Origin: a virus
Virus record (IMG/VR): IMGVR_UViG_3300010938_000951
Span: 62,001 to 126,000 of that record
Strand: one strand, 5' to 3'
DNA length: 64,000 bases
Of the stretch, positions 1 through 64,000 are shown piece by piece. How positions within the stretch are numbered: the first letter of the stretch is position 1; every line of letters starts with the position of its first letter. The notes below the pieces were generated by a model, which worked only from the letters and a program-made list of their open reading frames with translations, was not told where the DNA came from and did not search any database. A program made the translations under genes and the position numbers.

Positions 1-1
1 T

Positions 2-568
2 CCCTGGGGCCATGATATGGTTCCAGCCTCTTTACGAAGAGTAGTGAATCATTGTATTCAAGCTGGAGCATACAAGCCATTCCAAGGTTCAACGGTTGGT
101 CATTTCGCTGTCAAGGTTGATGACAATAGGTTCCTTACTTCTATGCGTAAGACTAATTTCAATCAGCTAGAAGAGTTAGCGCTGGTTCATGCTAATGGCG
201 ACAATGAGGTTTGGAGTCAGGGAGGGAAGCCCTCTGTAGGAGGACAATCACAACGTATCGTCTTTCGAGAGCATCCTGGCATGGATTGTATTGTTCATTT
301 CCATTGTCCCCCTAAACCAGGAGCGAAGCTTTCTATCAGAGACCAGGCACCCTACGAATGTGGTAGCCATGAGTGTGGCAAAAATACAAGCAATGGTCTT
401 CGAGAAGAAGCAGAAGGTATCAAATGTGTCTATTTAGACAATCATGGCCCCAACATTGTCTTCAATCGAAACATCGACCCCGAAAGAGTAATTAAGTTTA
501 TCGAAGAGAATTTCGACCTAACTAAGTCCACTGACGGAGTAGATAGGACAAAAATAACGGTAGTCTAA
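2..568 (+). CDS. class II aldolase/adducin-like protein, 5' end cut by window
   Basis: The frame is open to the window edge, so the protein is probably incomplete at its N-terminus; the first ATG is at 17 (183 residues from there). The segment around residues 27-40 (GHFAVKVDDNRFL) resembles the early strand of class II aldolases. A conserved His motif, CIVHFHCPP, at about 91-99 matches the metal-binding HxH of the family. Members cleave or epimerise sugar phosphates using Zn2+. The substrate cannot be told. The stop overlaps the ATG of the next gene. Family assignment rests on two motifs only. Confidence 0.55.
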   Translation, partial: PWGHDMVPASLRRVVNHCIQAGAYKPFQGSTVGHFAVKVDDNRFLTSMRKTNFNQLEELALVHANGDNEVWSQGGKPSVGGQSQRIVFREHPGMDCIVHFHCPPKPGAKLSIRDQAPYECGSHECGKNTSNGLREEAEGIKCVYLDNHGPNIVFNRNIDPERVIKFIEENFDLTKSTDGVDRTKITVV

Positions 569-891
569 TGTTTGTTCACTATAAAGGCAAGGTAGTCAAC
601 GCAGACTCTATTGAGTGGATAGACTACTCCAATTTTGCCAAATTGGGATACATTAGGGTCTATTGTGAAGGCCAAGTGGGCCAAGTTGTAGAAGGTCCTG
701 AAGCTTTCAATATACTAATGCGGCTGTGCCCAGAAGCATTAGAGGGCGAAAATGTCAAATATAAACGCGGGGCTTGGGCTGTTCATAATTTAATTGGGCA
801 CCCCTTGATGCAGATTTTATCATGGTTAGGTTTCACGAGGTTGGGGTTAAAAATTCATGATGCAACCGTCCCCAATCCTATTACTAAGTAG
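568..891 (+). CDS. conserved phage-type hypothetical protein (107 aa)
   Basis: Starts at the ATG that overlaps the previous stop. The C-terminal part, residues about 72-102, holds a WAVHNLIGHPLMQ segment and an IHDATVP segment, an arrangement I have seen in phage hypothetical proteins. The N-terminal half is a separate small beta-rich stretch. No catalytic residues are evident. Function unknown. Confidence 0.7.
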   Translation: MFVHYKGKVVNADSIEWIDYSNFAKLGYIRVYCEGQVGQVVEGPEAFNILMRLCPEALEGENVKYKRGAWAVHNLIGHPLMQILSWLGFTRLGLKIHDATVPNPITK

Positions 892-904
892 ATAAGTAAA
901 GTAA

Positions 905-1444
905 ATGGGAACTAAACTAGAGATTGAACGTAAATTCTTGGTCAAATTTCCGACAGACTGGTCAGCACTCGCTGAGCTTTTTGACGGTATAGTAGATGTT
1001 AAACGCATCTCGCAAACATATTTAAAGCCGGAGCCAGGGGAGCAAGCTGGTCGTGTTAGGAAAACGGTGGAGGGATTAACTGGTGAAACTGAAACTGTAT
1101 ACCACCACAATCAAAAGAAACCAACGGGCGATACTGGAGTGCATGAGGAAACCGAATCTGAAATTAGTGAGAAGGAGTATAACAGCGCACTCAAGAGAGC
1201 AAACCCTGATAAATGCGCTGTTGAAAAAACCAGATTCGTCTTCAAATGGCACGATCAAATTTTTGAGCTTGACTTATTCAAAGGGCATCTCAAGGGGCTG
1301 GCTATATTGGAGATTGAGCTAAACGATAAAGATGATACCGTTGAATTACCTCCCTTCTTAAAAGTTATTAAAGAAGTAACTAAGGATAAAAAATATACAA
1401 ATTTTAGTTTAGCCGATAAAAAACTAAAAGAAAGATGCAAGTGA
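905..1444 (+). CDS. CYTH-domain phosphohydrolase
   Basis: The N-terminus carries the family signature ExExK (EIERK, residues 6-10) followed by FLV. Later charged strands alternate in the way expected of the CYTH tunnel fold (several K/R and E residues, for example around 40-60 and 85-110). CYTH enzymes act on triphosphate substrates: thiamine triphosphate, polyphosphate, or ATP in class IV adenylate cyclases. At 179 residues it is close to the usual single-domain length. Which substrate it uses cannot be read from sequence; inorganic triphosphatase activity is the commonest in bacteria. Confidence 0.8.
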   Translation: MGTKLEIERKFLVKFPTDWSALAELFDGIVDVKRISQTYLKPEPGEQAGRVRKTVEGLTGETETVYHHNQKKPTGDTGVHEETESEISEKEYNSALKRANPDKCAVEKTRFVFKWHDQIFELDLFKGHLKGLAILEIELNDKDDTVELPPFLKVIKEVTKDKKYTNFSLADKKLKERCK

Positions 1445-1447
1445 CAC

Positions 1448-1672
1448 ATGGATAAACTAAAAGATATCTCGGCAAAAATCACCGAAGCTTTGGACAAAAT
1501 TCTCCCAGACGAAATGCGTTGTGCATTTGTTTTAATTGATTTAAAGGAGAAAGAAGTTTCAACTGTATCTAATATGTCTGATGAGAGCACCATTAGTCTT
1601 TTAGAGCAAGCAGCCGCCGCCATGAAAAATCCAGAAGAAACAGATAATTCAGACGAATTCAAAATTAATTAA
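1448..1672 (+). CDS. hypothetical protein (74 aa)
   Basis: Small acidic protein starting 3 nt after the CYTH stop, probably co-transcribed with it. Residues 1-25 look helical and the C-terminus is rich in Glu, Asp and Asn. Not recognised. Confidence 0.6.
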   Translation: MDKLKDISAKITEALDKILPDEMRCAFVLIDLKEKEVSTVSNMSDESTISLLEQAAAAMKNPEETDNSDEFKIN

Positions 1673-1679
1673 ACATACG

Positions 1680-1703
1680 AATAATCGGGTATATATGATA
1701 CGC
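1680..1703 (+). promoter_or_regulatory. putative phage promoter for the Cys/Ser tRNAs
   Basis: AATAAT followed 4 nt later by TATATATGATACGC. The TATATA box lies about 18 nt upstream of the tRNA-Cys 5' end. The same pattern precedes other tRNA groups at 3383, 14048, 14566, 17586, 61756 and 62815. No -35 box is visible. Confidence 0.55.
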
Positions 1704-1712
1704 CGATATTAA

Positions 1713-1788
1713 GTCGCAGTACCCAATCGGATAAGGGAGCTGTCTGCAAAACAGCCATTAGCAAGTTCGACTCTTGCCTGCGACTCCA
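1713..1788 (+). tRNA. tRNA-Cys (GCA)
   Basis: The acceptor stem pairs GTCGCAG with CTGCGAC. The anticodon stem is CTGT/ACAG with GCA in the loop. The T-arm is GCAAG-TTCGACT-CTTGC. Discriminator T, CCA encoded. Confidence 0.93.
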
Positions 1789-1798
1789 CACCTAATAC

Positions 1799-1888
1799 GG
1801 AAGGGTGCGTGAGTGGCTGAAACGGCTACCCTGGAAAGGTAGTGATCTCGCAAGGGGTCCGAGGGTTCGAATCCCTCCTCTTCCGCCA
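1799..1888 (+). tRNA. tRNA-Ser (GGA)
   Basis: Type II tRNA with acceptor GGAAGGG/CTCTTCC and anticodon stem CTACC/GGTAG enclosing GGA. It has a long variable arm, a GAGGG-TTCGAAT-CCCTC T-arm, and encoded CCA. Confidence 0.94.
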
Positions 1889-1898
1889 AATATAATAT

Positions 1899-1988
1899 GG
1901 AAACTTGGCCGAGCGGTTTAAGGCGCTAGTCTTGAAAACTAGAGATCCTGAAAGGGGTCCGGGGGTTCGAATCCCTCAGTTTCCGCCA
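1899..1988 (+). tRNA. tRNA-Ser (TGA)
   Basis: Acceptor GGAAACT/AGTTTCC, anticodon stem CTAGT/ACTAG enclosing TGA, a long variable arm and encoded CCA. It follows the previous tRNA-Ser by 10 nt. Confidence 0.94.
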
Positions 1989-2002
1989 AAGGGTAATAAT
2001 TA

Positions 2003-2221
2003 ATGTGTTATTTATGTTTACAAGATTTTGAATTTGAATTACCAATAAATCCAGACCTAGAGCAAAAGAAGAAGAGACTTTTGAAAGTCAAGTCTTTATT
2101 AGCTTTGGCCTCTCAAATGCAAATGGTTGAAGAAACCATGGATGTCAGTGAGCGCACCTTATGTGAAGATAAGGTCGAGGATCTAAAGGAAGAACAGTAT
2201 AGATTAAGTCGAGAATTTTAA
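2003..2221 (+). CDS. hypothetical protein (72 aa)
   Basis: Starts 14 nt after a tRNA CCA end, with a weak GGGTAAT upstream. An N-terminal CYLC pair is followed by a long charged helix (about residues 20-70, rich in K/E/L) that may form a coiled coil. Not recognised. Confidence 0.6.
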   Translation: MCYLCLQDFEFELPINPDLEQKKKRLLKVKSLLALASQMQMVEETMDVSERTLCEDKVEDLKEEQYRLSREF

Positions 2222-2234
2222 TTTAGGTAAGACA

Positions 2235-2480
2235 ATGGAAAATCCAGCGACCTGGACGCCACTTCATCATGAGCTTCATAAAGCTGCATATCATACTACT
2301 GATGCAGCTTCTGCTATTTTAGGGGTACTACGTAGTCACGATTACTATGTATCTTTAGATCAAGTACAAGCAGTTATCAATCGTCATAACGAACAACTTC
2401 AATTACACATATGTGGCCATTCGTTACCAGCAATGATAGTGAATGAGCTAGCTAAGGATGAGAATAGATGGCATCAGTAA
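2235..2480 (+). CDS. hypothetical protein (81 aa)
   Basis: Preceded by an AGGTAAG ribosome-binding site. His-rich N-terminal half and a helical middle. The 3' end overlaps the ADP-ribosylglycohydrolase start by 13 nt, suggesting translational coupling. Not recognised. Confidence 0.6.
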   Translation: MENPATWTPLHHELHKAAYHTTDAASAILGVLRSHDYYVSLDQVQAVINRHNEQLQLHICGHSLPAMIVNELAKDENRWHQ

Positions 2481-3397
2481 AAATTGCAACATTGGTTGGC
2501 TGTGCCGTTGGTGATGCTTTAGGTAATCCCTTTGAAATGTGGCACGTCTCAAAGAAGGGACTACAAGAATGGGATGGACAATTCAAAGCAGGCGGAACGT
2601 TTTGGGTTGGAGAAGCTGGCCAGTATACTGATGATACTCTTATGAGTTTAGCTTTGGCTGGCTCTTTGCTTGAGAAACAAGGTTTTGATAAGGAGCATGT
2701 TGCTGCTCAATATTTAGCCTGGATGGAGTCTGGCAATACCAGAGGTATTGGTGGTACCACACAACGAGCTTTAACAAGACTTAAAATGGGCGCTACAGTT
2801 GAAGAGGCTGGGGTGACTCATCAAGAAGATGGAAAGCCTACTGGTGGCAATGGAACCGCTATGAGAGCATCTCCAATTGGTTTATGGTTTCGTAAAGATC
2901 CAGAAAAATTGATTGAAGTTGCAATGGCAGATGCCTCAATTACCCACAATTCTTTTGAACCCAAGATGGGTTCTGTGGCGGTTGCATTAGGAACAGCATT
3001 AATTGCTAATGGATTAGATGATAGAATTGAAGTAGTTAGAACAGTTGCAGATATTGTTTCAGATTCTATTGTAAAAGATAAATTACTATTAGCCCTAAAG
3101 CACCTAGAAAATGGAACTAATAATTTCGAGGCCCTTGCCGAGATCGGCGTCAATGGCTATGTTCCAGAGACAGTAGGCGCCGCTTTTTATTGTTTAGGAG
3201 CGGGCGATAACTACAGAGATACTGTAGTGTTAGCTGTTAAGGCAGGTGGAGATACTGATACTACTGCGGCAATTGCTGGCGCGATGGCTGGAACTTTATA
3301 TGGACTAGAGGGTATTCCTTCAGAATATAAAGATAAAGTGGAGAATTTCGAATTATTGCAATCATTGACCGATGAACTTGTCAATAATGAGATATAA
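2468..3397 (+). CDS. ADP-ribosylglycohydrolase (ARH/DraG family), copy 1
   Basis: Family enzymes remove ADP-ribose from proteins or nucleic acids using two Mg2+ ions. Visible signatures are GCAVGDALG at 11-19, the metal motif YTDDT at 53-57, a GNGTAMRA segment in the middle, and the C-terminal metal motif GGDTDTT at 260-266. The length of 309 residues is normal, and all metal-binding motifs are present, so it should be active. A paralogue lies at 37370-38287 with the same motifs. Together with NADAR, macrodomain and PARP genes in this window it suggests active handling of ADP-ribosylated targets; those targets are not known. Confidence 0.93.
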   Translation: MASVKIATLVGCAVGDALGNPFEMWHVSKKGLQEWDGQFKAGGTFWVGEAGQYTDDTLMSLALAGSLLEKQGFDKEHVAAQYLAWMESGNTRGIGGTTQRALTRLKMGATVEEAGVTHQEDGKPTGGNGTAMRASPIGLWFRKDPEKLIEVAMADASITHNSFEPKMGSVAVALGTALIANGLDDRIEVVRTVADIVSDSIVKDKLLLALKHLENGTNNFEALAEIGVNGYVPETVGAAFYCLGAGDNYRDTVVLAVKAGGDTDTTAAIAGAMAGTLYGLEGIPSEYKDKVENFELLQSLTDELVNNEI

Positions 3398-3404
3398 TAA
3401 TACG
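3383..3404 (+). promoter_or_regulatory. putative phage promoter for Ser/Trp tRNAs
   Basis: AATAAT, 4 nt, then TATAATAATACG, overlapping the 3' end of the ADP-ribosylglycohydrolase gene. The box lies 14 nt before the tRNA-Ser(GCT) 5' end, matching the spacing at the other tRNA promoters. Confidence 0.5.
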
Positions 3405-3411
3405 TAACTAC

Positions 3412-3501
3412 GGAAGGTTGGTAGAGAGGCCGATTACGTCAGTTTGCTAAACTGAAGGGCTCGAAAGGGTCCCACAGGTTCGAATCCTGTACCTTCCGCC
3501 A
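3412..3501 (+). tRNA. tRNA-Ser (GCT)
   Basis: Acceptor GGAAGGT/ACCTTCC, anticodon stem TCAGT/ACTGA enclosing GCT, a long variable arm, and encoded CCA. It reads AGC/AGT. Confidence 0.93.
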
Positions 3502-3564
3502 CTAGGTTAGGTTGTTCCCCGACTTGGCTATACAATGCGAGAACGAAGTCTGAATAATAACCAT

Positions 3565-3652
3565 GGAAGATAAATCAGTCTGGGACTGAGGCTGCCTCGA
3601 AAGCAGATCGCCCGTTCATTCGGGTGGAGTTCGATTCTTCTATCTTCCGCCA
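3565..3652 (+). tRNA. tRNA-Ser (CGA)
   Basis: Acceptor GGAAGAT/ATCTTCC, CGA in a CTCGAAA loop, and a strong variable-arm hairpin (CCCG/CGGG). CCA is encoded. The anticodon stem has one G-A mismatch at its outer pair. With GGA, TGA and GCT it completes the serine set. Confidence 0.9.
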
Positions 3653-3653
3653 G

Positions 3654-3734
3654 ATGAGAAAAGATCAAATCTATACTTTTCTGCAAGTGATTGGTTTGAT
3701 AATTCTTATCGCCGCAATACATATCTATTGTTAA
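3654..3734 (+). CDS. 26-residue membrane peptide between two tRNAs
   Basis: An ATG one base after the CCA of tRNA-Ser(CGA) opens a 27-codon frame ending 2 nt before tRNA-Trp. The peptide has a charged N-terminus and one hydrophobic helix (VIGLIILIAAIHIYC). No ribosome-binding site is possible in the tRNA acceptor, so it would need a leaderless mRNA or be untranslated. The exact fit between the tRNAs is the main support. Confidence 0.35.
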   Translation: MRKDQIYTFLQVIGLIILIAAIHIYC

Positions 3735-3736
3735 AT

Positions 3737-3810
3737 AGGGGTATCGTCTAATGGTAAGACCGCCGCCTCCAAAACGGCCTATGTGGGTTCGATTCCTACT
3801 GCCCCTGCCA
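3737..3810 (+). tRNA. tRNA-Trp (CCA)
   Basis: AGGGGTA pairs with TGCCCCT, and the loop CTCCAAA holds the CCA anticodon. Sequence and discriminator G closely resemble bacterial tRNA-Trp. CCA is encoded. One mismatch closes the anticodon loop. Confidence 0.92.
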
Positions 3811-3816
3811 AACAAC

Positions 3817-3850
3817 AAAGCCCTGGCTTCTGAAAAGGAGTCGGGGCTTT
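3817..3850 (+). terminator. hairpin after the Ser/Trp tRNA cluster
   Basis: A 14-bp stem (AAAGCCCTGGCTTC with GGAGTCGGGGCTTT, three G-U pairs) closes a TGAAAA loop and ends in a short T run. It is probably a terminator or a 3' processing stop for the tRNA transcript. Confidence 0.65.
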
Positions 3851-3865
3851 AGCCTTTATAAGGCT

Positions 3866-4102
3866 ATGAAAAGAAGCGCAGCTATTTTGGAATGGAATCA
3901 AAAAACTAACAAAGAAGAGTGGCGTATTATTGACAATCCAACTATTGGTGATATTTATAGTCTTCGGCAAAAGGGCGCAATTATTATGCGCCAAATTATC
4001 GAGCGACATGGAAATGAAATTCATAAATATTGGGTAACTGACTCTGGAAAAATTGTTGTTCATCGTACTGACTATCTTCCTTGTAATTGCAAAGGACATT
4101 AA
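3866..4102 (+). CDS. hypothetical protein (78 aa)
   Basis: Begins 15 nt after the hairpin, with AAGG just upstream. Basic protein with a CNCKGH C-terminus. Not recognised; lies at the head of a run of small genes. Confidence 0.6.
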   Translation: MKRSAAILEWNQKTNKEEWRIIDNPTIGDIYSLRQKGAIIMRQIIERHGNEIHKYWVTDSGKIVVHRTDYLPCNCKGH

Positions 4103-4104
4103 TT

Positions 4105-4662
4105 ATGGATTTTAATGAGGGCATGGATTTTTTAAGCAATCTTTGTAAGGGCAAAGATTGGTTTTATGATATTGGTGTTGACCCGTATGGCCGCTATGTT
4201 GTTTATGTAAACTTCATGTGTCATGAAACGCTTCACAATATTCCTGATATGGTTGCCGGCAAGCAAGTGCTAGTTCATTTTGCTGCATCCAAAACGGCCA
4301 CCAGAGAGCAGTTCGTTGACACCCCTGCTCCGAAGTTTGATCTATCGCCCTCAGAATTTATTCAAAAGGCCAAGGAGGCGCAAGCCCAAGGCATTGATAT
4401 CGGTTTTGGGCAGATATTCGATGAATTGCCTGAAGGCAAGATGAGCGTCGAGGAACTAAGTCTTCGAGTTTTAGAAGACGAACTAGATTCTCTTGAAAAA
4501 ATTTGTGGAAGCAATTGTCTTCAGGATATTTTCTATGAGATTCAAGACGGACGGAATGCTGTAACAAACCATTCTCTTCGTTATCCAGAAGTTCGTGAAC
4601 GTTTAGAAAAACTATATACTAAATATGGTTTTGATGTAATTTATGAAAGTTTGGACGGCTGA
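4105..4662 (+). CDS. hypothetical protein (185 aa)
   Basis: The ATG at 4105 was chosen over an upstream TTG at 4087 because AAAGGA lies 8 nt before it. An N-terminal alpha/beta half is followed by an acidic helical C-terminal half (residues about 95-185). No known motif. Confidence 0.65.
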   Translation: MDFNEGMDFLSNLCKGKDWFYDIGVDPYGRYVVYVNFMCHETLHNIPDMVAGKQVLVHFAASKTATREQFVDTPAPKFDLSPSEFIQKAKEAQAQGIDIGFGQIFDELPEGKMSVEELSLRVLEDELDSLEKICGSNCLQDIFYEIQDGRNAVTNHSLRYPEVRERLEKLYTKYGFDVIYESLDG

Positions 4663-4663
4663 A

Positions 4664-4825
4664 ATGTCTGATTCAAATGATGTAGACAAAATGAAAAAAG
4701 CTCTAGAAGAAATTTGTAAATCTGTCGATGATGCTATGGGTGAGCTAAATATGCAAGGTAGAGCTTTGATGTCTTTTCGCTGGATTAAGAAGTTAGCTGA
4801 GCGAGGGCTTGGTAAAGATGAGTAA
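4664..4825 (+). CDS. hypothetical protein (53 aa)
   Basis: The start is the ATG directly after the previous stop; an earlier in-frame ATG at 4643 lies inside the upstream gene. Mostly helical and charged. Not recognised. Confidence 0.5.
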   Translation: MSDSNDVDKMKKALEEICKSVDDAMGELNMQGRALMSFRWIKKLAERGLGKDE

Positions 4826-5129
4826 ATCTCCTTATCCTCAAATTGATAAATTACGTCGTAAATTTGATTCCGACAAACCTCTTTCCCTAAGAGAAGCGGC
4901 ATGGGTTTGTTGGGCAGAGTTGGGTTCTTGCTGGACACCTATTTATCTTTTTGCCAATTGGTCAACTAAGAACGGCATTACTATAGATCAAAAATTTAAA
5001 TGGGCTGTCTGGAAAAGTTTGTTTCAAACTTTTATGGAAACTGAATATCCAAAAGTTCAAAATGATTATAGACTAATTGTAAAACTTCAAAAGATGGATA
5101 TTGATAAATTATTTGGCAAGCTAACATAA
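4818..5129 (+). CDS. hypothetical protein (103 aa)
   Basis: The ATG at 4818 overlaps the previous gene by 8 nt. Trp-rich segment at residues 25-65 (several W residues in AWVCWAELG and NWSTKNG regions). Its stop overlaps the next ATG. Not recognised. Confidence 0.6.
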   Translation: MSKSPYPQIDKLRRKFDSDKPLSLREAAWVCWAELGSCWTPIYLFANWSTKNGITIDQKFKWAVWKSLFQTFMETEYPKVQNDYRLIVKLQKMDIDKLFGKLT

Positions 5130-5602
5130 TGCATTTATCAAAAGCAACAGATGAGCAAATACTTCAGATGATTGAAGGTCATGGACCTATTGGTCCGGAT
5201 TGTCCCTTGACCTATCATGGGGTTATTGGTAATACATTTTATATTAACATTTATGCCAGCAAAGAAAACCCAACCCCAGGTCTTCCAGAAGTATTAGGAC
5301 ATTTAATTGATTATGATAAATTGGGTATCGAATTATATTATCATAGGCCACAGCCACCCAAAGAAGAACTAGAAATGCCACCTATTGAAATTGGTGGTTA
5401 TAGATTTGAATTCAACGTACGGTGTTTTCCTCATATTGCTATTGATCCAAATACTGACCCTCAATTTAAAACTCAGCCATGGTCAAAATATTTTCGTCGT
5501 CATGTGACTGGCAAAGGATATAGGGCTGATGTAGATTTACATACGGTGTGCGAAATTTTGCGGTATTGCGACAGGATGGCACGCCTTAAAATGTTTTGGT
5601 AA
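5129..5602 (+). CDS. member of a phage paralogue family ending in a 'LKMFW' tail
   Basis: The last 20 residues (a helix ending RYCDRMARLKMFW) match the ends of the proteins at 6478 (RYLHRLSNLTAFM), 10067 (LKKLKHMKAFW) and 22306 (VNKVNKLKAFL). A DPQFKTQPW segment at about 114-122 parallels DPRFKSYEP in the 6478 protein. The N-terminal part is beta-rich. Function unknown. The shared tail suggests a docking segment or a common fold. Confidence 0.7.
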   Translation: MHLSKATDEQILQMIEGHGPIGPDCPLTYHGVIGNTFYINIYASKENPTPGLPEVLGHLIDYDKLGIELYYHRPQPPKEELEMPPIEIGGYRFEFNVRCFPHIAIDPNTDPQFKTQPWSKYFRRHVTGKGYRADVDLHTVCEILRYCDRMARLKMFW

Positions 5603-5610
5603 GGTTTGCA

Positions 5611-5943
5611 ATGAGTAACGCTAAAAAAGCCATTAGAAAGTATTTTCGTGATGCTTGCTATAAGCGTGATGGGTTTCGTTGTGCTGTGTGTGGCATGAAG
5701 TCTTCTTTAGATAAAGCAGAAGAAGAACTGGATGCACATCATATTACAGATCGTAACCTGATGCCGAATGGTGGTTATGTTAAAGAAAATGGAATTTCTT
5801 TATGTCCAGAATGTCATCAAAAAGCCGAAGTTTACCATTCAACTGGTACCGCAGTAGAAGGATATTCTCCGGACGATCTTTATAAAAAAATCAATTCTAG
5901 TTATGAAAAGGCAGTTGAGGCTAGTAAGAAATTGAGTTCCTGA
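5611..5943 (+). CDS. HNH endonuclease
   Basis: A CxxC pair (CAVCGM), DAHHI with the catalytic His, an N in GISLC, and a second CxxC (CPECH) form a zinc-supported HNH site at about residues 25-75. 110 residues from the ATG at 5611; the upstream TTG lacks an RBS. It may be a free-standing homing nuclease or a host-DNA nuclease. Two further HNH genes lie at 24153 and 43641. Confidence 0.85.
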   Translation: MSNAKKAIRKYFRDACYKRDGFRCAVCGMKSSLDKAEEELDAHHITDRNLMPNGGYVKENGISLCPECHQKAEVYHSTGTAVEGYSPDDLYKKINSSYEKAVEASKKLSS

Positions 5944-6071
5944 TATATGTTATAATGAGGTCTTTCTTCTAATAAGATCACATATAAACATTAACCTACA
6001 GTCCATATAGGAGGTATTCGATTTCTTGAAATTACTTTAACGCTATAACTTTTCATAATATGGAGTTGATC

Positions 6072-6431
6072 ATGACTCTTGACGAATTTGAATCTCTGAA
6101 CACACTTGAAACATCAACCTCAGAAGAGAAGGATGACGAATTCAGTATCCCTCTCGATATCTCAGATATCATCAGTATTTGCAAAGACTTTAATAGTCTC
6201 GGTTGGCAAATTCAAAATCAAGTGGAGAATATACTAGAAGTCGGCGTAGAAGAAGCTATTAGAAGCGGTAATGTCAAGAAGGAATCCTTACCTAGGATTA
6301 AATTTTTCTTACGAAAGATTTGTGGAAATGCCTACTTTGGTGATGCCGTAAGTCAAGCACAAGACTGCATTAGATTAATTCAGGACTATGAAGAGGCACA
6401 TCAAATAAGACATGTCTCTAATTTTAACTAA
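6072..6431 (+). CDS. acidic hypothetical protein (119 aa)
   Basis: The start at 6072 has GGAG 7 nt upstream; an ATG at 6060 overlaps that site. The N-terminal 30 residues are acidic and probably disordered, and the rest is helical. It is followed by a strong terminator, so it ends a transcription unit. The 128 bases upstream hold a TATAAT at 5951 but no good -35. Not recognised. Confidence 0.6.
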   Translation: MTLDEFESLNTLETSTSEEKDDEFSIPLDISDIISICKDFNSLGWQIQNQVENILEVGVEEAIRSGNVKKESLPRIKFFLRKICGNAYFGDAVSQAQDCIRLIQDYEEAHQIRHVSNFN

Positions 6432-6444
6432 CAACTCTTAACAT

Positions 6445-6473
6445 ATCGGGGGCTTAACGGCCCCCGATTTATT
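6445..6473 (+). terminator. intrinsic terminator
   Basis: ATCGGGGGC pairs with GCCCCCGAT around a TTAACG loop, followed by TTATTT. The next gene starts only 5 nt later. Confidence 0.85.
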
Positions 6474-6477
6474 TACT

Positions 6478-6897
6478 ATGGATTCAGTATTTGATAAAGA
6501 AGAGTACGCTAAGAATATTTATGTAATTAAACATAAACTTGGCGAATTGAAACCATGTCCAGGCCGTGGTGATCGTTGGGAATATTCTGTCGGTAATTTC
6601 AACGTTGTCATATTTGCATATGATATTGGCGATGTGCCACCGAATCAGATGGATTCTATTCTTAGATTTGAAAAGGTAGATGTAGTATTAAATGAAAGTA
6701 CTAAAGATGGGACTATTTCAAGTGTCTCTCTTAGGGATGATCCTAGATTTAAAAGCTACGAACCTATTCAATATAATGTGATTGAATCTCCAGGCGGACG
6801 ACTCAATTTGAGTAATGGAAACGGTATGCCTATTCTTTATCTGTGTGAACTTATTCGTTATCTTCATCGTCTATCAAATTTAACTGCGTTTATGTGA
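6478..6897 (+). CDS. paralogue-family protein with 'LTAFM' tail (139 aa)
   Basis: Shares a DPRFKSYEPI segment (about 85-94) and a C-terminal helix ending RYLHRLSNLTAFM with the proteins at 5129 and 22306. No ribosome-binding site: the ATG sits in TTATTTACTATG right after a terminator. The same 12 bases precede the gene at 25038. Function unknown. Confidence 0.65.
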   Translation: MDSVFDKEEYAKNIYVIKHKLGELKPCPGRGDRWEYSVGNFNVVIFAYDIGDVPPNQMDSILRFEKVDVVLNESTKDGTISSVSLRDDPRFKSYEPIQYNVIESPGGRLNLSNGNGMPILYLCELIRYLHRLSNLTAFM

Positions 6898-6904
6898 GGA
6901 AGCT

Positions 6905-7096
6905 ATGGATATCTTGGATAATGAAAAGATATATCTAATGATTAAGGACTATTCTATCAATGATGTATTGTCTTCTTTGCATCAAGCAATTGATAGACGA
7001 ATCAATGAATTAGTTGATTTGAATGATGGGCATTCAGATACAACTAAGGAATTAAGTGTAGCCGCTCATCACTTGAGCCTCTTTTTGCGAACATGA
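6905..7096 (+). CDS. hypothetical protein (63 aa)
   Basis: Preceded by GTGAGGAAGCT. Helical throughout, with a His-rich C-terminus. Overlaps the hydroxylase gene start by 4 nt. Not recognised. Confidence 0.55.
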   Translation: MDILDNEKIYLMIKDYSINDVLSSLHQAIDRRINELVDLNDGHSDTTKELSVAAHHLSLFLRT

Positions 7097-7593
7097 TTGC
7101 AGTTTTAATTACGGCTATAATTTCTTTTTTCGTTTCTAGTCTATTTGGCTATATAGTGCATCGTTCACTACATCAGCCTTGGACTGGGCGCCTCAATCAA
7201 AAACATATGACGCATCATCTAATTCTGTATCCACCATCTGATTATGTGTCAGATAAATATAAGCATGCAGGAAAAGATAATACTGTCATTACTTTTACGA
7301 TTGCCGCTTTGCCACTGATAGCGACTCCTATTATTCTAGGAATTTTAGGAATATTACCCTTATCATTGGTATTAACTGTTTTAATTGTTATGGGTATTAT
7401 GGGATTTACTCATAATTATATTCATGACGCTTTCCATATTAAAAATCATTTTCTAGGCCGAATTCCAGGACTTAGGAATATCTTTGCATACTGGAACCGA
7501 TTGCATTATCTACACCACGTTGATATGCAAAAAAACTTTGGGATTTTCTTATTCCATTGGGATCACGTCTTCAAAACATTTTGGAAGAACTAA
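7093..7593 (+). CDS. membrane diiron hydroxylase (fatty acid hydroxylase/carotene hydroxylase-like)
   Basis: Four histidine boxes typical of the superfamily are visible: HRSLH near residue 23, HMTHH near 38, HNYIHDAFH near 111, and HYLHH near 139. Hydrophobic segments at about 3-20, 59-80 and 84-105 would place it in a membrane. Such enzymes insert oxygen into lipids, sterols or carotenoids using a diiron centre and electrons from a ferredoxin-type donor. At 166 residues it is compact, like bacterial carotene hydroxylases. A ferredoxin gene follows 31 nt downstream and could be its donor (inference). Confidence 0.82.
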   Translation: MIAVLITAIISFFVSSLFGYIVHRSLHQPWTGRLNQKHMTHHLILYPPSDYVSDKYKHAGKDNTVITFTIAALPLIATPIILGILGILPLSLVLTVLIVMGIMGFTHNYIHDAFHIKNHFLGRIPGLRNIFAYWNRLHYLHHVDMQKNFGIFLFHWDHVFKTFWKN

Positions 7594-7624
7594 CATTTAG
7601 CTGTGGTAGGAAGGAGTAGTAATT

Positions 7625-7960
7625 ATGTCAACTTGGATTGTCCCTGATCTTTGCATCAACTGTGGTGCATGTGAGCCAGTATGTCCAAATCAGGCCATCA
7701 CAGATGGTTCTGATGTTGGAGCAGATACTTACTACATCCACCCAGATAAATGCACCGAATGTGTAGGTGAGGCGGATCACGAGCAATGCCAAGCGGTATG
7801 CCCGGTTGAGTGCTGTCTACCTGACCCGAAGCACCTAGAAGATGAAGCCACATTGGCTTCTCGTGCTCTCTCACTTCATCCTGATGATGAGGAGCTGAAA
7901 GAAAAGATCAACTCGGGCAACTTCCCATCATTGAAAAGGAGGCTGCCAGTAACTAATTAA
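7625..7960 (+). CDS. 2[4Fe-4S] ferredoxin
   Basis: An AAGGAG site precedes the ATG. Two cysteine clusters follow: CINCGACEPVCP at about 10-21, and a second with CTEC, a nine-residue insert, then CQAVCP (about 39-60). This pattern resembles the YfhL/Allochromatium-type ferredoxins with an insert between cysteines of cluster two and a C-terminal helix. It carries single electrons at low potential. Likely partners are the upstream hydroxylase or the radical SAM enzymes at 48974 and 53592 (inference). Confidence 0.9.
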   Translation: MSTWIVPDLCINCGACEPVCPNQAITDGSDVGADTYYIHPDKCTECVGEADHEQCQAVCPVECCLPDPKHLEDEATLASRALSLHPDDEELKEKINSGNFPSLKRRLPVTN

Positions 7961-7970
7961 GGAAACTGTT

Positions 7971-10055
7971 ATGAAAAACGTTAGCATTGATAGGTATCGC
8001 AACATCGGTATCATGGCTCATATTGACGCCGGGAAAACAACGGTGTCAGAGCGTATCCTGTTCTATGCGGGGCTCATCCACACAATGGGTGAGGTTCATG
8101 ACGGCGACACAGTAATGGACGATGACCCTCGTGAAAGGGCTCGTGGTATTACCATCAACTCGGCAGCCACTACGTTATACTGGAAAGGTTCGGATAATTC
8201 TCAGCCTGAACACCGAATCAATTTGATTGACACTCCAGGCCATATTGATTTTACCGTTGAGGTAGAAAGGTCTCTTCGTGTCCTAGATGGTGCTGTTTGT
8301 GTATTGGATGGTTCCCAAGGTGTGGAGCCTCAAACTGAACAGGTTTGGCGTCAAGCCGATCGTTATAATGTGGCCCGCATTTGTTTCATTAATAAAATGG
8401 ATAAGCCCGGTGCCAATTTCCAAATGTCCCTTGAATCTCTCAGGGAAAAGCTAGGAATTAAAGCTATTCCTATTCAGCTTCCTTTGGGAGAAGAAGATCA
8501 GTTTACTGGCGTTATCGATTTGATTGCCATGAAACTAATCTCTTTTGATGAGACTTCCAAAGGTAAGAAGTTTTCTGTATCAGATATTCCACAAGAATTT
8601 GTTCCTCGTGCTCGTCGGGCTAGGGAATATATGATTGAGTTATTATCTGATATTGATGACAGTATTGCTGAAAAATATCTTACAGATCAAATTCATTTCA
8701 TTTCTAATGAAGAAATCTATACAGCACTTCGTAAGGGGACTATATCTCGTACGATTTTCCCTGTTCTTTGTGGCTCTGCTCTAAAGAATAAGGGCGTACA
8801 GATGCTTCTTGATGCTATTCTTGCCTATCTTCCGTCTCCAATTGATTTGCCACCTGTAACTGGTACCGATCCTCGCAAGGGAGAACAGGTTACTCGCAAG
8901 CTTATCAATGAGGAGCCGCTATCTGCTTTAGCTTTCAAGATCATTAGTGAAGATACTGGTAACCTTACCTTTATCAGAGTTTACTCTGGCGTTCTCCGCT
9001 CTGGTTCTTATGTTTATAACGTAAGTCGAGGAGAGAAAGAACGTGTCTCACGTTTGGTGCTCATGCATGCAAGTGATAGAGAGAAGATTGAGGAAGCGGG
9101 TGCTGGCACTATTGTTGCAGCAATTGGTCTTAAGTCTACCTATACTGGTGACTCACTGTGTGATGAGAAATCTCCAATTCTCTTAGAGAAAATGGACTTC
9201 CCAGATCCAGTTGTTGAGCTTTCCATTGAGCCAAAGACATCGGCTGATTTGGACAAGCTAGCCATTGCTTTACAAAAAATGTTGCTTGAAGATCCAAGTC
9301 TCAAGGCGTATACTGATCCAGAAACCTCTCAGACTATTCTAAAAGGAATGGGCGAGTTACATCTTGAGATTGTAGTCGATAAGCTACGTACTGATCGTGG
9401 TGTTGGTGTTACAACTGGTAAACCTCGTGTTTCCTATCGTGAAACCATTACCAAAGAAGGTAAGGCCGATTACAAACATAAAGCACAGAACGGTGGTAAA
9501 GGCGTCTATGGACATGCAGTTATCTCTGTTAAACCAGGTGCCAGAGGCACGGGATTTGTTTTCAAAGACGAAGTTGTTGGCGGAAGAATCCCAAGAGAAT
9601 TCATTCCATCTGTAGAGAAGGGTATCAAAAACGCTCTTCAAAACGGAATTTATTCTGGCAATCCAACAGTTGATATTGAGGTTACCCTTTTAGATGGTAG
9701 TACTCATGCGGTTGATGGTTGCGCCTTTGGATTTGAACTAGCGGGCTCTAAAGCTATTCAAGAAGCTGTTATGCAGGCTGGCCCAACCGTATTGGAGCCA
9801 ATCATGGCAGTGGAAGTAGTAGCACCTGAGCAATACATGGGTGAGGTTATTGGTTGCCTCTCTGCGAGAGCGGGACAAGTTACTAATACTTTAACTCGTG
9901 GTAATGCGAGAGTCGTACAAGCTAATGTACCATTGAGAAATCTCTTTGGGGTCACCACTGACCTTCGAGGTAGAACTCAAGGCAGGGCAACGCCTAGTAT
10001 GGTTTTCTCTCATTATGATTATTGTTCTCTGAAGCCATCGGAGCTTGACAAGTGA
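7971..10055 (+). CDS. fusA: translation elongation factor G
   Basis: Full-length EF-G of 694 residues with G1 AHIDAGKT at 16-23, G3 DTPGH at 87-91 and G4 NKMD at 141-144. The domain III/IV joint (GMGELHLEI) and a domain IV GGKGVYGHA loop are present. EF-G moves tRNAs and mRNA through the ribosome by GTP hydrolysis. The switch I region reads DTVMDDDPRERARGIT rather than the usual DWMEQEQERGIT, so it is divergent and not a recent host copy. It sits between a ferredoxin and small phage genes with normal RBS spacing. A phage-coded EF-G could resist host factors or antibiotics that target the host copy (inference). Confidence 0.97.
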   Translation: MKNVSIDRYRNIGIMAHIDAGKTTVSERILFYAGLIHTMGEVHDGDTVMDDDPRERARGITINSAATTLYWKGSDNSQPEHRINLIDTPGHIDFTVEVERSLRVLDGAVCVLDGSQGVEPQTEQVWRQADRYNVARICFINKMDKPGANFQMSLESLREKLGIKAIPIQLPLGEEDQFTGVIDLIAMKLISFDETSKGKKFSVSDIPQEFVPRARRAREYMIELLSDIDDSIAEKYLTDQIHFISNEEIYTALRKGTISRTIFPVLCGSALKNKGVQMLLDAILAYLPSPIDLPPVTGTDPRKGEQVTRKLINEEPLSALAFKIISEDTGNLTFIRVYSGVLRSGSYVYNVSRGEKERVSRLVLMHASDREKIEEAGAGTIVAAIGLKSTYTGDSLCDEKSPILLEKMDFPDPVVELSIEPKTSADLDKLAIALQKMLLEDPSLKAYTDPETSQTILKGMGELHLEIVVDKLRTDRGVGVTTGKPRVSYRETITKEGKADYKHKAQNGGKGVYGHAVISVKPGARGTGFVFKDEVVGGRIPREFIPSVEKGIKNALQNGIYSGNPTVDIEVTLLDGSTHAVDGCAFGFELAGSKAIQEAVMQAGPTVLEPIMAVEVVAPEQYMGEVIGCLSARAGQVTNTLTRGNARVVQANVPLRNLFGVTTDLRGRTQGRATPSMVFSHYDYCSLKPSELDK

Positions 10056-10066
10056 GTGAGGGGAAA

Positions 10067-10279
10067 ATGATGGGAAGATTGACTAGAGTAATTGCTGATG
10101 ATGGTAGTCTCTCTAGTCAATCTTTCTGGTCATTTTATGCTGATGATATGTTCATTTGTAAGATGACTTTAGATGAGTGTCGGAAAAGTTTCCCGTATCT
10201 TACGAATGACGATATGAATACAAAAGAGTTTGGACTTCTCATGTTGAAGAAGCTAAAGCACATGAAAGCGTTTTGGTAA
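10067..10279 (+). CDS. short paralogue-family protein ending 'MKAFW' (70 aa)
   Basis: GAGGGG lies just upstream of adjacent ATGs at 10067 and 10070. The C-terminus LKKLKHMKAFW matches the tail seen at 5129, 6478 and 22306. Its stop overlaps the ATG of the ATP-grasp gene (TAATG). Function unknown. Confidence 0.65.
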   Translation: MMGRLTRVIADDGSLSSQSFWSFYADDMFICKMTLDECRKSFPYLTNDDMNTKEFGLLMLKKLKHMKAFW

Positions 10280-11037
10280 TGATTCTGATTACACAGCCAC
10301 GAGTTGGCACTTCGCACAATGAAATTCTTGCATTGCAGATTGCGGCCCGCGAGAAAGGTTGGGAAGTTCTTCCTGCACCTTCTGGCTGGCGTTTAGATGA
10401 AGAGCTAACTAAATCTGGTGTGAAGGGCGTACCCTATGGGTCTCAGACCTTCTGTGAGGTCATTGCTATGCAAATGGGCTGGACACTCAAACAAAACTCA
10501 TTCGACTGGCTATCTAAAATTCATCCTTACTATTTAAAGCGTAAGGTCGATTTCATGACTTTAGGTGAGGCTCAGAGGATTCAAGAGACTAAGTTTATTA
10601 AACCAGCCGATGATAAAGTCTTCACAGCCAAGGTGTATGCTCCTGGTGAGCTTATTGTGCCTGAGTCAGTACCACTGGACACCCCTACTCTTGTCTCAGA
10701 TGTAGTTGAGTTTGATTTAGAGTACCGTACCTTTGTGGATAAACGAGTTAGGACGTGGTCTAATTATATTTGTTATGACCATGTAGCCGACCCAAAGTAT
10801 TGGGACATGATTCCAATGGGTGAAGAGCGGGAGCCATATGAGTTTGTAAATGATATGCTTCATGACATGGAGTTTCATGATATGGGCGGTCTCGTTACGG
10901 TACCCAGTGTTATAGATGTTGGTAGAATTAAGGGTAAAGGTTGGGCCATCATTGAAACCAACCAAGCATGGGCTTCTGGTATCTATGGCTGTAGTCCAAT
11001 GCAAGTCTTGAAAGTATTGGAGCAGTCCTGTGGATGA
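10279..11037 (+). CDS. ATP-grasp family protein, copy 1
   Basis: 252 residues. It begins with a pre-ATP-grasp strand (ILITQPRVGTS), has a KPADDKVF segment near 114, an EFDLEYRTFV strand near 150, and a C-terminal WAIIETNQAW strand with the acidic and Asn metal ligands. ATP-grasp enzymes join a carboxylate to an amine or thiol through an acyl phosphate. A related gene is at 56994-57797. Substrate unknown. Confidence 0.75.
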   Translation: MILITQPRVGTSHNEILALQIAAREKGWEVLPAPSGWRLDEELTKSGVKGVPYGSQTFCEVIAMQMGWTLKQNSFDWLSKIHPYYLKRKVDFMTLGEAQRIQETKFIKPADDKVFTAKVYAPGELIVPESVPLDTPTLVSDVVEFDLEYRTFVDKRVRTWSNYICYDHVADPKYWDMIPMGEEREPYEFVNDMLHDMEFHDMGGLVTVPSVIDVGRIKGKGWAIIETNQAWASGIYGCSPMQVLKVLEQSCG

Positions 11038-12124
11038 GTTACTAAAACAATTAGAAGAGCAATCTCGACATATTAGTTTGGCATCTGGTCGCAAAATGGC
11101 CAAACGCATCGCAGAAGAACTAGAGGCGACTAAACTAATCATCGAGTACGCCAAAGCTAATCCAAGAGAAAATATTAAGATTTTGGAAAAAGCTGAGGAA
11201 GTTGCGTCTCGTCAGATTGATTTGCAATATGCTAATCCCAATGATGAGTATATGTTTGCTTTGTTGCTTATTCTAAAACATCTGCATGATAAAGGTATTG
11301 ATGATAGTGGTGCCTTTAATATCGCCCGTGATGCTGCCGATGACATGCCAAATTCTTTTTGGTCTCGTACTGTTAGACATAATAACATGTTAGAGAATAT
11401 TTATGATATGTGTCAAGTTAGTCGAGCTGATGCTATTGATGAATTGTATTGTACTATTCCAGAATGGCTTGGCGCTCGCCAATTTGATAAGGTCAATGAT
11501 ATTCTACAGCAGGTAGATGTTCAGCGCCTCCATAACTCTATTCTATACTGTATGGTTAACATGACTTCTCGGTATGTTGATGTGCTACCATACTATAAAA
11601 CTTTCTGGCAGAAAGTTTATGACGAGTTTCATAGGCGCCGCCATGATCCTGAGGCCGAAGCAGATCAAGTTCGTACCCCAGAACAGATTGAAAGTTTACT
11701 GGGTGAGTTTAGGGAAGGCCCTCGGGGATTTCCTAAGTACAATCCCGAAGTAGATGATGCTCCTCGTCCCAAATCTCATGAAGAACAATGGACAGATAAG
11801 ATTGATACAAAGATGGCTTGGGCCAAAGAAATAGGTGATGAAGATTTATACAACATGCTCAAGTACTATAAAGCAGAGCGAGAACGTAATCAGAAGCCTC
11901 GGGATGAATTCCATAAGATGAGATGCAGGTTAGGCGATCGTGAAGTAGATCGTCGAGCTGCTGAGGCATTGCGCGCCATGGCAGACAAGATTGAACAAAA
12001 AGGGCCACATTTTATTGTAGGATGTGACTTGCCACAATTGCCAATCTTTTCTGGTAAAGATCATGTTGAGCGATACGTGTCTCACATAGAGATTACTCTA
12101 GTTGCTGGACCACTAGGGGGTTAA
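11030..12124 (+). CDS. hypothetical protein (364 aa)
   Basis: GTG start with GGAG 7 nt upstream, overlapping the ATP-grasp stop. It is almost wholly helical and charged: N-terminal coiled-coil-like stretch to about 60, a helical middle, and a charged linker at 205-260. A short beta-rich C-terminus ends in GPLGG. No motif recognised. Confidence 0.65.
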   Translation: MDELLKQLEEQSRHISLASGRKMAKRIAEELEATKLIIEYAKANPRENIKILEKAEEVASRQIDLQYANPNDEYMFALLLILKHLHDKGIDDSGAFNIARDAADDMPNSFWSRTVRHNNMLENIYDMCQVSRADAIDELYCTIPEWLGARQFDKVNDILQQVDVQRLHNSILYCMVNMTSRYVDVLPYYKTFWQKVYDEFHRRRHDPEAEADQVRTPEQIESLLGEFREGPRGFPKYNPEVDDAPRPKSHEEQWTDKIDTKMAWAKEIGDEDLYNMLKYYKAERERNQKPRDEFHKMRCRLGDREVDRRAAEALRAMADKIEQKGPHFIVGCDLPQLPIFSGKDHVERYVSHIEITLVAGPLGG

Positions 12125-12137
12125 ATAGTATGAAGTT

Positions 12138-12563
12138 ATGAATACTAGTAACATACTCATTTTTATTTGTATCTTATTATGGGGAATAAGTTCATTCCTC
12201 AATAGGCTTTCTGTAGAAAGAATGCCGCCACTATTGATGCAAGTAATTGTTGGATCAGTATTCTTTTTCTATATTCCAGTAGCATTAAGATTAACTGGAG
12301 TAAATAATCCACTCCATTATAAGTGGTCAGCATATAGTGTTGTATTGACAGTGTTTGCTACGCTATGCTCAATTACTGCCAATATCTTATTGTATACTAG
12401 TCTTAAAGGTAATAGCACTTCAGGTTCAGCTACAATGATGGTTTCATTGTACCCTATCGTAACATTCATTTTATCAATCTTTATTTTACATGAACAATTT
12501 TCAATACTTAAAATTTTGGGCGTGGTAGTGATGTTAATAGGCGCTTATCTAATGACGAAGTAA
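12138..12563 (+). CDS. EamA/DMT-type membrane protein, single domain
   Basis: 141 residues with five hydrophobic helices (about 5-20, 36-55, 68-90, 97-115, 120-138). The last pair (SLYPIVTFILSIFILHEQF then LGVVVMLIGAYL) is characteristic of EamA domains. Full transporters carry two such domains, so this one would act as a dimer. It exports or imports small metabolites; substrate unknown. Confidence 0.82.
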   Translation: MNTSNILIFICILLWGISSFLNRLSVERMPPLLMQVIVGSVFFFYIPVALRLTGVNNPLHYKWSAYSVVLTVFATLCSITANILLYTSLKGNSTSGSATMMVSLYPIVTFILSIFILHEQFSILKILGVVVMLIGAYLMTK

Positions 12564-12878
12564 TTATTTCTTTTTAGATTTCTTTTGTGGTTTACCGCCC
12601 ATTTTACGGTAAACATCGTAGACAACAGCCCAAGGTTCATCATATTTTTTCCAATATTTTTTAACAGTTTTCTTAGCACGATTCCAGATTTTCTCGTCTA
12701 AGTCATTATAATCTTGAGCTTGGTTATCATCTTTCTTGGCAATAGAATTAATAAAATCCCTTTCTTCAGGACTAAAGTCAGAGGCTTTTTTGTCCGTAGG
12801 CGCATCTTTAGAATACTGATACTCGGCAATTTTAATGGCAAATTTGTCTGCTAATTCAGCCACTTTTTGTAAACTCAT
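12564..12878 (-). CDS. minus-strand hypothetical protein (104 aa)
   Basis: One of only four minus-strand genes. The N-terminus (SLQKVAELADKFAIKIAEYQ) forms an amphipathic helix like the starts of the minus-strand proteins at 14151 and 57794. The C-terminus is Lys-rich (GGKPQKKSKKK). Tail-to-tail with the EamA gene with no gap, and no clear RBS. It may be a virion or DNA-binding protein (inference only). Confidence 0.65.
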   Translation of the reverse strand: MSLQKVAELADKFAIKIAEYQYSKDAPTDKKASDFSPEERDFINSIAKKDDNQAQDYNDLDEKIWNRAKKTVKKYWKKYDEPWAVVYDVYRKMGGKPQKKSKKK

Positions 12879-12900
12879 ACATTAATGTAAGGATAATCAT

Positions 12901-13530
12901 ATGATAGAGAAACCCATTATAGTAGGCTGCGATGAAGTTGGCTATGGGTGTTTAGCTGGCCCACTTGTTGTGGTCGGAGTGAGGGCGCCCAAAGATTGGA
13001 AGATAGACGGTCTAAACGATTCCAAGAAATTGTCCGCCAAGAAGCGCGAGGCCCTGAGAGGTCAACTCATCAAATCAATTGAAAACAAAGATATAGCGTG
13101 GCATTTGGCCGAGCGCTCTAATACTGAAATTGATAAAGCTGGAGTTGCTTTCGCCTTGAAGAGTGCTTATGTTGAATGTTTTAAGGCTTTGTATCAGTCA
13201 GATTGTTTAATCATTAGCGACGGAATTCTAAAATTTGACAACCTTGGCGTCGATGATTATGATAAAATTTCGGTTGTCAAAGCTGATGCAAAATATCCGG
13301 CTGTAATGGCCGCTTCGATTTTAGCAAAAACTTATCGTGACGAAAAGATGAAGACACTACATCAGTTACACCCAATCTACAACTGGGAATCTAATGTAGG
13401 ATATCCTGCCAAGGATCATTTAGAAGCTATTGAAAAGTATGGCCCGTGCGCTTTACATAGATTTTCATATGCCCCTATGAAGAACATGAAAATTGCAGAT
13501 CCTCGTCAGTTAACTTTTAAGGACATCTGA
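12901..13530 (+). CDS. rnhB: ribonuclease HII
   Basis: Cleaves RNA in RNA-DNA hybrids and single ribonucleotides in DNA. The signature (D)E.GYGCLAGP at 11-21 replaces the usual DEAGRGxLAGP; D11 and E12 are kept. LNDSKKLSAKKRE at about 39-51, a catalytic Asp in IISDG, and KADAKYPAVMAASILAK are also present. 209 residues is normal. Arg at the GRG position is changed to Tyr, which may alter junction recognition. Preceded by AAGGA. It could remove primers during phage replication. Confidence 0.95.
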   Translation: MIEKPIIVGCDEVGYGCLAGPLVVVGVRAPKDWKIDGLNDSKKLSAKKREALRGQLIKSIENKDIAWHLAERSNTEIDKAGVAFALKSAYVECFKALYQSDCLIISDGILKFDNLGVDDYDKISVVKADAKYPAVMAASILAKTYRDEKMKTLHQLHPIYNWESNVGYPAKDHLEAIEKYGPCALHRFSYAPMKNMKIADPRQLTFKDI

Positions 13531-13531
13531 A

Positions 13532-13762
13532 ATGGACAATGTTAAACGAGTGAAGATGACAGCTATGCGAGTCGCTTTTCTGATGGAACATCAAGAGATT
13601 ACCGATGCGGTAGAGATGGAAGCTTATAGTCTTGTACCAGTTGTGGCTAATGATCAAGTAACCCCTCCATCAGTTAATACGGAGTCGGATGAGTATTTAG
13701 CTGGAGCTTCTGAGGCTCTCATTAGTTTGCTTACTTTTTTGAAGCAAAAAGGTGGCAAATGA
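13532..13762 (+). CDS. hypothetical protein (76 aa)
   Basis: Follows rnhB directly and overlaps the next gene by 4 nt. N-terminal basic helix, central Pro/Val stretch, C-terminal helix. Not recognised. Confidence 0.55.
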   Translation: MDNVKRVKMTAMRVAFLMEHQEITDAVEMEAYSLVPVVANDQVTPPSVNTESDEYLAGASEALISLLTFLKQKGGK

Positions 13763-14052
13763 AAAAAGAATTTACCCAACTTATCAAAGACATACGTTTA
13801 GCTTTAAGAGATGATTTTAAAGCAATTGTTAGTTCAAATCTTTCTGTAAATGAAATGTCTGATAAGCTTACAGAATTAGAAGAGAAGCAAAACATAATGC
13901 TTGCAGAAGCAGGTTATGATAGTGTAGAGTATCATAGTCTTATGAAAGAATATTTTATGGATTTTTCATCGCCCAACCCTGACGAATGGGTTGTTAAACA
14001 CGATCCTGAAAATGCGCAAATAATTGCAAGTACTGGATTAAAATATCAATAA
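13759..14052 (+). CDS. hypothetical protein (97 aa)
   Basis: Charged helical protein with an ATGA-type overlap to its upstream neighbour. Its TAA forms part of the AATAAC element of the next promoter. Not recognised. Confidence 0.55.
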   Translation: MKKEFTQLIKDIRLALRDDFKAIVSSNLSVNEMSDKLTELEEKQNIMLAEAGYDSVEYHSLMKEYFMDFSSPNPDEWVVKHDPENAQIIASTGLKYQ

Positions 14053-14071
14053 CGCGATATATACAATACGC
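14048..14071 (+). promoter_or_regulatory. putative phage promoter for tRNA-CAT
   Basis: AATAAC then GCGATATATACAATACGC. TATATA lies 10 nt before the tRNA 5' end, so transcription would begin almost at the mature end. Closest match to the site at 1680. Confidence 0.55.
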
Positions 14072-14073
14072 AT

Positions 14074-14148
14074 CTCGGCGTAGCAAATCGGATATGCGGC
14101 TGTTTCATACGCAGTTTTGAGTGAGTTCGACTCTCACCGCCGAGACCA
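14074..14148 (+). tRNA. tRNA with CAT anticodon (Met or Ile2)
   Basis: Acceptor CTCGGCG/CGCCGAG, loop TTCATAC, T-arm GTGAG-TTCGACT-CTCAC, discriminator A, CCA encoded. C1-G72 is paired and the anticodon stem lacks three G-C pairs, so it is not an initiator. Elongator Met or lysidine-modified Ile cannot be separated by sequence alone. Confidence 0.85.
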
Positions 14149-14150
14149 TA

Positions 14151-14546
14151 TTATAAATTAGCTACACCTGATTCTGGATTTCTACCAGACCACTGTAAAG
14201 TAGTAGTTCCTTCTGGAATCTGCGGGAAATCAGAAATATATTTTTCTAGGTATTTTTTGATTTGTGTTGGTAGTTTAGCATAATTACCTGCTACTGCTGG
14301 CGGAGTAACGGTTGGCAAAGATACTTCAATATTTTTTCCGCCCATCATTCCGGCAGAAATTGTGATAGTTATGCTTAAATCAGCTTGGTCTTTCTTTAGC
14401 TGAGCTGGAAAATTCATAATACCATTTGGGCTGGATTCCCCATAACTCGCAGCATTTTCAATAATTTGCTGTAAAGTTTGACCTTGTGCATATTTGTTTT
14501 GGAATTTGTTTGCTAGTTTGATAAGGAGTGCTTGAGACTTTTTCAT
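14151..14546 (-). CDS. minus-strand hypothetical protein (131 aa)
   Basis: Converges on the tRNA with a 2 nt gap. The N-terminus (SQALLIKLANKFQNKYAQG) resembles those of the other minus-strand proteins at 12564 and 57794. The centre is beta-rich with a GGKNIEVSLP segment. No ribosome-binding site before the ATG. Possibly a virion-associated protein (weak inference). Confidence 0.65.
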   Translation of the reverse strand: MKKSQALLIKLANKFQNKYAQGQTLQQIIENAASYGESSPNGIMNFPAQLKKDQADLSITITISAGMMGGKNIEVSLPTVTPPAVAGNYAKLPTQIKKYLEKYISDFPQIPEGTTTLQWSGRNPESGVANL

Positions 14547-14565
14547 ACGTATATATGACTTTAGT

Positions 14566-14581
14566 GGTATATAAGATACTG
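14566..14581 (+). promoter_or_regulatory. putative promoter for the Val tRNA group
   Basis: GGTATATAAGATACTG; TATATA lies 14 nt before tRNA-Val. It lacks the AATAA part but matches the box and the ATAC. A second TATATAT at 14551 may serve the divergent minus-strand gene. Confidence 0.45.
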
Positions 14582-14586
14582 ATTAT

Positions 14587-14661
14587 GGCCGGTTAACTCA
14601 GTGGTAGAGTGACACGTTTACACCGTGTAAGTCGGGGGTTCGAATCCCTCACCGGCTACCA
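14587..14661 (+). tRNA. tRNA-Val (TAC), copy 1
   Basis: Anticodon stem ACACG/CGTGT with loop TTTACAC. Acceptor GGCCGGT/ACCGGCT with a G-U first pair. Discriminator A, CCA encoded. The 74-nt spacer after it can form two hairpins (GATGT/GCATC and TGGAA/TTCCA). Confidence 0.92.
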
Positions 14662-14735
14662 GATGTTGGGGTTTTACCTGGGGGCGCATTGTCGCTGGGC
14701 ATCTCATGGAAGGTGACTCTGTTCATTCCAAACAT

Positions 14736-14809
14736 GGCCGATTAGTTCAATGGTAGAACACTTGTTTTACACGCAAGATACGCGGGTTCGATTCCCCCAT
14801 CGGCTACCA
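14736..14809 (+). tRNA. tRNA-Val (TAC), copy 2
   Basis: Anticodon stem CTTGT/GCAAG with loop TTTACAC. Acceptor GGCCGAT/ATCGGCT again with a G-U first pair; CCA encoded. Same anticodon as copy 1 but clearly diverged in sequence. Confidence 0.92.
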
Positions 14810-14884
14810 AAGTAAAAGAAGGCTGGAATGCCTTACTATTGGTCCGCCTTAGCGGCTTTAGTCCAGACCATGGGTTTTACTTAT
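14810..14884 (+). other. foldable spacer between tRNA-Val genes
   Basis: The 75-nt spacer is bounded by AAGTAAAA and its exact complement TTTTACTT, so it can close into one stem-loop with inner hairpins (for example CCGC/GCGG). It has no reading frame. It may guide tRNA processing. Confidence 0.45.
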
Positions 14885-14958
14885 GGGCGGTTAACTCAAT
14901 GGTAGAGTTCCTGCTTGACTCGCAGGATACAGGGGTTCGATTCCCTTACCGCCTACCA
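14885..14958 (+). tRNA. tRNA-Val (GAC)
   Basis: Anticodon stem CCTGC/GCAGG with loop TTGACTC. Acceptor GGGCGGT/ACCGCCT with a G-U first pair as in the other Val tRNAs. The final A of the encoded CCA is also the A of the next gene's ATG. Confidence 0.92.
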
Positions 14959-15194
14959 TGAAAATGATTAACTTAAACATCTTTGATGATGGTGTCTGGA
15001 TTGCCACTATCACTGTTATTGATGGGGCGAGATTTCTTCATGCCCGCTCTTCTAGAGAATGGTCAGAGATGAAAAGATTATTAGATGCTTCTGAAAAATT
15101 ACATGAAGCCGATTCAAAAATGGACATATTAGAAAATCTAATTTCTATGCTTCATAATTTTAATTATAGTACGGAGTTGACCGATAAAGAATAA
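14958..15194 (+). CDS. hypothetical protein whose ATG shares a base with tRNA-Val (78 aa)
   Basis: The ATG at 14958 uses the last base of the tRNA CCA; another in-frame ATG lies at 14964. No RBS exists because the upstream bases are the tRNA acceptor. The protein has a beta-rich N-terminus (NLNIFDDGVWIATITV) and a helical C-terminus. A coding stretch in the next frame continues beyond its stop (see 15184). Not recognised. Confidence 0.6.
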   Translation: MKMINLNIFDDGVWIATITVIDGARFLHARSSREWSEMKRLLDASEKLHEADSKMDILENLISMLHNFNYSTELTDKE

Positions 15195-15393
15195 TCCTAC
15201 GTTTAACATTAGTTCAGCATATGATAAGCTCTATGAAGCTAATGGTGAAAAAGAAGTTACACTAACCGCTCAAGAAGCTGATGAACTACTTGATTATATT
15301 CAATATGTGTCTTGGCTTATAAATCCGCCAGAAGGTATTGAGTGGTATGAATATTTACAGTTGAGGAAAAGTGAGCAGTTTAGAAAACTTTGA
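15184..15393 (+). CDS. 69-codon gene with apparent ATA start, or +1 frameshift extension
   Basis: The frame from 15181 to the TGA at 15393 has coding-like composition (KEVTLTAQEADELLDY, then WLINPPEGIEWYEYL) but no ATG, GTG or TTG before 15307. GGAG at 15173-15176 sits 7 nt before ATA at 15184, ideal spacing for initiation at ATA. Alternatively, ribosomes finishing the upstream gene could slip +1 at GAT AAA GAA TAA to make a 78+68 residue fusion. Function unknown. Confidence 0.45.
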   Translation: MKNNPTFNISSAYDKLYEANGEKEVTLTAQEADELLDYIQYVSWLINPPEGIEWYEYLQLRKSEQFRKL

Positions 15394-15601
15394 TGGACTC
15401 TGTGGTATTATCGCAAATTTTGCGCACTCAGGCAACCAATTACGTTGTCATTATGAATTAGGTCACCATGGACCATGTTCATTTGAGAAATATAAAGAAC
15501 ATTTCAGATGTATGGCTGGAGCGATTTCTAGACCAGATCCAGAACGTGGATTTATAAACTCAGTTCTATTCCATTCAAAAAATGAAAATTCAAATTCCTA
15601 A
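15371..15601 (+). CDS. hypothetical Cys/His-containing protein (76 aa)
   Basis: GTG start with GAGG 4 nt upstream, overlapping the preceding frame. Contains C, CHYELGHHGPC and C residues that could bind zinc (about residues 11, 24-34, 47). Overlaps the next gene by 20 nt. Similar short 'HxGxC' proteins occur in phages; function unknown. Confidence 0.6.
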   Translation: MSSLENFDGLCGIIANFAHSGNQLRCHYELGHHGPCSFEKYKEHFRCMAGAISRPDPERGFINSVLFHSKNENSNS

Positions 15602-16151
15602 AGCACTATTAATCACTGCACAAGAATTTTCTAAGTTTAAAACACCAATTAAACGCACTGCGGGCTTTAAAGAACAAGCAGGGCAGAAACGCGGTGTAGG
15701 AGACTTAGTGGATACTGTTGCTAGTTTAATGCTAACGCATTATATTGCGTCACATAATATACCATGTAAATATCAGCTTGCTCTATGGCAAGGCGATCAA
15801 TTTGATATTGAAGTAAATGGTATTGTTATTAAAACAATCAATGTTAAAGGTAGTACATGGCAACCCCGCATAGATGATTTTAGTAAAGTTAATTATCATA
15901 TGGCGATTAAAGAATCCGAACTTCATAAACTGAGTGATATTTTTGTGCAAGTTATGGTTCATTTAGAGCCAGAAAATGATAGCCCGCATTTACATTACTG
16001 TGGGTGGTTTGATACTAAATTGCTGCCAAGCAACCCTAAAACAAGTCCATATTACAAGGAAATTCCGAATACTGGAGGGTCAGAGGGATTGTGGATTCCA
16101 TCGTCAGATTTAAAATCATTCGATGAATTACTTGTGCAGTTTAAATCTTGA
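15582..16151 (+). CDS. possible PD-(D/E)xK-type nuclease (189 aa)
   Basis: The stretch GDQFDIEVNG...INVKGSTW (about residues 72-94) has the order of the PD-(D/E)xK core: acidic residue, strand, then a second acidic/Lys strand ending xVK. An upstream helix carries GDLVDTVASLML. The fold call is an inference from this spacing. An alternative is a non-catalytic relative. The start ATG overlaps the previous gene. Confidence 0.45.
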   Translation: MKIQIPKALLITAQEFSKFKTPIKRTAGFKEQAGQKRGVGDLVDTVASLMLTHYIASHNIPCKYQLALWQGDQFDIEVNGIVIKTINVKGSTWQPRIDDFSKVNYHMAIKESELHKLSDIFVQVMVHLEPENDSPHLHYCGWFDTKLLPSNPKTSPYYKEIPNTGGSEGLWIPSSDLKSFDELLVQFKS

Positions 16152-16161
16152 TAGGAAATAA

Positions 16162-16452
16162 ATGATTGATGAAAATAAATTTTGGGATTTGATCCGACAA
16201 TGGGAATTTGATACACGAAATAGTTCCTCGGCAGCTCAAATCCTCGGCCATCCATCTGTGGCTGGATTAATTCAGATGGGACAAGAGATTATACCTTTAG
16301 TGCTAAAAGCTATGAAAGATAACTATCATCTAACGTTTGTGCTACACAAACTAACAGGCGAGTGGCCAGTTAAAGATGAACATAAAGGTAATGGTCCTGA
16401 AATTGTCAGGGCATGGCGGAAGTGGGCGCAGAAACATGGGTACTCACTCTAA
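16162..16452 (+). CDS. conserved hypothetical protein (96 aa)
   Basis: Resembles a widespread bacterial and phage family with the order SS..I..HP, MG..IIPLVL, LTGE.PV and AWRKWA..HGY. It is wholly helical, like a small HEAT-repeat protein. Preceded by AGGAAATAA. No function is known. It is followed by a terminator. Confidence 0.65.
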   Translation: MIDENKFWDLIRQWEFDTRNSSSAAQILGHPSVAGLIQMGQEIIPLVLKAMKDNYHLTFVLHKLTGEWPVKDEHKGNGPEIVRAWRKWAQKHGYSL

Positions 16453-16468
16453 AATTTAGTCAAAAGAA

Positions 16469-16505
16469 AAACGCGAGGTATTTAGCCTCGCGTTTCCGTT
16501 TTTGA
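16469..16505. terminator. bidirectional terminator
   Basis: AAACGCGAGG pairs with CCTCGCGTTT around TATTTAG, with A-rich bases before and T-rich bases after. It can end both the plus-strand run and the minus-strand kelch-like gene. Confidence 0.85.
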
Positions 16506-16523
16506 TTCAATTAAGGTTATTGA

Positions 16524-17453
16524 TTAGAGTAATGCCCAATTGGTTCCATCCCAAGCCCAAGTCTTGTCAGATGCGAAACCATCAGTTGCACTATAGCCAC
16601 CGAACAAGATTACACGTCCACCGCCCTGAGTGTCCCAGCACATTTGTGCTCCAACTAATCCTGGAGGGGAAGTTGCTGGTGCAGCTTTAGTCCAAGTAGT
16701 GCCATTAAACAACCAAGTTTCTGGTAGGTAATCATATGCATTCATACCGCCGAAAAGAACCCATTGACTGTTATCACGGTCAAATGCCATAGCAGCTCCC
16801 GTTCTAGCAGGTGGTGAGGCAGTAGGTCCAAGTCTAGTCCAGGTAGTACCATTCCAAGTCCAGGTGTCGTTTAAGCACTCTCCTGCGGAGTTAGTTCCAC
16901 CAAACAAAAGTGTAACTGAAGCAGAAGAATCCATGACGTGTCCAACTCTTGCAGAAGGAGATGACGCCGGAGACATTCTGGTCCAGGTTTGTACATAGCC
17001 GTCCCAAACCCAAGTTTCATTTAATAGTTTGCTGTAGCCACCATAACCACCAAACATAACTACGTTTATGGAGCTAGTGGTAGAACGGCATGCTTTAGCG
17101 GAATGGCGGCCGAATGGTGCGGTGGCTGGAGATTTTCTGACCCAAGAGGCTCCGCCCCAAGTCCAGGTATCACCCAAACCATTACCATTAAGTCCGGAAG
17201 CATCCTGTCCACCGAACAACATTACGTTATAACCATCAAAAGCCATACATTGATTGAGGCGGCCTGGTAATGGGCCATTGGCATCGAATAAAGTAGTTCC
17301 AACATTGGTCCAGTCAGAACCGTTCCAGGTCCAGGTTTGGTTGCCAAATTCTGAAACGCCAGGATAGGCGCCAGCATCTAGTAGAACTACTTCGCTTGAG
17401 CCACGTTGTACCATAGCTGAATTTGCGCAACGAAGTGGAGTTGTAGTTGTCAT
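16524..17453 (-). CDS. kelch-like beta-propeller protein, minus strand
   Basis: 309 residues with about six repeats of the form W-x-R...P-x-x-R-x-x-H/A...LFGG...L-x-D/E-T-W-x-W. The VMLFGG and DTWTWNGTTWT blocks recur every 45-50 residues and make a beta-propeller. A clear SD (GAGGATAAT) precedes the ATG. Phage propellers of this kind are usually displayed on the virion and bind sugars or host surfaces, but intracellular roles occur. A second, distinct propeller is at 40669. Its separate strand and own terminator suggest independent (possibly late) expression. Confidence 0.85.
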   Translation of the reverse strand: MTTTTPLRCANSAMVQRGSSEVVLLDAGAYPGVSEFGNQTWTWNGSDWTNVGTTLFDANGPLPGRLNQCMAFDGYNVMLFGGQDASGLNGNGLGDTWTWGGASWVRKSPATAPFGRHSAKACRSTTSSINVVMFGGYGGYSKLLNETWVWDGYVQTWTRMSPASSPSARVGHVMDSSASVTLLFGGTNSAGECLNDTWTWNGTTWTRLGPTASPPARTGAAMAFDRDNSQWVLFGGMNAYDYLPETWLFNGTTWTKAAPATSPPGLVGAQMCWDTQGGGRVILFGGYSATDGFASDKTWAWDGTNWALL

Positions 17454-17548
17454 ATTATCCTCTTTAAGTGAATCAAAAAACTTAAAAGCCTATTTGTATG
17501 GCATATAAGTGATAGAATAATTTTAGGTAATTTTTATCATTTGGGGGC

Positions 17549-17577
17549 TTGACAAGTTTATTGATCGGATTTAGAAT
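17549..17577 (+). promoter_or_regulatory. sigma70-type promoter before the Gly tRNAs
   Basis: TTGACA, exactly 17 nt, TAGAAT. The best sigma70 match near the Gly tRNA cluster. It lies 36 nt before the tRNA 5' end and just upstream of a second, phage-type box. Confidence 0.75.
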
Positions 17578-17585
17578 ATTGTAGG

Positions 17586-17607
17586 CATAAGGTGATATAA
17601 TTATTAC
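17586..17607 (+). promoter_or_regulatory. putative phage promoter for the Gly tRNA group
   Basis: CATAAG, 4 nt, then TATAATTATTAC; the box lies 12 nt before tRNA-Gly(TCC). With the sigma70 promoter at 17549 it forms a tandem pair, which could give host-type and phage-type control of the same array. Confidence 0.45.
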
Positions 17608-17612
17608 CGTAA

Positions 17613-17687
17613 GCGGAAGTAGCTCAATGGTAGAGTCCCTGCCTTCCAAGCAGGCTGTTGAGGGTTCGAGTCCCTTCTTCCGCTCCA
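17613..17687 (+). tRNA. tRNA-Gly (TCC), copy 1
   Basis: Acceptor GCGGAAG/CTTCCGC, anticodon stem CCTGC/GCAGG with loop CTTCCAA, discriminator T as usual for Gly, CCA encoded. Confidence 0.94.
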
Positions 17688-17817
17688 AGGCGTATGCCGA
17701 ATGGAATACATTTTCAGGGTAGTTGAAAAGACCCAACACCAAGGTAATACTTGGAGATACTGGTTAAAGTCCAGTCCCCGAAGCCAACCGATTCTATTCA
17801 ACTTCTTGACGCCTTTT
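17688..17817 (+). ncRNA. structured 130-nt spacer between Gly tRNAs
   Basis: It has no convincing reading frame. The ends AAGGCGT (the first A's adjoin the CCA) and ACGCCTT are complementary and can close the whole spacer. Inside are hairpins TTTTCA/TGAAAA, CCAAG/CTTGG and ACTGG/CCAGT. This is more pairing than expected of filler. It could be a processing guide or an independent small RNA; no family recognised. Confidence 0.4.
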
Positions 17818-17892
17818 GCGGATGTAATTCAGTGGTAGAATGTCTGCTTGCCAAGCAGAATGTCGCGGGTTCGAGCCCCGCCATCCGCTCCA
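17818..17892 (+). tRNA. tRNA-Gly (GCC), copy 1
   Basis: Acceptor GCGGATG/CATCCGC, anticodon stem TCTGC/GCAGA with loop TTGCCAA, T-arm CGGG-TTCGAGC-CCCG, discriminator T, CCA encoded. Confidence 0.94.
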
Positions 17893-18026
17893 AGACGAAT
17901 GTAGATAGGATTACATTGGTTAACGCGGGGGCCTTTCAGCTCCTATTAGTTGGTTCGATTCCAACCTTCAAGTCGAGAGATTTGATGTGGCGAAATAAAA
18001 ATCTTATCGCCCCTTGTCGTCTATAA
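17893..18026 (+). ncRNA. structured spacer containing a tRNA-like remnant
   Basis: Ends AGACGA and TCGTCT are complementary. Inner hairpins are AATGTA/TACATT, AGATTT/AAATCT and GGCGA/TCGCC. At 17948-17964 there is a perfect T-arm, GTTGG-TTCGATT-CCAAC, preceded by a CTTTCAG loop like that of tRNA-Glu (TTC). No matching acceptor or CCA is found, so it is a decayed tRNA or a tRNA-like RNA. Confidence 0.4.
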
Positions 18027-18101
18027 GCGGCCATCTTCTAATGGTTAAGAATCCTGATTGCCATTCAGGGAATGTCGGTTCGATTCCGACTGGCCGCTCC
18101 A
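18027..18101 (+). tRNA. tRNA-Gly (GCC), copy 2
   Basis: Acceptor GCGGCCA/TGGCCGC, anticodon stem CCTGA/TCAGG with loop TTGCCAT, discriminator T, CCA encoded. Body sequence differs greatly from copy 1. Confidence 0.92.
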
Positions 18102-18129
18102 ACTGATAAGTGCAAAGCAGTTAAACTTT

Positions 18130-18208
18130 GCGGGTATGGCTCAGTGGCGACAGCGCTTGCCTTCCAAGCAAGATATCACCGTGGGTTCGAGTCCCACTAC
18201 CCGCTCCA
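18130..18208 (+). tRNA. tRNA-Gly (TCC), copy 2
   Basis: Acceptor GCGGGTA/TACCCGC, anticodon stem CTTGC/GCAAG with loop CTTCCAA, CCA encoded. At 79 nt it is slightly longer than the others, in the variable region. A GCAAAG/CTTTGC hairpin fills the spacer before it. Confidence 0.91.
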
Positions 18209-18229
18209 AAATTCTATATTGGAAGTATT

Positions 18230-18547
18230 GTGATTGAGATTTGTAAGTTATGCGGGCACGCATTAACCAGTGATCGTAAGCCTGGCTCATTATTTAGAAG
18301 CAACTGGATATGTGATAAGTGCAAACAATATTCTGTTGTTTGCTTAGGTAATGGTTCTATAGAAACAGAAACATTACGTTCTGGAAATTTCTATATAGTG
18401 TATATGCCGGCTTATAAAACTGCCAGTATTGTATCTACACAAGATACAGATAAAAAGATTATCAAATCTTTTGATATGGACGAGTTTACTCCAGAGCAAG
18501 CCGCTCATTGGGCCAAGAAACTTAAAACATACGTTTTGTTTCAGTAA
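18230..18547 (+). CDS. zinc-ribbon protein with 'KLKTYVLF' tail (105 aa)
   Basis: GTG start with GGAAG 4 nt upstream. CKLC (about 5-8) and CDKC (about 28-31) form a likely zinc ribbon. The C-terminus AKKLKTYVLFQ resembles VNKLKTLILFS of the protein at 58428, which also begins with a Cys cluster. Function unknown. Confidence 0.65.
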   Translation: MIEICKLCGHALTSDRKPGSLFRSNWICDKCKQYSVVCLGNGSIETETLRSGNFYIVYMPAYKTASIVSTQDTDKKIIKSFDMDEFTPEQAAHWAKKLKTYVLFQ

Positions 18548-18616
18548 CGTTCATAGGAAAAGATATATGAGTGGAGCAAGAGTGTTGCGCCCGATTTTGT
18601 AAAAATGCGGAGCGAC

Positions 18617-18644
18617 TTGACTCGCAATCTCTACGATTTACATT
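18617..18644 (+). promoter_or_regulatory. possible sigma70-type promoter for tsf
   Basis: TTGACT, 16 nt, TACATT, ending 21 nt before the EF-Ts ATG. A short ATG frame of 11 codons at 18567 lies upstream and may be chance. AAGGAATGAG provides the RBS. Confidence 0.4.
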
Positions 18645-18665
18645 GTCACAGATAAGGAATGAGTT

Positions 18666-19562
18666 ATGAGTAACACGGAACTAATCAGAGAGCTAAGAGC
18701 ATTAACTTCAGCCGGCATGAAAGACTGTAAAGATGCCCTTGAAGAATGCAATTGGGATTTGCAAAAGGCTGTTGACATTGTCAAAGCTAAGGGCCTCAAT
18801 GTTGTATCTGGTCGAGCAGGGAAAGTTGCTTCTGAAGGTGCCGTTACCGTTTGGCATTTTGCTGAAGGTGTAGCAATGGCGGAAGTCAATTGTCAAACTG
18901 ATTTTGTGGCTAACAGCCCTGACTTTAGAGGGTTCGCTCAAAATGTAACCCGTGAAGTTGCCGAAGCAGTTATGAATAATACTACCTTCACTGTTGACAT
19001 GGTTGAGCAAGAGAGACAAGCCATTGTTTCTACAACTAAAGAGAATATTGTAGTTCGTAGGTGGTGGGTTGAACAACCAGTTGCTCCGGGAACCGCAACG
19101 TATTCTTACGTTCATTCTAATGGTAAGATTGGTGTTCTAATTACTTTGCTCGCCCCATCTGCTGATGCAGCTAAGGATTCCGCTTTCCGTGAGCTTGGTG
19201 AAGACCTTGCTATGCAGATTGCCGCTATGAGTCCATTAGCAGTTGATGCCGATCGCATCCCACAAAACGAAAAGGATCGTCAGAAGGCAATCTTTGAAAT
19301 GCAGCTCAAAGAGGAAAACAAACCAGAGAAGATGTGGGATAAAATTCTTGAAGGAAAATTCCGCAAGTGGAATACAGAAGTTTGTTTGCTTGAGCAGGAG
19401 TCGGTGGTTCTTCCTAAAACGACTGTAAGGCAAGTAATTAAAAATGTGGGAACCAAGTTGGGCGGAGAAATTCAAGTTGTGAATTTTGTTCGTTGCCAAG
19501 TTGGCGAAGGCATTGAAAAGAAACAAGACAACCTCGCTGAAGAAGTCTCAAAGATGATATAA
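18666..19562 (+). CDS. tsf: translation elongation factor Ts
   Basis: Recharges EF-Tu with GTP. The N-terminal UBA-like domain (LIRELRALTSAGMKDCKDAL, residues 5-24) and the conserved CQTDFVAN motif at about 77-84 are both present. Two dimerisation subdomains and a C-terminal module follow, for 298 residues in all, near the bacterial norm. No EF-Tu gene is in the window, so it would act on host EF-Tu or on a phage EF-Tu elsewhere. EF-Ts is also used by some phage RNA replicases, but a translation role fits better beside EF-G and the tRNAs. Confidence 0.95.
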   Translation: MSNTELIRELRALTSAGMKDCKDALEECNWDLQKAVDIVKAKGLNVVSGRAGKVASEGAVTVWHFAEGVAMAEVNCQTDFVANSPDFRGFAQNVTREVAEAVMNNTTFTVDMVEQERQAIVSTTKENIVVRRWWVEQPVAPGTATYSYVHSNGKIGVLITLLAPSADAAKDSAFRELGEDLAMQIAAMSPLAVDADRIPQNEKDRQKAIFEMQLKEENKPEKMWDKILEGKFRKWNTEVCLLEQESVVLPKTTVRQVIKNVGTKLGGEIQVVNFVRCQVGEGIEKKQDNLAEEVSKMI

Positions 19563-19570
19563 GGCACCAA

Positions 19571-20020
19571 ATGAGTAAACTGGATAAAGAAGCAGAAACC
19601 ATTCAACGATTGATTGATGAGGGTAAATTATTAGAAAAAGATTTGCCACTTCTGGTTCGTGAAGGTCTTGCACAAGAAACAGTGGATCATTGGTATAAAA
19701 TCTATAAACTAAAGAAGGAAAGTAAAATGACTAGTGATGTAACTCAATTAATTGATAAGCTGACTGCTGCGGTATCTTATAAATTTAAGGAGGATGCAAC
19801 TTCTCCTAATCTTACTATTTCCAGGCTCCGTAATGGACATTACTATTGCTCTGTAGTTCGTTATGCTAAGAGTGGCGGATCTCAGAAAAAGGTGGTAGTT
19901 TGTAAGTCGGAAACCCCAAATCTAGAAGATTCGGTCAAAAATGTGGTCAATGCATTCCTTAAGATTGCTCAACCTCAACCTGATCCTCTCCAAGAATTGG
20001 ATAAGCTTGCCAATGGATAA
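19571..20020 (+). CDS. hypothetical protein (149 aa)
   Basis: Follows tsf by 8 nt. Helical N-terminal half, then a beta-rich core with a KVVVCKSE strand. Not recognised. Overlaps the next gene by 8 nt. Confidence 0.6.
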   Translation: MSKLDKEAETIQRLIDEGKLLEKDLPLLVREGLAQETVDHWYKIYKLKKESKMTSDVTQLIDKLTAAVSYKFKEDATSPNLTISRLRNGHYYCSVVRYAKSGGSQKKVVVCKSETPNLEDSVKNVVNAFLKIAQPQPDPLQELDKLANG

Positions 20021-20348
20021 ACCACGCACTTTAGAAGAGTGCATGGTAGCACTAAATAAGCTTCTTTCGCCCGAAGACCAAGCAGAATTTCTCAAGATGT
20101 CTGAAGATGATCTTGTGTCTCTTCATCATGGTCTCGGCCGTTGGATTAGGAATAATTGGGGACTTTGGGAAGAACAAGAGCTATTTCATCATATGAAATC
20201 TTTAGGATTTCTCCATCAAGATGATATGTCTCAGGCTATCATTGTCGAATACTGGAATAGATTAAATAACCAGCCATCCCAATTAGAAGAAGACATTGCT
20301 AAGTATAAAAAATATTGGGAGGAACATGGACAGAAAGTCTCTTCTTAA
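20013..20348 (+). CDS. DUF6794-like protein (111 aa)
   Basis: The pattern TLEECMVALNKLLSPEDQ followed by LVSLHHGLGRWIRNNWGLW and DDMSQAI matches a common bacterial and phage family, DUF6794. The ATG at 20013 is preferred because the family's first helix starts there. Function unknown. Confidence 0.7.
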   Translation: MDKPRTLEECMVALNKLLSPEDQAEFLKMSEDDLVSLHHGLGRWIRNNWGLWEEQELFHHMKSLGFLHQDDMSQAIIVEYWNRLNNQPSQLEEDIAKYKKYWEEHGQKVSS

Positions 20349-20688
20349 AGAAATGAAAGAATCAGTTGGCACACAAGAGCCGGTTGTTTTCTTTGCAAAA
20401 ATGGTTGATGTATTCAATCTTTTGTTTGATCGTATAGAAAAATTAGAATATGATTTGATAGAAACCCGCATGAATGCAGCTTTAGCAATTCAATGGGAGC
20501 CTAAAGTTGCTAGAGCTATGATTACTAATCAAATTGATATTCTTCGAGAAAATAAAGATTCTTATGTTGAGGAAATCTCGGCTTTAAAGAAAGCTTTTAT
20601 TGAAGATAAAGTAACCCAAAACTATAATGAGTTTTGTTCCTTTTGGGAAGGAACGTTGGGCTTCCATCCGTTCTTGGATTACAAATGA
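20326..20688 (+). CDS. hypothetical helical protein (120 aa)
   Basis: GGAGG lies directly upstream of the ATG at 20326. Long charged helices with heptad-like spacing at residues 25-60 suggest a coiled coil. Overlaps both neighbours. Not recognised. Confidence 0.55.
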   Translation: MDRKSLLKEMKESVGTQEPVVFFAKMVDVFNLLFDRIEKLEYDLIETRMNAALAIQWEPKVARAMITNQIDILRENKDSYVEEISALKKAFIEDKVTQNYNEFCSFWEGTLGFHPFLDYK

Positions 20689-20942
20689 ATGCAAAAGATA
20701 TTTTCGATAAGTTGGTAGATCAGGCATGGAGTTGGGGGCTACTGTTCTCTCGTAGGCCAACTAAGCCGGGCGCATTGGTTGAACGCCTATCCGAAGAGGA
20801 GCGTGAAGAATTAAAAAATCTCACATCTAAAGATGTGGAAGATGTTGATCGTAGGCTCGAATACCTACGAGGGGAAAGCCCATCTACATCAAGCGTTCAT
20901 ACCCTGTTCCCTAACGAAAAGGATAAAGAAGATGAATCTTGA
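20685..20942 (+). CDS. hypothetical protein (85 aa)
   Basis: The ATG overlaps the previous stop (ATGA). Acidic helical C-terminus. Not recognised. Confidence 0.5.
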   Translation: MNAKDIFDKLVDQAWSWGLLFSRRPTKPGALVERLSEEEREELKNLTSKDVEDVDRRLEYLRGESPSTSSVHTLFPNEKDKEDES

Positions 20943-21174
20943 AACTGATATCAAAAGAAAAGCAACAGTTAGAGTTTCTAAAAAAGATTTACAAAAATTG
21001 TTATCCGAAAATGAGCAGATGGCTGTTCAAATTACTGCACTTCAAGCTCGAATGACTGAGTTAGTAGAGGAAAATCGTAAGCTTAAATCTAAGACTGATG
21101 AGTATTTAGATGAATCATTTCCGCCCTATGATCCTAACATTTATTTTGACGGAGCTAACGGCCTGAACAAATGA
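20932..21174 (+). CDS. coiled-coil hypothetical protein (80 aa)
   Basis: Residues 18-58 form a leucine-spaced heptad pattern (LQKLLSENEQ then LQARMTELVEENRKLK), so it is probably a dimeric coiled coil. Overlaps pyrF by 4 nt. Not recognised. Confidence 0.55.
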   Translation: MNLETDIKRKATVRVSKKDLQKLLSENEQMAVQITALQARMTELVEENRKLKSKTDEYLDESFPPYDPNIYFDGANGLNK

Positions 21175-21932
21175 AACCTGATAACCCTATCATTCTGGCT
21201 CTTGATTACTCTGATTTACACGAAGCCCGCCAAATGTTGGACAAAGTCCGTCCCCATATTGGAATGATAAAAATTGGCCTAGAACTTTATACGGCCTATG
21301 GGCGAGAAGCCTTAGAGTTATCTTCAGACTTTCAAATTCCAGTTTTTCTCGATCTAAAACTTCATGATGTTCCAACCACAGTGCGAAAAACTACCGCTGT
21401 GGTTTGTTCATTTTTATCAAAACATCCTGGCGAACATATACTTAGTATACATTGTGCTGGCGGTCGAGAAATGTGTAAAGCTGCCATAGAGGCAGCCAGT
21501 AGCTCTAATGTTTCTATAGCTGGCGTTACTGTTCTTACATCTTTAGATGATAGGGATTTTCATCACATTGGATTTAAAGATTGCAGGCCAGGTATTCGTA
21601 CAGTAGATGCCGCTAATGTTGGCTATGATTGTTTGCATGATGGCCCTCAATATGATGCGCAAGGAACCCGTATATATAGTGGTTTAACTCATTTCATTTG
21701 TGCTCCTAATCAGGTGCCACTAATGAAGCAACACTATGAAAATTCAATTCTTATTACTCCGGGTATTCGTGCAGATGGTGATGATACTCATGACCATGAA
21801 CGTACCAAACCAGCTAGTTTTGCTTTAAAAAATGGCGCAAGCTGGATTGTAATAGGAAGACCAATCACCCGCGCATCGGATCCGGTGATTGCGGCTCAAT
21901 ATTTTGAACAGCAGGCGAAGAAATATGGATGA
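21171..21932 (+). CDS. pyrF: orotidine 5'-phosphate decarboxylase
   Basis: Makes UMP from OMP, the last step of pyrimidine synthesis. LALDYSD with D12, KIGLELY, the catalytic DLKLHD at 61-66, and the phosphate-binding end (TPGIRADGDDTHDHERT, then WIVIGRPITRASDP) are all present. 253 residues, slightly longer than E. coli PyrF because of an insert at about 125-165. Expression would raise UTP/CTP supply during replication. No other pyr gene is in the window. Confidence 0.95.
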   Translation: MKPDNPIILALDYSDLHEARQMLDKVRPHIGMIKIGLELYTAYGREALELSSDFQIPVFLDLKLHDVPTTVRKTTAVVCSFLSKHPGEHILSIHCAGGREMCKAAIEAASSSNVSIAGVTVLTSLDDRDFHHIGFKDCRPGIRTVDAANVGYDCLHDGPQYDAQGTRIYSGLTHFICAPNQVPLMKQHYENSILITPGIRADGDDTHDHERTKPASFALKNGASWIVIGRPITRASDPVIAAQYFEQQAKKYG

Positions 21933-22188
21933 AGATTTAGATAAGATGAATGCTTATGAGCTACAAGAAGAAATAAAGAAACTTCGTGCGGCCATTCGTT
22001 ATCATCGAGATCAAAAAGGCGATGACCGTTGTTGGGTGGATGATATTAGATTATATGAGGCTCTCCCTGAAGGGCCTGTTAATTATGATCCAACATTACC
22101 TCCCGAAGATGTTTTTCTTGAAAATTGCAAACGTTTTTGCCGAAGCAGACAAACTCCTGTCGGTCAGCCTTTCAAAAAAGATTGGTAA
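21925..22188 (+). CDS. conserved small protein (87 aa)
   Basis: Contains IRYHRDQKGDDRCWVDD and YEALPEG, a pattern common in bacterial and phage hypothetical proteins of this size. Overlaps pyrF by 8 nt. Function unknown. Confidence 0.6.
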   Translation: MDEDLDKMNAYELQEEIKKLRAAIRYHRDQKGDDRCWVDDIRLYEALPEGPVNYDPTLPPEDVFLENCKRFCRSRQTPVGQPFKKDW

Positions 22189-22228
22189 ATTACATGGCGA
22201 TAGCGTGGTATATGTTAGACGAAACCAT

Positions 22229-22302
22229 TCAGGGCTCGTCTAACGGCAGGATAGAGGACTCCGACTCCTCTGATATTGGTTCGAATCCAATGCCCTGAAC
22301 CA
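22229..22302 (+). tRNA. tRNA-Arg (CCG)
   Basis: Acceptor TCAGGGC/GCCCTGA, anticodon stem GAGGA/TCCTC with loop CTCCGAC, T-arm ATTGG-TTCGAAT-CCAAT, discriminator A, CCA encoded. A TATATGTTAGAC sequence at 22208 may be its promoter but matches the tRNA consensus only loosely. Confidence 0.92.
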
Positions 22303-22305
22303 CCA

Positions 22306-22719
22306 ATGTTAGCAAGTATAAGTTTAGATATTCAAGCCAATTCTACAGAAGATTTCGAATACTTCAAGACCTTATTTATAAGAAATATAGGAATTGCACA
22401 AATGCTGTACAATTTCTATCTTGGAAATGTTATGGTGCGATTACAAACCAATAGCACTATTGATGGTGCCCAATTAATTGGTATAGGTTTCTTTCATTAT
22501 TCCAAAGTAGAAAATTCTGTTTCGTTAGAGCAATTTCACCCGCTCAATGATTTAAGATTCCGTAGTTTCGAACCAATTATTAATTTATGGTCTTATGAAG
22601 CAAATAATGCTTGGGCTTATTTCCGACATTTTGAAAATGAAGGAGAAGAGGCTTTTGCAAGGGTTCTTGAGATATTGAATATTGTTAATAAAGTAAACAA
22701 ATTGAAAGCTTTTTTGTAA
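22306..22719 (+). CDS. paralogue-family protein ending 'KLKAFL' (137 aa)
   Basis: Starts 3 nt after the tRNA-Arg CCA with no RBS. DLRFRSFEPI at about 85-94 matches DPRFKSYEPI of the 6478 protein, and the tail VNKVNKLKAFL matches that family. The beta-rich N-terminal domain ends with a C-terminal helix. Function unknown. Confidence 0.65.
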   Translation: MLASISLDIQANSTEDFEYFKTLFIRNIGIAQMLYNFYLGNVMVRLQTNSTIDGAQLIGIGFFHYSKVENSVSLEQFHPLNDLRFRSFEPIINLWSYEANNAWAYFRHFENEGEEAFARVLEILNIVNKVNKLKAFL

Positions 22720-22721
22720 AC

Positions 22722-23126
22722 ATGAAGTCAATTGGTAAGCTGGTATACGATCCAAGAACTCACTTAGCTTCTTCGGATCGTTGGCTAGTATTGATGTGTG
22801 ATGATGAAATTTCGCGCTATTATCGTCACCTGTATACCAAAGAATATCCTTATTTGAATGGCGAAAAAACTGGCAAGTTAACTCGTCCAGTGTGGGGCAC
22901 GCACATTTCAGTTATTCGAGGAGAATATATTCCCAAATATAAATTATGGGGGCTAGGTGCCAATAAATTGGTTGAGTTTACTTATGAGCCTGGAGTTATA
23001 GATAATGGTGAGTATTATTGGCTTAAGGTTACTTGCCCAGAACTCTTAGATTTGCGGGAAAAGTATGGACTAGTTCGTGAGCCAAGATTTGGTTTACACT
23101 TAACTGTTGGAAGAACAACAGAATAA
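22722..23126 (+). CDS. 2H phosphodiesterase-like protein, T4 gp57B-like
   Basis: Two HxS/T motifs, THISV near residue 60 and LHLTV near 127, mark the 2H phosphoesterase fold. The start (MKSIGKLVYDPRTHLA) recalls T4 gp57B as I remember it. 2H enzymes act on 2'-5' or cyclic phosphates; some phage members (such as T4 Acb1, another family) remove cyclic-nucleotide alarm signals. Here an RNA-repair or anti-signal role is possible, but the substrate is unknown. Confidence 0.6.
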   Translation: MKSIGKLVYDPRTHLASSDRWLVLMCDDEISRYYRHLYTKEYPYLNGEKTGKLTRPVWGTHISVIRGEYIPKYKLWGLGANKLVEFTYEPGVIDNGEYYWLKVTCPELLDLREKYGLVREPRFGLHLTVGRTTE

Positions 23127-23142
23127 AAATTCAGAGGAATTA

Positions 23143-23490
23143 ATGGGTACATTTACTGTTCAATGTTGGGGGTGTGATTATTCTGAAACACACCCCTGGA
23201 ACGGACCAGGGCCAGAACATGATGCCATGGTTGAAGAAATGAAATTACGAGGATGGATGCGTAGACCATTCTATCAATCAAACTGGGATCAAGGTCCGTG
23301 GTTTTGTAGTGAAGACTGCGCATATAAATCGTACAACGCCGTCCAAGCCGAACAATACTGGAGAGATGAGGAATTTAGGGAATATTGCCAGCAAACTAAA
23401 ATTCCTTTCTACATGTGGTTACCACTATTATTCGCTAGTTTGTTGGCCTTTAGTACAATATTAGGAGCGTGTTTACATGCAGGATTATAA
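23143..23490 (+). CDS. zinc-binding protein with C-terminal membrane helix (115 aa)
   Basis: The ATG at 23143 has GAGGAATTA upstream. CWGC (about 8-11) and CSEDC (about 53-57) suggest a zinc site. Residues about 88-110 (WLPLLFASLLAFSTILGACL) are a membrane helix. Function unknown. Confidence 0.6.
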   Translation: MGTFTVQCWGCDYSETHPWNGPGPEHDAMVEEMKLRGWMRRPFYQSNWDQGPWFCSEDCAYKSYNAVQAEQYWRDEEFREYCQQTKIPFYMWLPLLFASLLAFSTILGACLHAGL

Positions 23491-24145
23491 CGAATTTTAT
23501 TTATGGTTAATTCGTCACGGCCAAACAGCAGTTAATGCTGATGGTAATACGGTCGGTCAGACGGGCGATTCGCCTCTGACTGAAAAAGGACGTTTGCAAG
23601 CACAACTCTTAGGAGAAAGGTTGGCCTACAAGGATAAAGTATCTTTCGATAAAGTTTTTGCGTCCAGCTATATTAGAGCGCATGATACGGCTAAAATTGC
23701 TACAGGCGATAATCAGCCCATCATTGTTACACCTGAACTTAGAGAATATAGTGCGGGCGACTGGACTGGTAATCTCCGACATAACATTTATAATGTTCCT
23801 ACTTTGTTGCGCATGGCCGCAATGACAAATGCTTTTTTGCCGCCTAATGGCGAGTCATTGCATATGGTAGAACGTCGAGCTTCAGTATGGCTTGAGGAGA
23901 ATGTATTATATAATAGCCTAGTAAAAGAAGAAGCTAGCAGGCGTCATGTGAAGAAATTGCCGCCCCAGAATATTTTTGTTTTCTCTCATGGAATGACAAT
24001 CAAATGTTTACTCCATTATATTATGGGTTTTGATCAAAGTTTTACATGGAAGATCACTTTAGAAAACACTTCAATATCAAAACTTTATTTTGACAATAAA
24101 GGCTGGCGATTACTCACCATTAACGACCACGCACATTTACTATGA
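23477..24145 (+). CDS. histidine phosphatase (phosphoglycerate mutase-like)
   Basis: LIRHGQT at about 11-17 holds the catalytic RHG. SSYIRAHDTA with the second Arg, EYSAGDWTG, and FVFSHGMTIKCLLH with the second His complete the active site. 222 residues, normal. Such enzymes remove phosphates from small molecules or proteins; the substrate cannot be read here. Overlaps the upstream gene by 14 nt. Confidence 0.9.
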   Translation: MQDYNEFYLWLIRHGQTAVNADGNTVGQTGDSPLTEKGRLQAQLLGERLAYKDKVSFDKVFASSYIRAHDTAKIATGDNQPIIVTPELREYSAGDWTGNLRHNIYNVPTLLRMAAMTNAFLPPNGESLHMVERRASVWLEENVLYNSLVKEEASRRHVKKLPPQNIFVFSHGMTIKCLLHYIMGFDQSFTWKITLENTSISKLYFDNKGWRLLTINDHAHLL

Positions 24146-24152
24146 GGTCATT

Positions 24153-24671
24153 ATGGGAGCCCAAGAACGAAAACGACAAAAACGTATCAAAGAATACGTT
24201 ATTAATCGCGATGGTATGCTTTGTTGCTATTGTGATAAAGTATTAACACTCGAAACTATTACTATGGAACATATAGTTCCTGATAGTAAGCGCGGCACAT
24301 TCAATACTACTAATTTAACTGTTTCTTGTTCAGATTGTAATAATAGAAGAGGCAACAAGCCATTTTTTGATTACTGTAAACAATTTCATTGGTCAGATGA
24401 TAAGCTAGAGAAGTATAAAAAATTATACTTCAATAATCTTAGAATTAAAGTTTTGAATATTGCCAAAGAAGAGTGCATGAAAGAAGATCAAGTAGTACCA
24501 ACTGCGATCATTAAGCATGCTTGTCAGATTCTCAAAATCAAAGGTATGGATTTTTCAGATTATGAAAAGATGTATCAGTTTGAGATTAAATTTGATGAAA
24601 TCTGTGATAGAAAAAAGATTAAATATTGTTTTGAGCAATTGATTAGAATTATCGAAGCGGATAGCGTTTGA
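24153..24671 (+). CDS. HNH endonuclease with long C-terminal extension
   Basis: CCYCDK, TMEHIVP, NLTVSC and CNNRRGN (about residues 24-68) form a McrA-type HNH site with two CxxC zinc pairs. The remaining 100 residues are helical and unrelated to known nucleases I can name. GAGG precedes the ATG. Its order of motifs matches the HNH protein at 43641. Confidence 0.87.
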   Translation: MGAQERKRQKRIKEYVINRDGMLCCYCDKVLTLETITMEHIVPDSKRGTFNTTNLTVSCSDCNNRRGNKPFFDYCKQFHWSDDKLEKYKKLYFNNLRIKVLNIAKEECMKEDQVVPTAIIKHACQILKIKGMDFSDYEKMYQFEIKFDEICDRKKIKYCFEQLIRIIEADSV

Positions 24672-24696
24672 TATATTGTTTCCTAAGGAGTTTAAT

Positions 24697-24981
24697 ATGT
24701 TGCAACCATTAAGAGATTTTATTGTCGTTTCTGTAGAAAAAGTAGCCGAAGAAAAGGTTGGCCTAATCTACAAACCAGCTACCGTAGATGAAAAGATTGT
24801 TACTGGAACAATTGTTGCGGCGGGTTCCGGCTATTTAACAGATAGTGGTAGCGTGGTTCCATTGGAAGTTAAGGCAGGCGACAAAATTCTATTCAATAAG
24901 CAAATGTCAGTTGAAGTAAAGCATAATGGTGAAACTATGTATCTTCTGCGTGAAGAGCATGTTCTTAGTGTTGTGCGATAA
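24697..24981 (+). CDS. GroES-like co-chaperonin
   Basis: 94 residues. LQPLRDFIVVSVEKV, GTIVAAGSGY, VKAGDKILFNK and the last strand (YLLREEHVLSVV) follow the Cpn10 fold in order. Strong AAGGAG 6 nt upstream. Phages use such proteins, as T4 uses gp31, to let GroEL fold the capsid protein. It closes a transcription unit before a terminator. Confidence 0.9.
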   Translation: MLQPLRDFIVVSVEKVAEEKVGLIYKPATVDEKIVTGTIVAAGSGYLTDSGSVVPLEVKAGDKILFNKQMSVEVKHNGETMYLLREEHVLSVVR

Positions 24982-25003
24982 AATATGATAAACAATCAAC
25001 TTT

Positions 25004-25033
25004 AAAGCCGCTCCCATGGGCGGCTTTCTTATT
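25004..25033 (+). terminator. intrinsic terminator after groES
   Basis: AAAGCCGC pairs with GCGGCTTT around TCCCATGG, followed by TTTCTTATTT. The next gene's ATG is 5 nt later. Confidence 0.87.
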
Positions 25034-25037
25034 TACT

Positions 25038-25637
25038 ATGTCAGAAGAAGAGAAAGAACTAAATCTCGTAGACTGTACCCATTGTAAAAATTGGGGAGAT
25101 AAAGAACGTTATTTTAAAGCATGTCCACACTGTCATAATACTAAGAAAGTTATTGCTCCCGAAACTGTTTTATGCAATATGTGTGGTGAGCCACAACGCC
25201 CACTTGGAACTTATAATGAACAATATCCACATGGTCTAGAGGAGGCTATAGTTGAAGGTGGGTATGATTCATATCATCTTTTTGATTGTACTGAATATAA
25301 ATTCTCATTCTGTGAGAAGTGCCTTCGTGAACTTTTTACAAAATGCAAAATTCCGCCAACTGTTACTGATAGGCTTGGCGATCGTGATATGACTTATGCT
25401 AAGGATTTGGAGATGTATGAATATCGTGTCTGGAAAGATAACGGAGGTCATCATCAAGCCTATCTGGATCGTAAATGTAATTTTGTAAAAGATTGCCCCA
25501 ATAAAGCAGAGTATACACAACTTATTAGTGGAGATTTTACAGAATGCTGTTCTTGCGAAGAACATAAACATCTCTGGGGTTACGCTAATAGTAAACTAGT
25601 TAAATTTATTCCTAACGTATTAAAACCATTTCTATGA
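25038..25637 (+). CDS. multi-zinc-finger hypothetical protein (199 aa)
   Basis: At least five Cys pairs: CTHC, CPHC, CNMC, CEKC and CCSC, the first two spaced like a DnaJ-type zinc finger. No catalytic motif. The start lacks an RBS and has the TTATTTACTATG context shared with 6478. Function unknown; probably binds nucleic acid or protein. Confidence 0.7.
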   Translation: MSEEEKELNLVDCTHCKNWGDKERYFKACPHCHNTKKVIAPETVLCNMCGEPQRPLGTYNEQYPHGLEEAIVEGGYDSYHLFDCTEYKFSFCEKCLRELFTKCKIPPTVTDRLGDRDMTYAKDLEMYEYRVWKDNGGHHQAYLDRKCNFVKDCPNKAEYTQLISGDFTECCSCEEHKHLWGYANSKLVKFIPNVLKPFL

Positions 25638-26251
25638 AATCATATCCATCAATAACTAAAGAAATTAGGCATGATATTTATATTTATGCCTTTGATAAAT
25701 TGGACGGATCTAATATCCGAGCAGAATGGAACTCTAAAAAGGGCTTCTATAAGTTTGGAACTAGAACCCAATTAACTGATGAAAATACTATGCCTTTTGG
25801 ACGTGCAATTCCTTTAATTCGTGAAAAATACGAGCAGGACTTGACAGCAGTTTTTAAAGAACAAGGTTGGAAAGACGCACTTTGCTTCTTTGAATTTTGG
25901 GGGCCAAGTTCTTTTGCAGGCACCCATAATTTTGAAGAAAAAATGGACGTAACGCTTATTGATGTTAATCCTTATAAAGAAGGCATATTAGTTCCTACTC
26001 AATTCATAAAACTTTTTGGTCATCTCGATATTCCTAAAATTTGCTATGAGGGACATGTTACTACTGAGTTGTTTGATAAAGTAAAACAATCTACATTAGA
26101 GGGAATGACGTTTGAAGGCGTAGTATGCAAGGGAGCAAATGATAAGGCTACCAAAATGCCCATTATGTTCAAGATCAAATCGAAGGCGTGGCTAGAAAAA
26201 CTACGTGAGTATTGTAAGGGCGACGAAAGATTATTTGAAAGGCTATCATGA
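25634..26251 (+). CDS. RNA ligase (nucleotidyltransferase, Rnl2-like)
   Basis: Motif I KLDGS at 22-26 with the adenylated Lys, motif III FFEFWG at 85-90, motif IV FEGVVCKG at 160-167 and motif V FKIKSK at 179-184 are all intact. At 205 residues it has only the catalytic domain, without the C-terminal domain of T4 Rnl2. It seals nicked or cut RNA with ATP. Beside a tRNA-rich genome and a Thg1 protein, tRNA repair after host anticodon nucleases is the likely role (inference). Overlaps both neighbours by 4 nt. Confidence 0.88.
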   Translation: MKSYPSITKEIRHDIYIYAFDKLDGSNIRAEWNSKKGFYKFGTRTQLTDENTMPFGRAIPLIREKYEQDLTAVFKEQGWKDALCFFEFWGPSSFAGTHNFEEKMDVTLIDVNPYKEGILVPTQFIKLFGHLDIPKICYEGHVTTELFDKVKQSTLEGMTFEGVVCKGANDKATKMPIMFKIKSKAWLEKLREYCKGDERLFERLS

Positions 26252-27435
26252 AGAAGAACACCATGGATTTATGGAAAGATACACAATTCGTTAGTACGTT
26301 TGCAAAAAATGAGTTAACAGCTTATTCTTTGGGACTAACTCCGTTATTCAAATCATTGTTTAGCCGTTCTACTGGACATGTCGCCGAATATTACCATGAG
26401 GGCGCTGTTAAGGATGTAGATGATGGTGAAGAAAACTTAACAAATCCACTACCATTAGATAAGAAATATCAGAAGTTTATGGAAGATAAAGGTGGCCGTT
26501 TGATTTATCGTCAGATTCGTGCATCCGGCGACCAAACCATTTATATTTGGGCTGATGGCATTGTTGATATGACTGTTACTGGAAGTTATTTTAGTATTCA
26601 AGCAATGTCTCATAACCAAAAATTTGTAGAGGAAATTCGTGAGTATTTCCAAACCCAATGGCTTCCGCCCGAGAAAAAGGGGCACATTTACGCCATTGTG
26701 CGCAATGGTATGCATCTTGGATTGAATAGCATTGGTAATGCAGGTATTCCTTTAGTTGAGGAAAACTATACCAGTAAGGTTATGGAAGATTACAAATATG
26801 CTATTAATGATTTGAATTCTGAGAGTCCGTCTGGCCGTATTGTTATTATGCGTGGCCCAGCCGGAACTGGTAAAACCCATTTGATTCGTGCTATGCTGCT
26901 TCAGGTTCCAGATGCGATGTTTGTTTTGATTTCTCCTGAGGTAGTTACCAATTTGGCAGGCCCAGAATTGTTGCCGCTATTAATGAACTATCGTGGAGGA
27001 TCAACCGGACCAATTGTGTTAGTTTTGGAAGATGCCGATCGTTGCTTGGTTACTCGTGGCGATGAGAACATGAGTCTTATCCAATCGTTATTGAACTTGG
27101 GTGATGGTATTTTGGGATCTTTGTTAGATATTCGTATCGTTGCCACTACAAATGCAGATGAATTGAAAATGGATGAAGCCATTAAGCGTCCGGGTCGTTT
27201 GTCTAAGATGTTAGATGTTAACGTTTTGGATCCACTAACTGCACAGAAAATTTTCAGGCGTCTTGTGCCAAATGCGCATTTTCCTGTGGAAATTAATGGA
27301 AGTACTAATCCAAAAGATTTCAAAGTTACTCTTGCCGAAGTTTATGCCATGGCTCGTAAAAATGGTTGGGCACCAACTCCTCGTAAAGTAGAGGAAAATT
27401 TTGATGACGATGATATGGCTGATTGGGACGAATAA
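26248..27435 (+). CDS. AAA+ ATPase
   Basis: 395 residues. Walker A GPAGTGKT at 203-210, Walker B IVLVLEDAD at 256-264, sensor 1 ATTNAD, then RPGRL with the arginine finger. The 200-residue N-terminal part is specific and unrecognised. C-terminus acidic (DDDDMADWDE). The RPGR order resembles Bcs1/proteasomal-type unfoldases. Coupled to the RNA ligase gene by a 4-nt overlap; role unknown. Confidence 0.88.
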   Translation: MKKNTMDLWKDTQFVSTFAKNELTAYSLGLTPLFKSLFSRSTGHVAEYYHEGAVKDVDDGEENLTNPLPLDKKYQKFMEDKGGRLIYRQIRASGDQTIYIWADGIVDMTVTGSYFSIQAMSHNQKFVEEIREYFQTQWLPPEKKGHIYAIVRNGMHLGLNSIGNAGIPLVEENYTSKVMEDYKYAINDLNSESPSGRIVIMRGPAGTGKTHLIRAMLLQVPDAMFVLISPEVVTNLAGPELLPLLMNYRGGSTGPIVLVLEDADRCLVTRGDENMSLIQSLLNLGDGILGSLLDIRIVATTNADELKMDEAIKRPGRLSKMLDVNVLDPLTAQKIFRRLVPNAHFPVEINGSTNPKDFKVTLAEVYAMARKNGWAPTPRKVEENFDDDDMADWDE

Positions 27436-27447
27436 TTATGCATAAAT

Positions 27448-27472
27448 GGACAATCTAATAGGTAGATTGTCC
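27448..27472 (+). promoter_or_regulatory. hairpin just before a ribosome-binding site
   Basis: GGACAATCTA pairs with TAGATTGTCC around a 5-nt loop, directly followed by GGAG and then ATG at 27482. No T run, so it is more likely an mRNA-end or translation-control hairpin than a terminator. Confidence 0.6.
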
Positions 27473-27481
27473 GGAGTATTT

Positions 27482-27721
27482 ATGCAATCAGGCGAATTAA
27501 TCGTAATAGGAAATGGTGAAGTAACAATTAAATTACGTGAATGTCCTAGTGGTATAAAGTGTCGTTTTAGACATGAACATCATATTATTCCGTGCAATCC
27601 ACAACATAGCGACTCTTTAGAATATGAGGTGCGTGCGAATCACAAGCGTGAAGGGTATGTGCTCATAATCAGATGGCAAGTATCGGGAGTTCGTGAGATT
27701 ATTTGGCACGCTCACTACTAA
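27482..27721 (+). CDS. tandem paralogue A (79 aa)
   Basis: The start at 27482 follows hairpin and GGAG. MQSGELIVIGNGEVTIKLR and the end VSGVREIIWHAHY match the next protein, so the pair arose by duplication. Small all-beta protein. Function unknown. Confidence 0.65.
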   Translation: MQSGELIVIGNGEVTIKLRECPSGIKCRFRHEHHIIPCNPQHSDSLEYEVRANHKREGYVLIIRWQVSGVREIIWHAHY

Positions 27722-27730
27722 GGATATTTT

Positions 27731-28024
27731 ATGCAAACTGGAACCTTAACCGTAACTGGCGATGGAAAAACTGATTTACCTCTTCGTGGATGGCCGCGCG
27801 AGGTAGTTGTATATTTCAAACCGGTCCAAGACCCAGTTCCTTGTGACCATCATCATCCACAGCACGATCAGCGCGACCATGTTTCACATCATATCAGACA
27901 TGAAGACGAAGATCGTAAAAAGCATCCTAAACCAGGACATCATCATCACGATCGAAAATTTTTCTTAGAAATTAAGTGGAAAGTTGTTGGAGTAAGAGAG
28001 ATTCTCTGGTTTGTATTTTACTAA
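27731..28024 (+). CDS. tandem paralogue B with His-rich insert (97 aa)
   Basis: Begins MQTGTLTVTGDGKTDLPLR and ends VVGVREILWFVFY like its upstream twin. Between them, residues about 39-76 hold some 14 histidines mixed with D/R/K, a likely metal-binding segment. A virion role (decoration or fibre tip) is possible because all-beta, His-rich proteins are common there, but this is inference. Confidence 0.6.
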   Translation: MQTGTLTVTGDGKTDLPLRGWPREVVVYFKPVQDPVPCDHHHPQHDQRDHVSHHIRHEDEDRKKHPKPGHHHHDRKFFLEIKWKVVGVREILWFVFY

Positions 28025-28033
28025 GGCAGCTAG

Positions 28034-28996
28034 ATGAAGATTCTCGTTTATGGGTGGTACCACCAATCCAATATCGGCGATGATCTGTTTATAGATGCTT
28101 TTGAAAATCTATTTCCTGATTTTCAGTTCATATTTCGAGAAAATATAACCGCTGATCATTTGAAGGATGTGGATGCGGTATTTTTTGGAGGCGGCTCTTT
28201 TCTTTTGGGTAAACCTCGAATTACTGATGATGCCCTCCAGATAATTAAATCAAAACCAATTTTCTATATTGGTGTGGGTGTAGAATCCGATATTCATCCA
28301 ATACATTTAGAACTAATGACATTGTCTAAATTTATTGCGATGCGCTCACCAGATCAATTGGATAGAGTTAAAACGATAAATCAGAATTCAATGTGGATTC
28401 CTGATTTAGTGTATTCTTTACAAGACAAAGTTGAATTATCGCCAAAAATAAATAAATCGGTATTAGTTTTATCTAATATTTCAGTTGTTCCAAATCATAA
28501 TAATCCATATTGGATGCATGCATCTTGGGTACATTTCAAATCAGAATTTGCTCAATTTTTAGACGTTCTATCTCAACAAGGATATCAATTGAATTTCTTG
28601 TCTATGTGTCGAAGCGCACAAGTTAATGATGATTGGGCTTCGGGTGAAATTATTGGTCATATGACCAAACGTAATAAGTATATTTTACTAGATCAGCCTT
28701 TTAATATCAAAGATGTAACAAAAACCATATCACAGTATGATTTAGTAATTACTCAAAGGTTTCATGGTATTGTTTTGGCAGAAATGACCAAAACTCCTTA
28801 TATTGCAATTCATCATCATGATAAATTAAAAACGGCCCAGCCGAGCCGTGGTGAGTTTTTATCTTATTATAATTGCTCTAAACAAGTGCTCATTGATTCA
28901 TTTGATCAAGCGATTAATATGAAATTTGATAATGCCCTACCAATAGAATCAGATATCTACAAGACTCTTGTTAAAAGGGTGAGGAGTCTTTTATGA
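28034..28996 (+). CDS. polysaccharide pyruvyltransferase family protein
   Basis: 320 residues. YGWYHQSNIGDDL at the start (the NxGD motif), VFFGGGSFL, FYIGVGVES, and the late TQRFHGIVLAEMT motif place it in this family, related to CsaB and WcaK. Members transfer pyruvate to sugars or act as glycosyltransferase-fold enzymes. The next gene is a glycosyltransferase, so the two may modify a surface glycan or a phage component. Confidence 0.88.
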   Translation: MKILVYGWYHQSNIGDDLFIDAFENLFPDFQFIFRENITADHLKDVDAVFFGGGSFLLGKPRITDDALQIIKSKPIFYIGVGVESDIHPIHLELMTLSKFIAMRSPDQLDRVKTINQNSMWIPDLVYSLQDKVELSPKINKSVLVLSNISVVPNHNNPYWMHASWVHFKSEFAQFLDVLSQQGYQLNFLSMCRSAQVNDDWASGEIIGHMTKRNKYILLDQPFNIKDVTKTISQYDLVITQRFHGIVLAEMTKTPYIAIHHHDKLKTAQPSRGEFLSYYNCSKQVLIDSFDQAINMKFDNALPIESDIYKTLVKRVRSLL

Positions 28997-29008
28997 TGGC
29001 GGGTGCAA

Positions 29009-30289
29009 ATGGCACGTTTTATTGGGGTGAAGCATAACCGTATATGTGTAGTGTCAGACAATAGATTCAATAATTCCGATCTAGAAATTATTGAGGTTCC
29101 ATCTGAATTATCCCATTTGTCAGCAGCCGATTTAATGATTAATTGTGTGGCTAGAAATGGTCAAATTGTTTGTAAATGTTCTAAAAAACCAATTAATCAA
29201 ATTAAGCTAGCATTGGTTGGTAATTGGAAAATGAGATGTGGAATTGCCACATACTCAGAAAATTTATGGCCAGAGGTCGCTAAACATGTTGGCGATTTTA
29301 AACTTTTTATAGAGAGAAATGATATTACTACTGGTGATGTTCTTAGGTTTGGTGACGTAATGTTATCAGAGGATAAGGTAGTATCTTGCTGGAAACGTGG
29401 AGAATCTTTAAAAGAACTAACTGCAGCTCTTAAAGAATATCAGCCAGACATTATTTGGATTCAACATGAATTTGGTTTGTGGCCTAATGCAAGTTATTGG
29501 CTAGCCATGATGAGTCAATTATCTGACTATCGTGTAATTGTAACTATGCATTCTATTTTCCATCATAAAGATAAAACAATTGTTGAAGCAGCGATGCCAG
29601 AAATTGTTGCGCACTTAGAAGGTGGTCGCAAACTTCTCAAAGAAGAAAAATGTATTACTTCAAAAGTTCATGTTATCCCTCATGGTTGTTATAAATTTGA
29701 TAACGAACGATTATGGAACTTCTATAAGTCTGATAAAACTTTCTTGCAGTTTGGTTTTGGTTTTAGATATAAGGGGTGGGAAAATTCTATAAGAGCCACC
29801 GCCATTCTAAAAGAAAAATACCCGGATGTATTTTTCACTGGATTATTTTCAGAGTCTCCATATGCTAAGTTGGAGCACCAAGTATATTATAATGAGTTAA
29901 TGAATCTTGTTAATGATCTTGGAATTCAAGAAAATGTTGCATTGTTGCGCGGCTATCAATCCGATGAGGTGCTAGATAGTTTTTTGCGCACTAACCAGGC
30001 CACTATTTTCCCTTATGTATCTCATCCAAATCATGAAGTATTTGGTGCATCGGGTGCGGCCCGAATGGCAATGTCCAAAGGATTGCCGGTTGTTACTTCT
30101 TCTGTAAATCATTTCTCAGATTTACCAACTATTAAAGCTGATACGCCAGAGGATATTGCAAATGCACTAGAAAAGATTTTTATATCACATAAGACCAAAC
30201 AAAAACAACTTGAAATACAAATGGCCTATCTTAATGAAAACACTTGGGAAAAGATTGGTTTGCGCTATATTGAAATTTTCGGAGAGTGA
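29009..30289 (+). CDS. GT4-type glycosyltransferase
   Basis: 426 residues, GT-B fold. IQHEFGLW near 150, a VHVIPHG linker near 225, LQFGFGFRYKGWE, and the nucleotide-sugar region HEVFGASGAARMAMSKGLPVV (split as HEVFGASGAARM and SKGLPVV) are typical of GT4. An N-terminal extension of about 70 residues is not part of the core. GGCGGG precedes the ATG at 29009; a GTG at 29003 is an alternative. Sugar and acceptor unknown. Confidence 0.88.
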   Translation: MARFIGVKHNRICVVSDNRFNNSDLEIIEVPSELSHLSAADLMINCVARNGQIVCKCSKKPINQIKLALVGNWKMRCGIATYSENLWPEVAKHVGDFKLFIERNDITTGDVLRFGDVMLSEDKVVSCWKRGESLKELTAALKEYQPDIIWIQHEFGLWPNASYWLAMMSQLSDYRVIVTMHSIFHHKDKTIVEAAMPEIVAHLEGGRKLLKEEKCITSKVHVIPHGCYKFDNERLWNFYKSDKTFLQFGFGFRYKGWENSIRATAILKEKYPDVFFTGLFSESPYAKLEHQVYYNELMNLVNDLGIQENVALLRGYQSDEVLDSFLRTNQATIFPYVSHPNHEVFGASGAARMAMSKGLPVVTSSVNHFSDLPTIKADTPEDIANALEKIFISHKTKQKQLEIQMAYLNENTWEKIGLRYIEIFGE

Positions 30290-30320
30290 AATTACTGATA
30301 AAAAACGATATGATCTATGA

Positions 30321-30340
30321 AATTAACGATATATAGGGTG
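30321..30340 (+). promoter_or_regulatory. phage-type box before a virion-like gene
   Basis: AATTAACGATATATAGGGTG, close to the site at 31563 (CATAACGATATATATG) and to the tRNA promoters. It lies 30-50 nt before the gene at 30370, which has AGGAG at the correct spacing. Confidence 0.45.
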
Positions 30341-30369
30341 ATTGACAGACAATTGTACAGGAGAAATCA

Positions 30370-31320
30370 ATGTCAACACCAAATTACACCCTAGAAATCG
30401 TTAGCCATCACCCTAAATTCAATAACAAATCACTTCGTAAATACTATGTTGATGGGATTGAAACAGTAGGTGTATGGGGTGACGAGCCCTTTGAAATTCG
30501 TTTTAAAAACAACACTTGGCAAAAAGTCCAAGTCAAAATTACACTTGACGGCACAGATGTCTTAACAGGAAAGCCTGGCGACACACAAGTTTCTAAAGAT
30601 ATGTGGGTTGTCAATGGATATGGAACTTTAAATCTTAAGGCTTGGCCAGAAACCAATAATGGCGGAGCCGCATTTGTTTTCACTAGCGCTAATAATAGTG
30701 TTGCAGCTCATACTCATGGAGATTTATCTAGCCGTGGTATTATTGCTGCTGCTGTTTTCGTAGAAGGACATGTTGAACCAATTCGTCTTAACTACCCCGT
30801 CTATGAAACTCATCACCACCATCATCACTATGAGAGGCGTAAGTGTTTTAATCCCTATAGTCCAATTTGGATTGGTGGAACAGGCGGGATTACTTATGGA
30901 TCTAGTACTGGTGGATTTGTTGGTGGTACGCTTTCTTCCAACACTATCAATCTAAATAATGTTCAACCGGCTGCCGCCTCTACTTTTTCTAATTACTATT
31001 TGAATGAAGTGAGTGATTCGGATTCTCGCGGTTTAGATAGTTTAGTATCTGTGGGCGCTGGACAGCATGTTGATCAAAAGATTGTAGAGGTAACTGGTTT
31101 AATTAAACCTGTCTTTACTGAAACCATTAGAGTTAAATATATGTGGTGGGATGACTTGCAGGCCAAGTTACGTACTGAAACACATGTTCAACCACAACCA
31201 TCTGGATTCCCAGGAGATCACAATAAAAAGAATATCGATCTTAAAGGCACTCCACGAATTGGTGAAAAACAAGGATCATTCCGTCGAGTAGAACAACCAC
31301 AAGTGTTTGATCGATTCTAA
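30370..31320 (+). CDS. probable virion structural protein with natural His6
   Basis: 316 residues, beta-rich and free of enzyme motifs, rich in Asn, Gly and Thr like phage decoration or fibre proteins. Residues 148-153 are six histidines in a row, next to a second HTHGD metal-like patch at 114-118. A Gly/Ser/Thr-rich stretch at 165-200 follows. It has its own phage-type promoter and terminator, so it is a single-gene unit, fitting high-level late expression. Structural role is inferred. Confidence 0.6.
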   Translation: MSTPNYTLEIVSHHPKFNNKSLRKYYVDGIETVGVWGDEPFEIRFKNNTWQKVQVKITLDGTDVLTGKPGDTQVSKDMWVVNGYGTLNLKAWPETNNGGAAFVFTSANNSVAAHTHGDLSSRGIIAAAVFVEGHVEPIRLNYPVYETHHHHHHYERRKCFNPYSPIWIGGTGGITYGSSTGGFVGGTLSSNTINLNNVQPAAASTFSNYYLNEVSDSDSRGLDSLVSVGAGQHVDQKIVEVTGLIKPVFTETIRVKYMWWDDLQAKLRTETHVQPQPSGFPGDHNKKNIDLKGTPRIGEKQGSFRRVEQPQVFDRF

Positions 31321-31328
31321 TCGACATA

Positions 31329-31357
31329 AAGGCAGAAATTCTTTCTGCCTTGTTTTT
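31329..31357 (+). terminator. intrinsic terminator
   Basis: AAGGCAGAAA pairs perfectly with TTTCTGCCTT (3-nt loop) and is followed by GTTTTTA. Confidence 0.9.
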
Positions 31358-31363
31358 ATGGAT

Positions 31364-31397
31364 GCGCCCTTGACAGTGCATTTGTAAAAATTAAATT
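31364..31397 (+). promoter_or_regulatory. GCGCCCTTGACA-type promoter
   Basis: GCGCCCTTGACA with a weak -10 (TTAAAT/TAAATT) 15-16 nt on. The same 12 bases occur at 46681 and 61602. It lies just after a terminator and before a small membrane gene and the NAD block. Confidence 0.6.
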
Positions 31398-31417
31398 GGA
31401 AGCACGAGGTAAGTTTT

Positions 31418-31561
31418 ATGTGGCTTTGGATTCTTTTATTAGCATTGAATGTTTATGGGTTTATTGCCAACTTACAGCATGGTAGTGCCTTTTGGGCAGC
31501 CATTTCGGCTGTTGGTATTGTTCTTTGTTTAAAGGCAATCATTCCGACAAAAAAAGAATAG
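31418..31561 (+). CDS. two-helix membrane protein (47 aa)
   Basis: ATG with GAGG 8 nt upstream. The sequence gives two hydrophobic helices (residues 2-15 and 25-40) and a Lys-rich end (IPTKKE). It sits between a promoter and the nadM leader. Function unknown. Confidence 0.6.
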   Translation: MWLWILLLALNVYGFIANLQHGSAFWAAISAVGIVLCLKAIIPTKKE

Positions 31562-31562
31562 G

Positions 31563-31584
31563 CATAACGATATATATGTTTACG
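31563..31584 (+). promoter_or_regulatory. phage-type promoter before the NMNAT gene
   Basis: CATAACGATATATATGTTTACG. The TATATA box is about 60 nt before the ATG, so the shared leader hairpin at 31584 would lie at or near the mRNA 5' end. Confidence 0.5.
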
Positions 31585-31625
31585 AACCCAGTGAGGGTTC
31601 TTGACAAATTGACACACGGAGAGTG
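31584..31625 (+). promoter_or_regulatory. NAD-gene leader: AGTGA-loop hairpin plus ACGGAGAGT RBS
   Basis: GAACCC-AGTGA-GGGTTC hairpin, 15 nt, then ACGGAGAGTGTA before the ATG. The NAMPT gene at 33209 has the same design with the same loop and RBS block but different stem bases, which supports a conserved RNA structure. Confidence 0.6.
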
Positions 31626-31630
31626 TAATT

Positions 31631-32638
31631 ATGAAACAATATCAGTATTGTGTTTGTATTGGCCGTTTTGAACCGTTTCACAACGCACATCATGAGCTTA
31701 TTAAAGAGGCTCTTAGTAACGCTGAAAAAGCGCTAATTATCATTGGTAGTGCATATAAAGCACGTACTATTCAGAATCCTTGGACCGCTGAAGAGCGAGA
31801 AGCCATGATTCGTTTAACTTTATCTGAAGAAGAGTTGGCTCGTGTTCAATTCTTCCATGTTCGCGATTACTTCTATACTAACAACCGTTGGTTGAGCGAA
31901 GTACAACGGATCATTGCTGAGGCTACAGATAATATTGATGATGAGCAGATTTGCAACATTGGTGAGCCCGCCAATGATTTCTACTTCCCGCAATGGAAGT
32001 ATTTCAAAATGCGTAACCTTGATAGGATGCCGCACGCCACTGCTATTCGTGGATTATACTTTACTCACGATAATGCTTACAAGAGCCATGTCAGTCCAAA
32101 GGTTGCTGAGTTCTTAGAAAACTTTAAAACTACTCCGCATTTCAAAGCTTTGAAAGAAGAGTTTGATCATATTAGAAATTACCGTGAGGCTTGGAACGGC
32201 GCACCCTTCCCTCCAACCTTTGTAACAGTTGATGCTGTAGTAATTTGTAGTGGCCACGTTTTGGTAGTACGCCGTAAGGGCAGTCCCGGTCGTGGTTTAA
32301 TTGCTCTTCCTGGTGGTTTCTTGAATCAGAAAGAAACCATTCAAGAGGGCGTAATTCGTGAGCTAAAAGAAGAAACTGGCATTAAACTTCCAAAAGAAAC
32401 TCTTATTAAGAGTATTGTTGAGCAAAAAGTATTTGATTACCCTGAGCGCTCTTTGCGTGGTCGTACTATTACTCACGCTTTCTTGATTAATTTGGGCAAT
32501 GCTCCCCTACCTTTAGTAAAGGGGGCGGATGATGCTGATAAAGCATGGTGGATGTCACTTAGTGATTTAGCAACCAGAGAAGCGGAATTCTTTGAAGATC
32601 ACTTCCACATCATCACTCACTTTGTGAATAAATTCTAA
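31631..32638 (+). CDS. nadM: bifunctional NMN adenylyltransferase / Nudix hydrolase
   Basis: Residues 1-180 form the NMNAT domain: [11 protein letters not shown] at 11-21 (the GxFxPxHxxH nucleotidyltransferase motif), and ATAIRG at 136-141 as the second ATP-binding motif. Residues about 195-335 are a Nudix domain with an intact box from GGF at 228 to EETG at 250. NMNAT makes NAD+ from NMN and ATP; in bacterial NadM-Nudix proteins the second domain cleaves ADP-ribose. With NAMPT this gives a two-step route from nicotinamide to NAD+. 335 residues, as in known fusions. Confidence 0.95.
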
Positions 32639-32647
32639 GGAGGCACA

Positions 32648-32971
32648 ATGAATAAAGTAGAAGTATATAGTAATTGGTGCTACCTAGATGCGTTAGAAGG
32701 TATTCCTCTTAAAGAGGGTGAGCAATTACGCGTTAAATGGCCTGATGGTGAAATTACTGAAGAAAAGGTTGTACTTGAGTCCAGTAGTTATCGTATGATG
32801 GATCATGGTTCACCGTGTGATATTGGTACATCAAAAGCTTTCGTTGAGGCTACAGTTAAAGGTGTAAAATGTCTAATTCGTCTTTATGGCCAAGACATTT
32901 TATGTGAAAGAGTAAATCCTTTACCACCTTCTCCTAAAAAAGGAATAATCAAAAGAAGGAGCACCAAATGA
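32648..32971 (+). CDS. hypothetical protein (107 aa)
   Basis: AAGGAGGCACA precedes the ATG, a very strong RBS. Beta-rich with WPDGEITEEKVV and a Pro/Lys-rich tail. Between nadM and NAMPT, so it may belong to NAD metabolism, but no motif supports that. Confidence 0.6.
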   Translation: MNKVEVYSNWCYLDALEGIPLKEGEQLRVKWPDGEITEEKVVLESSSYRMMDHGSPCDIGTSKAFVEATVKGVKCLIRLYGQDILCERVNPLPPSPKKGIIKRRSTK

Positions 32972-33162
32972 ATAATTATGTTTGTTCGCGTTGTGGAGCC
33001 GCAGCCTACTATGATGGGCGCTGCGGTGATGGACCAATTTTAATGTGCGGCTGTGACAAAGGACAATGGATTAATGATGGTCGTGGTGGCTATTATGATA
33101 ATCCAAACAATGCCCAACCAATTCCTAATCCGGAACATGCTTGGGATAATGATAGACGTTAA
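32968..33162 (+). CDS. zinc-ribbon protein (64 aa)
   Basis: CSRC and CGC pairs at about residues 5-30 suggest one zinc site. The rest is polar and probably disordered. AAGAAGGAG precedes the ATG. Function unknown. Confidence 0.55.
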   Translation: MNNYVCSRCGAAAYYDGRCGDGPILMCGCDKGQWINDGRGGYYDNPNNAQPIPNPEHAWDNDRR

Positions 33163-33165
33163 ACA

Positions 33166-33205
33166 AACTTCCCAGTGAGGGAAGTTCAAATAATACGGAG
33201 AGTAT
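33166..33205 (+). promoter_or_regulatory. NAMPT leader: AGTGA-loop hairpin plus ACGGAGAGT RBS
   Basis: AACTTCCC-AGTGA-GGGAAGTT (8-bp stem), 8 nt, then ACGGAGAGTATA before the ATG. The stem differs from the nadM leader while CCCAGTGAGGG and the RBS block are kept. Confidence 0.6.
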
Positions 33206-33208
33206 ATC

Positions 33209-34609
33209 ATGAATTACGAAGTAGAAAATTATCTCATTGACACTGATAGTTATAAAGCAAGCCATTATCTTCAGTACCCACCAGGGACAACCTCAATGTT
33301 TAGCTACATTGAATCTCGTGGCGGAGAATATAGCAAGACCGTTTTCTTTGGCTTGCAATATTACCTCAAGCGCTATCTCAGTCATCGTGTAACGGTTGAA
33401 GAAGTTGAGGAAGCAAAAGAGTTTTTTGAAGCTCACGGCGAGCCCTTCAACTATGAAGGGTGGATGTATATCGCCAAAGATTTAAAGGGAAAGCTGCCAG
33501 TTCGCATTCGTGCGGTACCAGAAGGAAGCGTTGTTCCCACTCATAATGTGTTAGTCAGTATCGAGTCTACTGATCCCAAAGTCTTTTGGATTGTCTCCTG
33601 GCTCGAAACAATGCTGCTTAGGGTCTGGTATCCTATTAACGTAGCAACCAGGAGCCACAAGATTAGACAGATCATTTTAGAAGCCTTGAGAATCTCGGCA
33701 GATGATCCAGAGGCAGAAATCAATTTCAAGTTGCATGACTTCGGAAGCCGAGGCGTTTCGTCTCAGGAGTCGGCCGCACTTGGAGGTGCTGCTCATTTGG
33801 TCAATTTCATGGGCTCTGATACTGTGGTTGGTGTTCGATGCGCCAACAAATTCTACAATACCAAGATGGCTGCATTCAGTATCCCCGCCATGGAGCACAG
33901 CTCCGTTACCTCTTGGGGCAAAGAAAATGAGGTTGAAGCTTATCGTAACATGCTCAAGATGACTGCCAAGCCTGGCGGCCTTGTTGCTTGCGTAAGTGAC
34001 TCCTACAACCTTTGGAATGCCTGTTCTCATCTGTGGGGCGAGCAGTTGAAAGATGAAGTTATCAAGTCGGGTGCCACCGTAGTTATCCGCCCTGATTCTG
34101 GCCATCCGCCTACTGTTGTTCTACGAACTGCTCAACTACTTGATGAGAAGTTTGGATCTGTGGTCAACAAGCGAGGCTACAAAGTTCTTAACAACGTACG
34201 CATCATCCAGGGTGATGGTATCAATGAGCACTCCATCCAGGAGATTCTAGATAATCTGTTGGATCACGGGTTTAGTGCTAGCAATATTGCATTTGGTATG
34301 GGTGGTGCTCTACTTCAGCAGCATAACCGTGACACTTTGAAGTTTGCTATGAAATGCAGCCATATCTATCGTACAGTAGGTGGCGAAGAAGTTTCTGTAG
34401 ATGTCTTCAAAGATCCTGTTACTGATCATGGTAAAGTTAGTAAGGCAGGTCGTTTGGACTTGATTCGCGACATGGCTGGTAATTGGCAGACTGTGGTTCT
34501 TGGGGGTGCAGATAAACATCTCTTATCAGTAATGGAAACGGTTTATGAAAATGGTGAGCTTCTCAAGGAATATTCTCTTGATGAAATTAGGGCTCGCGCT
34601 AAGGGATGA
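33209..34609 (+). CDS. nadV: nicotinamide phosphoribosyltransferase (NAMPT)
   Basis: Makes NMN from nicotinamide and PRPP. 466 residues, full length. DSYKASHYLQYPPGT near 13-27, LHDFGSRG at 175-182, the catalytic-His motif SIPAMEHS at 224-231, and VVIRPDSGHP at 291-300 all match the family. In line with nadM this forms the NAMPT-NMNAT pathway that phages use to restore NAD+ after NADase defence (known as NARP2 in the literature). Its own hairpin leader and strong RBS suggest high expression. Confidence 0.96.
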   Translation: MNYEVENYLIDTDSYKASHYLQYPPGTTSMFSYIESRGGEYSKTVFFGLQYYLKRYLSHRVTVEEVEEAKEFFEAHGEPFNYEGWMYIAKDLKGKLPVRIRAVPEGSVVPTHNVLVSIESTDPKVFWIVSWLETMLLRVWYPINVATRSHKIRQIILEALRISADDPEAEINFKLHDFGSRGVSSQESAALGGAAHLVNFMGSDTVVGVRCANKFYNTKMAAFSIPAMEHSSVTSWGKENEVEAYRNMLKMTAKPGGLVACVSDSYNLWNACSHLWGEQLKDEVIKSGATVVIRPDSGHPPTVVLRTAQLLDEKFGSVVNKRGYKVLNNVRIIQGDGINEHSIQEILDNLLDHGFSASNIAFGMGGALLQQHNRDTLKFAMKCSHIYRTVGGEEVSVDVFKDPVTDHGKVSKAGRLDLIRDMAGNWQTVVLGGADKHLLSVMETVYENGELLKEYSLDEIRARAKG

Positions 34610-34617
34610 GGTGTACC

Positions 34618-35526
34618 ATGATTAAAGACTATAGAAAAACTGCGGATTATATTACAAATTGGATTAGAGATTATGCTAAAAAAGCCGGAGTTTCTACTTT
34701 GGTGCTTGGTTTATCTGGCGGTATTGATAGTGCCCTGTGTGCTTTGCTGTGCAAACGTACTGGGCTACCATTAGTGTGTGTCAACATGCCATGTCATAGT
34801 TCATCTTCCGCATATGATAGGGCAAAAGCATTTGCTGATGAAAATCAATTACAATTACTTAAGGTGGATTTATCTGCCGCTCATGCAGTAATTGTTGATC
34901 AGCTTACAACTCAAGCTACATTTGATTGGCGATCTAAAGGCTCTGCGGGTGGGCTGCGTTCCTGCCTCCGAGCGCCCACTTTATCCTATGTTGCACACGC
35001 AACTAATGGATTGATTGTAGGGACTGGCAATCGTAGTGAAGATCGTATTACCCGCTATTTCCAAAAGTTTGGTGATGGTTGCGTTGATTTTTCTCCAATT
35101 GCTGATTTGTGGAAGTCTGAGGTTAATGCTTTGTTTGCATTTTTGGCAGCAGAAGCTCATGGCGGCAAAATTGGGGCGGCCTCTCAAGCAATCTTAGATG
35201 CTAAACCAACTGCTGATTTATGGGGCGCTGATTCTGGGCAAGAAGATGAAAAAGAGCTTGGAATCACCTATGATGAAATTGAGTGGGCCGATCGTGAAGA
35301 TATAGATACGCAGCATATTGCGGCTGACGAACGAGATTGGGATGTACCAGGAATAATTTTTACAGATGAAGAGCCAAGATTTCATGAACGTTGGAATAGC
35401 TATACTCCACGAGAGAAAGATGTGATTTCTACCCTTCATCGTATGGAAAAAATATCTCGACACAAAGCAAATCCTAATTTGCCAGTTTGTGTTGTTCATG
35501 ACAGTTCCTTGGATCTATGTGAATAA
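34618..35526 (+). CDS. nadE: ammonia-dependent NAD+ synthetase
   Basis: PP-loop SGGIDS at 33-38, the VGTGNRSED substrate loop, and RYFQKFGDGCVD with PIADLWKSEV mark NadE. 302 residues with no glutaminase domain, so it uses ammonia. It amidates deamido-NAD to NAD+ and gives a second route beside NAMPT-NMNAT; the same NMNAT could feed it with NaAD. ATG at 34618 is preferred over 34606 because GAGG lies 6 nt before it. Confidence 0.95.
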   Translation: MIKDYRKTADYITNWIRDYAKKAGVSTLVLGLSGGIDSALCALLCKRTGLPLVCVNMPCHSSSSAYDRAKAFADENQLQLLKVDLSAAHAVIVDQLTTQATFDWRSKGSAGGLRSCLRAPTLSYVAHATNGLIVGTGNRSEDRITRYFQKFGDGCVDFSPIADLWKSEVNALFAFLAAEAHGGKIGAASQAILDAKPTADLWGADSGQEDEKELGITYDEIEWADREDIDTQHIAADERDWDVPGIIFTDEEPRFHERWNSYTPREKDVISTLHRMEKISRHKANPNLPVCVVHDSSLDLCE

Positions 35527-35529
35527 GCT

Positions 35530-35790
35530 ATGAAAGTTTTAAAACAAGTAGATACTAGTTCCTGGGGTTATCGAGTTACATGCAATAAATGTGATTCGGA
35601 ACTCCAGGTTGAGCCAAATGATTTACACCATATCCATCATGAAGGTTATGGTATGAGAGAGCCGGCTTGGGATGAATATTTTGCTTCTTGTCCAATATGT
35701 TCTAACATAGTTGGCGTGCCAGAAAACAAAATCCCCAAAGCCTTACAAGTAAGTGTTAAAAGTAAATCCGGATCTGTTGGTAATAAATAA
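35530..35790 (+). CDS. zinc-ribbon protein (86 aa)
   Basis: CNKC and CPIC pairs (about residues 18-21 and 54-57) enclose a His-rich strand. Starts 3 nt after nadE, so co-translated with it. Function unknown. Confidence 0.6.
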   Translation: MKVLKQVDTSSWGYRVTCNKCDSELQVEPNDLHHIHHEGYGMREPAWDEYFASCPICSNIVGVPENKIPKALQVSVKSKSGSVGNK

Positions 35791-35799
35791 GAGGTAGTT

Positions 35800-36111
35800 A
35801 TGCCGTGTAGAGATTGGGGCGATGATAGAGATAGAATCTGCCAAAGTGATGTTGATGCTGCGGTTCATAGAGTTCGTCAAGAGCTAGAGCCGCTTCTCTG
35901 TGAAGCTTGTTCGAAGTTGAATGATCTTAATCTTTTTGATGGTTGTTCTCCAGAATTAGTTTCTTGGTATGAGAAACATGAAGAGTGTGAAAAACATCGT
36001 GTTGCTTATGAGGCGGCCCAAAGGTTATCAGCGCGCGAACGACGCTTGTTAGGTATTGATATAGAGCAACTTAAAGCTCTGGCCGATGCTGAAAAAGCTA
36101 AGAAGCGATGA
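35800..36111 (+). CDS. conserved small phage protein (103 aa)
   Basis: Starts MPCRDW and carries a long helix with LLCEACSKL and a basic end. Short proteins with this MPC start are common in phages; function unknown. Overlaps the next gene by 4 nt. Confidence 0.6.
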   Translation: MPCRDWGDDRDRICQSDVDAAVHRVRQELEPLLCEACSKLNDLNLFDGCSPELVSWYEKHEECEKHRVAYEAAQRLSARERRLLGIDIEQLKALADAEKAKKR

Positions 36112-36674
36112 TTTATGCTGTAAGTCCAAAACATATTATTCCGGAAGGTGTTTTGTCCATGGATGTGACCTCTAGGTCAAAATCATGGGGAAGATATCTA
36201 AGCCCGTTTAATTTGGGACCGGTAGACCTCTATGATGGATATGTGGCTAAAAATGTTGAGAACGCCTTTCAGTTTTCAAGAGTTTATCCAGAGCATTCTA
36301 CCGTAGATGGTTTACCGTCCCTTTATTATTGGGAATGGGCGCAAACTGGTTGGAACGAAACAGCGCCAATCAAATATCCGATGGGCGTTTGGAACAAACA
36401 TTTATATCATTGGTGGAATGGTAAGAAACTGACCAATTTGGAAGCTCAAAATCAAATTTTCTTGCCGCTTTATAAACAAGCAGTGGTTAAGACTCCAGCT
36501 TTTGAAAAGCTTAAATATTTTTATGAGAACTCAAAACAAGATATTTATTTGATTGATTTTGAAGGTTACGATCATAGATTTTTAGGTAAGTCTTGGGATG
36601 ATGTAGTAAATAATATTGATATGCCAGTTGGTCAAGCTTTTGCATTGTGTATGATTTTAGAGGGTTATTTATGA
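36108..36674 (+). CDS. DUF6939-like protein
   Basis: 188 residues with VTSRSKSWGRYLSPFNLGP, NVENAFQFSRVYPEH and a DFEGYDHRFLGKSWDD block, the pattern of DUF6939 as I know it. Its layout ('LSPF', then 'ENAFQxSRV') recalls the NADAR fold (FLSNFYP, then EHAYQAAK), and a NADAR gene follows with a 4-nt overlap. I infer a distant NADAR relative acting on ADP-ribosyl compounds. Confidence 0.7.
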   Translation: MIYAVSPKHIIPEGVLSMDVTSRSKSWGRYLSPFNLGPVDLYDGYVAKNVENAFQFSRVYPEHSTVDGLPSLYYWEWAQTGWNETAPIKYPMGVWNKHLYHWWNGKKLTNLEAQNQIFLPLYKQAVVKTPAFEKLKYFYENSKQDIYLIDFEGYDHRFLGKSWDDVVNNIDMPVGQAFALCMILEGYL

Positions 36675-37099
36675 CAAATATTATTGATTCATTTACTGGC
36701 GACTACAAATTTCTTTCTAATTTTTATCCTTGCAAAGTAAAGTTAGACGATGTAGAATATCCGAGCGTTGAACACGCTTATCAAGCGGCCAAAACTTTAG
36801 ACCTTGACGAGAGGAAGCCTTTTCATAAACGGCCATTACTAACTGCCGGAGAATCCAAAAAGATGGGGCGTAAACTAAAAATTCGTCCTGATTGGGAATC
36901 TGTGAAGTTAAAAGTAATGGAAGACCTTTTAGCGCAAAAGTTTGCTGATCCTGTATTGAAAAAACAACTTCAAGAAACTGGTGACGCCAAACTTATTGAA
37001 GGTAATTATTGGGGAGATGATTTTTGGGGAGTTGATAAAAAGAAGGGCGGCAAGAATCATCTTGGCAAACTTCTCATGAAAATTAGAGACAACCAATGA
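36671..37099 (+). CDS. NADAR (YbiA-like) protein, copy 1
   Basis: FLSNFYPC near residue 14, VEHAYQAAK near 35, a GWGDD/FWGVDKKKGGKNHLGKLLM end and 142 residues are typical of NADAR. Known members remove ADP-ribose from guanine in nucleic acid or cleave riboflavin intermediates. It stands between the DUF6939-like gene and an ARH gene, pointing to ADP-ribose removal. A second copy is at 55337. Confidence 0.92.
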   Translation: MTNIIDSFTGDYKFLSNFYPCKVKLDDVEYPSVEHAYQAAKTLDLDERKPFHKRPLLTAGESKKMGRKLKIRPDWESVKLKVMEDLLAQKFADPVLKKQLQETGDAKLIEGNYWGDDFWGVDKKKGGKNHLGKLLMKIRDNQ

Positions 37100-37377
37100 A
37101 TAGAGAAGAAGAAATTGAGTTTGTCAAAAAGATTATTTCCCATCCAGCAGGATTTAATTTAGGTCTCTTTGCAGAACTAACTATTCGATCTCATTCGGAT
37201 GGATTTGAAGTGGCCTGGGATGGGGCCGCTGATGGTACAGACGAGTATAATAAAGATTACTACAAGGATTTTACTGATCTTCATAAAGCGGCTGAGTTCT
37301 TTGTAGATAAGAGAAGAGAGATGCAATTGGGACTTGATATTGAAGCCGAATTAATGAAAGAGAAATCGCATGAGTAA
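37096..37377 (+). CDS. hypothetical acidic protein (93 aa)
   Basis: Overlaps both NADAR and ARH genes by 4-8 nt. Beta strands in the first half (FAELTIRSHSDGFEVAWDG), helix in the second. Not recognised. Confidence 0.55.
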   Translation: MNREEEIEFVKKIISHPAGFNLGLFAELTIRSHSDGFEVAWDGAADGTDEYNKDYYKDFTDLHKAAEFFVDKRREMQLGLDIEAELMKEKSHE

Positions 37378-38287
37378 TGTATTGCTTGGAACTGCGGTTG
37401 GTGATGCTTTGGGCGTTCCATTTGAAACTAAGCTAGCCAATCATGAACCACTAGTTGCTTGGGACGGTAAATCTTATTTGGGTAGCGAGCATCATGGTTT
37501 GAAACCAGGGCAATATTCAGATGACACTCAAATGAGTTTAATGGTAGCCGAATCACTAATTAGTAATCATGGTTTTAATCCTGACGATTTGGCAGAAAGA
37601 TATGTTGACTGGATTGTTTCGGGTCGTGCCAGAGGATATGGAAAAACTACATTACTTGCCGTAACCAATTTGGTTAATGGTAAACATTGGAGCGAATCTG
37701 GTATTGCCGGGTCATATGGTAATGGAACAGCCATGCGAGCTGCGCCTTTTGGTGTCTACTTTAGAAACGATTTACATTCTTTAGTTGCTATTTGCAAAAT
37801 GGATAGTTCTATTACCCATGCTTCCGATGAGGCAGAAGCGGGTTCTATTGCTATTGGTTTGGCGGCAGCTTACGCGGTTAATGGTGATGCCAGCAACCTA
37901 TTAGCTGACTTGTGGCAAATCTTGCCAGCTAGCAAAGTAAGAAGCACGATTTATAGTCTAGATTCTTTAATTGAATCTCCGTATATTACGCCAGAACAGG
38001 CCCTTCGTGTAATTGGTACAAAGGCGGATGTGAGACAAACTGTGCCGGCCGCACTTTATTGTTTTCTTAAATTCAATAATTATCATGATGCAGTGCTTGC
38101 GGCTATCAAAGCCGGTGGCGATACAGATACTACAGCGGCTATTGTTGGCGCCTTGTTTGGCGCTAAATTTGGAATGAAAGTGATTGATCGTGAGCTGGTT
38201 CAAGGAGTGGAAGAATCTGACAGACTAATAGAACTAGATAGTCAGCTATATAATAGATCCAATGGTTCATTTTTAGTAAGGGAATAA
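37370..38287 (+). CDS. ADP-ribosylglycohydrolase, copy 2
   Basis: 305 residues. TAVGDALG at 8-15, YSDDT at 49-53, GNGTAMRA and GGDTDTT at 249-255 match copy 1 at 2468, including both metal sites. The two copies are clearly diverged, so they may have different targets. Forms a unit with DUF6939-like and NADAR genes. Confidence 0.93.
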   Translation: MSNVLLGTAVGDALGVPFETKLANHEPLVAWDGKSYLGSEHHGLKPGQYSDDTQMSLMVAESLISNHGFNPDDLAERYVDWIVSGRARGYGKTTLLAVTNLVNGKHWSESGIAGSYGNGTAMRAAPFGVYFRNDLHSLVAICKMDSSITHASDEAEAGSIAIGLAAAYAVNGDASNLLADLWQILPASKVRSTIYSLDSLIESPYITPEQALRVIGTKADVRQTVPAALYCFLKFNNYHDAVLAAIKAGGDTDTTAAIVGALFGAKFGMKVIDRELVQGVEESDRLIELDSQLYNRSNGSFLVRE

Positions 38288-38288
38288 T

Positions 38289-39170
38289 ATGAGTCGCAAG
38301 GGAACAATTAGGCGTTGTGGTCATATTTGGATAAGCAGTAATTCAGGCTATGATAATGATTGGCACACCAATATTAACGATCGTTTCCATGCTTCCACTT
38401 GGAAATTTGGCAGTATACATCAAGCTAAAGTATTTGTAGATTATAATCACTTAATTGATAATAAAAAACCAGACTCATGGAAAATAGATGGCTCAGTTGG
38501 TATTTGCCTGCATTATGGTAAAACTATGGAAGAAGCAATGCAGACATGCCTGAATTGGATTGATGATTTCAAAAAGACTGGTCCAGCAAGTCCTGAACAA
38601 GTTTTTAAAGACTGTTGGGAACATTGGCCATCTCTTTATCCCAATGGATTACAAATTCCTGTTATTGAACATATCTTTTTTGTTATTGGCGGAGGCTATA
38701 CATGGCTAGATGGAGCAATCGTATCTACTAGTCCGCAAGATTATCTTGAATCGATGCGACGAGATAGAGAAAATTCCACTTTAAAAGAAGCACTAAAAGC
38801 ATCCGAAGAACTTCGAAAAATGATTAGGGCACGTAAGATAGCAGAGGGCGAAGAGCTAGATTATTGGGATTACACTCAAGAAGAGCAAAATTATATGCGC
38901 TGGTCACAAGGCATCTATCGATTTTATCCTGTTTCTGAAGGGTACTCTAATATTTGTTTAGTTCCAGATGATGTTAGACCTGAGTGGTTAAAAATTTCAT
39001 ATGAGGCAGCTATTCTTTTACGAGACAAAAGCGGCATACCAAAAATGCCAAAATCTCGTTATGATTCTTCTAACGAAGATGAAATAAAACGACAAGAAGA
39101 TAATAGAAGAATTGGTGAAAAAGTTGTATTAGATTTGGAACGTAGATTTCCCCAACTAAAGAGAATATAA
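38289..39170 (+). CDS. hypothetical protein (293 aa)
   Basis: Trp- and Tyr-rich alpha/beta protein with a CGHIWI start and a helical, charged C-terminus. Not recognised. Its stop overlaps the helicase start. Confidence 0.6.
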   Translation: MSRKGTIRRCGHIWISSNSGYDNDWHTNINDRFHASTWKFGSIHQAKVFVDYNHLIDNKKPDSWKIDGSVGICLHYGKTMEEAMQTCLNWIDDFKKTGPASPEQVFKDCWEHWPSLYPNGLQIPVIEHIFFVIGGGYTWLDGAIVSTSPQDYLESMRRDRENSTLKEALKASEELRKMIRARKIAEGEELDYWDYTQEEQNYMRWSQGIYRFYPVSEGYSNICLVPDDVRPEWLKISYEAAILLRDKSGIPKMPKSRYDSSNEDEIKRQEDNRRIGEKVVLDLERRFPQLKRI

Positions 39171-40657
39171 TGGCAAAGAAAGTAAGTAAATTTCCACCCA
39201 AAAAGCCTGACAATTCTCATATCCGCATTGCTGCTCCCAAAAGAAATTGGTCTAAGTTTCAAAAAGATATCTTTAGGGATATTAATGGTGGCACTGGACA
39301 TACTGTTGTTATTGCTAGAGCCGGATCTGGTAAAACCTCCACAATAGTTGAAGGTTTTAAATATCTGCCTAAAGGCAAGAAAACCTTAATGGTTGCTTTC
39401 AATAAATCTATTGCAGATGAATTAAAGCAGCGTGCCCCATCTTATGTTGATGTAATGACCCTTCATAGCTTAGGGTTCCGTGCCATTAAACAGAGTTTTG
39501 GTGCTGATGTAGTTCTTGAAAATGATAAAGCTCATATGCTTATCTCTACTCTTATTGGAGATGATAGAGATATGTGGGAAGTTAATCAAAGCATTGCCAA
39601 ATGCGTTTCTCTTTGTAAAGGATTTTTGGTCGATACGCCAACCAAGGTCGGCGATCTAATCGATAAGTTTGGTATTGAGATTTTTGACTATTCTCGCGAA
39701 AAATTCATTGAATTAGTTCTTAAAACGCTTGCATTATGTAAAGCTAAGAAAAATGTTGTCGATTTTGATGATATGATTTGGTTTCCATTCGTTTATCGAT
39801 TGAACGTAGGGAAGTTTGATGTTGTTTTTGTTGACGAGGCACAGGATTTGAATCAAGCACAAATTGCTATGGTTTTGTCTGCCTGCAAAATTGATGGCCG
39901 CATTATTGCAGTAGGTGATCCTGCTCAAAGTATTTATCAATTTCGTGGTGCGGATAGTGAAGCAATTCCAAACTTTATTAATAAGCTTCAAGCTAAAACT
40001 CTACCATTATCCGTTACCTACCGTTGCCCGACCAAGGTTGTAGACCTAGCGAAGGAAATTGTACCTGACATTGAGGCGGCCGAGAACGCCAAGGAAGGGG
40101 TGGTGGAGGAGGTCCCCGCAGAACAAATTCTTAAATTGGTTAGGCCAGGGGATTTCGTACTTTCAAGAACCAATGCCCCTTTGATTAAACACTGTATGGC
40201 TCTACTTCGAGCTGGAATCCCAGCCAATATACAAGGTAGGGATGTAGGATCTAATCTTCAATATTTTATTAAAAAGTCAAAATCAAAAACTATTGTTCAA
40301 TTTACGGAATATGTAAATGCCTGGAGAGAACAAGAGGTAAAACGATTATTAGCTGAAAAGAAAGATCCAATTGCAACTATCGATAAAGCGGAATGTTTAT
40401 TGAACCTCTGTGAGGGTACCCTTACAATTAAGGACCTAAAAGAGACAATAGAAAAGCTATTTAACGATGTTGATGACTCTTCTAAAGTTATATTTTCAAC
40501 AACACATAAAGCCAAAGGTCTGGAAAGAGATCGAGTCTTTGTTCTCACCAACACCTACCGAAAAGGAGCCGGAGGAGAAGAAGACAACCTCTGGTATGTC
40601 GCGGTAACTCGTAGCAAAAATGAGTTGTATCTAGTAAAGAAATACTTGAAGCAATAA
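39170..40657 (+). CDS. UvrD/Rep-type SF1 DNA helicase
   Basis: Walker A AGSGKT at 51-56, motif II VFVDEAQDL at about 219-227, motif III GDPAQSIYQFRGAD, motif IV YRCP, and motif VI VAVTRSKNELYLV are all present. 495 residues, shorter than UvrD (about 720), because the 1B and 2B inserts are reduced. It unwinds DNA 3' to 5' and may act in phage recombination or replication restart. Confidence 0.93.
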   Translation: MAKKVSKFPPKKPDNSHIRIAAPKRNWSKFQKDIFRDINGGTGHTVVIARAGSGKTSTIVEGFKYLPKGKKTLMVAFNKSIADELKQRAPSYVDVMTLHSLGFRAIKQSFGADVVLENDKAHMLISTLIGDDRDMWEVNQSIAKCVSLCKGFLVDTPTKVGDLIDKFGIEIFDYSREKFIELVLKTLALCKAKKNVVDFDDMIWFPFVYRLNVGKFDVVFVDEAQDLNQAQIAMVLSACKIDGRIIAVGDPAQSIYQFRGADSEAIPNFINKLQAKTLPLSVTYRCPTKVVDLAKEIVPDIEAAENAKEGVVEEVPAEQILKLVRPGDFVLSRTNAPLIKHCMALLRAGIPANIQGRDVGSNLQYFIKKSKSKTIVQFTEYVNAWREQEVKRLLAEKKDPIATIDKAECLLNLCEGTLTIKDLKETIEKLFNDVDDSSKVIFSTTHKAKGLERDRVFVLTNTYRKGAGGEEDNLWYVAVTRSKNELYLVKKYLKQ

Positions 40658-40668
40658 TCTCGCATCTA

Positions 40669-41925
40669 GTGGAGATGACTCGCTATAAGATGGTTGCCAG
40701 GGATATTAATTCAAATCCCACACAATTTAGGACTTGGGTAGTTCAGGGACAACCTGATTTTGACGGATACTATTATACTGGCTATAAATCAGGTACTAAT
40801 GCCTTTACTGAAGTCCGTGCCTACGCTATACCCGATACTGGCGTAATAGCCGATTTTAATTTACCAGATCCTACAAATTGGGTGGCAACTACTGATCGTT
40901 TGAATTGGGATTTTCCAATTCGTAAGGTTTTGCCCGCTCCTCTGGAAGATTCTGCTTTAGCAATTCTAGACGGATACATTTATATGTTTGGCGGCAAAAT
41001 CTCTGATAAGATTTACCGTGCCCATGTCAATAATCCTGCTGATTGGGAAGATACAGGCGCCGTATTGCCTGGTCCATTGTTTGGGTCTTCCTTGGCTATT
41101 GTAGATGGATATATCTATTTATTTGGTGGCAACAACGGTGTAGATGCCATTACAGGATTAGGAGCTATAGATAATATCTATTCTGCTCCAGTTAGCAATC
41201 CTTTAGTTTGGACAGACCATGGCTCTTTGCTTCCACGTAGATTAGAATATTCTCACTTAGGAATGGATGGGTACCAACTCTATTTGTTTGGTGGTAGAGA
41301 GATTAATTCAGCTACTGATGTTATTTTTACAGCCTCAACTAGTGATCCATTAACTTGGACTGATACTGGCGCCAAATTACCCTACAAAGTATATGGTGGC
41401 ATTACAGCTCAAATCAATAATAACTGGATGATATTTGGGGGATTGCTTAGTCCGGACTCTCCAACTAATACAATCATATCGGCGCCAGTTAGTTCACCAC
41501 TAGATTGGGATATTAGCGGGCTATTACCATGGTCTACTGGTTTTGGCCAGTTCATTAATATTGGTGGGGATGGTTATATTTTTGGGCCGATGAATGGTGC
41601 GCCTACAAATTTTACATCTATTTTGCGTTGTAATTTAGCAGATCCAAATGCTTGGATAGACCTTCAGGAAATAATACGCGGTGTTATCTCCCATTCACAG
41701 CTCGCGGTAATTGCGGACAGAGTGTGGCTATTTGGTGGCTCTGGTTTGACTGCTGTTTTTGCTTGTAACCAGGTCACTAAGTACAATATTTATCATCCTA
41801 AAGCTGTTAACTATGGCAACATAACTCGTGTTACGGTGCCCAATACTGATAATATAAATAGTCCATATAAAGCTATTGGGATTCCATGGTGGAAAACAGA
41901 TTATCCTTTCCACAATCGACCGTAA
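40669..41925 (+). CDS. second kelch-like beta-propeller protein
   Basis: Repeats with YMFGGK, YLFGGN, YLFGGR and IFGG at intervals of about 45-50 residues and 'WTDTGA' type turns (about residues 95-380). It differs from the minus-strand propeller at 16524. GTG at 40669 or ATG at 40675; neither has a well-spaced RBS. An N-terminal domain of about 80 residues precedes the propeller. A virion or host-surface binding role is plausible but not shown. Confidence 0.78.
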   Translation: MEMTRYKMVARDINSNPTQFRTWVVQGQPDFDGYYYTGYKSGTNAFTEVRAYAIPDTGVIADFNLPDPTNWVATTDRLNWDFPIRKVLPAPLEDSALAILDGYIYMFGGKISDKIYRAHVNNPADWEDTGAVLPGPLFGSSLAIVDGYIYLFGGNNGVDAITGLGAIDNIYSAPVSNPLVWTDHGSLLPRRLEYSHLGMDGYQLYLFGGREINSATDVIFTASTSDPLTWTDTGAKLPYKVYGGITAQINNNWMIFGGLLSPDSPTNTIISAPVSSPLDWDISGLLPWSTGFGQFINIGGDGYIFGPMNGAPTNFTSILRCNLADPNAWIDLQEIIRGVISHSQLAVIADRVWLFGGSGLTAVFACNQVTKYNIYHPKAVNYGNITRVTVPNTDNINSPYKAIGIPWWKTDYPFHNRP

Positions 41926-41937
41926 TTTTGCAAATAA

Positions 41938-41957
41938 AGCAGGGTTGACTTCCTGCT
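41938..41957 (+). promoter_or_regulatory. hairpin before pth2 RBS
   Basis: AGCAGG pairs with CCTGCT around an 8-nt loop; AGGA and the ATG follow within 25 nt. No T run. A fourth example of a hairpin placed just upstream of an RBS in this window. Confidence 0.45.
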
Positions 41958-41979
41958 CAAAATGATTAGGATTTAAATT

Positions 41980-42471
41980 ATGAAAGACTATGACTCGCCA
42001 GAGGAGCGTGAAAAACGAGCTTCTCAGGAAGACCCTATTGTTATGTACTTGATTGTTCATGAGACATTAAATATGAGTACGGGCAAAACGGCCGCACAAT
42101 GTGCGCACGCCTCTCAAATGCTCACGCTAGAGTATTTTGAGAAGAAAGATAAATCTCGCGAATTACAAAAACAAATTCAGAAAACCACTGATCCCGATGA
42201 GCTTCGTGTTATGAAGGGGATATATGCAGAACATAGCCGTAAATTATCCATTTTTGGTGAATGGTTGCAGGGCTCTTTTCGTAAAGTAGTGCTTCGAGCT
42301 GATGATAAAGAATGGAATAAGATCAAAGAGGATTATGGCGATCATATGATTATGGTAGTTGATGCTGGCTTGACAGAAATTCCAAGTGGTAGCGAGACAG
42401 TTATAGGTCTATGGCCTATGCGTAAAAGTCAGGCACCAAAAACTGTAAAGCGCCTTCAAGTATTGAAATGA
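41980..42471 (+). CDS. peptidyl-tRNA hydrolase type 2 (Pth2)
   Basis: MYLIVHETLNMSTGKTAAQCAHAS (read as MYLIVHETLN and STGKTAAQCAHAS), the later KVVLRADDKEW, and the end AGLTEIPSGSETVIGLWP match Pth2, the archaeal/eukaryal form. It frees tRNA from stalled peptidyl-tRNA. Most bacteria use the unrelated Pth1, so this is not a copy of the usual host gene. A central helical insert (about 50-90) is longer than in the family. Leads the translation block with SET, Thg1 and PheRS. Confidence 0.92.
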   Translation: MKDYDSPEEREKRASQEDPIVMYLIVHETLNMSTGKTAAQCAHASQMLTLEYFEKKDKSRELQKQIQKTTDPDELRVMKGIYAEHSRKLSIFGEWLQGSFRKVVLRADDKEWNKIKEDYGDHMIMVVDAGLTEIPSGSETVIGLWPMRKSQAPKTVKRLQVLK

Positions 42472-42842
42472 TACACGGATTAGAGGTACGAGAAACACAA
42501 GAGCGCGGCAAGGGCGTTTTTGCCATGAAGCGTTTTGAAAAAGGCGAACTCATTGAGTGTTGCCATGTTATTGTTGTGCCTCGTACTGAGATCATGATTG
42601 GAAACCTTACCTCAGTTCTTAGACATTATGTTATTGATTGGGATGGTAGATTGGCTATCCCAACTGGTTATGGGTGTTTTTATAATCATTCATACAGTCC
42701 AAATGCCATTCATCAAAAGCATTTGGATTTAAATGAGATGCACTTTCATGCATTAACAGAGATTTTGCCTTTTGATGAGATTACGATTAATTATGGTGGG
42801 TTTCCTACTTACAATGAACAATTATGGTTTGAGGTAAAATGA
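42468..42842 (+). CDS. SET-domain protein
   Basis: RGKGVFAMKRFEKGELIE near 13-30, the catalytic NHSYSPNA at 73-80 and EITINYG at 104-110 make up the SET core. SET enzymes methylate lysines with S-adenosylmethionine. 124 residues is a minimal SET domain without pre- or post-SET. Target unknown; overlap with pth2 and Thg1 genes suggests a ribosomal or translation-factor target (inference). Confidence 0.88.
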   Translation: MIHGLEVRETQERGKGVFAMKRFEKGELIECCHVIVVPRTEIMIGNLTSVLRHYVIDWDGRLAIPTGYGCFYNHSYSPNAIHQKHLDLNEMHFHALTEILPFDEITINYGGFPTYNEQLWFEVK

Positions 42843-43648
42843 GTAATGATAGTCTCGGCGACAGAATGAAGTCTTATGAAAATGTTTTCAGGCTTCAAAT
42901 GCCAATTAGAATGCCAGTTATTATTCGTGTGGATGGTAAAGCATTCCACTCCTATACCAAGGGAAGAAAATATGATGGCACGGAGAAGGGTGCCCCTCTA
43001 GGAAATCCGGTTGATGCTGGTTTAGTAGAATGCATGAATGATACGGCTATTGCTCTTTGTGAAGAAATACAAGGAGCCCAAGTAGCTTATGTTCAGTCTG
43101 ATGAGATTTCAATTCTATTGAATAACTACAAAACTACTGATACTCAATCTTGGTTTGACAATAATCTTCAAAAAATGGTCAGCATTTCTTCTGCTATTGC
43201 TTCTGTAAGGTTTACCCTGAACTCATGGAAGATTTGGGGAGTTATAGAGACAGAAGAAATTCCTCAACCCATAATTGAGCCGGCCTTTTTTGATGCTCGC
43301 GCTTTTATCATACCTAAAGAAGATGTGGTCAACTATTTCTTATGGCGTCAACAGGATGCAACTAGAAACTCTGTACAAATGTTGGCTCGTTCACTGTATT
43401 CTCACAAAGAATGTACGGACAAAAACAACTCAGAACTTCAGGAATTGATTTTTCAAAAGGGAATTAATTGGAATGATTGCCCAACTTCACAGAAGCGTGG
43501 GCGATGTATTGTTAAAAAGTATACTGAAAAGTCTTCTTTGAATCCAAAGACTCAACAGTATGAAACAGCCCTTCGTAGTGAGTGGATAGTTGATAATGAA
43601 ATTCCTATCTTCTCACAAGATAGAGATTATATCAACAAATATGTCTAA
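42839..43648 (+). CDS. Thg1-like 3'-5' nucleotide transferase
   Basis: SLGDRMKSYE near 5-14, the metal motif RVDGKAFHSYTKG from 30, SDEIS at 87-91 with the second acidic pair, FDARAF and YFLWRQQDATRNS are all conserved. 269 residues. Eukaryal Thg1 adds G-1 to tRNA-His; bacterial and phage relatives repair 5'-truncated tRNAs using the 3' strand as template. In a phage with 20 tRNAs and an RNA ligase a tRNA-repair role is likely. Confidence 0.94.
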   Translation: MSNDSLGDRMKSYENVFRLQMPIRMPVIIRVDGKAFHSYTKGRKYDGTEKGAPLGNPVDAGLVECMNDTAIALCEEIQGAQVAYVQSDEISILLNNYKTTDTQSWFDNNLQKMVSISSAIASVRFTLNSWKIWGVIETEEIPQPIIEPAFFDARAFIIPKEDVVNYFLWRQQDATRNSVQMLARSLYSHKECTDKNNSELQELIFQKGINWNDCPTSQKRGRCIVKKYTEKSSLNPKTQQYETALRSEWIVDNEIPIFSQDRDYINKYV

Positions 43649-44021
43649 GAATCAAATACGAAGAGAGCGTAAGCAAAGACGCCATAAACAGAAAAGAATC
43701 AATAACAAGCTAAAGAAAAATTTGTTTGGTCACTTGTTTATGGCGCCTTGTTATTATTGCAAGCGTGTATTTTTAGTATCTGAACTAACAATTGAACATA
43801 TCGTTCCACTATGTTTGGGCGGGACTAACGATCCTATAAATATTGCACTAGCCTGCTTCCCTTGTAATAATACACGCGGAAGAGATGCTTGGTTTCAAAG
43901 ACGAGAACACAATAAAAAATACTATGAACAATATTACTCGAAGCATCGAAATGAAAATAGGGAAAGGATTATACAAGAAATCAGCGCATCCTTTGTGCAT
44001 TGTCAAAGAGATGGTGTTTGA
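43641..44021 (+). CDS. HNH endonuclease with basic N-terminus
   Basis: Residues 1-30 are highly basic (KQRRHKQKRINNKLKK region), a likely DNA-binding or internal-start segment. CYYC, TIEHIVP, NIALAC and CFPCNNTRGRD form the HNH site. Its 3' third (from 43885) overlaps the PheRS gene in another frame. 126 residues. Confidence 0.8.
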   Translation: MSKNQIRRERKQRRHKQKRINNKLKKNLFGHLFMAPCYYCKRVFLVSELTIEHIVPLCLGGTNDPINIALACFPCNNTRGRDAWFQRREHNKKYYEQYYSKHRNENRERIIQEISASFVHCQRDGV

Positions 44022-44991
44022 TTACTTTAGCGATTTATCAAAAATTGAAATCGATAATCCGTATGTTCCTATTGAGTATAATTTTGATAGGCTACGTGTG
44101 CCCGAAGATCATCCTTCCAGGCGCCCGACCGATACTTATTATAAAGATGATAAGAACTGTTTGCGCACACATATGACTTGTTATTTGTATCCATTTGGTA
44201 AGTCTGAAACTGGTCAAAGTAAACTTAAGTACATCACATGTGGTGATGTATATAGAAAAGATACTATTGATTCTACTCATTATCCGGTGTTCCATCAGAT
44301 GGATGCTTTCTGTATGGTGCCAGATGATGTAGATGTAAAACAAGACCTACGTGATCGACTTCAAGGATTGGTAAAGCGCCTATTCGGTGATAACGTAGAA
44401 TATCAATTCTTAGAAGATTCTGAATATGAAGAGGTTTACTTTCCGTTTACTATTGATTCGGTAGAGGTAAGTGTATCTCTGCCAGATGAAAATGGCAAAG
44501 TTAAACAACTAGAAATTTTAGGAGCGGGCACCGTACACCCAGATATCATGTCAGACCTTGGTTTACCAGGCAAAAAAGCTTGGGCTTTTGGTTTGGGGCT
44601 GGAAAGACTAGCCATGGTTATGTTTGGTATTCCAGATATTAGATTATTCTGGAGCACAGACAAAAGATTTTTAAGTCAGTTCACGCCAGGCAAAGTAACT
44701 AAATTTAATCCATTCTCAAAGTATGAATCTTGTTACAAAGATATTTCATTCTATTTGAGTTCAAAATTCTCGTATAATGATTTTTGCTCCATCGCCAGAG
44801 ATGAAGATGAGAGTAATTTAATAGAATCTATCACATTAATTGATGAATTTCAAAACAAAGGTCGTACCTCGCAGTGTTATAGAATTACATATCGTTCCAT
44901 GGATGGAACTTTACGAAATTCAGATGTGAATAAAATTCAAAAATCCATTAGAGATCGAATTATTCAAGAGTTAGAGGTTGAGGTGCGATGA
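43885..44991 (+). CDS. single-chain (mitochondrial-type) phenylalanyl-tRNA synthetase
   Basis: Charges tRNA-Phe. Motif 2 GDVYRKDTIDSTHYPVFHQ at 120-138 and motif 3 AFGLGLERLAM belong to the PheRS catalytic core. DISFYLSSKF, YRITYRSMDGTL and a final helix form the fused FDX-ACB anticodon-binding domain. This one-chain layout is typical of mitochondrial FARS2, not of bacterial alpha2-beta2 PheRS. The upstream segment NITRSIEMKIGKGLY (17-30) also matches the mitochondrial enzyme, so the true start lies at 43885 or 43924, inside the HNH gene, an overlap of up to 137 nt. Confidence 0.93.
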   Translation: MLGFKDENTIKNTMNNITRSIEMKIGKGLYKKSAHPLCIVKEMVFDYFSDLSKIEIDNPYVPIEYNFDRLRVPEDHPSRRPTDTYYKDDKNCLRTHMTCYLYPFGKSETGQSKLKYITCGDVYRKDTIDSTHYPVFHQMDAFCMVPDDVDVKQDLRDRLQGLVKRLFGDNVEYQFLEDSEYEEVYFPFTIDSVEVSVSLPDENGKVKQLEILGAGTVHPDIMSDLGLPGKKAWAFGLGLERLAMVMFGIPDIRLFWSTDKRFLSQFTPGKVTKFNPFSKYESCYKDISFYLSSKFSYNDFCSIARDEDESNLIESITLIDEFQNKGRTSQCYRITYRSMDGTLRNSDVNKIQKSIRDRIIQELEVEVR

Positions 44992-45452
44992 AAACCGTTT
45001 ATATCTTCTTCGGAGAAATGGGAAGCGGGAAAAGCTATGTTGGTTCTCGTTTCGCACAGAGTAAAGATTTCAAGTTTTTTGAGGGAGATAGTGTTGTCCC
45101 ACCTCGCATGATGGAAAGAGTTAGTAAATTCAAATCCATATCAGAAGATATGCTAGAAGAATATATGGACGCCTTAGCTGATGCTATTGCAGATGAAATG
45201 ACAACTTGTGATAATCTTGTAGTATCACAGGCTCTTTATAGAGACGAAGATCGTAAGTCTTTGAAACTTTTTCTTGAATGCTTAGGTTATCGAGTTCAAA
45301 TGTATTGGGTACAAACTCGGTGGCATCGGAATATTCAAAATCTACTAACTCGCCAAAACGGTTGGAAGTGGGTTTTGTATTGGCTACTCAATAAGCCATT
45401 TTTCCAAAAGCCAACTCATGAATGCCAAATTTGGCAAAATATATATACCTGA
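44988..45452 (+). CDS. P-loop kinase-like protein (154 aa)
   Basis: Walker A GEMGSGKS at 9-16, an FFEGDS acidic strand near 34, and an LVVSQALYRDEDR strand. Layout as in gluconate/shikimate-type or AAA_33 small-molecule and nucleoside kinases. Overlaps PheRS by 4 nt. Substrate unknown. Confidence 0.78.
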   Translation: MKTVYIFFGEMGSGKSYVGSRFAQSKDFKFFEGDSVVPPRMMERVSKFKSISEDMLEEYMDALADAIADEMTTCDNLVVSQALYRDEDRKSLKLFLECLGYRVQMYWVQTRWHRNIQNLLTRQNGWKWVLYWLLNKPFFQKPTHECQIWQNIYT

Positions 45453-45460
45453 GGCCAGTC

Positions 45461-46093
45461 ATGGAGAACAAGGAAACCTTCCAAGCCAGAATAAAACCAT
45501 ATTTTAGCCCGTCAGATCAGCAAGATGTCAAACTGGCATACTGCTTAGCTAAGTTTGGACACCGAGCCCAGACAAGGAAAGAGTTAACGGAAGGTAAACC
45601 TACTCGTTATTTTGAACATGTTAGAAGAGTAGCAATTGTTCTCATGGATGAAATGAAGATTATGAATCGTGATATGATTATTACGGCTCTTCTTCATGAT
45701 TCAGTAGAAGATACACAAGATTTAACACCAGAGCTATTAGAGCATTGTTTTGGCTCTGATGTAATAACTATGGTAAAAATGTTAAGTAAGGTCCCAAAGG
45801 AAGGATACATTGAGAGATTAGAGAATTGTCATGACTGGAGAGTATTAGCTATTAAGGCATGTGATAGGCTAGATAATCTACGATCCCTTATGGTACCAGG
45901 AACCAGTCTTGAATTTCAAAAAAGACAAATTAAGGAAACAAAAGAAAAATATTTCCCTATTTTTGATAAGTTAGTAAATGATTTATGCCCCGAGGTACAC
46001 GTAAAAAATGTGTCGAAGGTCCGAGATGAAATCAGAAGATTAATTGAACGATATAGTACCATTATCGAACTTCAGGAAGGAAAAACTGCATGA
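45461..46093 (+). CDS. SpoT/MESH1-like HD hydrolase
   Basis: H in FEHV at 53, HD at 79-80, ED at 83-84 (LLHDSVEDT) and KACDRLDNLRSL match the ppGpp-hydrolase HD domain. No synthetase domain, as in small alarmone hydrolases. 210 residues; GAGG 6 nt before ATG. It could lower host (p)ppGpp, or the NADPH phosphate reported for MESH1 (inference). Confidence 0.87.
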   Translation: MENKETFQARIKPYFSPSDQQDVKLAYCLAKFGHRAQTRKELTEGKPTRYFEHVRRVAIVLMDEMKIMNRDMIITALLHDSVEDTQDLTPELLEHCFGSDVITMVKMLSKVPKEGYIERLENCHDWRVLAIKACDRLDNLRSLMVPGTSLEFQKRQIKETKEKYFPIFDKLVNDLCPEVHVKNVSKVRDEIRRLIERYSTIIELQEGKTA

Positions 46094-46671
46094 CTTGTAT
46101 CGTAGGATTAGTACACGATGGTGACGTATACATTGGTGGTGACAGCGCTGGCGTGGCTGGACTGTCTATTTCCATTAGGGCAGATGAGAAGGTATTCGGT
46201 AACGGACCATTCATTATGGGTTTTACCACTTCATTTCGTATGGGGCAGCTATTAAGATATAAGTTGGCCCCTCCTGCACAGACTGTACATCAATCTGATA
46301 TGGAATATATGGTAACCAGTTTTATTGATTCTTGTCGTCAGTGTTTTGCGGGCAATGGGTTTGGTGATAAAGACGCCACTATGGGCGGTAACTTCTTAGT
46401 TGGATACAAAGGTAAGCTCTATAATATTGAGGGTGATTACCAAGTAGGTGTTCCAAAAGCACCATACGATGCTGTTGGGTGTGGTGCTGATTTAGCTCTT
46501 GGCGCTATGTTTGCTACTGAGGGGCTGAAACCAGAAGAAAGAATTAATGCTGCTTTAGCAGCCGCCAGCACTTTTAGTGCTGGAGTTGCTCCACCTTTTA
46601 CCATTCTCAAGTTAGAGGGTGAACATAAGGTTAAACCTAAGAAGAAGACTGGCCGTAAAACCGCAAAGTAA
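46090..46671 (+). CDS. Ntn-hydrolase / proteasome-like protein
   Basis: Starts MTCIVGLVHDGDVYIGGDSAG, so Met removal would expose Thr2 as nucleophile, as in HslV and proteasome beta chains. GDSAG and a central GGNFLVGYKGKLYNIE strand pair fit the Ntn sandwich. 193 residues with a Lys-rich tail (KPKKKTGRKTAK). Such phage and bacterial proteins are not tied to an unfoldase in this window. Protease activity is inferred only. Confidence 0.75.
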   Translation: MTCIVGLVHDGDVYIGGDSAGVAGLSISIRADEKVFGNGPFIMGFTTSFRMGQLLRYKLAPPAQTVHQSDMEYMVTSFIDSCRQCFAGNGFGDKDATMGGNFLVGYKGKLYNIEGDYQVGVPKAPYDAVGCGADLALGAMFATEGLKPEERINAALAAASTFSAGVAPPFTILKLEGEHKVKPKKKTGRKTAK

Positions 46672-46680
46672 CAAATTGTC

Positions 46681-46719
46681 GCGCCCTTGACATGCCCCGC
46701 GTCAGCCTTATGTTATAGT
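46681..46719 (+). promoter_or_regulatory. GCGCCCTTGACA-type promoter for ligA
   Basis: GCGCCCTTGACATGC, then TGTTAT/TATAGT 18-21 nt on. Identical over 15 bases to the site at 61602. The leader that follows contains a GGCGCGCC palindrome and a GTCC/GGAC stem before the ligase RBS. Confidence 0.65.
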
Positions 46720-46787
46720 GAGGCCGTCAGGAGAGGTGTGTCCGGGGCGCGCCTTTTAACTGGACCGCACTTACCCAAGTCAAATAG

Positions 46788-48973
<2,186 letters not shown>

Positions 48974-49840
48974 ATGCAGTTAAAAGTGCTTAACTCTCAA
49001 ATTGATCGCTCTGTTAATTTTGTTGAAGAACAATTAGTGGGGTTTCTTGAATCGCGTTTCGTTAGAAAGTGCGACGAATATTTTATTGCTTATTTATCAT
49101 CGCAAACAGGCTGTAATCGTGGTTGTACCTTCTGTCATTTAACTGCAACTGGGCAGACTTCTTTTATTGATTCGTCTCATAATGATTTTATGGCACAAGC
49201 AATTCAGGTTTTTAAGCATTACCGAATGCAAAAGAATCCTGCAAAATACATGCATTATAACTTTATGGCTCGTGGAGAGCCATTTGCCAATAAGATTTTA
49301 TTGGATTCTGGCGATGAATTGTTGTCAAAGCTCGGTCAAGTGGCAAAAGATGAAGGCTTACCAGCCAAATTCAATATCTCTACAATCATGCCCTCAACGT
49401 TGAAAAAACCGTTGCCCGAAGTATTCACTTACATAAATCCAACTATCTATTATTCGATCTATTCTACTGATGAAATATGGCGTAAAAATTGGATGCCAGC
49501 CGCGATGCCGGTCAATGAAGCCCTTTCTATGTTGAAAGAGTATCAAGATTTTTCAAAGAAGATAGTAAAAATTCATTATGCCTTCATTGCTGGAGAGAAT
49601 GATTCAGAAAAAGAAGTTAATAATGTTTGTGATGCTTTAGAAAGACATAATCTTCTTTGTGAATTTAATTTAGTTAGATATAATCCTGCATCACCAGATC
49701 AGGGTACTGAAAGTTCTGAAGAAGCAATTGCGCGCAACATCGGCATTATCACGAATAGGTTTAAGTTCAATACGAAAGTTCAGATGATTCCTCGTGTCGG
49801 GTTTGATGTGAAAGCATCCTGCGGCATGTTTGTTGAGTGA
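48974..49840 (+). CDS. RlmN/Cfr-like radical SAM methyltransferase
   Basis: The Fe-S motif CNRGCTFC at 47-54 follows SSQTG as in RlmN. ARGEPFANK resembles the GMGEP SAM strand, and the end RVGFDVKASCGMF keeps the second catalytic Cys (C283) used to carry the methyl group. 288 residues, shorter than RlmN (about 380) because the N-terminal RNA-binding domain is missing. RlmN methylates A2503 of 23S rRNA and A37 of tRNAs; here the target may be a phage tRNA or rRNA. Confidence 0.85.
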   Translation: MQLKVLNSQIDRSVNFVEEQLVGFLESRFVRKCDEYFIAYLSSQTGCNRGCTFCHLTATGQTSFIDSSHNDFMAQAIQVFKHYRMQKNPAKYMHYNFMARGEPFANKILLDSGDELLSKLGQVAKDEGLPAKFNISTIMPSTLKKPLPEVFTYINPTIYYSIYSTDEIWRKNWMPAAMPVNEALSMLKEYQDFSKKIVKIHYAFIAGENDSEKEVNNVCDALERHNLLCEFNLVRYNPASPDQGTESSEEAIARNIGIITNRFKFNTKVQMIPRVGFDVKASCGMFVE

Positions 49841-49846
49841 GGTTTT

Positions 49847-50038
49847 ATGGATTGCGATTGTAATATGCCATCGTGTATGGCATGCTTTTTGATTTACGTC
49901 AAAAAAGTAGAAGAAATGGGTTGTGCTGATAAAGAATTGTATTGGGAAGGAATTCAACTGGAAAGTGAACTTGCCATGGAAGAGCATGTTGAGAAAAACA
50001 TTCCAGATGAAATATATGAACTGAAGGATTCTTGGTAA
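49847..50038 (+). CDS. Cys-rich small protein (63 aa)
   Basis: CDCNMPSCMAC at residues 3-13 suggests a metal site; the rest is an acidic helix. Immediately downstream of the radical SAM gene. Not recognised. Confidence 0.55.
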   Translation: MDCDCNMPSCMACFLIYVKKVEEMGCADKELYWEGIQLESELAMEEHVEKNIPDEIYELKDSW

Positions 50039-50039
50039 A

Positions 50040-50501
50040 ATGGAAGATGATTTATTTGATAATGGAATTGATGGTACAGAATTTGAATCATCCGCCGACT
50101 TCTATTACGATGATATGGAAGAACATGGTGGCATCTATCTTTATGATGAAGGTGGTACTCAAATAGTTTATTTCTATGGTCAGTGGAATGATTCAGGGGT
50201 TGATCCTGATAGAATCTTAGTTAGATGTGATGTAGATGAGTATAATAGCTATAATTACCACGTTTATATTGATTCGGATAAGATTTGGGTCAGAACGCCG
50301 GGCAAAAATTTCGATTTGCCATTGAGGCTTCAATTATCTGATTTCGTAGATGTAGAGCCGTATGTTCTGATTGCTCCAATGAAAACTAGCATTTCAGAAA
50401 TCCAAGACCTTCTTTCAGAAAAGAAGTTGAAGTTTAATTTCGATAAAGATAAATTCAAAGCTAAATTAGAACGATACAAGAATCTTCTTGCGTTTACTTG
50501 A
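50040..50501 (+). CDS. acidic hypothetical protein with 'LLAFT' tail (153 aa)
   Basis: Starts 1 nt after the previous stop. Beta-rich acidic N-terminal domain and a C-terminal helix ending KLERYKNLLAFT, which loosely matches the tail of the 5129/6478/22306 family. Function unknown. Confidence 0.6.
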   Translation: MEDDLFDNGIDGTEFESSADFYYDDMEEHGGIYLYDEGGTQIVYFYGQWNDSGVDPDRILVRCDVDEYNSYNYHVYIDSDKIWVRTPGKNFDLPLRLQLSDFVDVEPYVLIAPMKTSISEIQDLLSEKKLKFNFDKDKFKAKLERYKNLLAFT

Positions 50502-50503
50502 TC

Positions 50504-50740
50504 ATGTTAAAGATAGTTACCAACCATAATAAACAAGATGTGACGTACTCTTTTACAATCGGACAAGAGTTTCCAGAAGTTCAAGGCAAGTTGTTGCGAG
50601 TAGAGTTGAATGGACAAGAACTGCAAAAGCTTATTAAGGAAAAAGAAATACCTATCTGCGCTATTGATAATTCCTATCTCATCTGGCATGGCAAACAAGC
50701 TGGCGGTATCCTAAAGTTATTACGCGAGATATTATGTTAG
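50504..50740 (+). CDS. hypothetical protein (78 aa)
   Basis: ATG at 50504 (a TTG lies two codons earlier). Beta-rich N-terminus, helical end (GGILKLLREIL). Overlaps the next gene by 7 nt. Not recognised. Confidence 0.5.
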   Translation: MLKIVTNHNKQDVTYSFTIGQEFPEVQGKLLRVELNGQELQKLIKEKEIPICAIDNSYLIWHGKQAGGILKLLREILC

Positions 50741-51042
50741 AAATAATTATCACATTATTTGCAATCTACGGTTTAGCTTTCTTAATCAAAGAAAGTTCTG
50801 GCCCCTTTGATGTCATGGATAAGACACGTTCATGGCTTATGAGAAATAAGTATGTTGGAGTCTTCTTCTTTAAATTATTAGATTGTTATTTCTGTGTAGG
50901 GTGCCATTGTGGATGGATCGTCTATCTGTTGAGCCACGAATCTTATAAGTGGCAATTTTTTGTATTGTGGACCCTTGCGGGCGGAGCGATCAGCCTTATA
51001 TTAAACGGGCTGCACACGAAGCTGCATGCTTCGCACAGCTAA
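50734..51042 (+). CDS. DUF1360-like membrane protein (102 aa)
   Basis: Hydrophobic helices at about 2-18, 40-65 and 72-90 with the LLDCYFCVGCHCG motif typical of DUF1360 proteins. Probably in the inner membrane. Function unknown; phage homologues are common. Confidence 0.72.
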   Translation: MLEIIITLFAIYGLAFLIKESSGPFDVMDKTRSWLMRNKYVGVFFFKLLDCYFCVGCHCGWIVYLLSHESYKWQFFVLWTLAGGAISLILNGLHTKLHASHS

Positions 51043-51065
51043 TAGCACTTTTAGTGTATAAGTAG

Positions 51066-51272
51066 GTGAAATATTGCCTGCTTTTGTTGTTTTTACTGAC
51101 TGGCTGCGTCAAATTCGATGCTCCTGTCCCCTGGAAGCAACCAGATAAATCTTCAATAACTTGTACGGGTGATACTTGTTGTTATCCGTCTACTCCAAAC
51201 ACTATGCAGTGTATTTATACCCAGCCATTAAGCGGAACTGTAATGGTGTATATTAAAATTGTTGAAAAGTAA
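51066..51272 (+). CDS. small lipoprotein (68 aa)
   Basis: GTG start. Basic residue, hydrophobic stretch and LLTGC lipobox, so Cys14 would be lipidated. The mature part is Pro/Thr-rich with four more cysteines. Outer-membrane spanin subunits look like this, but no matching inner spanin lies beside it. Confidence 0.65.
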   Translation: MKYCLLLLFLLTGCVKFDAPVPWKQPDKSSITCTGDTCCYPSTPNTMQCIYTQPLSGTVMVYIKIVEK

Positions 51273-51385
51273 TTTGTCGAGAAAAAGTTCATTTCTCATC
51301 ATTCTTAATTGAGTTTGAAAGAACTCTCCGATAATTTATCAAATTGACTCAATATAGTCATCCGAAACTACGATAAGAGGAAAAT

Positions 51386-52888
51386 ATGGCAGCCCTGAAA
51401 GCATATTCTGCTGGTGAAGAACCGAATTTCCCAGCCAATTATGACGTGACTAAGCGTACTACGCTAAATTTCACGGATGTGATTAACAATAATAACAAAT
51501 ACTACAACCTAGAAGTACAGGTTGCAAAGAATGGTGAAGCTCGTATTTTTACCCAGTATGGACGAGTTGGTGGTACCGCAGCCAAAGAGTACAGAATTTG
51601 TAATTCGCAATCTCATGCTGAAACCGAAGCAGACAAAATCATCAAATCAAAAACCAAGAAAGGCTATGTTGAAGTCAAATTGGTTCAGGCCGCTGTAGGC
51701 TCTGATGTTGGTAAGTCTAAGGTTGATAATAGCACTGTATCTGTTGATGCTTTGAAGAAAGCCGGAGTACAGGTCAAAGAAGAAGGCGAACAGTCTAAAT
51801 TGCACCCAGAAGTACAAGATTTAGTTCGTACCTGGTTCGGCGTTACACAGGAGTTCATTGAGCTAAATTTGGACACCAAAAAGTGTCCTCTTGGGCAACT
51901 TTCTCTTGATCAGCTTACCAAAGGCAAAGATATTCTTGAAGAGGCCCGCAAGATTGTTCATATGAAAAAGCCTGATATTCAGGAATTGAACAAGTTAACT
52001 AATCTTTATTATTCTAATATCCCACACAATTTTGGGTATCGTAGGTTAGACGCTGATGGTCTTCGTTTAGATGCTGACGATAAAATTGATAAAGCCTTTG
52101 ACATTCTTGATGTTTTCGGAGACGCCAAGAATGTTCAAGCGGTTATCTCTAAAAAGAGTGCCGTTGATTCTCAGTATGCTACATTGAACGCCCAATTAGA
52201 GTATGTAGACCCAACTGATCCAACTTGGAAATGGTTGGAGGCAATGGTTCATGAAACTCGCGCTAGCAATCATTCTGGTTTGGGCAAACTAAAAGTTCAC
52301 AAAATTTTTAAGCTTGCTAGAAACAACGAAGAAAAATACTTTTTAGAAACTGCACAAGAGATTGCTAAGAAGTGTGGTAAGTGGAATCCTTCTCCAATTT
52401 ATTCTAACTTGGTTAAGAGGCGCCCAGACGTTCCAAAGGAACTTCAAGAACTATACCAAAAGGCAAATATTCTTCCTGGTTGGCACGGCACTCGTCGAGC
52501 TAATATGATTGGTATTACTACCAAGGGCCTTTTGATCCGTCCATCTGGTGTTATCCATGCGGGCTCTATGTATGGTGACGGTATTTACTGGGCCGTTCAT
52601 AGTACAAAATCTATGAACTATTGTGATGTCAAGGGCTCGTATTGGGCACAAGGAAGCAACAAAACAGCATATCTCTTCTTGGGGGATGTAGCTTTTGGCA
52701 ATCAAGAGATGGCTGGCGGTTCTCGTATGTATACCAAGAAAAATATTGAGCCCAACCATTCTGTATGGGCTAAATCTGGCGGGTCTTCTGGATTGTACAA
52801 TGATGAGTTGATCACTTATAGTGCGTCTGGTCCCGGACAACAACATTCTCTTCGATACATTATCGAATTCGAAACTCAGGCACGATAA
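51386..52888 (+). CDS. poly(ADP-ribose) polymerase with WGR domain
   Basis: Uses NAD+ to attach ADP-ribose. Residues about 20-110 form a WGR domain (QYGRVGG at 57-63, Tyr in place of Trp), which in PARP1-3 senses DNA breaks. Residues about 140-270 resemble the helical regulatory domain. The catalytic domain holds the H-Y-E set: H367 in GWHGTRR, a Tyr in SMNYC near 411, and E474 in YNDELITY. 500 residues, complete. The retained Glu favours chain elongation. The 113-nt gap upstream has a weak TTGAGT...ATAAT pair. Rare in phages and potentially active on DNA ends. Confidence 0.94.
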   Translation: MAALKAYSAGEEPNFPANYDVTKRTTLNFTDVINNNNKYYNLEVQVAKNGEARIFTQYGRVGGTAAKEYRICNSQSHAETEADKIIKSKTKKGYVEVKLVQAAVGSDVGKSKVDNSTVSVDALKKAGVQVKEEGEQSKLHPEVQDLVRTWFGVTQEFIELNLDTKKCPLGQLSLDQLTKGKDILEEARKIVHMKKPDIQELNKLTNLYYSNIPHNFGYRRLDADGLRLDADDKIDKAFDILDVFGDAKNVQAVISKKSAVDSQYATLNAQLEYVDPTDPTWKWLEAMVHETRASNHSGLGKLKVHKIFKLARNNEEKYFLETAQEIAKKCGKWNPSPIYSNLVKRRPDVPKELQELYQKANILPGWHGTRRANMIGITTKGLLIRPSGVIHAGSMYGDGIYWAVHSTKSMNYCDVKGSYWAQGSNKTAYLFLGDVAFGNQEMAGGSRMYTKKNIEPNHSVWAKSGGSSGLYNDELITYSASGPGQQHSLRYIIEFETQAR

Positions 52889-52971
52889 TGCATTGTGAAC
52901 ATGAATGGCGTTATTTAGGCGGTCACAATGAGTTGTGGTTCTGCCTTAAATGTGGTGCATACAAACGATGA
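52888..52971 (+). CDS. 27-residue zinc-knuckle peptide
   Basis: The ATG overlaps the PARP stop (TAATG) and the TGA overlaps the next ATG. Encodes CEH near the start and CLKC near the end, enough for one zinc site. Coupled between two real genes; tiny but likely translated. Confidence 0.5.
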   Translation: MHCEHEWRYLGGHNELWFCLKCGAYKR

Positions 52972-53438
52972 ATATTTTTGTCCTTGATTATGATGTGAAA
53001 TTGGCAGCTCAAGCCCATGTTGACAAACATTGTGTCAAGATGATTTTGGAAACAACTCAACTATTAAACAATGCGTTAATTGTGGGCTCACCGGGTTACG
53101 ATCCAGTCTATCGACAAACTCATAAGAACCATCCATGTAGCATTTGGGTGGCTGAATCTGTTGCTAATTTTGAGTGGCTTTCCAATTTGGGTTTGGCGCT
53201 ATGTGAAGAATATACATATCGTTATTCTAAAACTCATAAATGTCAGCCGATTTTGCAACAATTTTCTTCCCTTATCCACACTTTAAATTTACCTCAAATT
53301 GGTTTGACCCCATATAAATTATGTATGCCAGATCAGTACAAGGTTAGCGATCCGGTGGAATCTTACCGTAACTATTATCGTGGTGATAAAGCTTACATTG
53401 CAAAGTGGTCTAAACGAGAACAACCTAAGTGGTGGTAA
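52968..53438 (+). CDS. conserved phage protein (156 aa), function unknown
   Basis: NIFVLDYDVKLAAQAHVDKH, then THKNHPCSIWVAES and LCMPDQYK, matching a family common in large phages (often with 'VVKM.LE..QLL' after the first motif). Conserved D, H and C residues look catalytic, but I know no proven activity. Confidence 0.72.
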   Translation: MNIFVLDYDVKLAAQAHVDKHCVKMILETTQLLNNALIVGSPGYDPVYRQTHKNHPCSIWVAESVANFEWLSNLGLALCEEYTYRYSKTHKCQPILQQFSSLIHTLNLPQIGLTPYKLCMPDQYKVSDPVESYRNYYRGDKAYIAKWSKREQPKWW

Positions 53439-53439
53439 T

Positions 53440-53595
53440 ATGTATTATGTAGAATATGAAGTTAGGGGATTTGATGGGCTAGTACAAAAAGCAGGACCTT
53501 ATTCTGCGGCTGAAGTTCAATATCAGCGAGATGATATTGCTGGTTATGAAGGCGTTTATAATGTAAAAGTCGTTCCAGCAGAAGAGGTCGAATGA
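53440..53595 (+). CDS. hypothetical protein (51 aa)
   Basis: TAATATG junction with the upstream gene. Compact strand-helix-strand protein (YYVEYEVRGF, then YNVKVVPAEE). Overlaps the radical SAM start by 4 nt. Not recognised. Confidence 0.55.
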   Translation: MYYVEYEVRGFDGLVQKAGPYSAAEVQYQRDDIAGYEGVYNVKVVPAEEVE

Positions 53596-54860
53596 AAATT
53601 GGATTGTTAACTTTTCCGCGACTGACCAACACCTTCTCCGTTGGTCAGCCAACACTGTTGGCCCAAAAACTTGAGCCATCTGTGTTGTACCTCTCCCCAT
53701 CTCAAGGGGAGCTGGTTTTTCTGGAGGATAATATTCCTCGCCCTGATATCGATCTATATTTGTGTTCAGTCTACACTCGTGGTTATAATGAGTTTGTCAG
53801 ATTTGCACAGGCAGTAGGTCGAGATAAAGTTGTGGCAGGAGGATATCATCCTACCGCTGAGCCAGAAGATATACTACGATACGCGCATAAAGTGGTAGTT
53901 GGTTATTGTGATAATATTGATCAAATTTTGGATGAGAAGCCTGGTATTCATAAAGGATCATTCGGGTTTACTCATATGCGAAGGGATTTGATTGATATGT
54001 CAACCTTGAAGCAAGTATATCCAGACATTCATCCTCATGATATTTCTGGCTCTATGGTTTCTTCAGTTGGTTGTCCCTATGATTGTGATTTCTGCTCTAC
54101 GCCTTCTATGTCGGGGCGCAAAATGCGCACTGCCACTTTGGGCTATGTAGAACGCGAAATTGATGATTTAGTTAAGCGTGGAGCCACTACTGTTTTCATT
54201 CGCGATGAGAGTTTTGCTACCCATCCAATGGTAAGAGAAATTGCACCATTCTTTAAAGATAAGTTCAAAGTTCTTTACTCGTTTGGAACCAGTGGCGTGT
54301 ATGCTAAACACCCAGAGATTCTCAAAGTGCTTAAAGAGAATGGTTGGCACTCTCTCAATATTGGTTTAGAAGATGTTGGGGTGAAATATAAAAAGAATAT
54401 CAATCTCAAGCTTGGCGTGGAGAATATCCATAAGAATGGCCTGCGTCATGTTATGTCATTCATTGTTAATGATGACGGTAAGACAGAAGAGGAAGCGCGA
54501 GCCAACTACAGAGCATTGTATGATGCTTTTATAGATTTGAAACCATTACAAGTGTGCGCTAACTTTTTGATGCCGTTCCCTGGAACCAAACTTTGGGAAA
54601 ATTATAAACATCGCGTGACTTCTGCTGATTTTGATCGATTCGATTCAAAAACTCCAGTTTTTACAGGTGGTGCCCTCGGGGAATGGCATAAGCGAATGTT
54701 AGTTTCAGTTCAACTAAAATATTATACTAGTGAAATCTATAATAAACAAGTCAGAGAGTTTGAATGTGGTGATTTGCTTCATCTTAGAATGAATGAGCTT
54801 GCTAAAGAGTTTCACCTAGATGATGTTCCGTGGGGCCATTTATTGGAGCTAAAAGTATGA
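53592..54860 (+). CDS. radical SAM protein with N-terminal B12-binding-like domain
   Basis: CPYDCDFC at about 160-167 binds the [4Fe-4S] cluster. Residues 1-140 form a Rossmann-like domain of the cobalamin-binding type (VVAGGYHPT, though no clear DxHxxG). Later 'SLNIGLEDVG' and MPFPGTKLWENY are typical of B12-radical SAM enzymes. 422 residues. May methylate or rearrange an unknown substrate. The nearby ferredoxin at 7625 could supply electrons. Confidence 0.88.
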   Translation: MKIGLLTFPRLTNTFSVGQPTLLAQKLEPSVLYLSPSQGELVFLEDNIPRPDIDLYLCSVYTRGYNEFVRFAQAVGRDKVVAGGYHPTAEPEDILRYAHKVVVGYCDNIDQILDEKPGIHKGSFGFTHMRRDLIDMSTLKQVYPDIHPHDISGSMVSSVGCPYDCDFCSTPSMSGRKMRTATLGYVEREIDDLVKRGATTVFIRDESFATHPMVREIAPFFKDKFKVLYSFGTSGVYAKHPEILKVLKENGWHSLNIGLEDVGVKYKKNINLKLGVENIHKNGLRHVMSFIVNDDGKTEEEARANYRALYDAFIDLKPLQVCANFLMPFPGTKLWENYKHRVTSADFDRFDSKTPVFTGGALGEWHKRMLVSVQLKYYTSEIYNKQVREFECGDLLHLRMNELAKEFHLDDVPWGHLLELKV

Positions 54861-55336
54861 TTGAGATTGTAACGGGCGACCTATTTGACGCTACTGAAAA
54901 ATATTTAGTACATCAGTGTAATTGTGTAACTAATACGGCTGCACATTTGGCGGCTGATATGTTCAAAAGGTTTCCTCATTCTGATATCTATACTTCACGT
55001 ACTGAGCCAGATAAGCCAGGACATATTATCATTCGTGGAAATGGTAAAGATGAAAGATATGTGGTTGCACTTTTGGGTCAATATTATCCGGGCCGACCTA
55101 AGTATCCAAAATCTACTTTAGATGGCCTAGCGCCTCGCGAGAAATACTTTTACCACGGACTGCTCCGCCTGGCTAAGGTCGAAGACTTGGAAAGTGTAGC
55201 ATTCCCCTGGCGCATCGGGTGCGGTGCTGCTGGTGGAGACTGGGAACATTATCTTGGTACATTGAATAATTTTGCTCAATACGTAGAACAAAAGGGCGTT
55301 AAGGTTCGCATTTATCGTAGAGAGGGAGATGAATAA
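54857..55336 (+). CDS. macrodomain protein
   Basis: IEIVTGDLFDA at the N-terminus, LVHQCNCVTNTAAHLA with the ADP-ribose Asn loop, and the phosphate loop FPWRIGCGAAGGDW match macrodomains of the ALC1/TARG1/Poa1 type. 159 residues. It binds or cleaves ADP-ribose. It abuts a NADAR gene on one side and is 2 kb from the PARP, fitting an ADP-ribose cycle. Confidence 0.93.
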   Translation: MIEIVTGDLFDATEKYLVHQCNCVTNTAAHLAADMFKRFPHSDIYTSRTEPDKPGHIIIRGNGKDERYVVALLGQYYPGRPKYPKSTLDGLAPREKYFYHGLLRLAKVEDLESVAFPWRIGCGAAGGDWEHYLGTLNNFAQYVEQKGVKVRIYRREGDE

Positions 55337-55768
55337 ATGGCTATCAAGTTTTATAAAACTAATGAGCCTTATGGTTTTTTGAATAATTTTAAAAAAGCCA
55401 GAATGTTTATTTATGGGCGGTGGTGGAATAATGTAGAAGCCGCTTATCAATCTCAAAAAACCAACGATCCTGAAGAGCAAGATATGATTTGGGCGGCGAA
55501 AACTCCACGAGAAGCTAGAAATCTTGGACAAAAAGTTAAAATGAGGGATTGTTGGGACAGAGTTAAAGACCAAGTCATGTATGAGTGTTGTATGGCTAAA
55601 TTTTTGCAACATCCTGATTTGCGCAAACAATTAGTGGAAACAGGAAATGAAGAACTAATTGAAGATTCTCCAGTAGATTCTTATTGGGGTTGTGGTTCGG
55701 ATGGGGCCGGCAAAAATATGCTAGGTAAAACACTAATGAGGATTCGAGAGGAGTTGAAAGGTGAGTAA
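55337..55768 (+). CDS. NADAR (YbiA-like) protein, copy 2
   Basis: YGFLNNF near residue 12, VEAAYQSQK near 34, YWGCGSDGAGKNMLGKTLM near the end. 143 residues. Diverged from copy 1 at 36671. The ATG directly follows the macrodomain stop, so the two are made together. Confidence 0.92.
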   Translation: MAIKFYKTNEPYGFLNNFKKARMFIYGRWWNNVEAAYQSQKTNDPEEQDMIWAAKTPREARNLGQKVKMRDCWDRVKDQVMYECCMAKFLQHPDLRKQLVETGNEELIEDSPVDSYWGCGSDGAGKNMLGKTLMRIREELKGE

Positions 55769-56105
55769 AAAAGAATTAACCGTTTGGTTTGACCAGAATG
55801 GTGATTTACTAATGCAGGGCTATAGTTACAGTCCCGCCGTGGCCGCATCTTATGGCTATAAGTCTGAAGTGGCAAAAGACTTTCGGGATACCATGAAAGT
55901 CTTGAAAATTCAGGAATATCGAAGAAAGAATGCCAGAGTTCATCTTCAATCTGTTACTTCGGGACGCAAATACTATATGTTTGTTGACGAGTTTAATGAA
56001 GTGATTCAGAAAAATCTTATTCAAAATCTTCATATCGATGGCACCTGGCGTTTCGTAAAGAAAGGAACTGGCCAAGCGCTTGAGCTTTTAGAGGCAAAAC
56101 CATGA
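55761..56105 (+). CDS. tandem paralogue C (114 aa)
   Basis: GTG start overlapping NADAR by 8 nt. TSGRKYYMFVDEF and WRFVKKGTGQALEL are shared with the next gene. Beta-rich phage family; T4-like phages carry similar proteins. Function unknown. Confidence 0.62.
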   Translation: MSKKELTVWFDQNGDLLMQGYSYSPAVAASYGYKSEVAKDFRDTMKVLKIQEYRRKNARVHLQSVTSGRKYYMFVDEFNEVIQKNLIQNLHIDGTWRFVKKGTGQALELLEAKP

Positions 56106-56428
56106 GTAAAAAGGGCGTTTTCAAAGTTTACTTTGACAATAATGGTAATTTATTACATCGTTTGTATTACTATCAGCAACAACAAGGCAATTATAGAGAA
56201 GAAGACAATCATGTCTTTACGGACAAGCTAGAATACTCTGGCTATTTTGGATCACATATTTCATTTAAATCACTGATAACTGGTAGGAAATATCATATGT
56301 TTTTATCAGATTTTCATAAGATGATGATGAAAAAGCTAATGGTGGATAACGTTATTGAAGGTGAGTTTACCTTTTGTAAAAAAGGTTCAGTACAGGGCGT
56401 CAAAATGATCCTGCCGCCCAGCCCTTGA
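56102..56428 (+). CDS. tandem paralogue D (108 aa)
   Basis: ITGRKYHMFLSDF and FTFCKKGSVQGVKMIL pair with the upstream protein. Overlaps it by 4 nt. Function unknown. Confidence 0.62.
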   Translation: MSKKGVFKVYFDNNGNLLHRLYYYQQQQGNYREEDNHVFTDKLEYSGYFGSHISFKSLITGRKYHMFLSDFHKMMMKKLMVDNVIEGEFTFCKKGSVQGVKMILPPSP

Positions 56429-56456
56429 CTTTAATTTTTGAAAATACAGATTTAGT
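56421..56456 (+). promoter_or_regulatory. possible promoter with GCCCTTGACT
   Basis: GCCCTTGACT (close to the GCGCCCTTGACA block), then weak -10 candidates TACAGA or TTTAGT. It follows the end of the paralogue pair and precedes a gene with AAGGAG. A GCCGC/GCGGC hairpin at 56464-56476 lies between. Confidence 0.4.
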
Positions 56457-56490
56457 TTATTAAGCCGCCTTGCGGCGTAAGGAGAAGCAA

Positions 56491-56991
56491 ATGTCTACTT
56501 TAGAAGATACAGTTCGTTTAGTTGTGCAGGATTTCATTAGTCGTGAAGTTCTTTTCACGGCATTAGATGTTAGTAATGCGGTTAAGCAAAGTGTACCGCA
56601 AGCCCGACACCGTGAGGTTAGGGATGTAGTTCGTAGTATGTTTAATACTGAGATTGAAACTCAGGGTTGGGCTCGAACTCCCATTACAGTTACTCTTACC
56701 GACGGCACTACAGCGGAAGCGTTGCTGTATCATCCTTTGACTGATTCATGGGATTTGGATAATAAGTATAGCACACAACAGCGTCAAGCTACTGCGTCTC
56801 GTCCTGTACTACCTACGGCCCCCGCTGTGGTTTCCCCAGCTACCACTCAAACCACTACTGGTATCACTGGTCTACCACTGAATAACCCTCCCGCACAACC
56901 AGTTGCTCCGGTTCCTGCTCCACTTCCAACCGCTCGCACTCTCTGGGATCAACTATTCCAGACACAGCCCTCGCTTTTCCCACGCAAATAA
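56491..56991 (+). CDS. hypothetical protein with Pro-rich C-terminal region (166 aa)
   Basis: Strong AAGGAG. Residues 1-95 look like a small winged-helix-type domain (FTALDVSNAVKQ, REVRDVVRSMF). Residues 100-155 are Pro/Ala/Thr-rich and probably unstructured. May bind DNA; function unknown. Confidence 0.6.
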   Translation: MSTLEDTVRLVVQDFISREVLFTALDVSNAVKQSVPQARHREVRDVVRSMFNTEIETQGWARTPITVTLTDGTTAEALLYHPLTDSWDLDNKYSTQQRQATASRPVLPTAPAVVSPATTQTTTGITGLPLNNPPAQPVAPVPAPLPTARTLWDQLFQTQPSLFPRK

Positions 56992-56993
56992 TT

Positions 56994-57797
56994 ATGCAAC
57001 GAAACATAATTTTGTATCGTGGTCTCGACTTTGAGAGAGAAGAGCTAAACGAGGCGCGCCAATTTTTTGAGTGCACCAATCGAAGGCCCGATATTCAAGA
57101 GGGTGATTTAGTAATTGGTAGGTATTCCCTGCTCCCATATTATCTTGATCAAGCAAAAGACATAGAATATGTGGGCGCTAAATTAATCAATAATTACCAC
57201 CAACACCGTTATATTGCCGATCTACAAAATTATGTTCACGATCTTCGAGAACTGACCCCTAGAACCTGGAGGAGCCCCGAAGACCTACCAGATAAGGGTC
57301 AGTTCGTTTTAAAGGGCGAAACCAATTCTCGCAAATCCAATTGGAAGCGTGATATGTTTGCGCCTGATAAAAAAACAGCAATCGAGATTTATGCACGATT
57401 GATGGACGATAGCTTAATCGGACAACAAAATATTTACATTCGTCGATATGAGCCTATGGTTACTTACATGGAAGGTATTGGCGGAATTCCGATTACTAAA
57501 GAGTTTAGATTCTTTGTCGCTTATGGGCAAATTTTGAGTGGAGGTTATTATTGGCAAAATTATATTGATGATTTGCCAGAAGTACCTTCACCCGATGAGG
57601 TCCCTCGTGAATTTTTACAGGAAGTTATCAATCGAATTGGAGACCAAGCTAATTTTTACACGATTGATGTTGGTCAATCAGTTTCTGGTAACTGGTTTGT
57701 AGTAGAGCTGAATGATGGTCAACAAGCAGGACTATCATGTAATGATGCATTCACGATGTATAAAAATCTAGATAAAGCTATCAGAAATAAAGTTTAA
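56994..57797 (+). CDS. ATP-grasp family protein, copy 2
   Basis: 267 residues. FVLKGETNSRKS (phosphate-loop strand near 103-114), YIRRYEPM, a KEFRFFVAYG strand near 168-177 and the C-terminal WFVVELNDGQ with the Mg ligands E and N. Same order as the protein at 10279, which is diverged. Probably joins an amino acid or peptide to an unknown acceptor. Converges with the minus-strand gene. Confidence 0.78.
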   Translation: MQRNIILYRGLDFEREELNEARQFFECTNRRPDIQEGDLVIGRYSLLPYYLDQAKDIEYVGAKLINNYHQHRYIADLQNYVHDLRELTPRTWRSPEDLPDKGQFVLKGETNSRKSNWKRDMFAPDKKTAIEIYARLMDDSLIGQQNIYIRRYEPMVTYMEGIGGIPITKEFRFFVAYGQILSGGYYWQNYIDDLPEVPSPDEVPREFLQEVINRIGDQANFYTIDVGQSVSGNWFVVELNDGQQAGLSCNDAFTMYKNLDKAIRNKV

Positions 57798-58408
57798 ACC
57801 TTAGTTTTATCTTCTGGCCCTAATTTACTTTCTGGTCCCAGAAGATTTCTTCTAGCTGCCGGTGGTGGCTCAGTTGGAGTTTCTGAGCGACCAATTCCTG
57901 GTGGAACAATAAGCGGATGTTGTTCCATAAATCTTTTAAGATAAGAGGCTAATTTGCCCAAGGCATCAATACTGCGAATTTGTGGATGTTGCAATCTTGC
58001 ACTAGGAATAAAATCTTCATTAGTAACTTGCAAATGGTGTTTGGCAAGGAAATCCAAGTTATCTAAAACCATTTTTGTTGGCCTATTAGAAACGTAGAAA
58101 ACTAATTTTTCAGCAGCCCTATATGGTTTGTCTTCTTGAATTCCTTTGAAGATTTGAATTAGGTCTTCACGCACATTTGCCATGGCTTTGAATAGTTTTG
58201 GATCAAATTTACGCTCTTTAAGCATCCAAAGGTCGCCTTCCATTTCATTAATAATAGCACGTAGTTGTCTATTAAAAGTATCATAGAACTTAGCAAGTCT
58301 GCCGCGCTGTTCCTGGTATTCATTGTTATATGGATTTTGCACAATAGTACCTTCATCTGCCAAAGCAACAAAATTTTCGACCATTTTTAAGATATTTTGG
58401 ATAGACAT
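57794..58408 (-). CDS. minus-strand helical protein (204 aa)
   Basis: The start at 58408 has AGG 7 nt upstream on the minus strand. The N-terminus (MSIQNILKMVENFVALADEG) resembles the two other short minus-strand proteins. Long helices follow, then a Pro-rich, charged tail. Start codons of this gene and the plus-strand gene at 58428 are only 19 nt apart, so their promoters must lie in coding DNA. Confidence 0.68.
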   Translation of the reverse strand: MSIQNILKMVENFVALADEGTIVQNPYNNEYQEQRGRLAKFYDTFNRQLRAIINEMEGDLWMLKERKFDPKLFKAMANVREDLIQIFKGIQEDKPYRAAEKLVFYVSNRPTKMVLDNLDFLAKHHLQVTNEDFIPSARLQHPQIRSIDALGKLASYLKRFMEQHPLIVPPGIGRSETPTEPPPAARRNLLGPESKLGPEDKTKV

Positions 58409-58427
58409 TTGATTACCTGATAGTAAT

Positions 58428-59045
58428 ATGAAATTATTCAATACTATTCAAGAACTATGGGACTATTGTAAATATTGTCCTATTTGTACACGAAACTGCC
58501 GTGAAGTAGTAGTTTCTGTAGGGCCAGATTATTCTTTTACACTAATAGATCATTTTAAATCTAATGATCATTTAATATTACAGTGCACTTATAAAAAGAA
58601 GGGCAATATCTATAATATTGAATATAATATCAATTGCATAGAAAATACCTTTCGTGCCGGAGAGCCAAGAGTCGTTCAAGTATCGACTGAGGCCATCACG
58701 TCTGAAAAAGTTAAAGCAGCCTACTTTTATTTCTTTATTGAGGGTTTATGTCAGGAGTGTCATTGCTCTTCGGCAAATAGCCAAGATTTAGAATTTGATT
58801 TAGAAAGTAGTACGATTTCTAATATGGGATTAGAACGTGAGAATTTTTACCTGGGCAACCATATTGAAAAATATCATGTCACTCCCATTCACGACCGCAA
58901 CGTCATGCTGGTGAGCCGACTTTATCAAACTGGAGAAGTTGGCTTTTCTGAAAGCAAGACGATAGAATTACCTATAGTTAAGCTCGATCTTTCTGACCAA
59001 GCAAAAACTGTTAACAAGCTTAAAACTCTAATTTTGTTTAGTTAA
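58428..59045 (+). CDS. zinc-finger protein with 'KLKTLILF' tail (205 aa)
   Basis: CKYCPICTRNC at about 14-24 is a likely zinc site, CQECHC at about 110 another. The beta-rich centre and the end VNKLKTLILFS match the shorter protein at 18230 (KKLKTYVLFQ). No clear RBS. Function unknown. Confidence 0.65.
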   Translation: MKLFNTIQELWDYCKYCPICTRNCREVVVSVGPDYSFTLIDHFKSNDHLILQCTYKKKGNIYNIEYNINCIENTFRAGEPRVVQVSTEAITSEKVKAAYFYFFIEGLCQECHCSSANSQDLEFDLESSTISNMGLERENFYLGNHIEKYHVTPIHDRNVMLVSRLYQTGEVGFSESKTIELPIVKLDLSDQAKTVNKLKTLILFS

Positions 59046-59055
59046 AGGGGAAATC

Positions 59056-59259
59056 ATGTCTACTTTCAGTGATGCAAATCAGGTGCGCCTTTTATTGAAA
59101 ATGAAACTATCGGTGTATGCTTGGTATAATTCTAGTACTGTCGTCTCTGTAGATGACGGTTTTGGCGTTGTTATTGGCGTCAAACAAATGGATAATAGCA
59201 TTCGTAAACTGATACCACCAGTTGTTAATGGTATTTCTGTGAAGGCAGAAGTAGAATGA
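59056..59259 (+). CDS. hypothetical protein (67 aa)
   Basis: AAAGGGGAAAT precedes the ATG. Small beta-rich protein. Overlaps the phosphoesterase gene by 4 nt. Not recognised. Confidence 0.55.
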   Translation: MSTFSDANQVRLLLKMKLSVYAWYNSSTVVSVDDGFGVVIGVKQMDNSIRKLIPPVVNGISVKAEVE

Positions 59260-59969
59260 AAATCAAACGCATTTCAGATCAATTTGTTAGGAATTTTAAA
59301 ATGAGACTTTGTCATGTAAGCGATACCCACGGCAAATTTCCTCGCCTGTATGGGCGATATGATGCCGTTATCCATACGGGCGATTTCTTTCCTAACAGCC
59401 ACGCCGTAATGGTAGGAGATCGAAATGCGGAAATGCATTTTCAACTCAAATGGTTGCGTGATAATATGGAAGAGATGAAATCCTGGCTTCAAGGACATCC
59501 ATTTCTTTATGTTCCGGGTAATCACGATTTTTTACCTTCTAGTCTGATGGAATTTGAAATGAGACAAGTTGGATTGGAAGCCTTTGATTTGACGGATAAA
59601 TCCCTCATGTTCAGAGGCGTTAATTTCTATGGTTTCCCGTACGTTCCATATATTAGTGGCATGTGGAATTACGAACGCCACATTCCTGAGATGCAGCAAG
59701 AAGTTGACAAAATGGTTTCTGTAATTAATAGTAACTATGTTGATGTTCTTGCTTGTCATGCCCCGCCCTACAAAATGCTAGACTTAACGATGGCAAATGA
59801 AGTGGTAGGTTGTCAGACCATTGCCAATGCATTAGACTATAAGATTAGCAAAGATATGTTACCCTCCTACTATCTTTGCGGCCATATTCATGAAGCTAAT
59901 GGCATGTCTGTTCGTAATGGTGTGATGGTTAGCAACGCGGCCACTGCACGGCACATTATTGAGGTTTAG
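59256..59969 (+). CDS. calcineurin-like metallophosphoesterase
   Basis: VSDTHG near 21-26, HTGDFF near 40, PGNHDF near 87, CHAPP near 167 and GHIHEA near 210 supply all metal ligands. 237 residues; a start at 59301 (MRLCHVSDTHG, with AGGA upstream) is also possible. Hydrolyses phosphomono- or diesters; substrate unknown. Confidence 0.92.
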   Translation: MKIKRISDQFVRNFKMRLCHVSDTHGKFPRLYGRYDAVIHTGDFFPNSHAVMVGDRNAEMHFQLKWLRDNMEEMKSWLQGHPFLYVPGNHDFLPSSLMEFEMRQVGLEAFDLTDKSLMFRGVNFYGFPYVPYISGMWNYERHIPEMQQEVDKMVSVINSNYVDVLACHAPPYKMLDLTMANEVVGCQTIANALDYKISKDMLPSYYLCGHIHEANGMSVRNGVMVSNAATARHIIEV

Positions 59970-59970
59970 T

Positions 59971-60450
59971 ATGAAAGTAAAACCAAAAGAAGTAATGGTA
60001 AATCTTCCAGTGGCTCTCTTATTTGATGAGCCCTGGGAGATTATTTCCTTTGCCGCAAATATCAATACAATTTTACATGGCAAGATAAAGCTAAAAGTAG
60101 AAGAATTAGGAACTCTTGGTGGAAGACATGTAGGTTTATTCTATCTTGATCGTAACTCGGAATACCATCAAATTCGTGATGAATTTGTACGTTTAATCGA
60201 GCAAGAAGAGGTTGTTAACCATTCCAATACTCCACCCGCTATCAGTGAAGAAGACCAACTTGCTGAACAATATGATGAAAATTTCGGAGACAATAAGCTC
60301 TGCTTATGTGGTCATCCATATTATCGTCATTTTGACACTTATGACAATATGTCTGCGGTGGGCTGCAAGTATTGCTATAAGTATACTGATAAGCATGTCT
60401 TTGATAAAGAGTGCCCTTATTTTAAAGAGAAGAAGGAAGATAATGCGTAA
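59971..60450 (+). CDS. hypothetical protein with C-terminal zinc finger (159 aa)
   Basis: GAGG 6 nt before the ATG. Residues about 112-150 hold CLCGHPYYRH, CKYC and ECPYF, a likely zinc finger. The N-terminal half is alpha/beta. Function unknown. Confidence 0.6.
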   Translation: MKVKPKEVMVNLPVALLFDEPWEIISFAANINTILHGKIKLKVEELGTLGGRHVGLFYLDRNSEYHQIRDEFVRLIEQEEVVNHSNTPPAISEEDQLAEQYDENFGDNKLCLCGHPYYRHFDTYDNMSAVGCKYCYKYTDKHVFDKECPYFKEKKEDNA

Positions 60451-60949
60451 ACATCAAGTTGTATTCTATAGTCCCGGCACTTTGTTCTCCGAGTCATCGA
60501 CTCATGATATTGATAGTTGGGACACTGTAAAAGCTGTTGCAATGTCTGAAACCATTAAGGCTCGCTACAATGCTCGCCCTTATGGATTTGTATTCCGTAC
60601 TCTAATAGTTGCAGATGATGTTCCTGATGGTGAAGGTGGTTTTCTTCAAGTTGAACCAAAAGAAGTAGCAAGGTCTGGGGTACATTTCTTAGGCGGGCAC
60701 TTAGAGACTTATACCGAGGTGTCTGATCGTAATGATCCTAAAGAAGATATTCTAAGAAGCAATATGCGCGGCAATGAATGGTGGATCGTTTGCATTAACA
60801 CTAATAGTTTTAAGTCTACTATGCCTTTTGAAGAGGATGATTATATTGTAGACGCTACTGGTAAGATTGTTGAACGTGGCAATGATCCTAAATATATTGC
60901 TTACCGTGCCGAACAACTTGCTAAGCGCAAAGCCGAATTAGGATACTAA
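60443..60949 (+). CDS. hypothetical protein (168 aa)
   Basis: AAGGAAG before the ATG at 60443. Repeated use of F/Y strands such as YGFVFRTLIVADD and FLGGHLETY suggests a compact alpha/beta fold. No motif known to me. Confidence 0.6.
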   Translation: MRKHQVVFYSPGTLFSESSTHDIDSWDTVKAVAMSETIKARYNARPYGFVFRTLIVADDVPDGEGGFLQVEPKEVARSGVHFLGGHLETYTEVSDRNDPKEDILRSNMRGNEWWIVCINTNSFKSTMPFEEDDYIVDATGKIVERGNDPKYIAYRAEQLAKRKAELGY

Positions 60950-61147
60950 ATGGGTATAATGATTCGTGGTATATGTCGCAGTTGCAATAAAACATCAGCA
61001 ATTGTTGATACAGAAAATGTTTGGTGTCATAGGTGCGCCGATGATGATGAGTACCGAAATAAATGCGATAAACATGCAGTAATGAACTATTTAGGATTTA
61101 TTACTTTCTTTGCCATTATCATATTTTTGATGGGATATTGTAGATGA
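60950..61147 (+). CDS. zinc ribbon plus membrane helix (65 aa)
   Basis: CRSC and CHRC (about 9-12 and 26-29) followed by a membrane helix at about 46-63. Starts right after the previous stop and overlaps the SLOG gene by 4 nt. Function unknown. Confidence 0.55.
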   Translation: MGIMIRGICRSCNKTSAIVDTENVWCHRCADDDEYRNKCDKHAVMNYLGFITFFAIIIFLMGYCR

Positions 61148-61611
61148 TAGTTGCTTTTACTGGACATAGACCCGATAAGCTTGGTGGTTATAAACTTCCT
61201 AATGATACTTACATTAGGGTGTGTCAAAAAATTGACGCCGCTCTAAAAGAATTGAAGCCAGAAAAAGTGATTACTGGAATGGCTCTTGGTGTAGATCAAT
61301 GGGCAGCAATGATTGCTTATAAATTAAATATTCCATATCTAGCCGCTATTCCATTTGAAGGGCAGGAAAAAGCCTGGCCGGAAGCTAGTCAAAAAACTTT
61401 CAGACTTTTGAGAAAGTTAGCCTCAGAAGAAGTAATTGTTAGTTCGGGCGGTTACTCTGCTGATAAAATGCAGGTTCGTAATATTTGGATGGTAGATCAT
61501 TGTGATACACTTATAGCCGTTTGGGATGGCACAAAAGGCGGTACTGGCAATTGTATTGAATATGCTAAGTCAGTGAATAAAGAAATTTATTACATTGACC
61601 CGCGCCCTTGA
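61144..61611 (+). CDS. SLOG-fold protein (YoqJ/DprA-like)
   Basis: Starts IVAFTGHRPDKLGGY, then ITGMALGVDQWAA and a late IAVWDGTKGGTGNCIEYA, the nucleotide-binding points of the SLOG/Rossmann fold. 155 residues. Related domains bind nucleotides made from NAD+ in defence signalling (for example in Thoeris ThsA), so it could bind or sequester such a signal. That role is an inference; YoqJ-type proteins have no proven function. Confidence 0.82.
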   Translation: MIVAFTGHRPDKLGGYKLPNDTYIRVCQKIDAALKELKPEKVITGMALGVDQWAAMIAYKLNIPYLAAIPFEGQEKAWPEASQKTFRLLRKLASEEVIVSSGGYSADKMQVRNIWMVDHCDTLIAVWDGTKGGTGNCIEYAKSVNKEIYYIDPRP

Positions 61612-61636
61612 CATGCTATTTGCCTAGCATTATATT
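61602..61636 (+). promoter_or_regulatory. GCGCCCTTGACA-type promoter, best example
   Basis: GCGCCCTTGACATGC, with exactly 17 nt between TTGACA and TATATT. It overlaps the 3' end of the SLOG gene. It can drive the small gene below and the tRNA-Leu group. Confidence 0.8.
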
Positions 61637-61637
61637 T

Positions 61638-61760
61638 GTGGATAAATTCATTTTAGACGTACTTGTCAATTTAGGATACTTGACTTTAATCCTAGTTCTT
61701 TTTGTAAGTCTAATGTTGTTAGAGTGGTTTATTAAACAAATCTTTTCTGACAAGGAATAA
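61638..61760 (+). CDS. possible small membrane protein (up to 40 aa)
   Basis: Open frame with a single strong hydrophobic helix (YLTLILVLFVSLMLLEWF). The GTG at 61638 falls at the promoter -10, so a TTG at 61680 (TAGGA just upstream, 26 residues) is the likelier start. It fills the 170-nt gap before the tRNA. Confidence 0.35.
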   Translation: MDKFILDVLVNLGYLTLILVLFVSLMLLEWFIKQIFSDKE

Positions 61761-61779
61761 CTGGGTATATAAATACCGC
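61756..61779 (+). promoter_or_regulatory. putative phage promoter for tRNA-Leu (CAA)
   Basis: AATAACTGGGTATATAAATACCGC; the box lies 10 nt before the tRNA 5' end. Follows the GCGCCCTTGACA promoter, a second case of tandem host-type and phage-type promoters before tRNAs. Confidence 0.55.
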
Positions 61780-61781
61780 AT

Positions 61782-61867
61782 GCCAATGTGGCGGAATGGC
61801 AGACGCGCTTGTCTCAAAAACAAGTGGGCATTAGCCCGTGTGGGTTCGACTCCCACCATTGGCACCA
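61782..61867 (+). tRNA. tRNA-Leu (CAA)
   Basis: Acceptor GCCAATG/CATTGGC, anticodon stem CTTGT/ACAAG with loop CTCAAAA, long variable arm (GGGC/GCCC), CCA encoded. The next gene's ATG starts 1 nt after CCA. Confidence 0.94.
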
Positions 61868-61868
61868 C

Positions 61869-62348
61869 ATGATTCTCACTATTGATAGGCTCGTTAAAGA
61901 GCTAGATGATTTACGAGATATTCATCAGATTGTTGCTACTTCTGGCGGATTTGACCCTGTACATATTGGTCACATTCGTTGCATTCAAGAATCTGCCTCT
62001 ATTGCAACTACTGGTGGTATACTAGTAGTTATTGTAAATGGTGATGGGTTTCTTACTCGTAAGAAGGGTAAACCATTTATGCCACATGAAGAGCGCATGC
62101 AAATTATTGATGCTTTGCGCGGTGTTGATTATGTGACAGGCTGGGATGATGGAAGCCAAACCGTGGTCGGAGCATTGGAGCTTTTAAGACCACATGTTTT
62201 CACAAAAGGCGGAGATCGTTCATTAGCAAGTAATGTTCCAGAAGTTGGAATATGTGAAAAAATTGGATGCCGCATTGCTTATGGAATAGGTGGTACGGAT
62301 AAAGTACAATCTAGTAGTGATTTAATTAAGAATTCTCTAAAACCATGA
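61869..62348 (+). CDS. HIGH-motif nucleotidyltransferase (RfaE-C-like)
   Basis: SGGFDPVHIGHIRC at about 22-35 holds the HxGH motif, VNGDGFLTRKKGKPFMPHEER follows (as VNGDGFLTRKKG and PFMPHEERM), then a KGGDRS loop. Same order as the adenylyltransferase half of HldE. It makes a CDP-/ADP-activated compound, perhaps for glycan synthesis with the genes at 28034-30289. Starts 1 nt after a tRNA, without RBS. 159 residues. Confidence 0.88.
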   Translation: MILTIDRLVKELDDLRDIHQIVATSGGFDPVHIGHIRCIQESASIATTGGILVVIVNGDGFLTRKKGKPFMPHEERMQIIDALRGVDYVTGWDDGSQTVVGALELLRPHVFTKGGDRSLASNVPEVGICEKIGCRIAYGIGGTDKVQSSSDLIKNSLKP

Positions 62349-62806
62349 ATCTAAAAAATTTACTGACCTTGACGATTCGTACTATGGATTTTAACCTGGT
62401 AGCGCGTCAGCCAGAACTTTTAACTAAATTACGGAAATTAACACTTGATCCTTATTCTGGTTTGAATCATGAATTAGATCGAATGTTAGAAGATGTAAAA
62501 ACTCGTTCAGTTAATTGTCAAGTAATTTTAGCTTATCGATTTAGTACATTAGTTGGTTGGGCCATTCTGTCTAAAGAAACTACCACCTATAATTTTATGC
62601 GGTCTAATACTGGATTTAGTTCAGAACATGGTCTATTATTCCAGGTGTATGTAGATCCAACTTACCGGCGCCAGGGCATTGCAACTGAAATTTATAAAAA
62701 AGCTCAACAGTTGGCAAATAATGAACTTTTGCATATTTGCCCTTGGGATGAAAGAAGTACAAAGTTCTACTTGAAGTTTGATAGTAACAATACTAAATGG
62801 CTGTAA
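62345..62806 (+). CDS. GNAT-family acetyltransferase
   Basis: GLLFQVYVDPTYRRQGIATEIY (as LFQVYVDPTY and RRQGIATEIY, about 98-120) is the acetyl-CoA-binding motif A; FYLKFDSN near the end is motif B. 153 residues. Substrate unknown. Overlaps the upstream gene by 4 nt. Confidence 0.86.
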   Translation: MNLKNLLTLTIRTMDFNLVARQPELLTKLRKLTLDPYSGLNHELDRMLEDVKTRSVNCQVILAYRFSTLVGWAILSKETTTYNFMRSNTGFSSEHGLLFQVYVDPTYRRQGIATEIYKKAQQLANNELLHICPWDERSTKFYLKFDSNNTKWL

Positions 62807-62814
62807 AACCTAGC

Positions 62815-62836
62815 AATAATGGGTTATATACAGTAC
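62815..62836 (+). promoter_or_regulatory. putative phage promoter for tRNA-Leu (TAG)
   Basis: AATAATGGGTTATATACAGTAC; TATATA lies 9 nt before the tRNA 5' end. Confidence 0.5.
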
Positions 62837-62838
62837 AT

Positions 62839-62922
62839 GCTACCATGGTGGAATGGCAGACACGCTGGTCTTAGAAGCCAGTGCCGCGAGGCGTGGGGGT
62901 TCGAGTCCCTCTGGTAGCACCA
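62839..62922 (+). tRNA. tRNA-Leu (TAG), long variable arm
   Basis: Acceptor GCTACCA/TGGTAGC, anticodon stem CTGGT/GCCAG with loop CTTAGAA, variable arm TGCCGCGAGGCG, CCA encoded. The next ATG follows with no gap. Confidence 0.93.
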
Positions 62923-63099
62923 ATGAGAAGGGAATGTGAAAGTTGTCCTGATCATCAGTCCGACTCTCATCCAAACAAAAATAGTTTGAGATGTTCGTGT
63001 GGGCGCTGGTTAGTTCCAATGGGTATAGCAGGTATTACAGGCTTATACTACGTGTGCCCTAAAGAACAGGAACTAACACAGAATTTTATGCTTTTGTGA
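62923..63099 (+). CDS. Cys-rich protein squeezed between two tRNAs (58 aa)
   Basis: ATG directly after the CCA of the previous tRNA; the TGA lies 10 nt inside the next tRNA. The protein has CESC, CSCGRW and a later CP, likely a zinc site. No RBS. Function unknown. Confidence 0.5.
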   Translation: MRRECESCPDHQSDSHPNKNSLRCSCGRWLVPMGIAGITGLYYVCPKEQELTQNFMLL

Positions 63100-63166
63100 C
63101 GGAATTGGCATACGTACTACACTCAGAATGTAGGTTGTGAGGGTTCGAATCCCTCCAAAAGCACCA
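63090..63166 (+). tRNA. tRNA-Leu-like (CAG) with short variable region
   Basis: Acceptor GCTTTTG/CAAAAGC, anticodon stem CTACA/TGTAG with loop CTCAGAA, T-arm GAGGG-TTCGAAT-CCCTC, discriminator A, CCA encoded. Only about 5 nt separate anticodon and T stems, so it lacks the long arm normal for bacterial Leu. Confidence 0.85.
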
Positions 63167-63168
63167 AT

Positions 63169-63242
63169 GCTCAGGTGAATGTAATTGGTAAACATACCAG
63201 GCTTAGACCCTGGGTTTGTGGGTTCGAATCCCACCCTGAGCA
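63169..63242 (+). tRNA. tRNA-Leu-like (TAG), short variable region, no CCA
   Basis: Acceptor GCTCAGG/CCTGAGC, anticodon stem CCAGG/CCTGG with loop CTTAGAC, T-arm GTGGG-TTCGAAT-CCCAC. The 3' end reads ACAA, so CCA must be added by an enzyme. Short variable region as in the CAG tRNA before it. Confidence 0.83.
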
Positions 63243-63250
63243 CAAATAAT

Positions 63251-63334
63251 GTCACCGTGGTGGAATGGCAGACACGCTAGCTTGAGGTGCTAGTGCCGAA
63301 AGGCGTGAGGGTTCGAGTCCCTCCGGTGACACCA
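63251..63334 (+). tRNA. tRNA-Leu (GAG)
   Basis: Acceptor GTCACCG/CGGTGAC, anticodon stem CTAGC/GCTAG with loop TTGAGGT, long variable arm (TGCC/GGCG), CCA encoded. The next ATG is 2 nt downstream. Confidence 0.93.
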
Positions 63335-63336
63335 AA

Positions 63337-63969
63337 ATGGGTAAGTATATTCCTATTCATAAACGCTCAATTCATGAGCAAATTTGTCATCAAGAAGATT
63401 TAGCTGTCTTTAGAGCAATAAGACAAGCATTACCACCTAAGGAAGCGTTGATTATGGAATTAAGTTTGCATCAATGTGTGTTCGGCCCGGTACTGATTGG
63501 ATCAGATGATGTAGGTCGTTTGGTCTCTGTAGAGTTTGGATCCGATATGGATGAGTGTTATCGCAACTTCATCAATACATGGGGGCGAAAAAGCAATGAC
63601 TATAACGATTCTGTATCAGTCACGCCTCGTAAGAATTTTCAAATTGTAGATAAGGTTCTTAATTCAATTAATACTGGAATTATTGATCCATCGATTGAGC
63701 TTAACCTATTTGGCACGGGAACTTATTTTCAACGTCAAGTGTGGGAAGGAATTAGAAAGATTCCGCCTGGTGAGGTTATGTCTTACCAACAATTAGCGCA
63801 AGCCATTAATCGCCCTAATTCTACTCGTGCTATTGGTAATGCTTGCGGTACTAATCCAATTGGTATTTTTATACCTTGCCATCGAGTTGTTAGAATTGAT
63901 GGAAAACTTTCTGGCTTCAAATGGGGCAGTGATCTCAAGCAAAAGCTTCTAGATAGAGAACAAATCTAA
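63337..63969 (+). CDS. O6-alkylguanine-DNA alkyltransferase (Ogt/Ada-C type)
   Basis: FQRQVWEGIRKIPPGEVMSYQQLA (as FQRQVWEGIRKI and GEVMSYQQLA), the helix-turn-helix ARG..S-type stretch (TRAIGNACGTNP), and the active-site PCHRV with the acceptor Cys are all present. 210 residues: an N-terminal RNase H-like domain plus the catalytic domain. It removes alkyl groups from guanine. ATG lies 2 nt after a tRNA CCA, no RBS. The last 31 bases of the window hold nothing recognisable. Confidence 0.93.
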   Translation: MGKYIPIHKRSIHEQICHQEDLAVFRAIRQALPPKEALIMELSLHQCVFGPVLIGSDDVGRLVSVEFGSDMDECYRNFINTWGRKSNDYNDSVSVTPRKNFQIVDKVLNSINTGIIDPSIELNLFGTGTYFQRQVWEGIRKIPPGEVMSYQQLAQAINRPNSTRAIGNACGTNPIGIFIPCHRVVRIDGKLSGFKWGSDLKQKLLDREQI

Positions 63970-64000
63970 TTAGCTATATTTGTCAAGCAAAGCATCGCTG

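Follow-up and report, generated by a model that had tools for sequence, protein, structure and literature searches.

Why should a bacterial virus carry, in one genome, enzymes that rebuild NAD+, an enzyme that attaches ADP-ribose and several more that could bind or remove it? We addressed this question in a 64,000-nt stretch of a virus record (IMG/VR IMGVR_UViG_3300010938_000951, positions 62,001 to 126,000), hereafter the window; the other 200 kb of the record, beyond the window, was searched for named families only. A sequence-only reading had proposed that the genes between positions 36108 and 55768 form one system, either reversing host toxins or marking the phage's own DNA ends. Pfam and Foldseek confirm the annotated identities, and the one WGR-PARP, two NADARs, two ADP-ribosylglycohydrolases (ARHs) and macrodomain gene that it had named are indeed present in the window by Pfam, PHROG, PADLOC and Foldseek. 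This very large bacterial virus carries NAD+-rebuilding enzymes, one probable ADP-ribose writer and several probable eraser or binder families in two conserved blocks. Both run on the plus strand and are separated by 14 kb: block A comprises NadM-Nudix, NadV, NadE, DUF6939, NADAR1 and ARH1, and block B comprises LigA, PARP, the macrodomain and NADAR2. The PARP, both NADARs, ARH1, macrodomain, DUF6939 and LigA lie within 36108-55768 as claimed, whereas the second ARH lies 33 kb upstream of that range and the NAD+ genes, with the Nudix domain, lie just upstream of it (31631-35526).

Block A begins with a NadM-type bifunctional NMN adenylyltransferase/Nudix protein of the ADP-ribose pyrophosphatase type (31631..32638, +), which scores 411 bits against NCBIfam NF003791 (cut-off 409) and matches PDB 2qjo with an E-value of 7e-100; its H..H motif is kept (FHNAHH, with HNAH in place of HxGH) and its Nudix box is intact. 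There follow a NadV/NAMPT nicotinamide phosphoribosyltransferase (33209..34609, +; PF04095 2.3e-56, PF18127 1.7e-32), which aligns over its full length with NAMPTs of known structure, and the NAD synthase NadE (34606..35526, +; TIGR00552 141.9 bits, cut-off 63.65), which has an intact SGGxDS motif (SGGIDS) and was seen in one further relative, L043. The NARP2 type of NAD+ reconstitution is defined as NadV (Nampt) plus NadM (NMN adenylyltransferase). Both are encoded here with motifs intact and, unlike in NARP2-type systems, NadE is added alongside, followed directly by genes for ADP-ribose removal.

ARH1 (37370..38287, +; PF03747 1.3e-70; PDB matches 1t5j, ARH3 and DraG) and the second ARH, ARH2 (2468..3397, +; PF03747 1.9e-71), are both ADP-ribosylglycohydrolases of the DraG/ARH type, combining the PF03747 domain with the DDT and DTDT (D-x-DT) metal motifs. 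NADAR1 (36647..37099, +; PF08719 7.9e-25), in block A, and NADAR2 (55337..55768, +; PF08719 4.4e-38), in block B, both exceed the PF08719 cut-off and match YbiA (2b3w; 1e-16 and 4.6e-25, respectively). They carry E42-x6-K49 and E34-x6-K41, each with an LIE motif whose Glu aligns to the last-strand position of YbiA, so that the catalytic E/K/E set is kept in both, as in the YbiA subfamily. YbiA-type and phage T4 NADARs did not rescue cells from DarT1 toxicity, though they hydrolysed guanine-linked ADP-ribose (G-ADPr) in vitro (PMC11125620). The name AdfN, considered for a phage NADAR anti-DarT factor, has no support in the papers searched and was not adopted; the anti-DarT factors they name are AdfA and AdfB (PMC11481870).

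The remaining member of block A, a DUF6939 protein (36108..36674, +), is a diverged paralogue, 'a', of a clear family with relatives across many phages; its match to Pfam PF22075 (E 1.3e-4, 22.1 bits) falls below the 27-bit cut-off. Its AF2 model is confident (pLDDT 96.6), and in a Foldseek search of 350,542 PDB chains the top three, 8bat, 2b3w and 8bau, are all NADARs. The best of these matches (E 1.2e-3, probability 1.00) has a TM-score of 0.48, only moderate, which points to divergence from NADAR. Across 58 aligned sequences E51 and D150 are invariant and K58 occurs in at least 90%, the window copy having R58; the catalytic residues of the E. coli C7 NADAR, E88, K95 and D171, form an E-x6-K motif plus an acidic or His residue on the last strand (PMC11543638). 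Pfam gives no PF08719 match, a search of PDB sequences with the DUF6939 profile found nothing, and a link through a narrow NADAR profile was dropped at P 0.12. A broader NADAR profile compared by hhalign gives P 0.0019 (probability 14%), with none of 100 shuffled decoys scoring as well; because this broader profile is alone in linking the sequences, the assignment leans on the fold. The gene adjoins an ARH or NADAR gene in three unrelated phages (L065, L069 and L079). Bacterial DUF6939 loci were set aside as a test for ART operons, there being only seven, with no NADAR, ARH, macrodomain or PARP gene detected in the examined flanks; some verrucomicrobial DUF6939 frames carry a radical SAM domain. 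On its modelled structure, DUF6939 is probably a diverged NADAR-fold family, newly proposed here.

Block B begins with LigA, an NAD+-dependent DNA ligase (46788..48671, +; TIGR00575 459.7 bits, cut-off 444.45) with an intact KxDG motif; a UvrD helicase and a pyrimidine-dimer glycosylase are encoded in the same region. The putative writer (51386..52888, +) consists of WGR, helical regulatory and PARP catalytic domains (Pfam E-values of 6.7e-17 for WGR, 1.8e-20 for PARP_reg and 4.9e-19 for PARP), and aligns with the WGR-HD-ART chains of PARP1 and PARP2 with a best E-value of 2.3e-28. Its H-Y-E triad is intact in the window copy and in relatives, and its WGR domain carries the YGR variant that is typical of bacterial PARPs (PMC5966428). 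The phage enzyme shares this domain order and triad with eukaryotic PARP1/2 and bacterial WGR-PARPs, and the variant with the bacterial enzymes; it differs in having no zinc fingers, in its phage genome and in its LigA and macrodomain neighbours. The architecture is that of DNA-dependent PARPs of the PARP1/2 type and predicts DNA-dependent activity.

The Pfam match of the macrodomain protein (54830..55336, +) is below cut-off (0.0095), but the protein matches phrog_335 (1e-16) and the PADLOC DarG model (2.8e-5). Its AF2 model (pLDDT 94) retrieves solved macrodomains at a Foldseek probability of 1.00, DarG and TARG1 included, with TM-scores of 0.73 for 5m3i and 0.67-0.68 for TARG1. Another macrodomain is encoded at 158566-159084 of the record, beyond the window. 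The sequence-only reading had called all visible active-site residues intact, which is true of the PARP, both NADARs, both ARHs, NadM, Nudix, NadE and LigA, and too strong for the whole set: the DarG catalytic Lys cannot be assigned in the phage macrodomain, the column that phmmer aligns to the DarG active-site loop being variable among its relatives, and the window DUF6939 carries K58R.

Are these genes kept together? In relatives, writer, eraser families and NAD+ supply do stay together, and gene order follows the same two blocks, NadM-NadV-DUF6939-ARH1 and LigA-PARP-macrodomain-NADAR2. The macrodomain lies 66-2862 bp downstream of PARP in 21/21 loci with room for it, LigA lies upstream of PARP in 22 of 24 loci, and NadV-DUF6939-ARH1 occurs in every family locus long enough to show it. 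This grouping exceeds chance, but gene order across the region as a whole is just as well kept, two uncharacterised genes at 50734 (24/24) and 56470 being conserved as strongly as the macrodomain; because the region is generally syntenic, linkage of the blocks alone is no proof of function. Another phage, L240, has ARH, LigA and PARP inside 7 kb, and in Cellulophaga phi17:2 PARP is one gene away from an ATP-type DNA ligase. The co-occurrence of PARP and ARH (15/17 versus 3/26) is confounded by kinship and contig completeness. Among contigs of at least 330 kb the association is not significant (P = 0.06), and two of the counted contigs, G006 and G019, come from one sample and look like pieces of one phage; for these reasons, co-occurrence was rejected as proof of a pair.

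Rather than one closed cycle, we tentatively favour, at a little less than an even chance, a two-block NAD+/ADP-ribose toolkit conserved across a family of jumbo phages, which would combine counter-defence with a DNA-break-triggered PARP that has its own macrodomain. The gene identities, motifs, folds and conserved order that it builds on are direct observations. Block A would rebuild NAD+ from nicotinamide through NadM-Nudix, NadV and NadE, and would strip or clear the ADP-ribose with which host defences tag nucleic acids, proteins or signal molecules. The NADARs would be expected to act on guanine, the ARHs on proteins or phosphate ends, and DUF6939 to remove or bind ADP-ribose by way of a diverged NADAR fold. 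The members of block B would be tied to DNA: nicks or ends would switch on the WGR-HD-ART enzyme, which would ADP-ribosylate itself or whatever is bound at the break, and the DarG/TARG1-like macrodomain would remove or read the mark. Against this reading count the general synteny, the PARP-ARH association that loses significance in large contigs, the failure of YbiA-type and T4 NADARs to rescue cells from DarT1, the match of both NADARs to a riboflavin-intermediate model and the unassignable catalytic Lys of the macrodomain. We infer both the break activation and the role of NAD+ supply in counter-defence from the gene families; the substrates of the PARP and the erasers are not readable from sequence, and each chemistry is that expected of its family. 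Phage NadV/NadM and ADP-ribose-removing domains have been read as counter-defence before (PMC9503650), and the counter-toxin option is a reasonable one, with phage precedent already proposed (PMC9503650, PMC11125620).

The PARP could instead be a host-takeover effector that modifies host proteins, like T4 Alt, ModA and ModB, with the NAD+/ADP-ribose genes a separately accumulated counter-defence that has no writer-eraser relation to it. Such T4 ART-like action has been proposed for phage PARPs (PMC7824862), most PARP-bearing named phages tested, XacN1 and Klebsiella and Cellulophaga phages among them, are without ARH, and general synteny accounts for the linkage. We nevertheless consider this account unlikely, given the DNA-dependent activity predicted from the WGR-HD architecture and the macrodomain beside PARP in every informative locus, with moderate proximity in Klebsiella phages too (about 2.4 kb in FBKp34).

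Housekeeping is less probable again. Here the NADARs would clear riboflavin intermediates and the macrodomain would be an ADP-ribose-1''-phosphatase in tRNA/RNA repair, in keeping with both NADARs exceeding the cut-off of TIGR02464 (a riboflavin-intermediate N-glycosidase model), with the phosphatase name of phrog_335, and with 20 tRNA genes and Thg1. Yet the NADARs assayed from bacteria and phages, among them YbiA, hydrolyse and reverse G-ADPr (PMC11125620), the macrodomain fold is closest to DarG, TARG1 and alphavirus ADP-ribose-binding macrodomains, and the PARP and ARHs are left unexplained.

Least probable is a single self-marking cycle, the second option of the sequence-only reading, in which PARP would ADP-ribosylate the phage's own DNA at ends or nicks and removal would be open to the phage's erasers alone: the writer shares one genome with at least three eraser families and its region with LigA, UvrD and the glycosylase, yet writer and erasers sit in two blocks 14 kb apart, named phages have PARP without ARH (in phi17:2 without NADAR as well), and YbiA-type NADARs act on guanine-ADPr, tested NADARs being inactive on phosphate-end ADP-ribose (PMC11833690).

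Phage NAD+/ADP-ribose toolkits have been described before, and the present genome is a rich variant. Iyer, Burroughs, Aravind and colleagues reported NadM/NadV salvage, NADAR, macrodomain, ARG (ARH), Nudix and PARP genes in large phages, with NADAR next to NadM/NadV (PMC9503650; jumbo phages, PMC7824862). The families and the counter-defence reading are the same; here, by contrast, all occur in one genome, with two ARHs, two NADARs, PARP and NadE, and DUF6939 is added as a putative NADAR-fold member in a conserved DUF6939-ARH pair. As in DarTG1 (ART and NADAR) and DarTG2 (ART and macrodomain), an ART is accompanied here by NADARs and a macrodomain, the macrodomain being DarG-like in fold. The phage writer, however, is a WGR-HD-PARP (PF00644) rather than DarT, for which PADLOC gives no match; the 168-aa phage protein is a macrodomain only, without the C-terminal DarT-binding domain of DarG; and the NADARs belong to the YbiA type rather than to that of BC4488, which is linked to DarT1.

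What is known of DNA-break-dependent ADP-ribosylation comes mainly from DNA repair in eukaryotes. With LigA, PARP and the macrodomain in conserved order, these phages make a simple setting in which to ask whether a virus uses it. It is a long shot that the phage runs reversible, break-triggered ADP-ribosylation of its DNA or DNA-bound proteins beside an NAD+-dependent ligase, with PARP as writer and the macrodomain and NADAR2 as erasers, and that phages and giant viruses have in DUF6939 a new family of ADP-ribosylhydrolases. Should DUF6939 prove to be a hydrolase or binder with the NADAR fold, a family of many phages and, by fold, giant viruses would gain a testable function, and phage counter-defence a further arm.

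The IMG/VR virus record totals 266,899 bases, of which the window is bases 62001-126000, and its ADP-ribose genes lie mainly in two blocks. In block A, a NadM-type NMN adenylyltransferase whose C-terminal half is a Nudix domain (31631-32638) is followed by NadV/NAMPT (33209-34609), NadE (34606-35526), a DUF6939 protein, NADAR1 (36647-37099) and ARH1 (37370-38287). Block B comprises LigA (46788-48671), a WGR-PARP_reg-PARP protein (51386-52888), a macrodomain protein (54830-55336) and NADAR2 (55337-55768). Pfam bears out the PARP, ARH1, both NADARs and LigA of the sequence-only reading, which had set two ARH genes within 36108-55768; both are real, and ARH2 lies beyond that range, at 2468-3397. 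A second macrodomain is encoded outside the window, at record positions 158566-159084. NadE beside NadV and NadM is common only to L043 among the relatives scanned. The window also carries twenty tRNA genes in several clusters (1713-63334), a rich translation set with PTH2 (41980-42471), Thg1 (42839-43648) and a PheS-type tRNA synthetase (43885-44991), and a Kelch-repeat beta-propeller protein (40669-41925).

By motif scan, WHG, GDGIY and NDELITY supply the H, Y and E of the PARP, and these motifs recur in the relatives' full-length copies readable by the scan; the WGR motif reads YGR, the usual form in bacterial PARPs (PMC5966428). NADAR1 and NADAR2 both carry E-x6-K and LIE, which by sequence makes them YbiA-type enzymes: their last-strand residue is Glu, whereas NADARs linked to DarT1 have Asp there and gp30.3 phage NADARs have His (PMC11125620; PMC11543638). 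Both ARH proteins keep DDT and DTDT in the same scan, and NadM has HNAH where HxGH is expected. That all active sites are intact, as first proposed, holds for most of these proteins and is unproven for two: the macrodomain, whose catalytic residue is not assignable, and the window's DUF6939 protein, which has R in place of K58.

The DUF6939 family probably has a diverged form of the NADAR fold. It occurs in 64 records of the phage collection (31-44% identity among the matches listed), at 80 loci in IMG/VR and in a few copies from bacteria or MAGs; a literature search found no paper naming it. Across a 58-sequence alignment there is no variation at S32, P33, E51, Q55, Y60, W77, P91, Y122, D150 or G175, and next to none at K58. 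Its LSPF...NxENAWQFSK parallels LSNF...VEHAYQAAK of NADAR, in which the E and K, seven positions apart, correspond to the catalytic E88 and K95 of E. coli C7 NADAR (PMC11543638); D150 comes after the last strand, where NADARs have Glu, Asp or His. A confident AF2 model (pLDDT 96.6, pTM 0.91) finds G. lovleyi NADAR as its best PDB match (E 1.2e-3, probability 1.00, TM 0.48), with E. coli YbiA and P. nicotianae NADAR completing the top three; among viral models, uncharacterised giant-virus proteins rank first and annotated NADARs next. Profile-profile comparison with NADAR is weak (P 0.0019), with 0/100 column-shuffled decoys as good. The family has two paralogue clades; the window copy falls in the diverged clade (R58; KYPMGVWNKH versus RYPMGKGxxP; GQAF versus GHAF) and so may bind rather than cleave. 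Elsewhere, a TAG stop interrupts DUF6939 in two near-identical contigs (L081/L082:5078-5695), and verrucomicrobial frames of ~1200 aa (L124:4048-7647, L125:3-3641) join a weak radical SAM match to a DUF6939 domain.

The order NadM-NadV-(NadE)-DUF6939-ARH1 is found in every locus of sufficient length in the jumbo-phage family of the window's relatives. At loci beyond the family, an ARH gene (L065) or a NADAR gene (L069, L079) overlaps or adjoins DUF6939, and two more loci (L054, L062) have ARH at a distance of 2-4 kb; about 60 further loci have no such neighbour. Three relatives (L042, L045, L046) have a second, canonical DUF6939 copy after the first one, and NADAR1 occupies its slot in the window, a single case that is suggestive of a swap.

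The block B macrodomain is too diverged to pass the Pfam cut-off and was recognized by matches to PADLOC's model for DarG and to phrog_335. The structure predicted for it (pLDDT 94) aligns with solved macrodomains at probability 1.00; the highest TM-score among the matches listed is 0.73, to the DarG macrodomain of M. tuberculosis, and TARG1 scores 0.67-0.68. The column corresponding to the DarG loop PTKKHWR in phmmer alignment varies among relatives. PARP is followed by the macrodomain, at a distance of 66-2862 bp to its start, in every one of the 21 loci that offer 3 kb or more of room. NADAR2 follows within 4 kb in 16/21, with one copy more distant and one a fragment, and LigA lies upstream of PARP in 22/24; of the remaining two, one is a truncated contig. 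Two uncharacterised control genes, 50734 (24/24) and 56470 (20/21 of the macrodomain-count loci), are kept equally; the entire region is therefore syntenic, and linkage alone is no proof of function. Farther afield, a more distant phage (L240) has ARH-LigA-PARP inside 7 kb, and Cellulophaga phi17:2 has an ATP-type ligase one gene from PARP. A pyrimidine-dimer glycosylase-like gene (PF03013, phrog_624; 52950-53438 in the window) has PARP on one side and the macrodomain on the other in several relatives. Radical SAM genes flank PARP on both sides (48974-49840 and 53592-54860), and one is directly 3' of PARP in Klebsiella phage 05F01. Two relatives have a second PARP gene or fragment (G003 16667-17161; G015 83014-83400), and an R2K ATP-grasp peptide ligase-like gene (56994-57797) lies near the macrodomain/NADAR2 pair.

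Among 43 large viral contigs, ARH occurs in 15/17 with PARP versus 3/26 without (Fisher 6e-7, a value inflated by kinship and fragmentation). In the 16 contigs of at least 330 kb the counts are 10/11 versus 2/5 (P 0.06), and NADAR is unrelated to PARP (P 1.0). Among named records tested, two uncultured huge phages with PARP also have ARH; ARH is absent from PARP-bearing Klebsiella (05F01, FBKp34, KP13-16), XacN1, RAS14 and Cellulophaga phages, and NADAR likewise from phi17:2 and phi4:1. The PARP writer does not need these erasers.

Phage PARPs, NADARs, ARHs, macrodomains and large-phage NAD+ salvage have been described (PMC7824862; PMC9503650). New here are their density in one genome, the link between DUF6939 and NADAR, and the conserved two-block order.

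The analysis establishes which genes are present, their motifs, folds and order, and from these we infer the activation, substrates and benefit of both blocks. For block A, counter-defence is the best supported reading. NadV and NadM form the NARP2-type route restoring NAD+, and those of block A would do the same. Both are known from phages, and NADAR, ARH and Nudix enzymes take ADP-ribose from macromolecules or signals, as those of block A would (PMC9503650). Guanine-ADPr in DNA and RNA is the substrate of tested NADARs, and phosphate-end ADPr that of ARH and macrodomain enzymes (PMC11833690; PMC11125620). Neither YbiA nor T4 NADAR rescued cells from DarT1 toxicity (PMC11125620), so DarT1 is not a safe guess as the target of the window NADARs.

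In block B, the WGR-HD-ART enzyme would be expected to respond to DNA breaks. Its gene lies near a ligase, a UvrD helicase and the pyrimidine-dimer glycosylase-like gene, and the DarG/TARG1-like macrodomain is kept beside it. We infer that block B may be a DNA-break-triggered writer with this macrodomain as its own eraser or reader.
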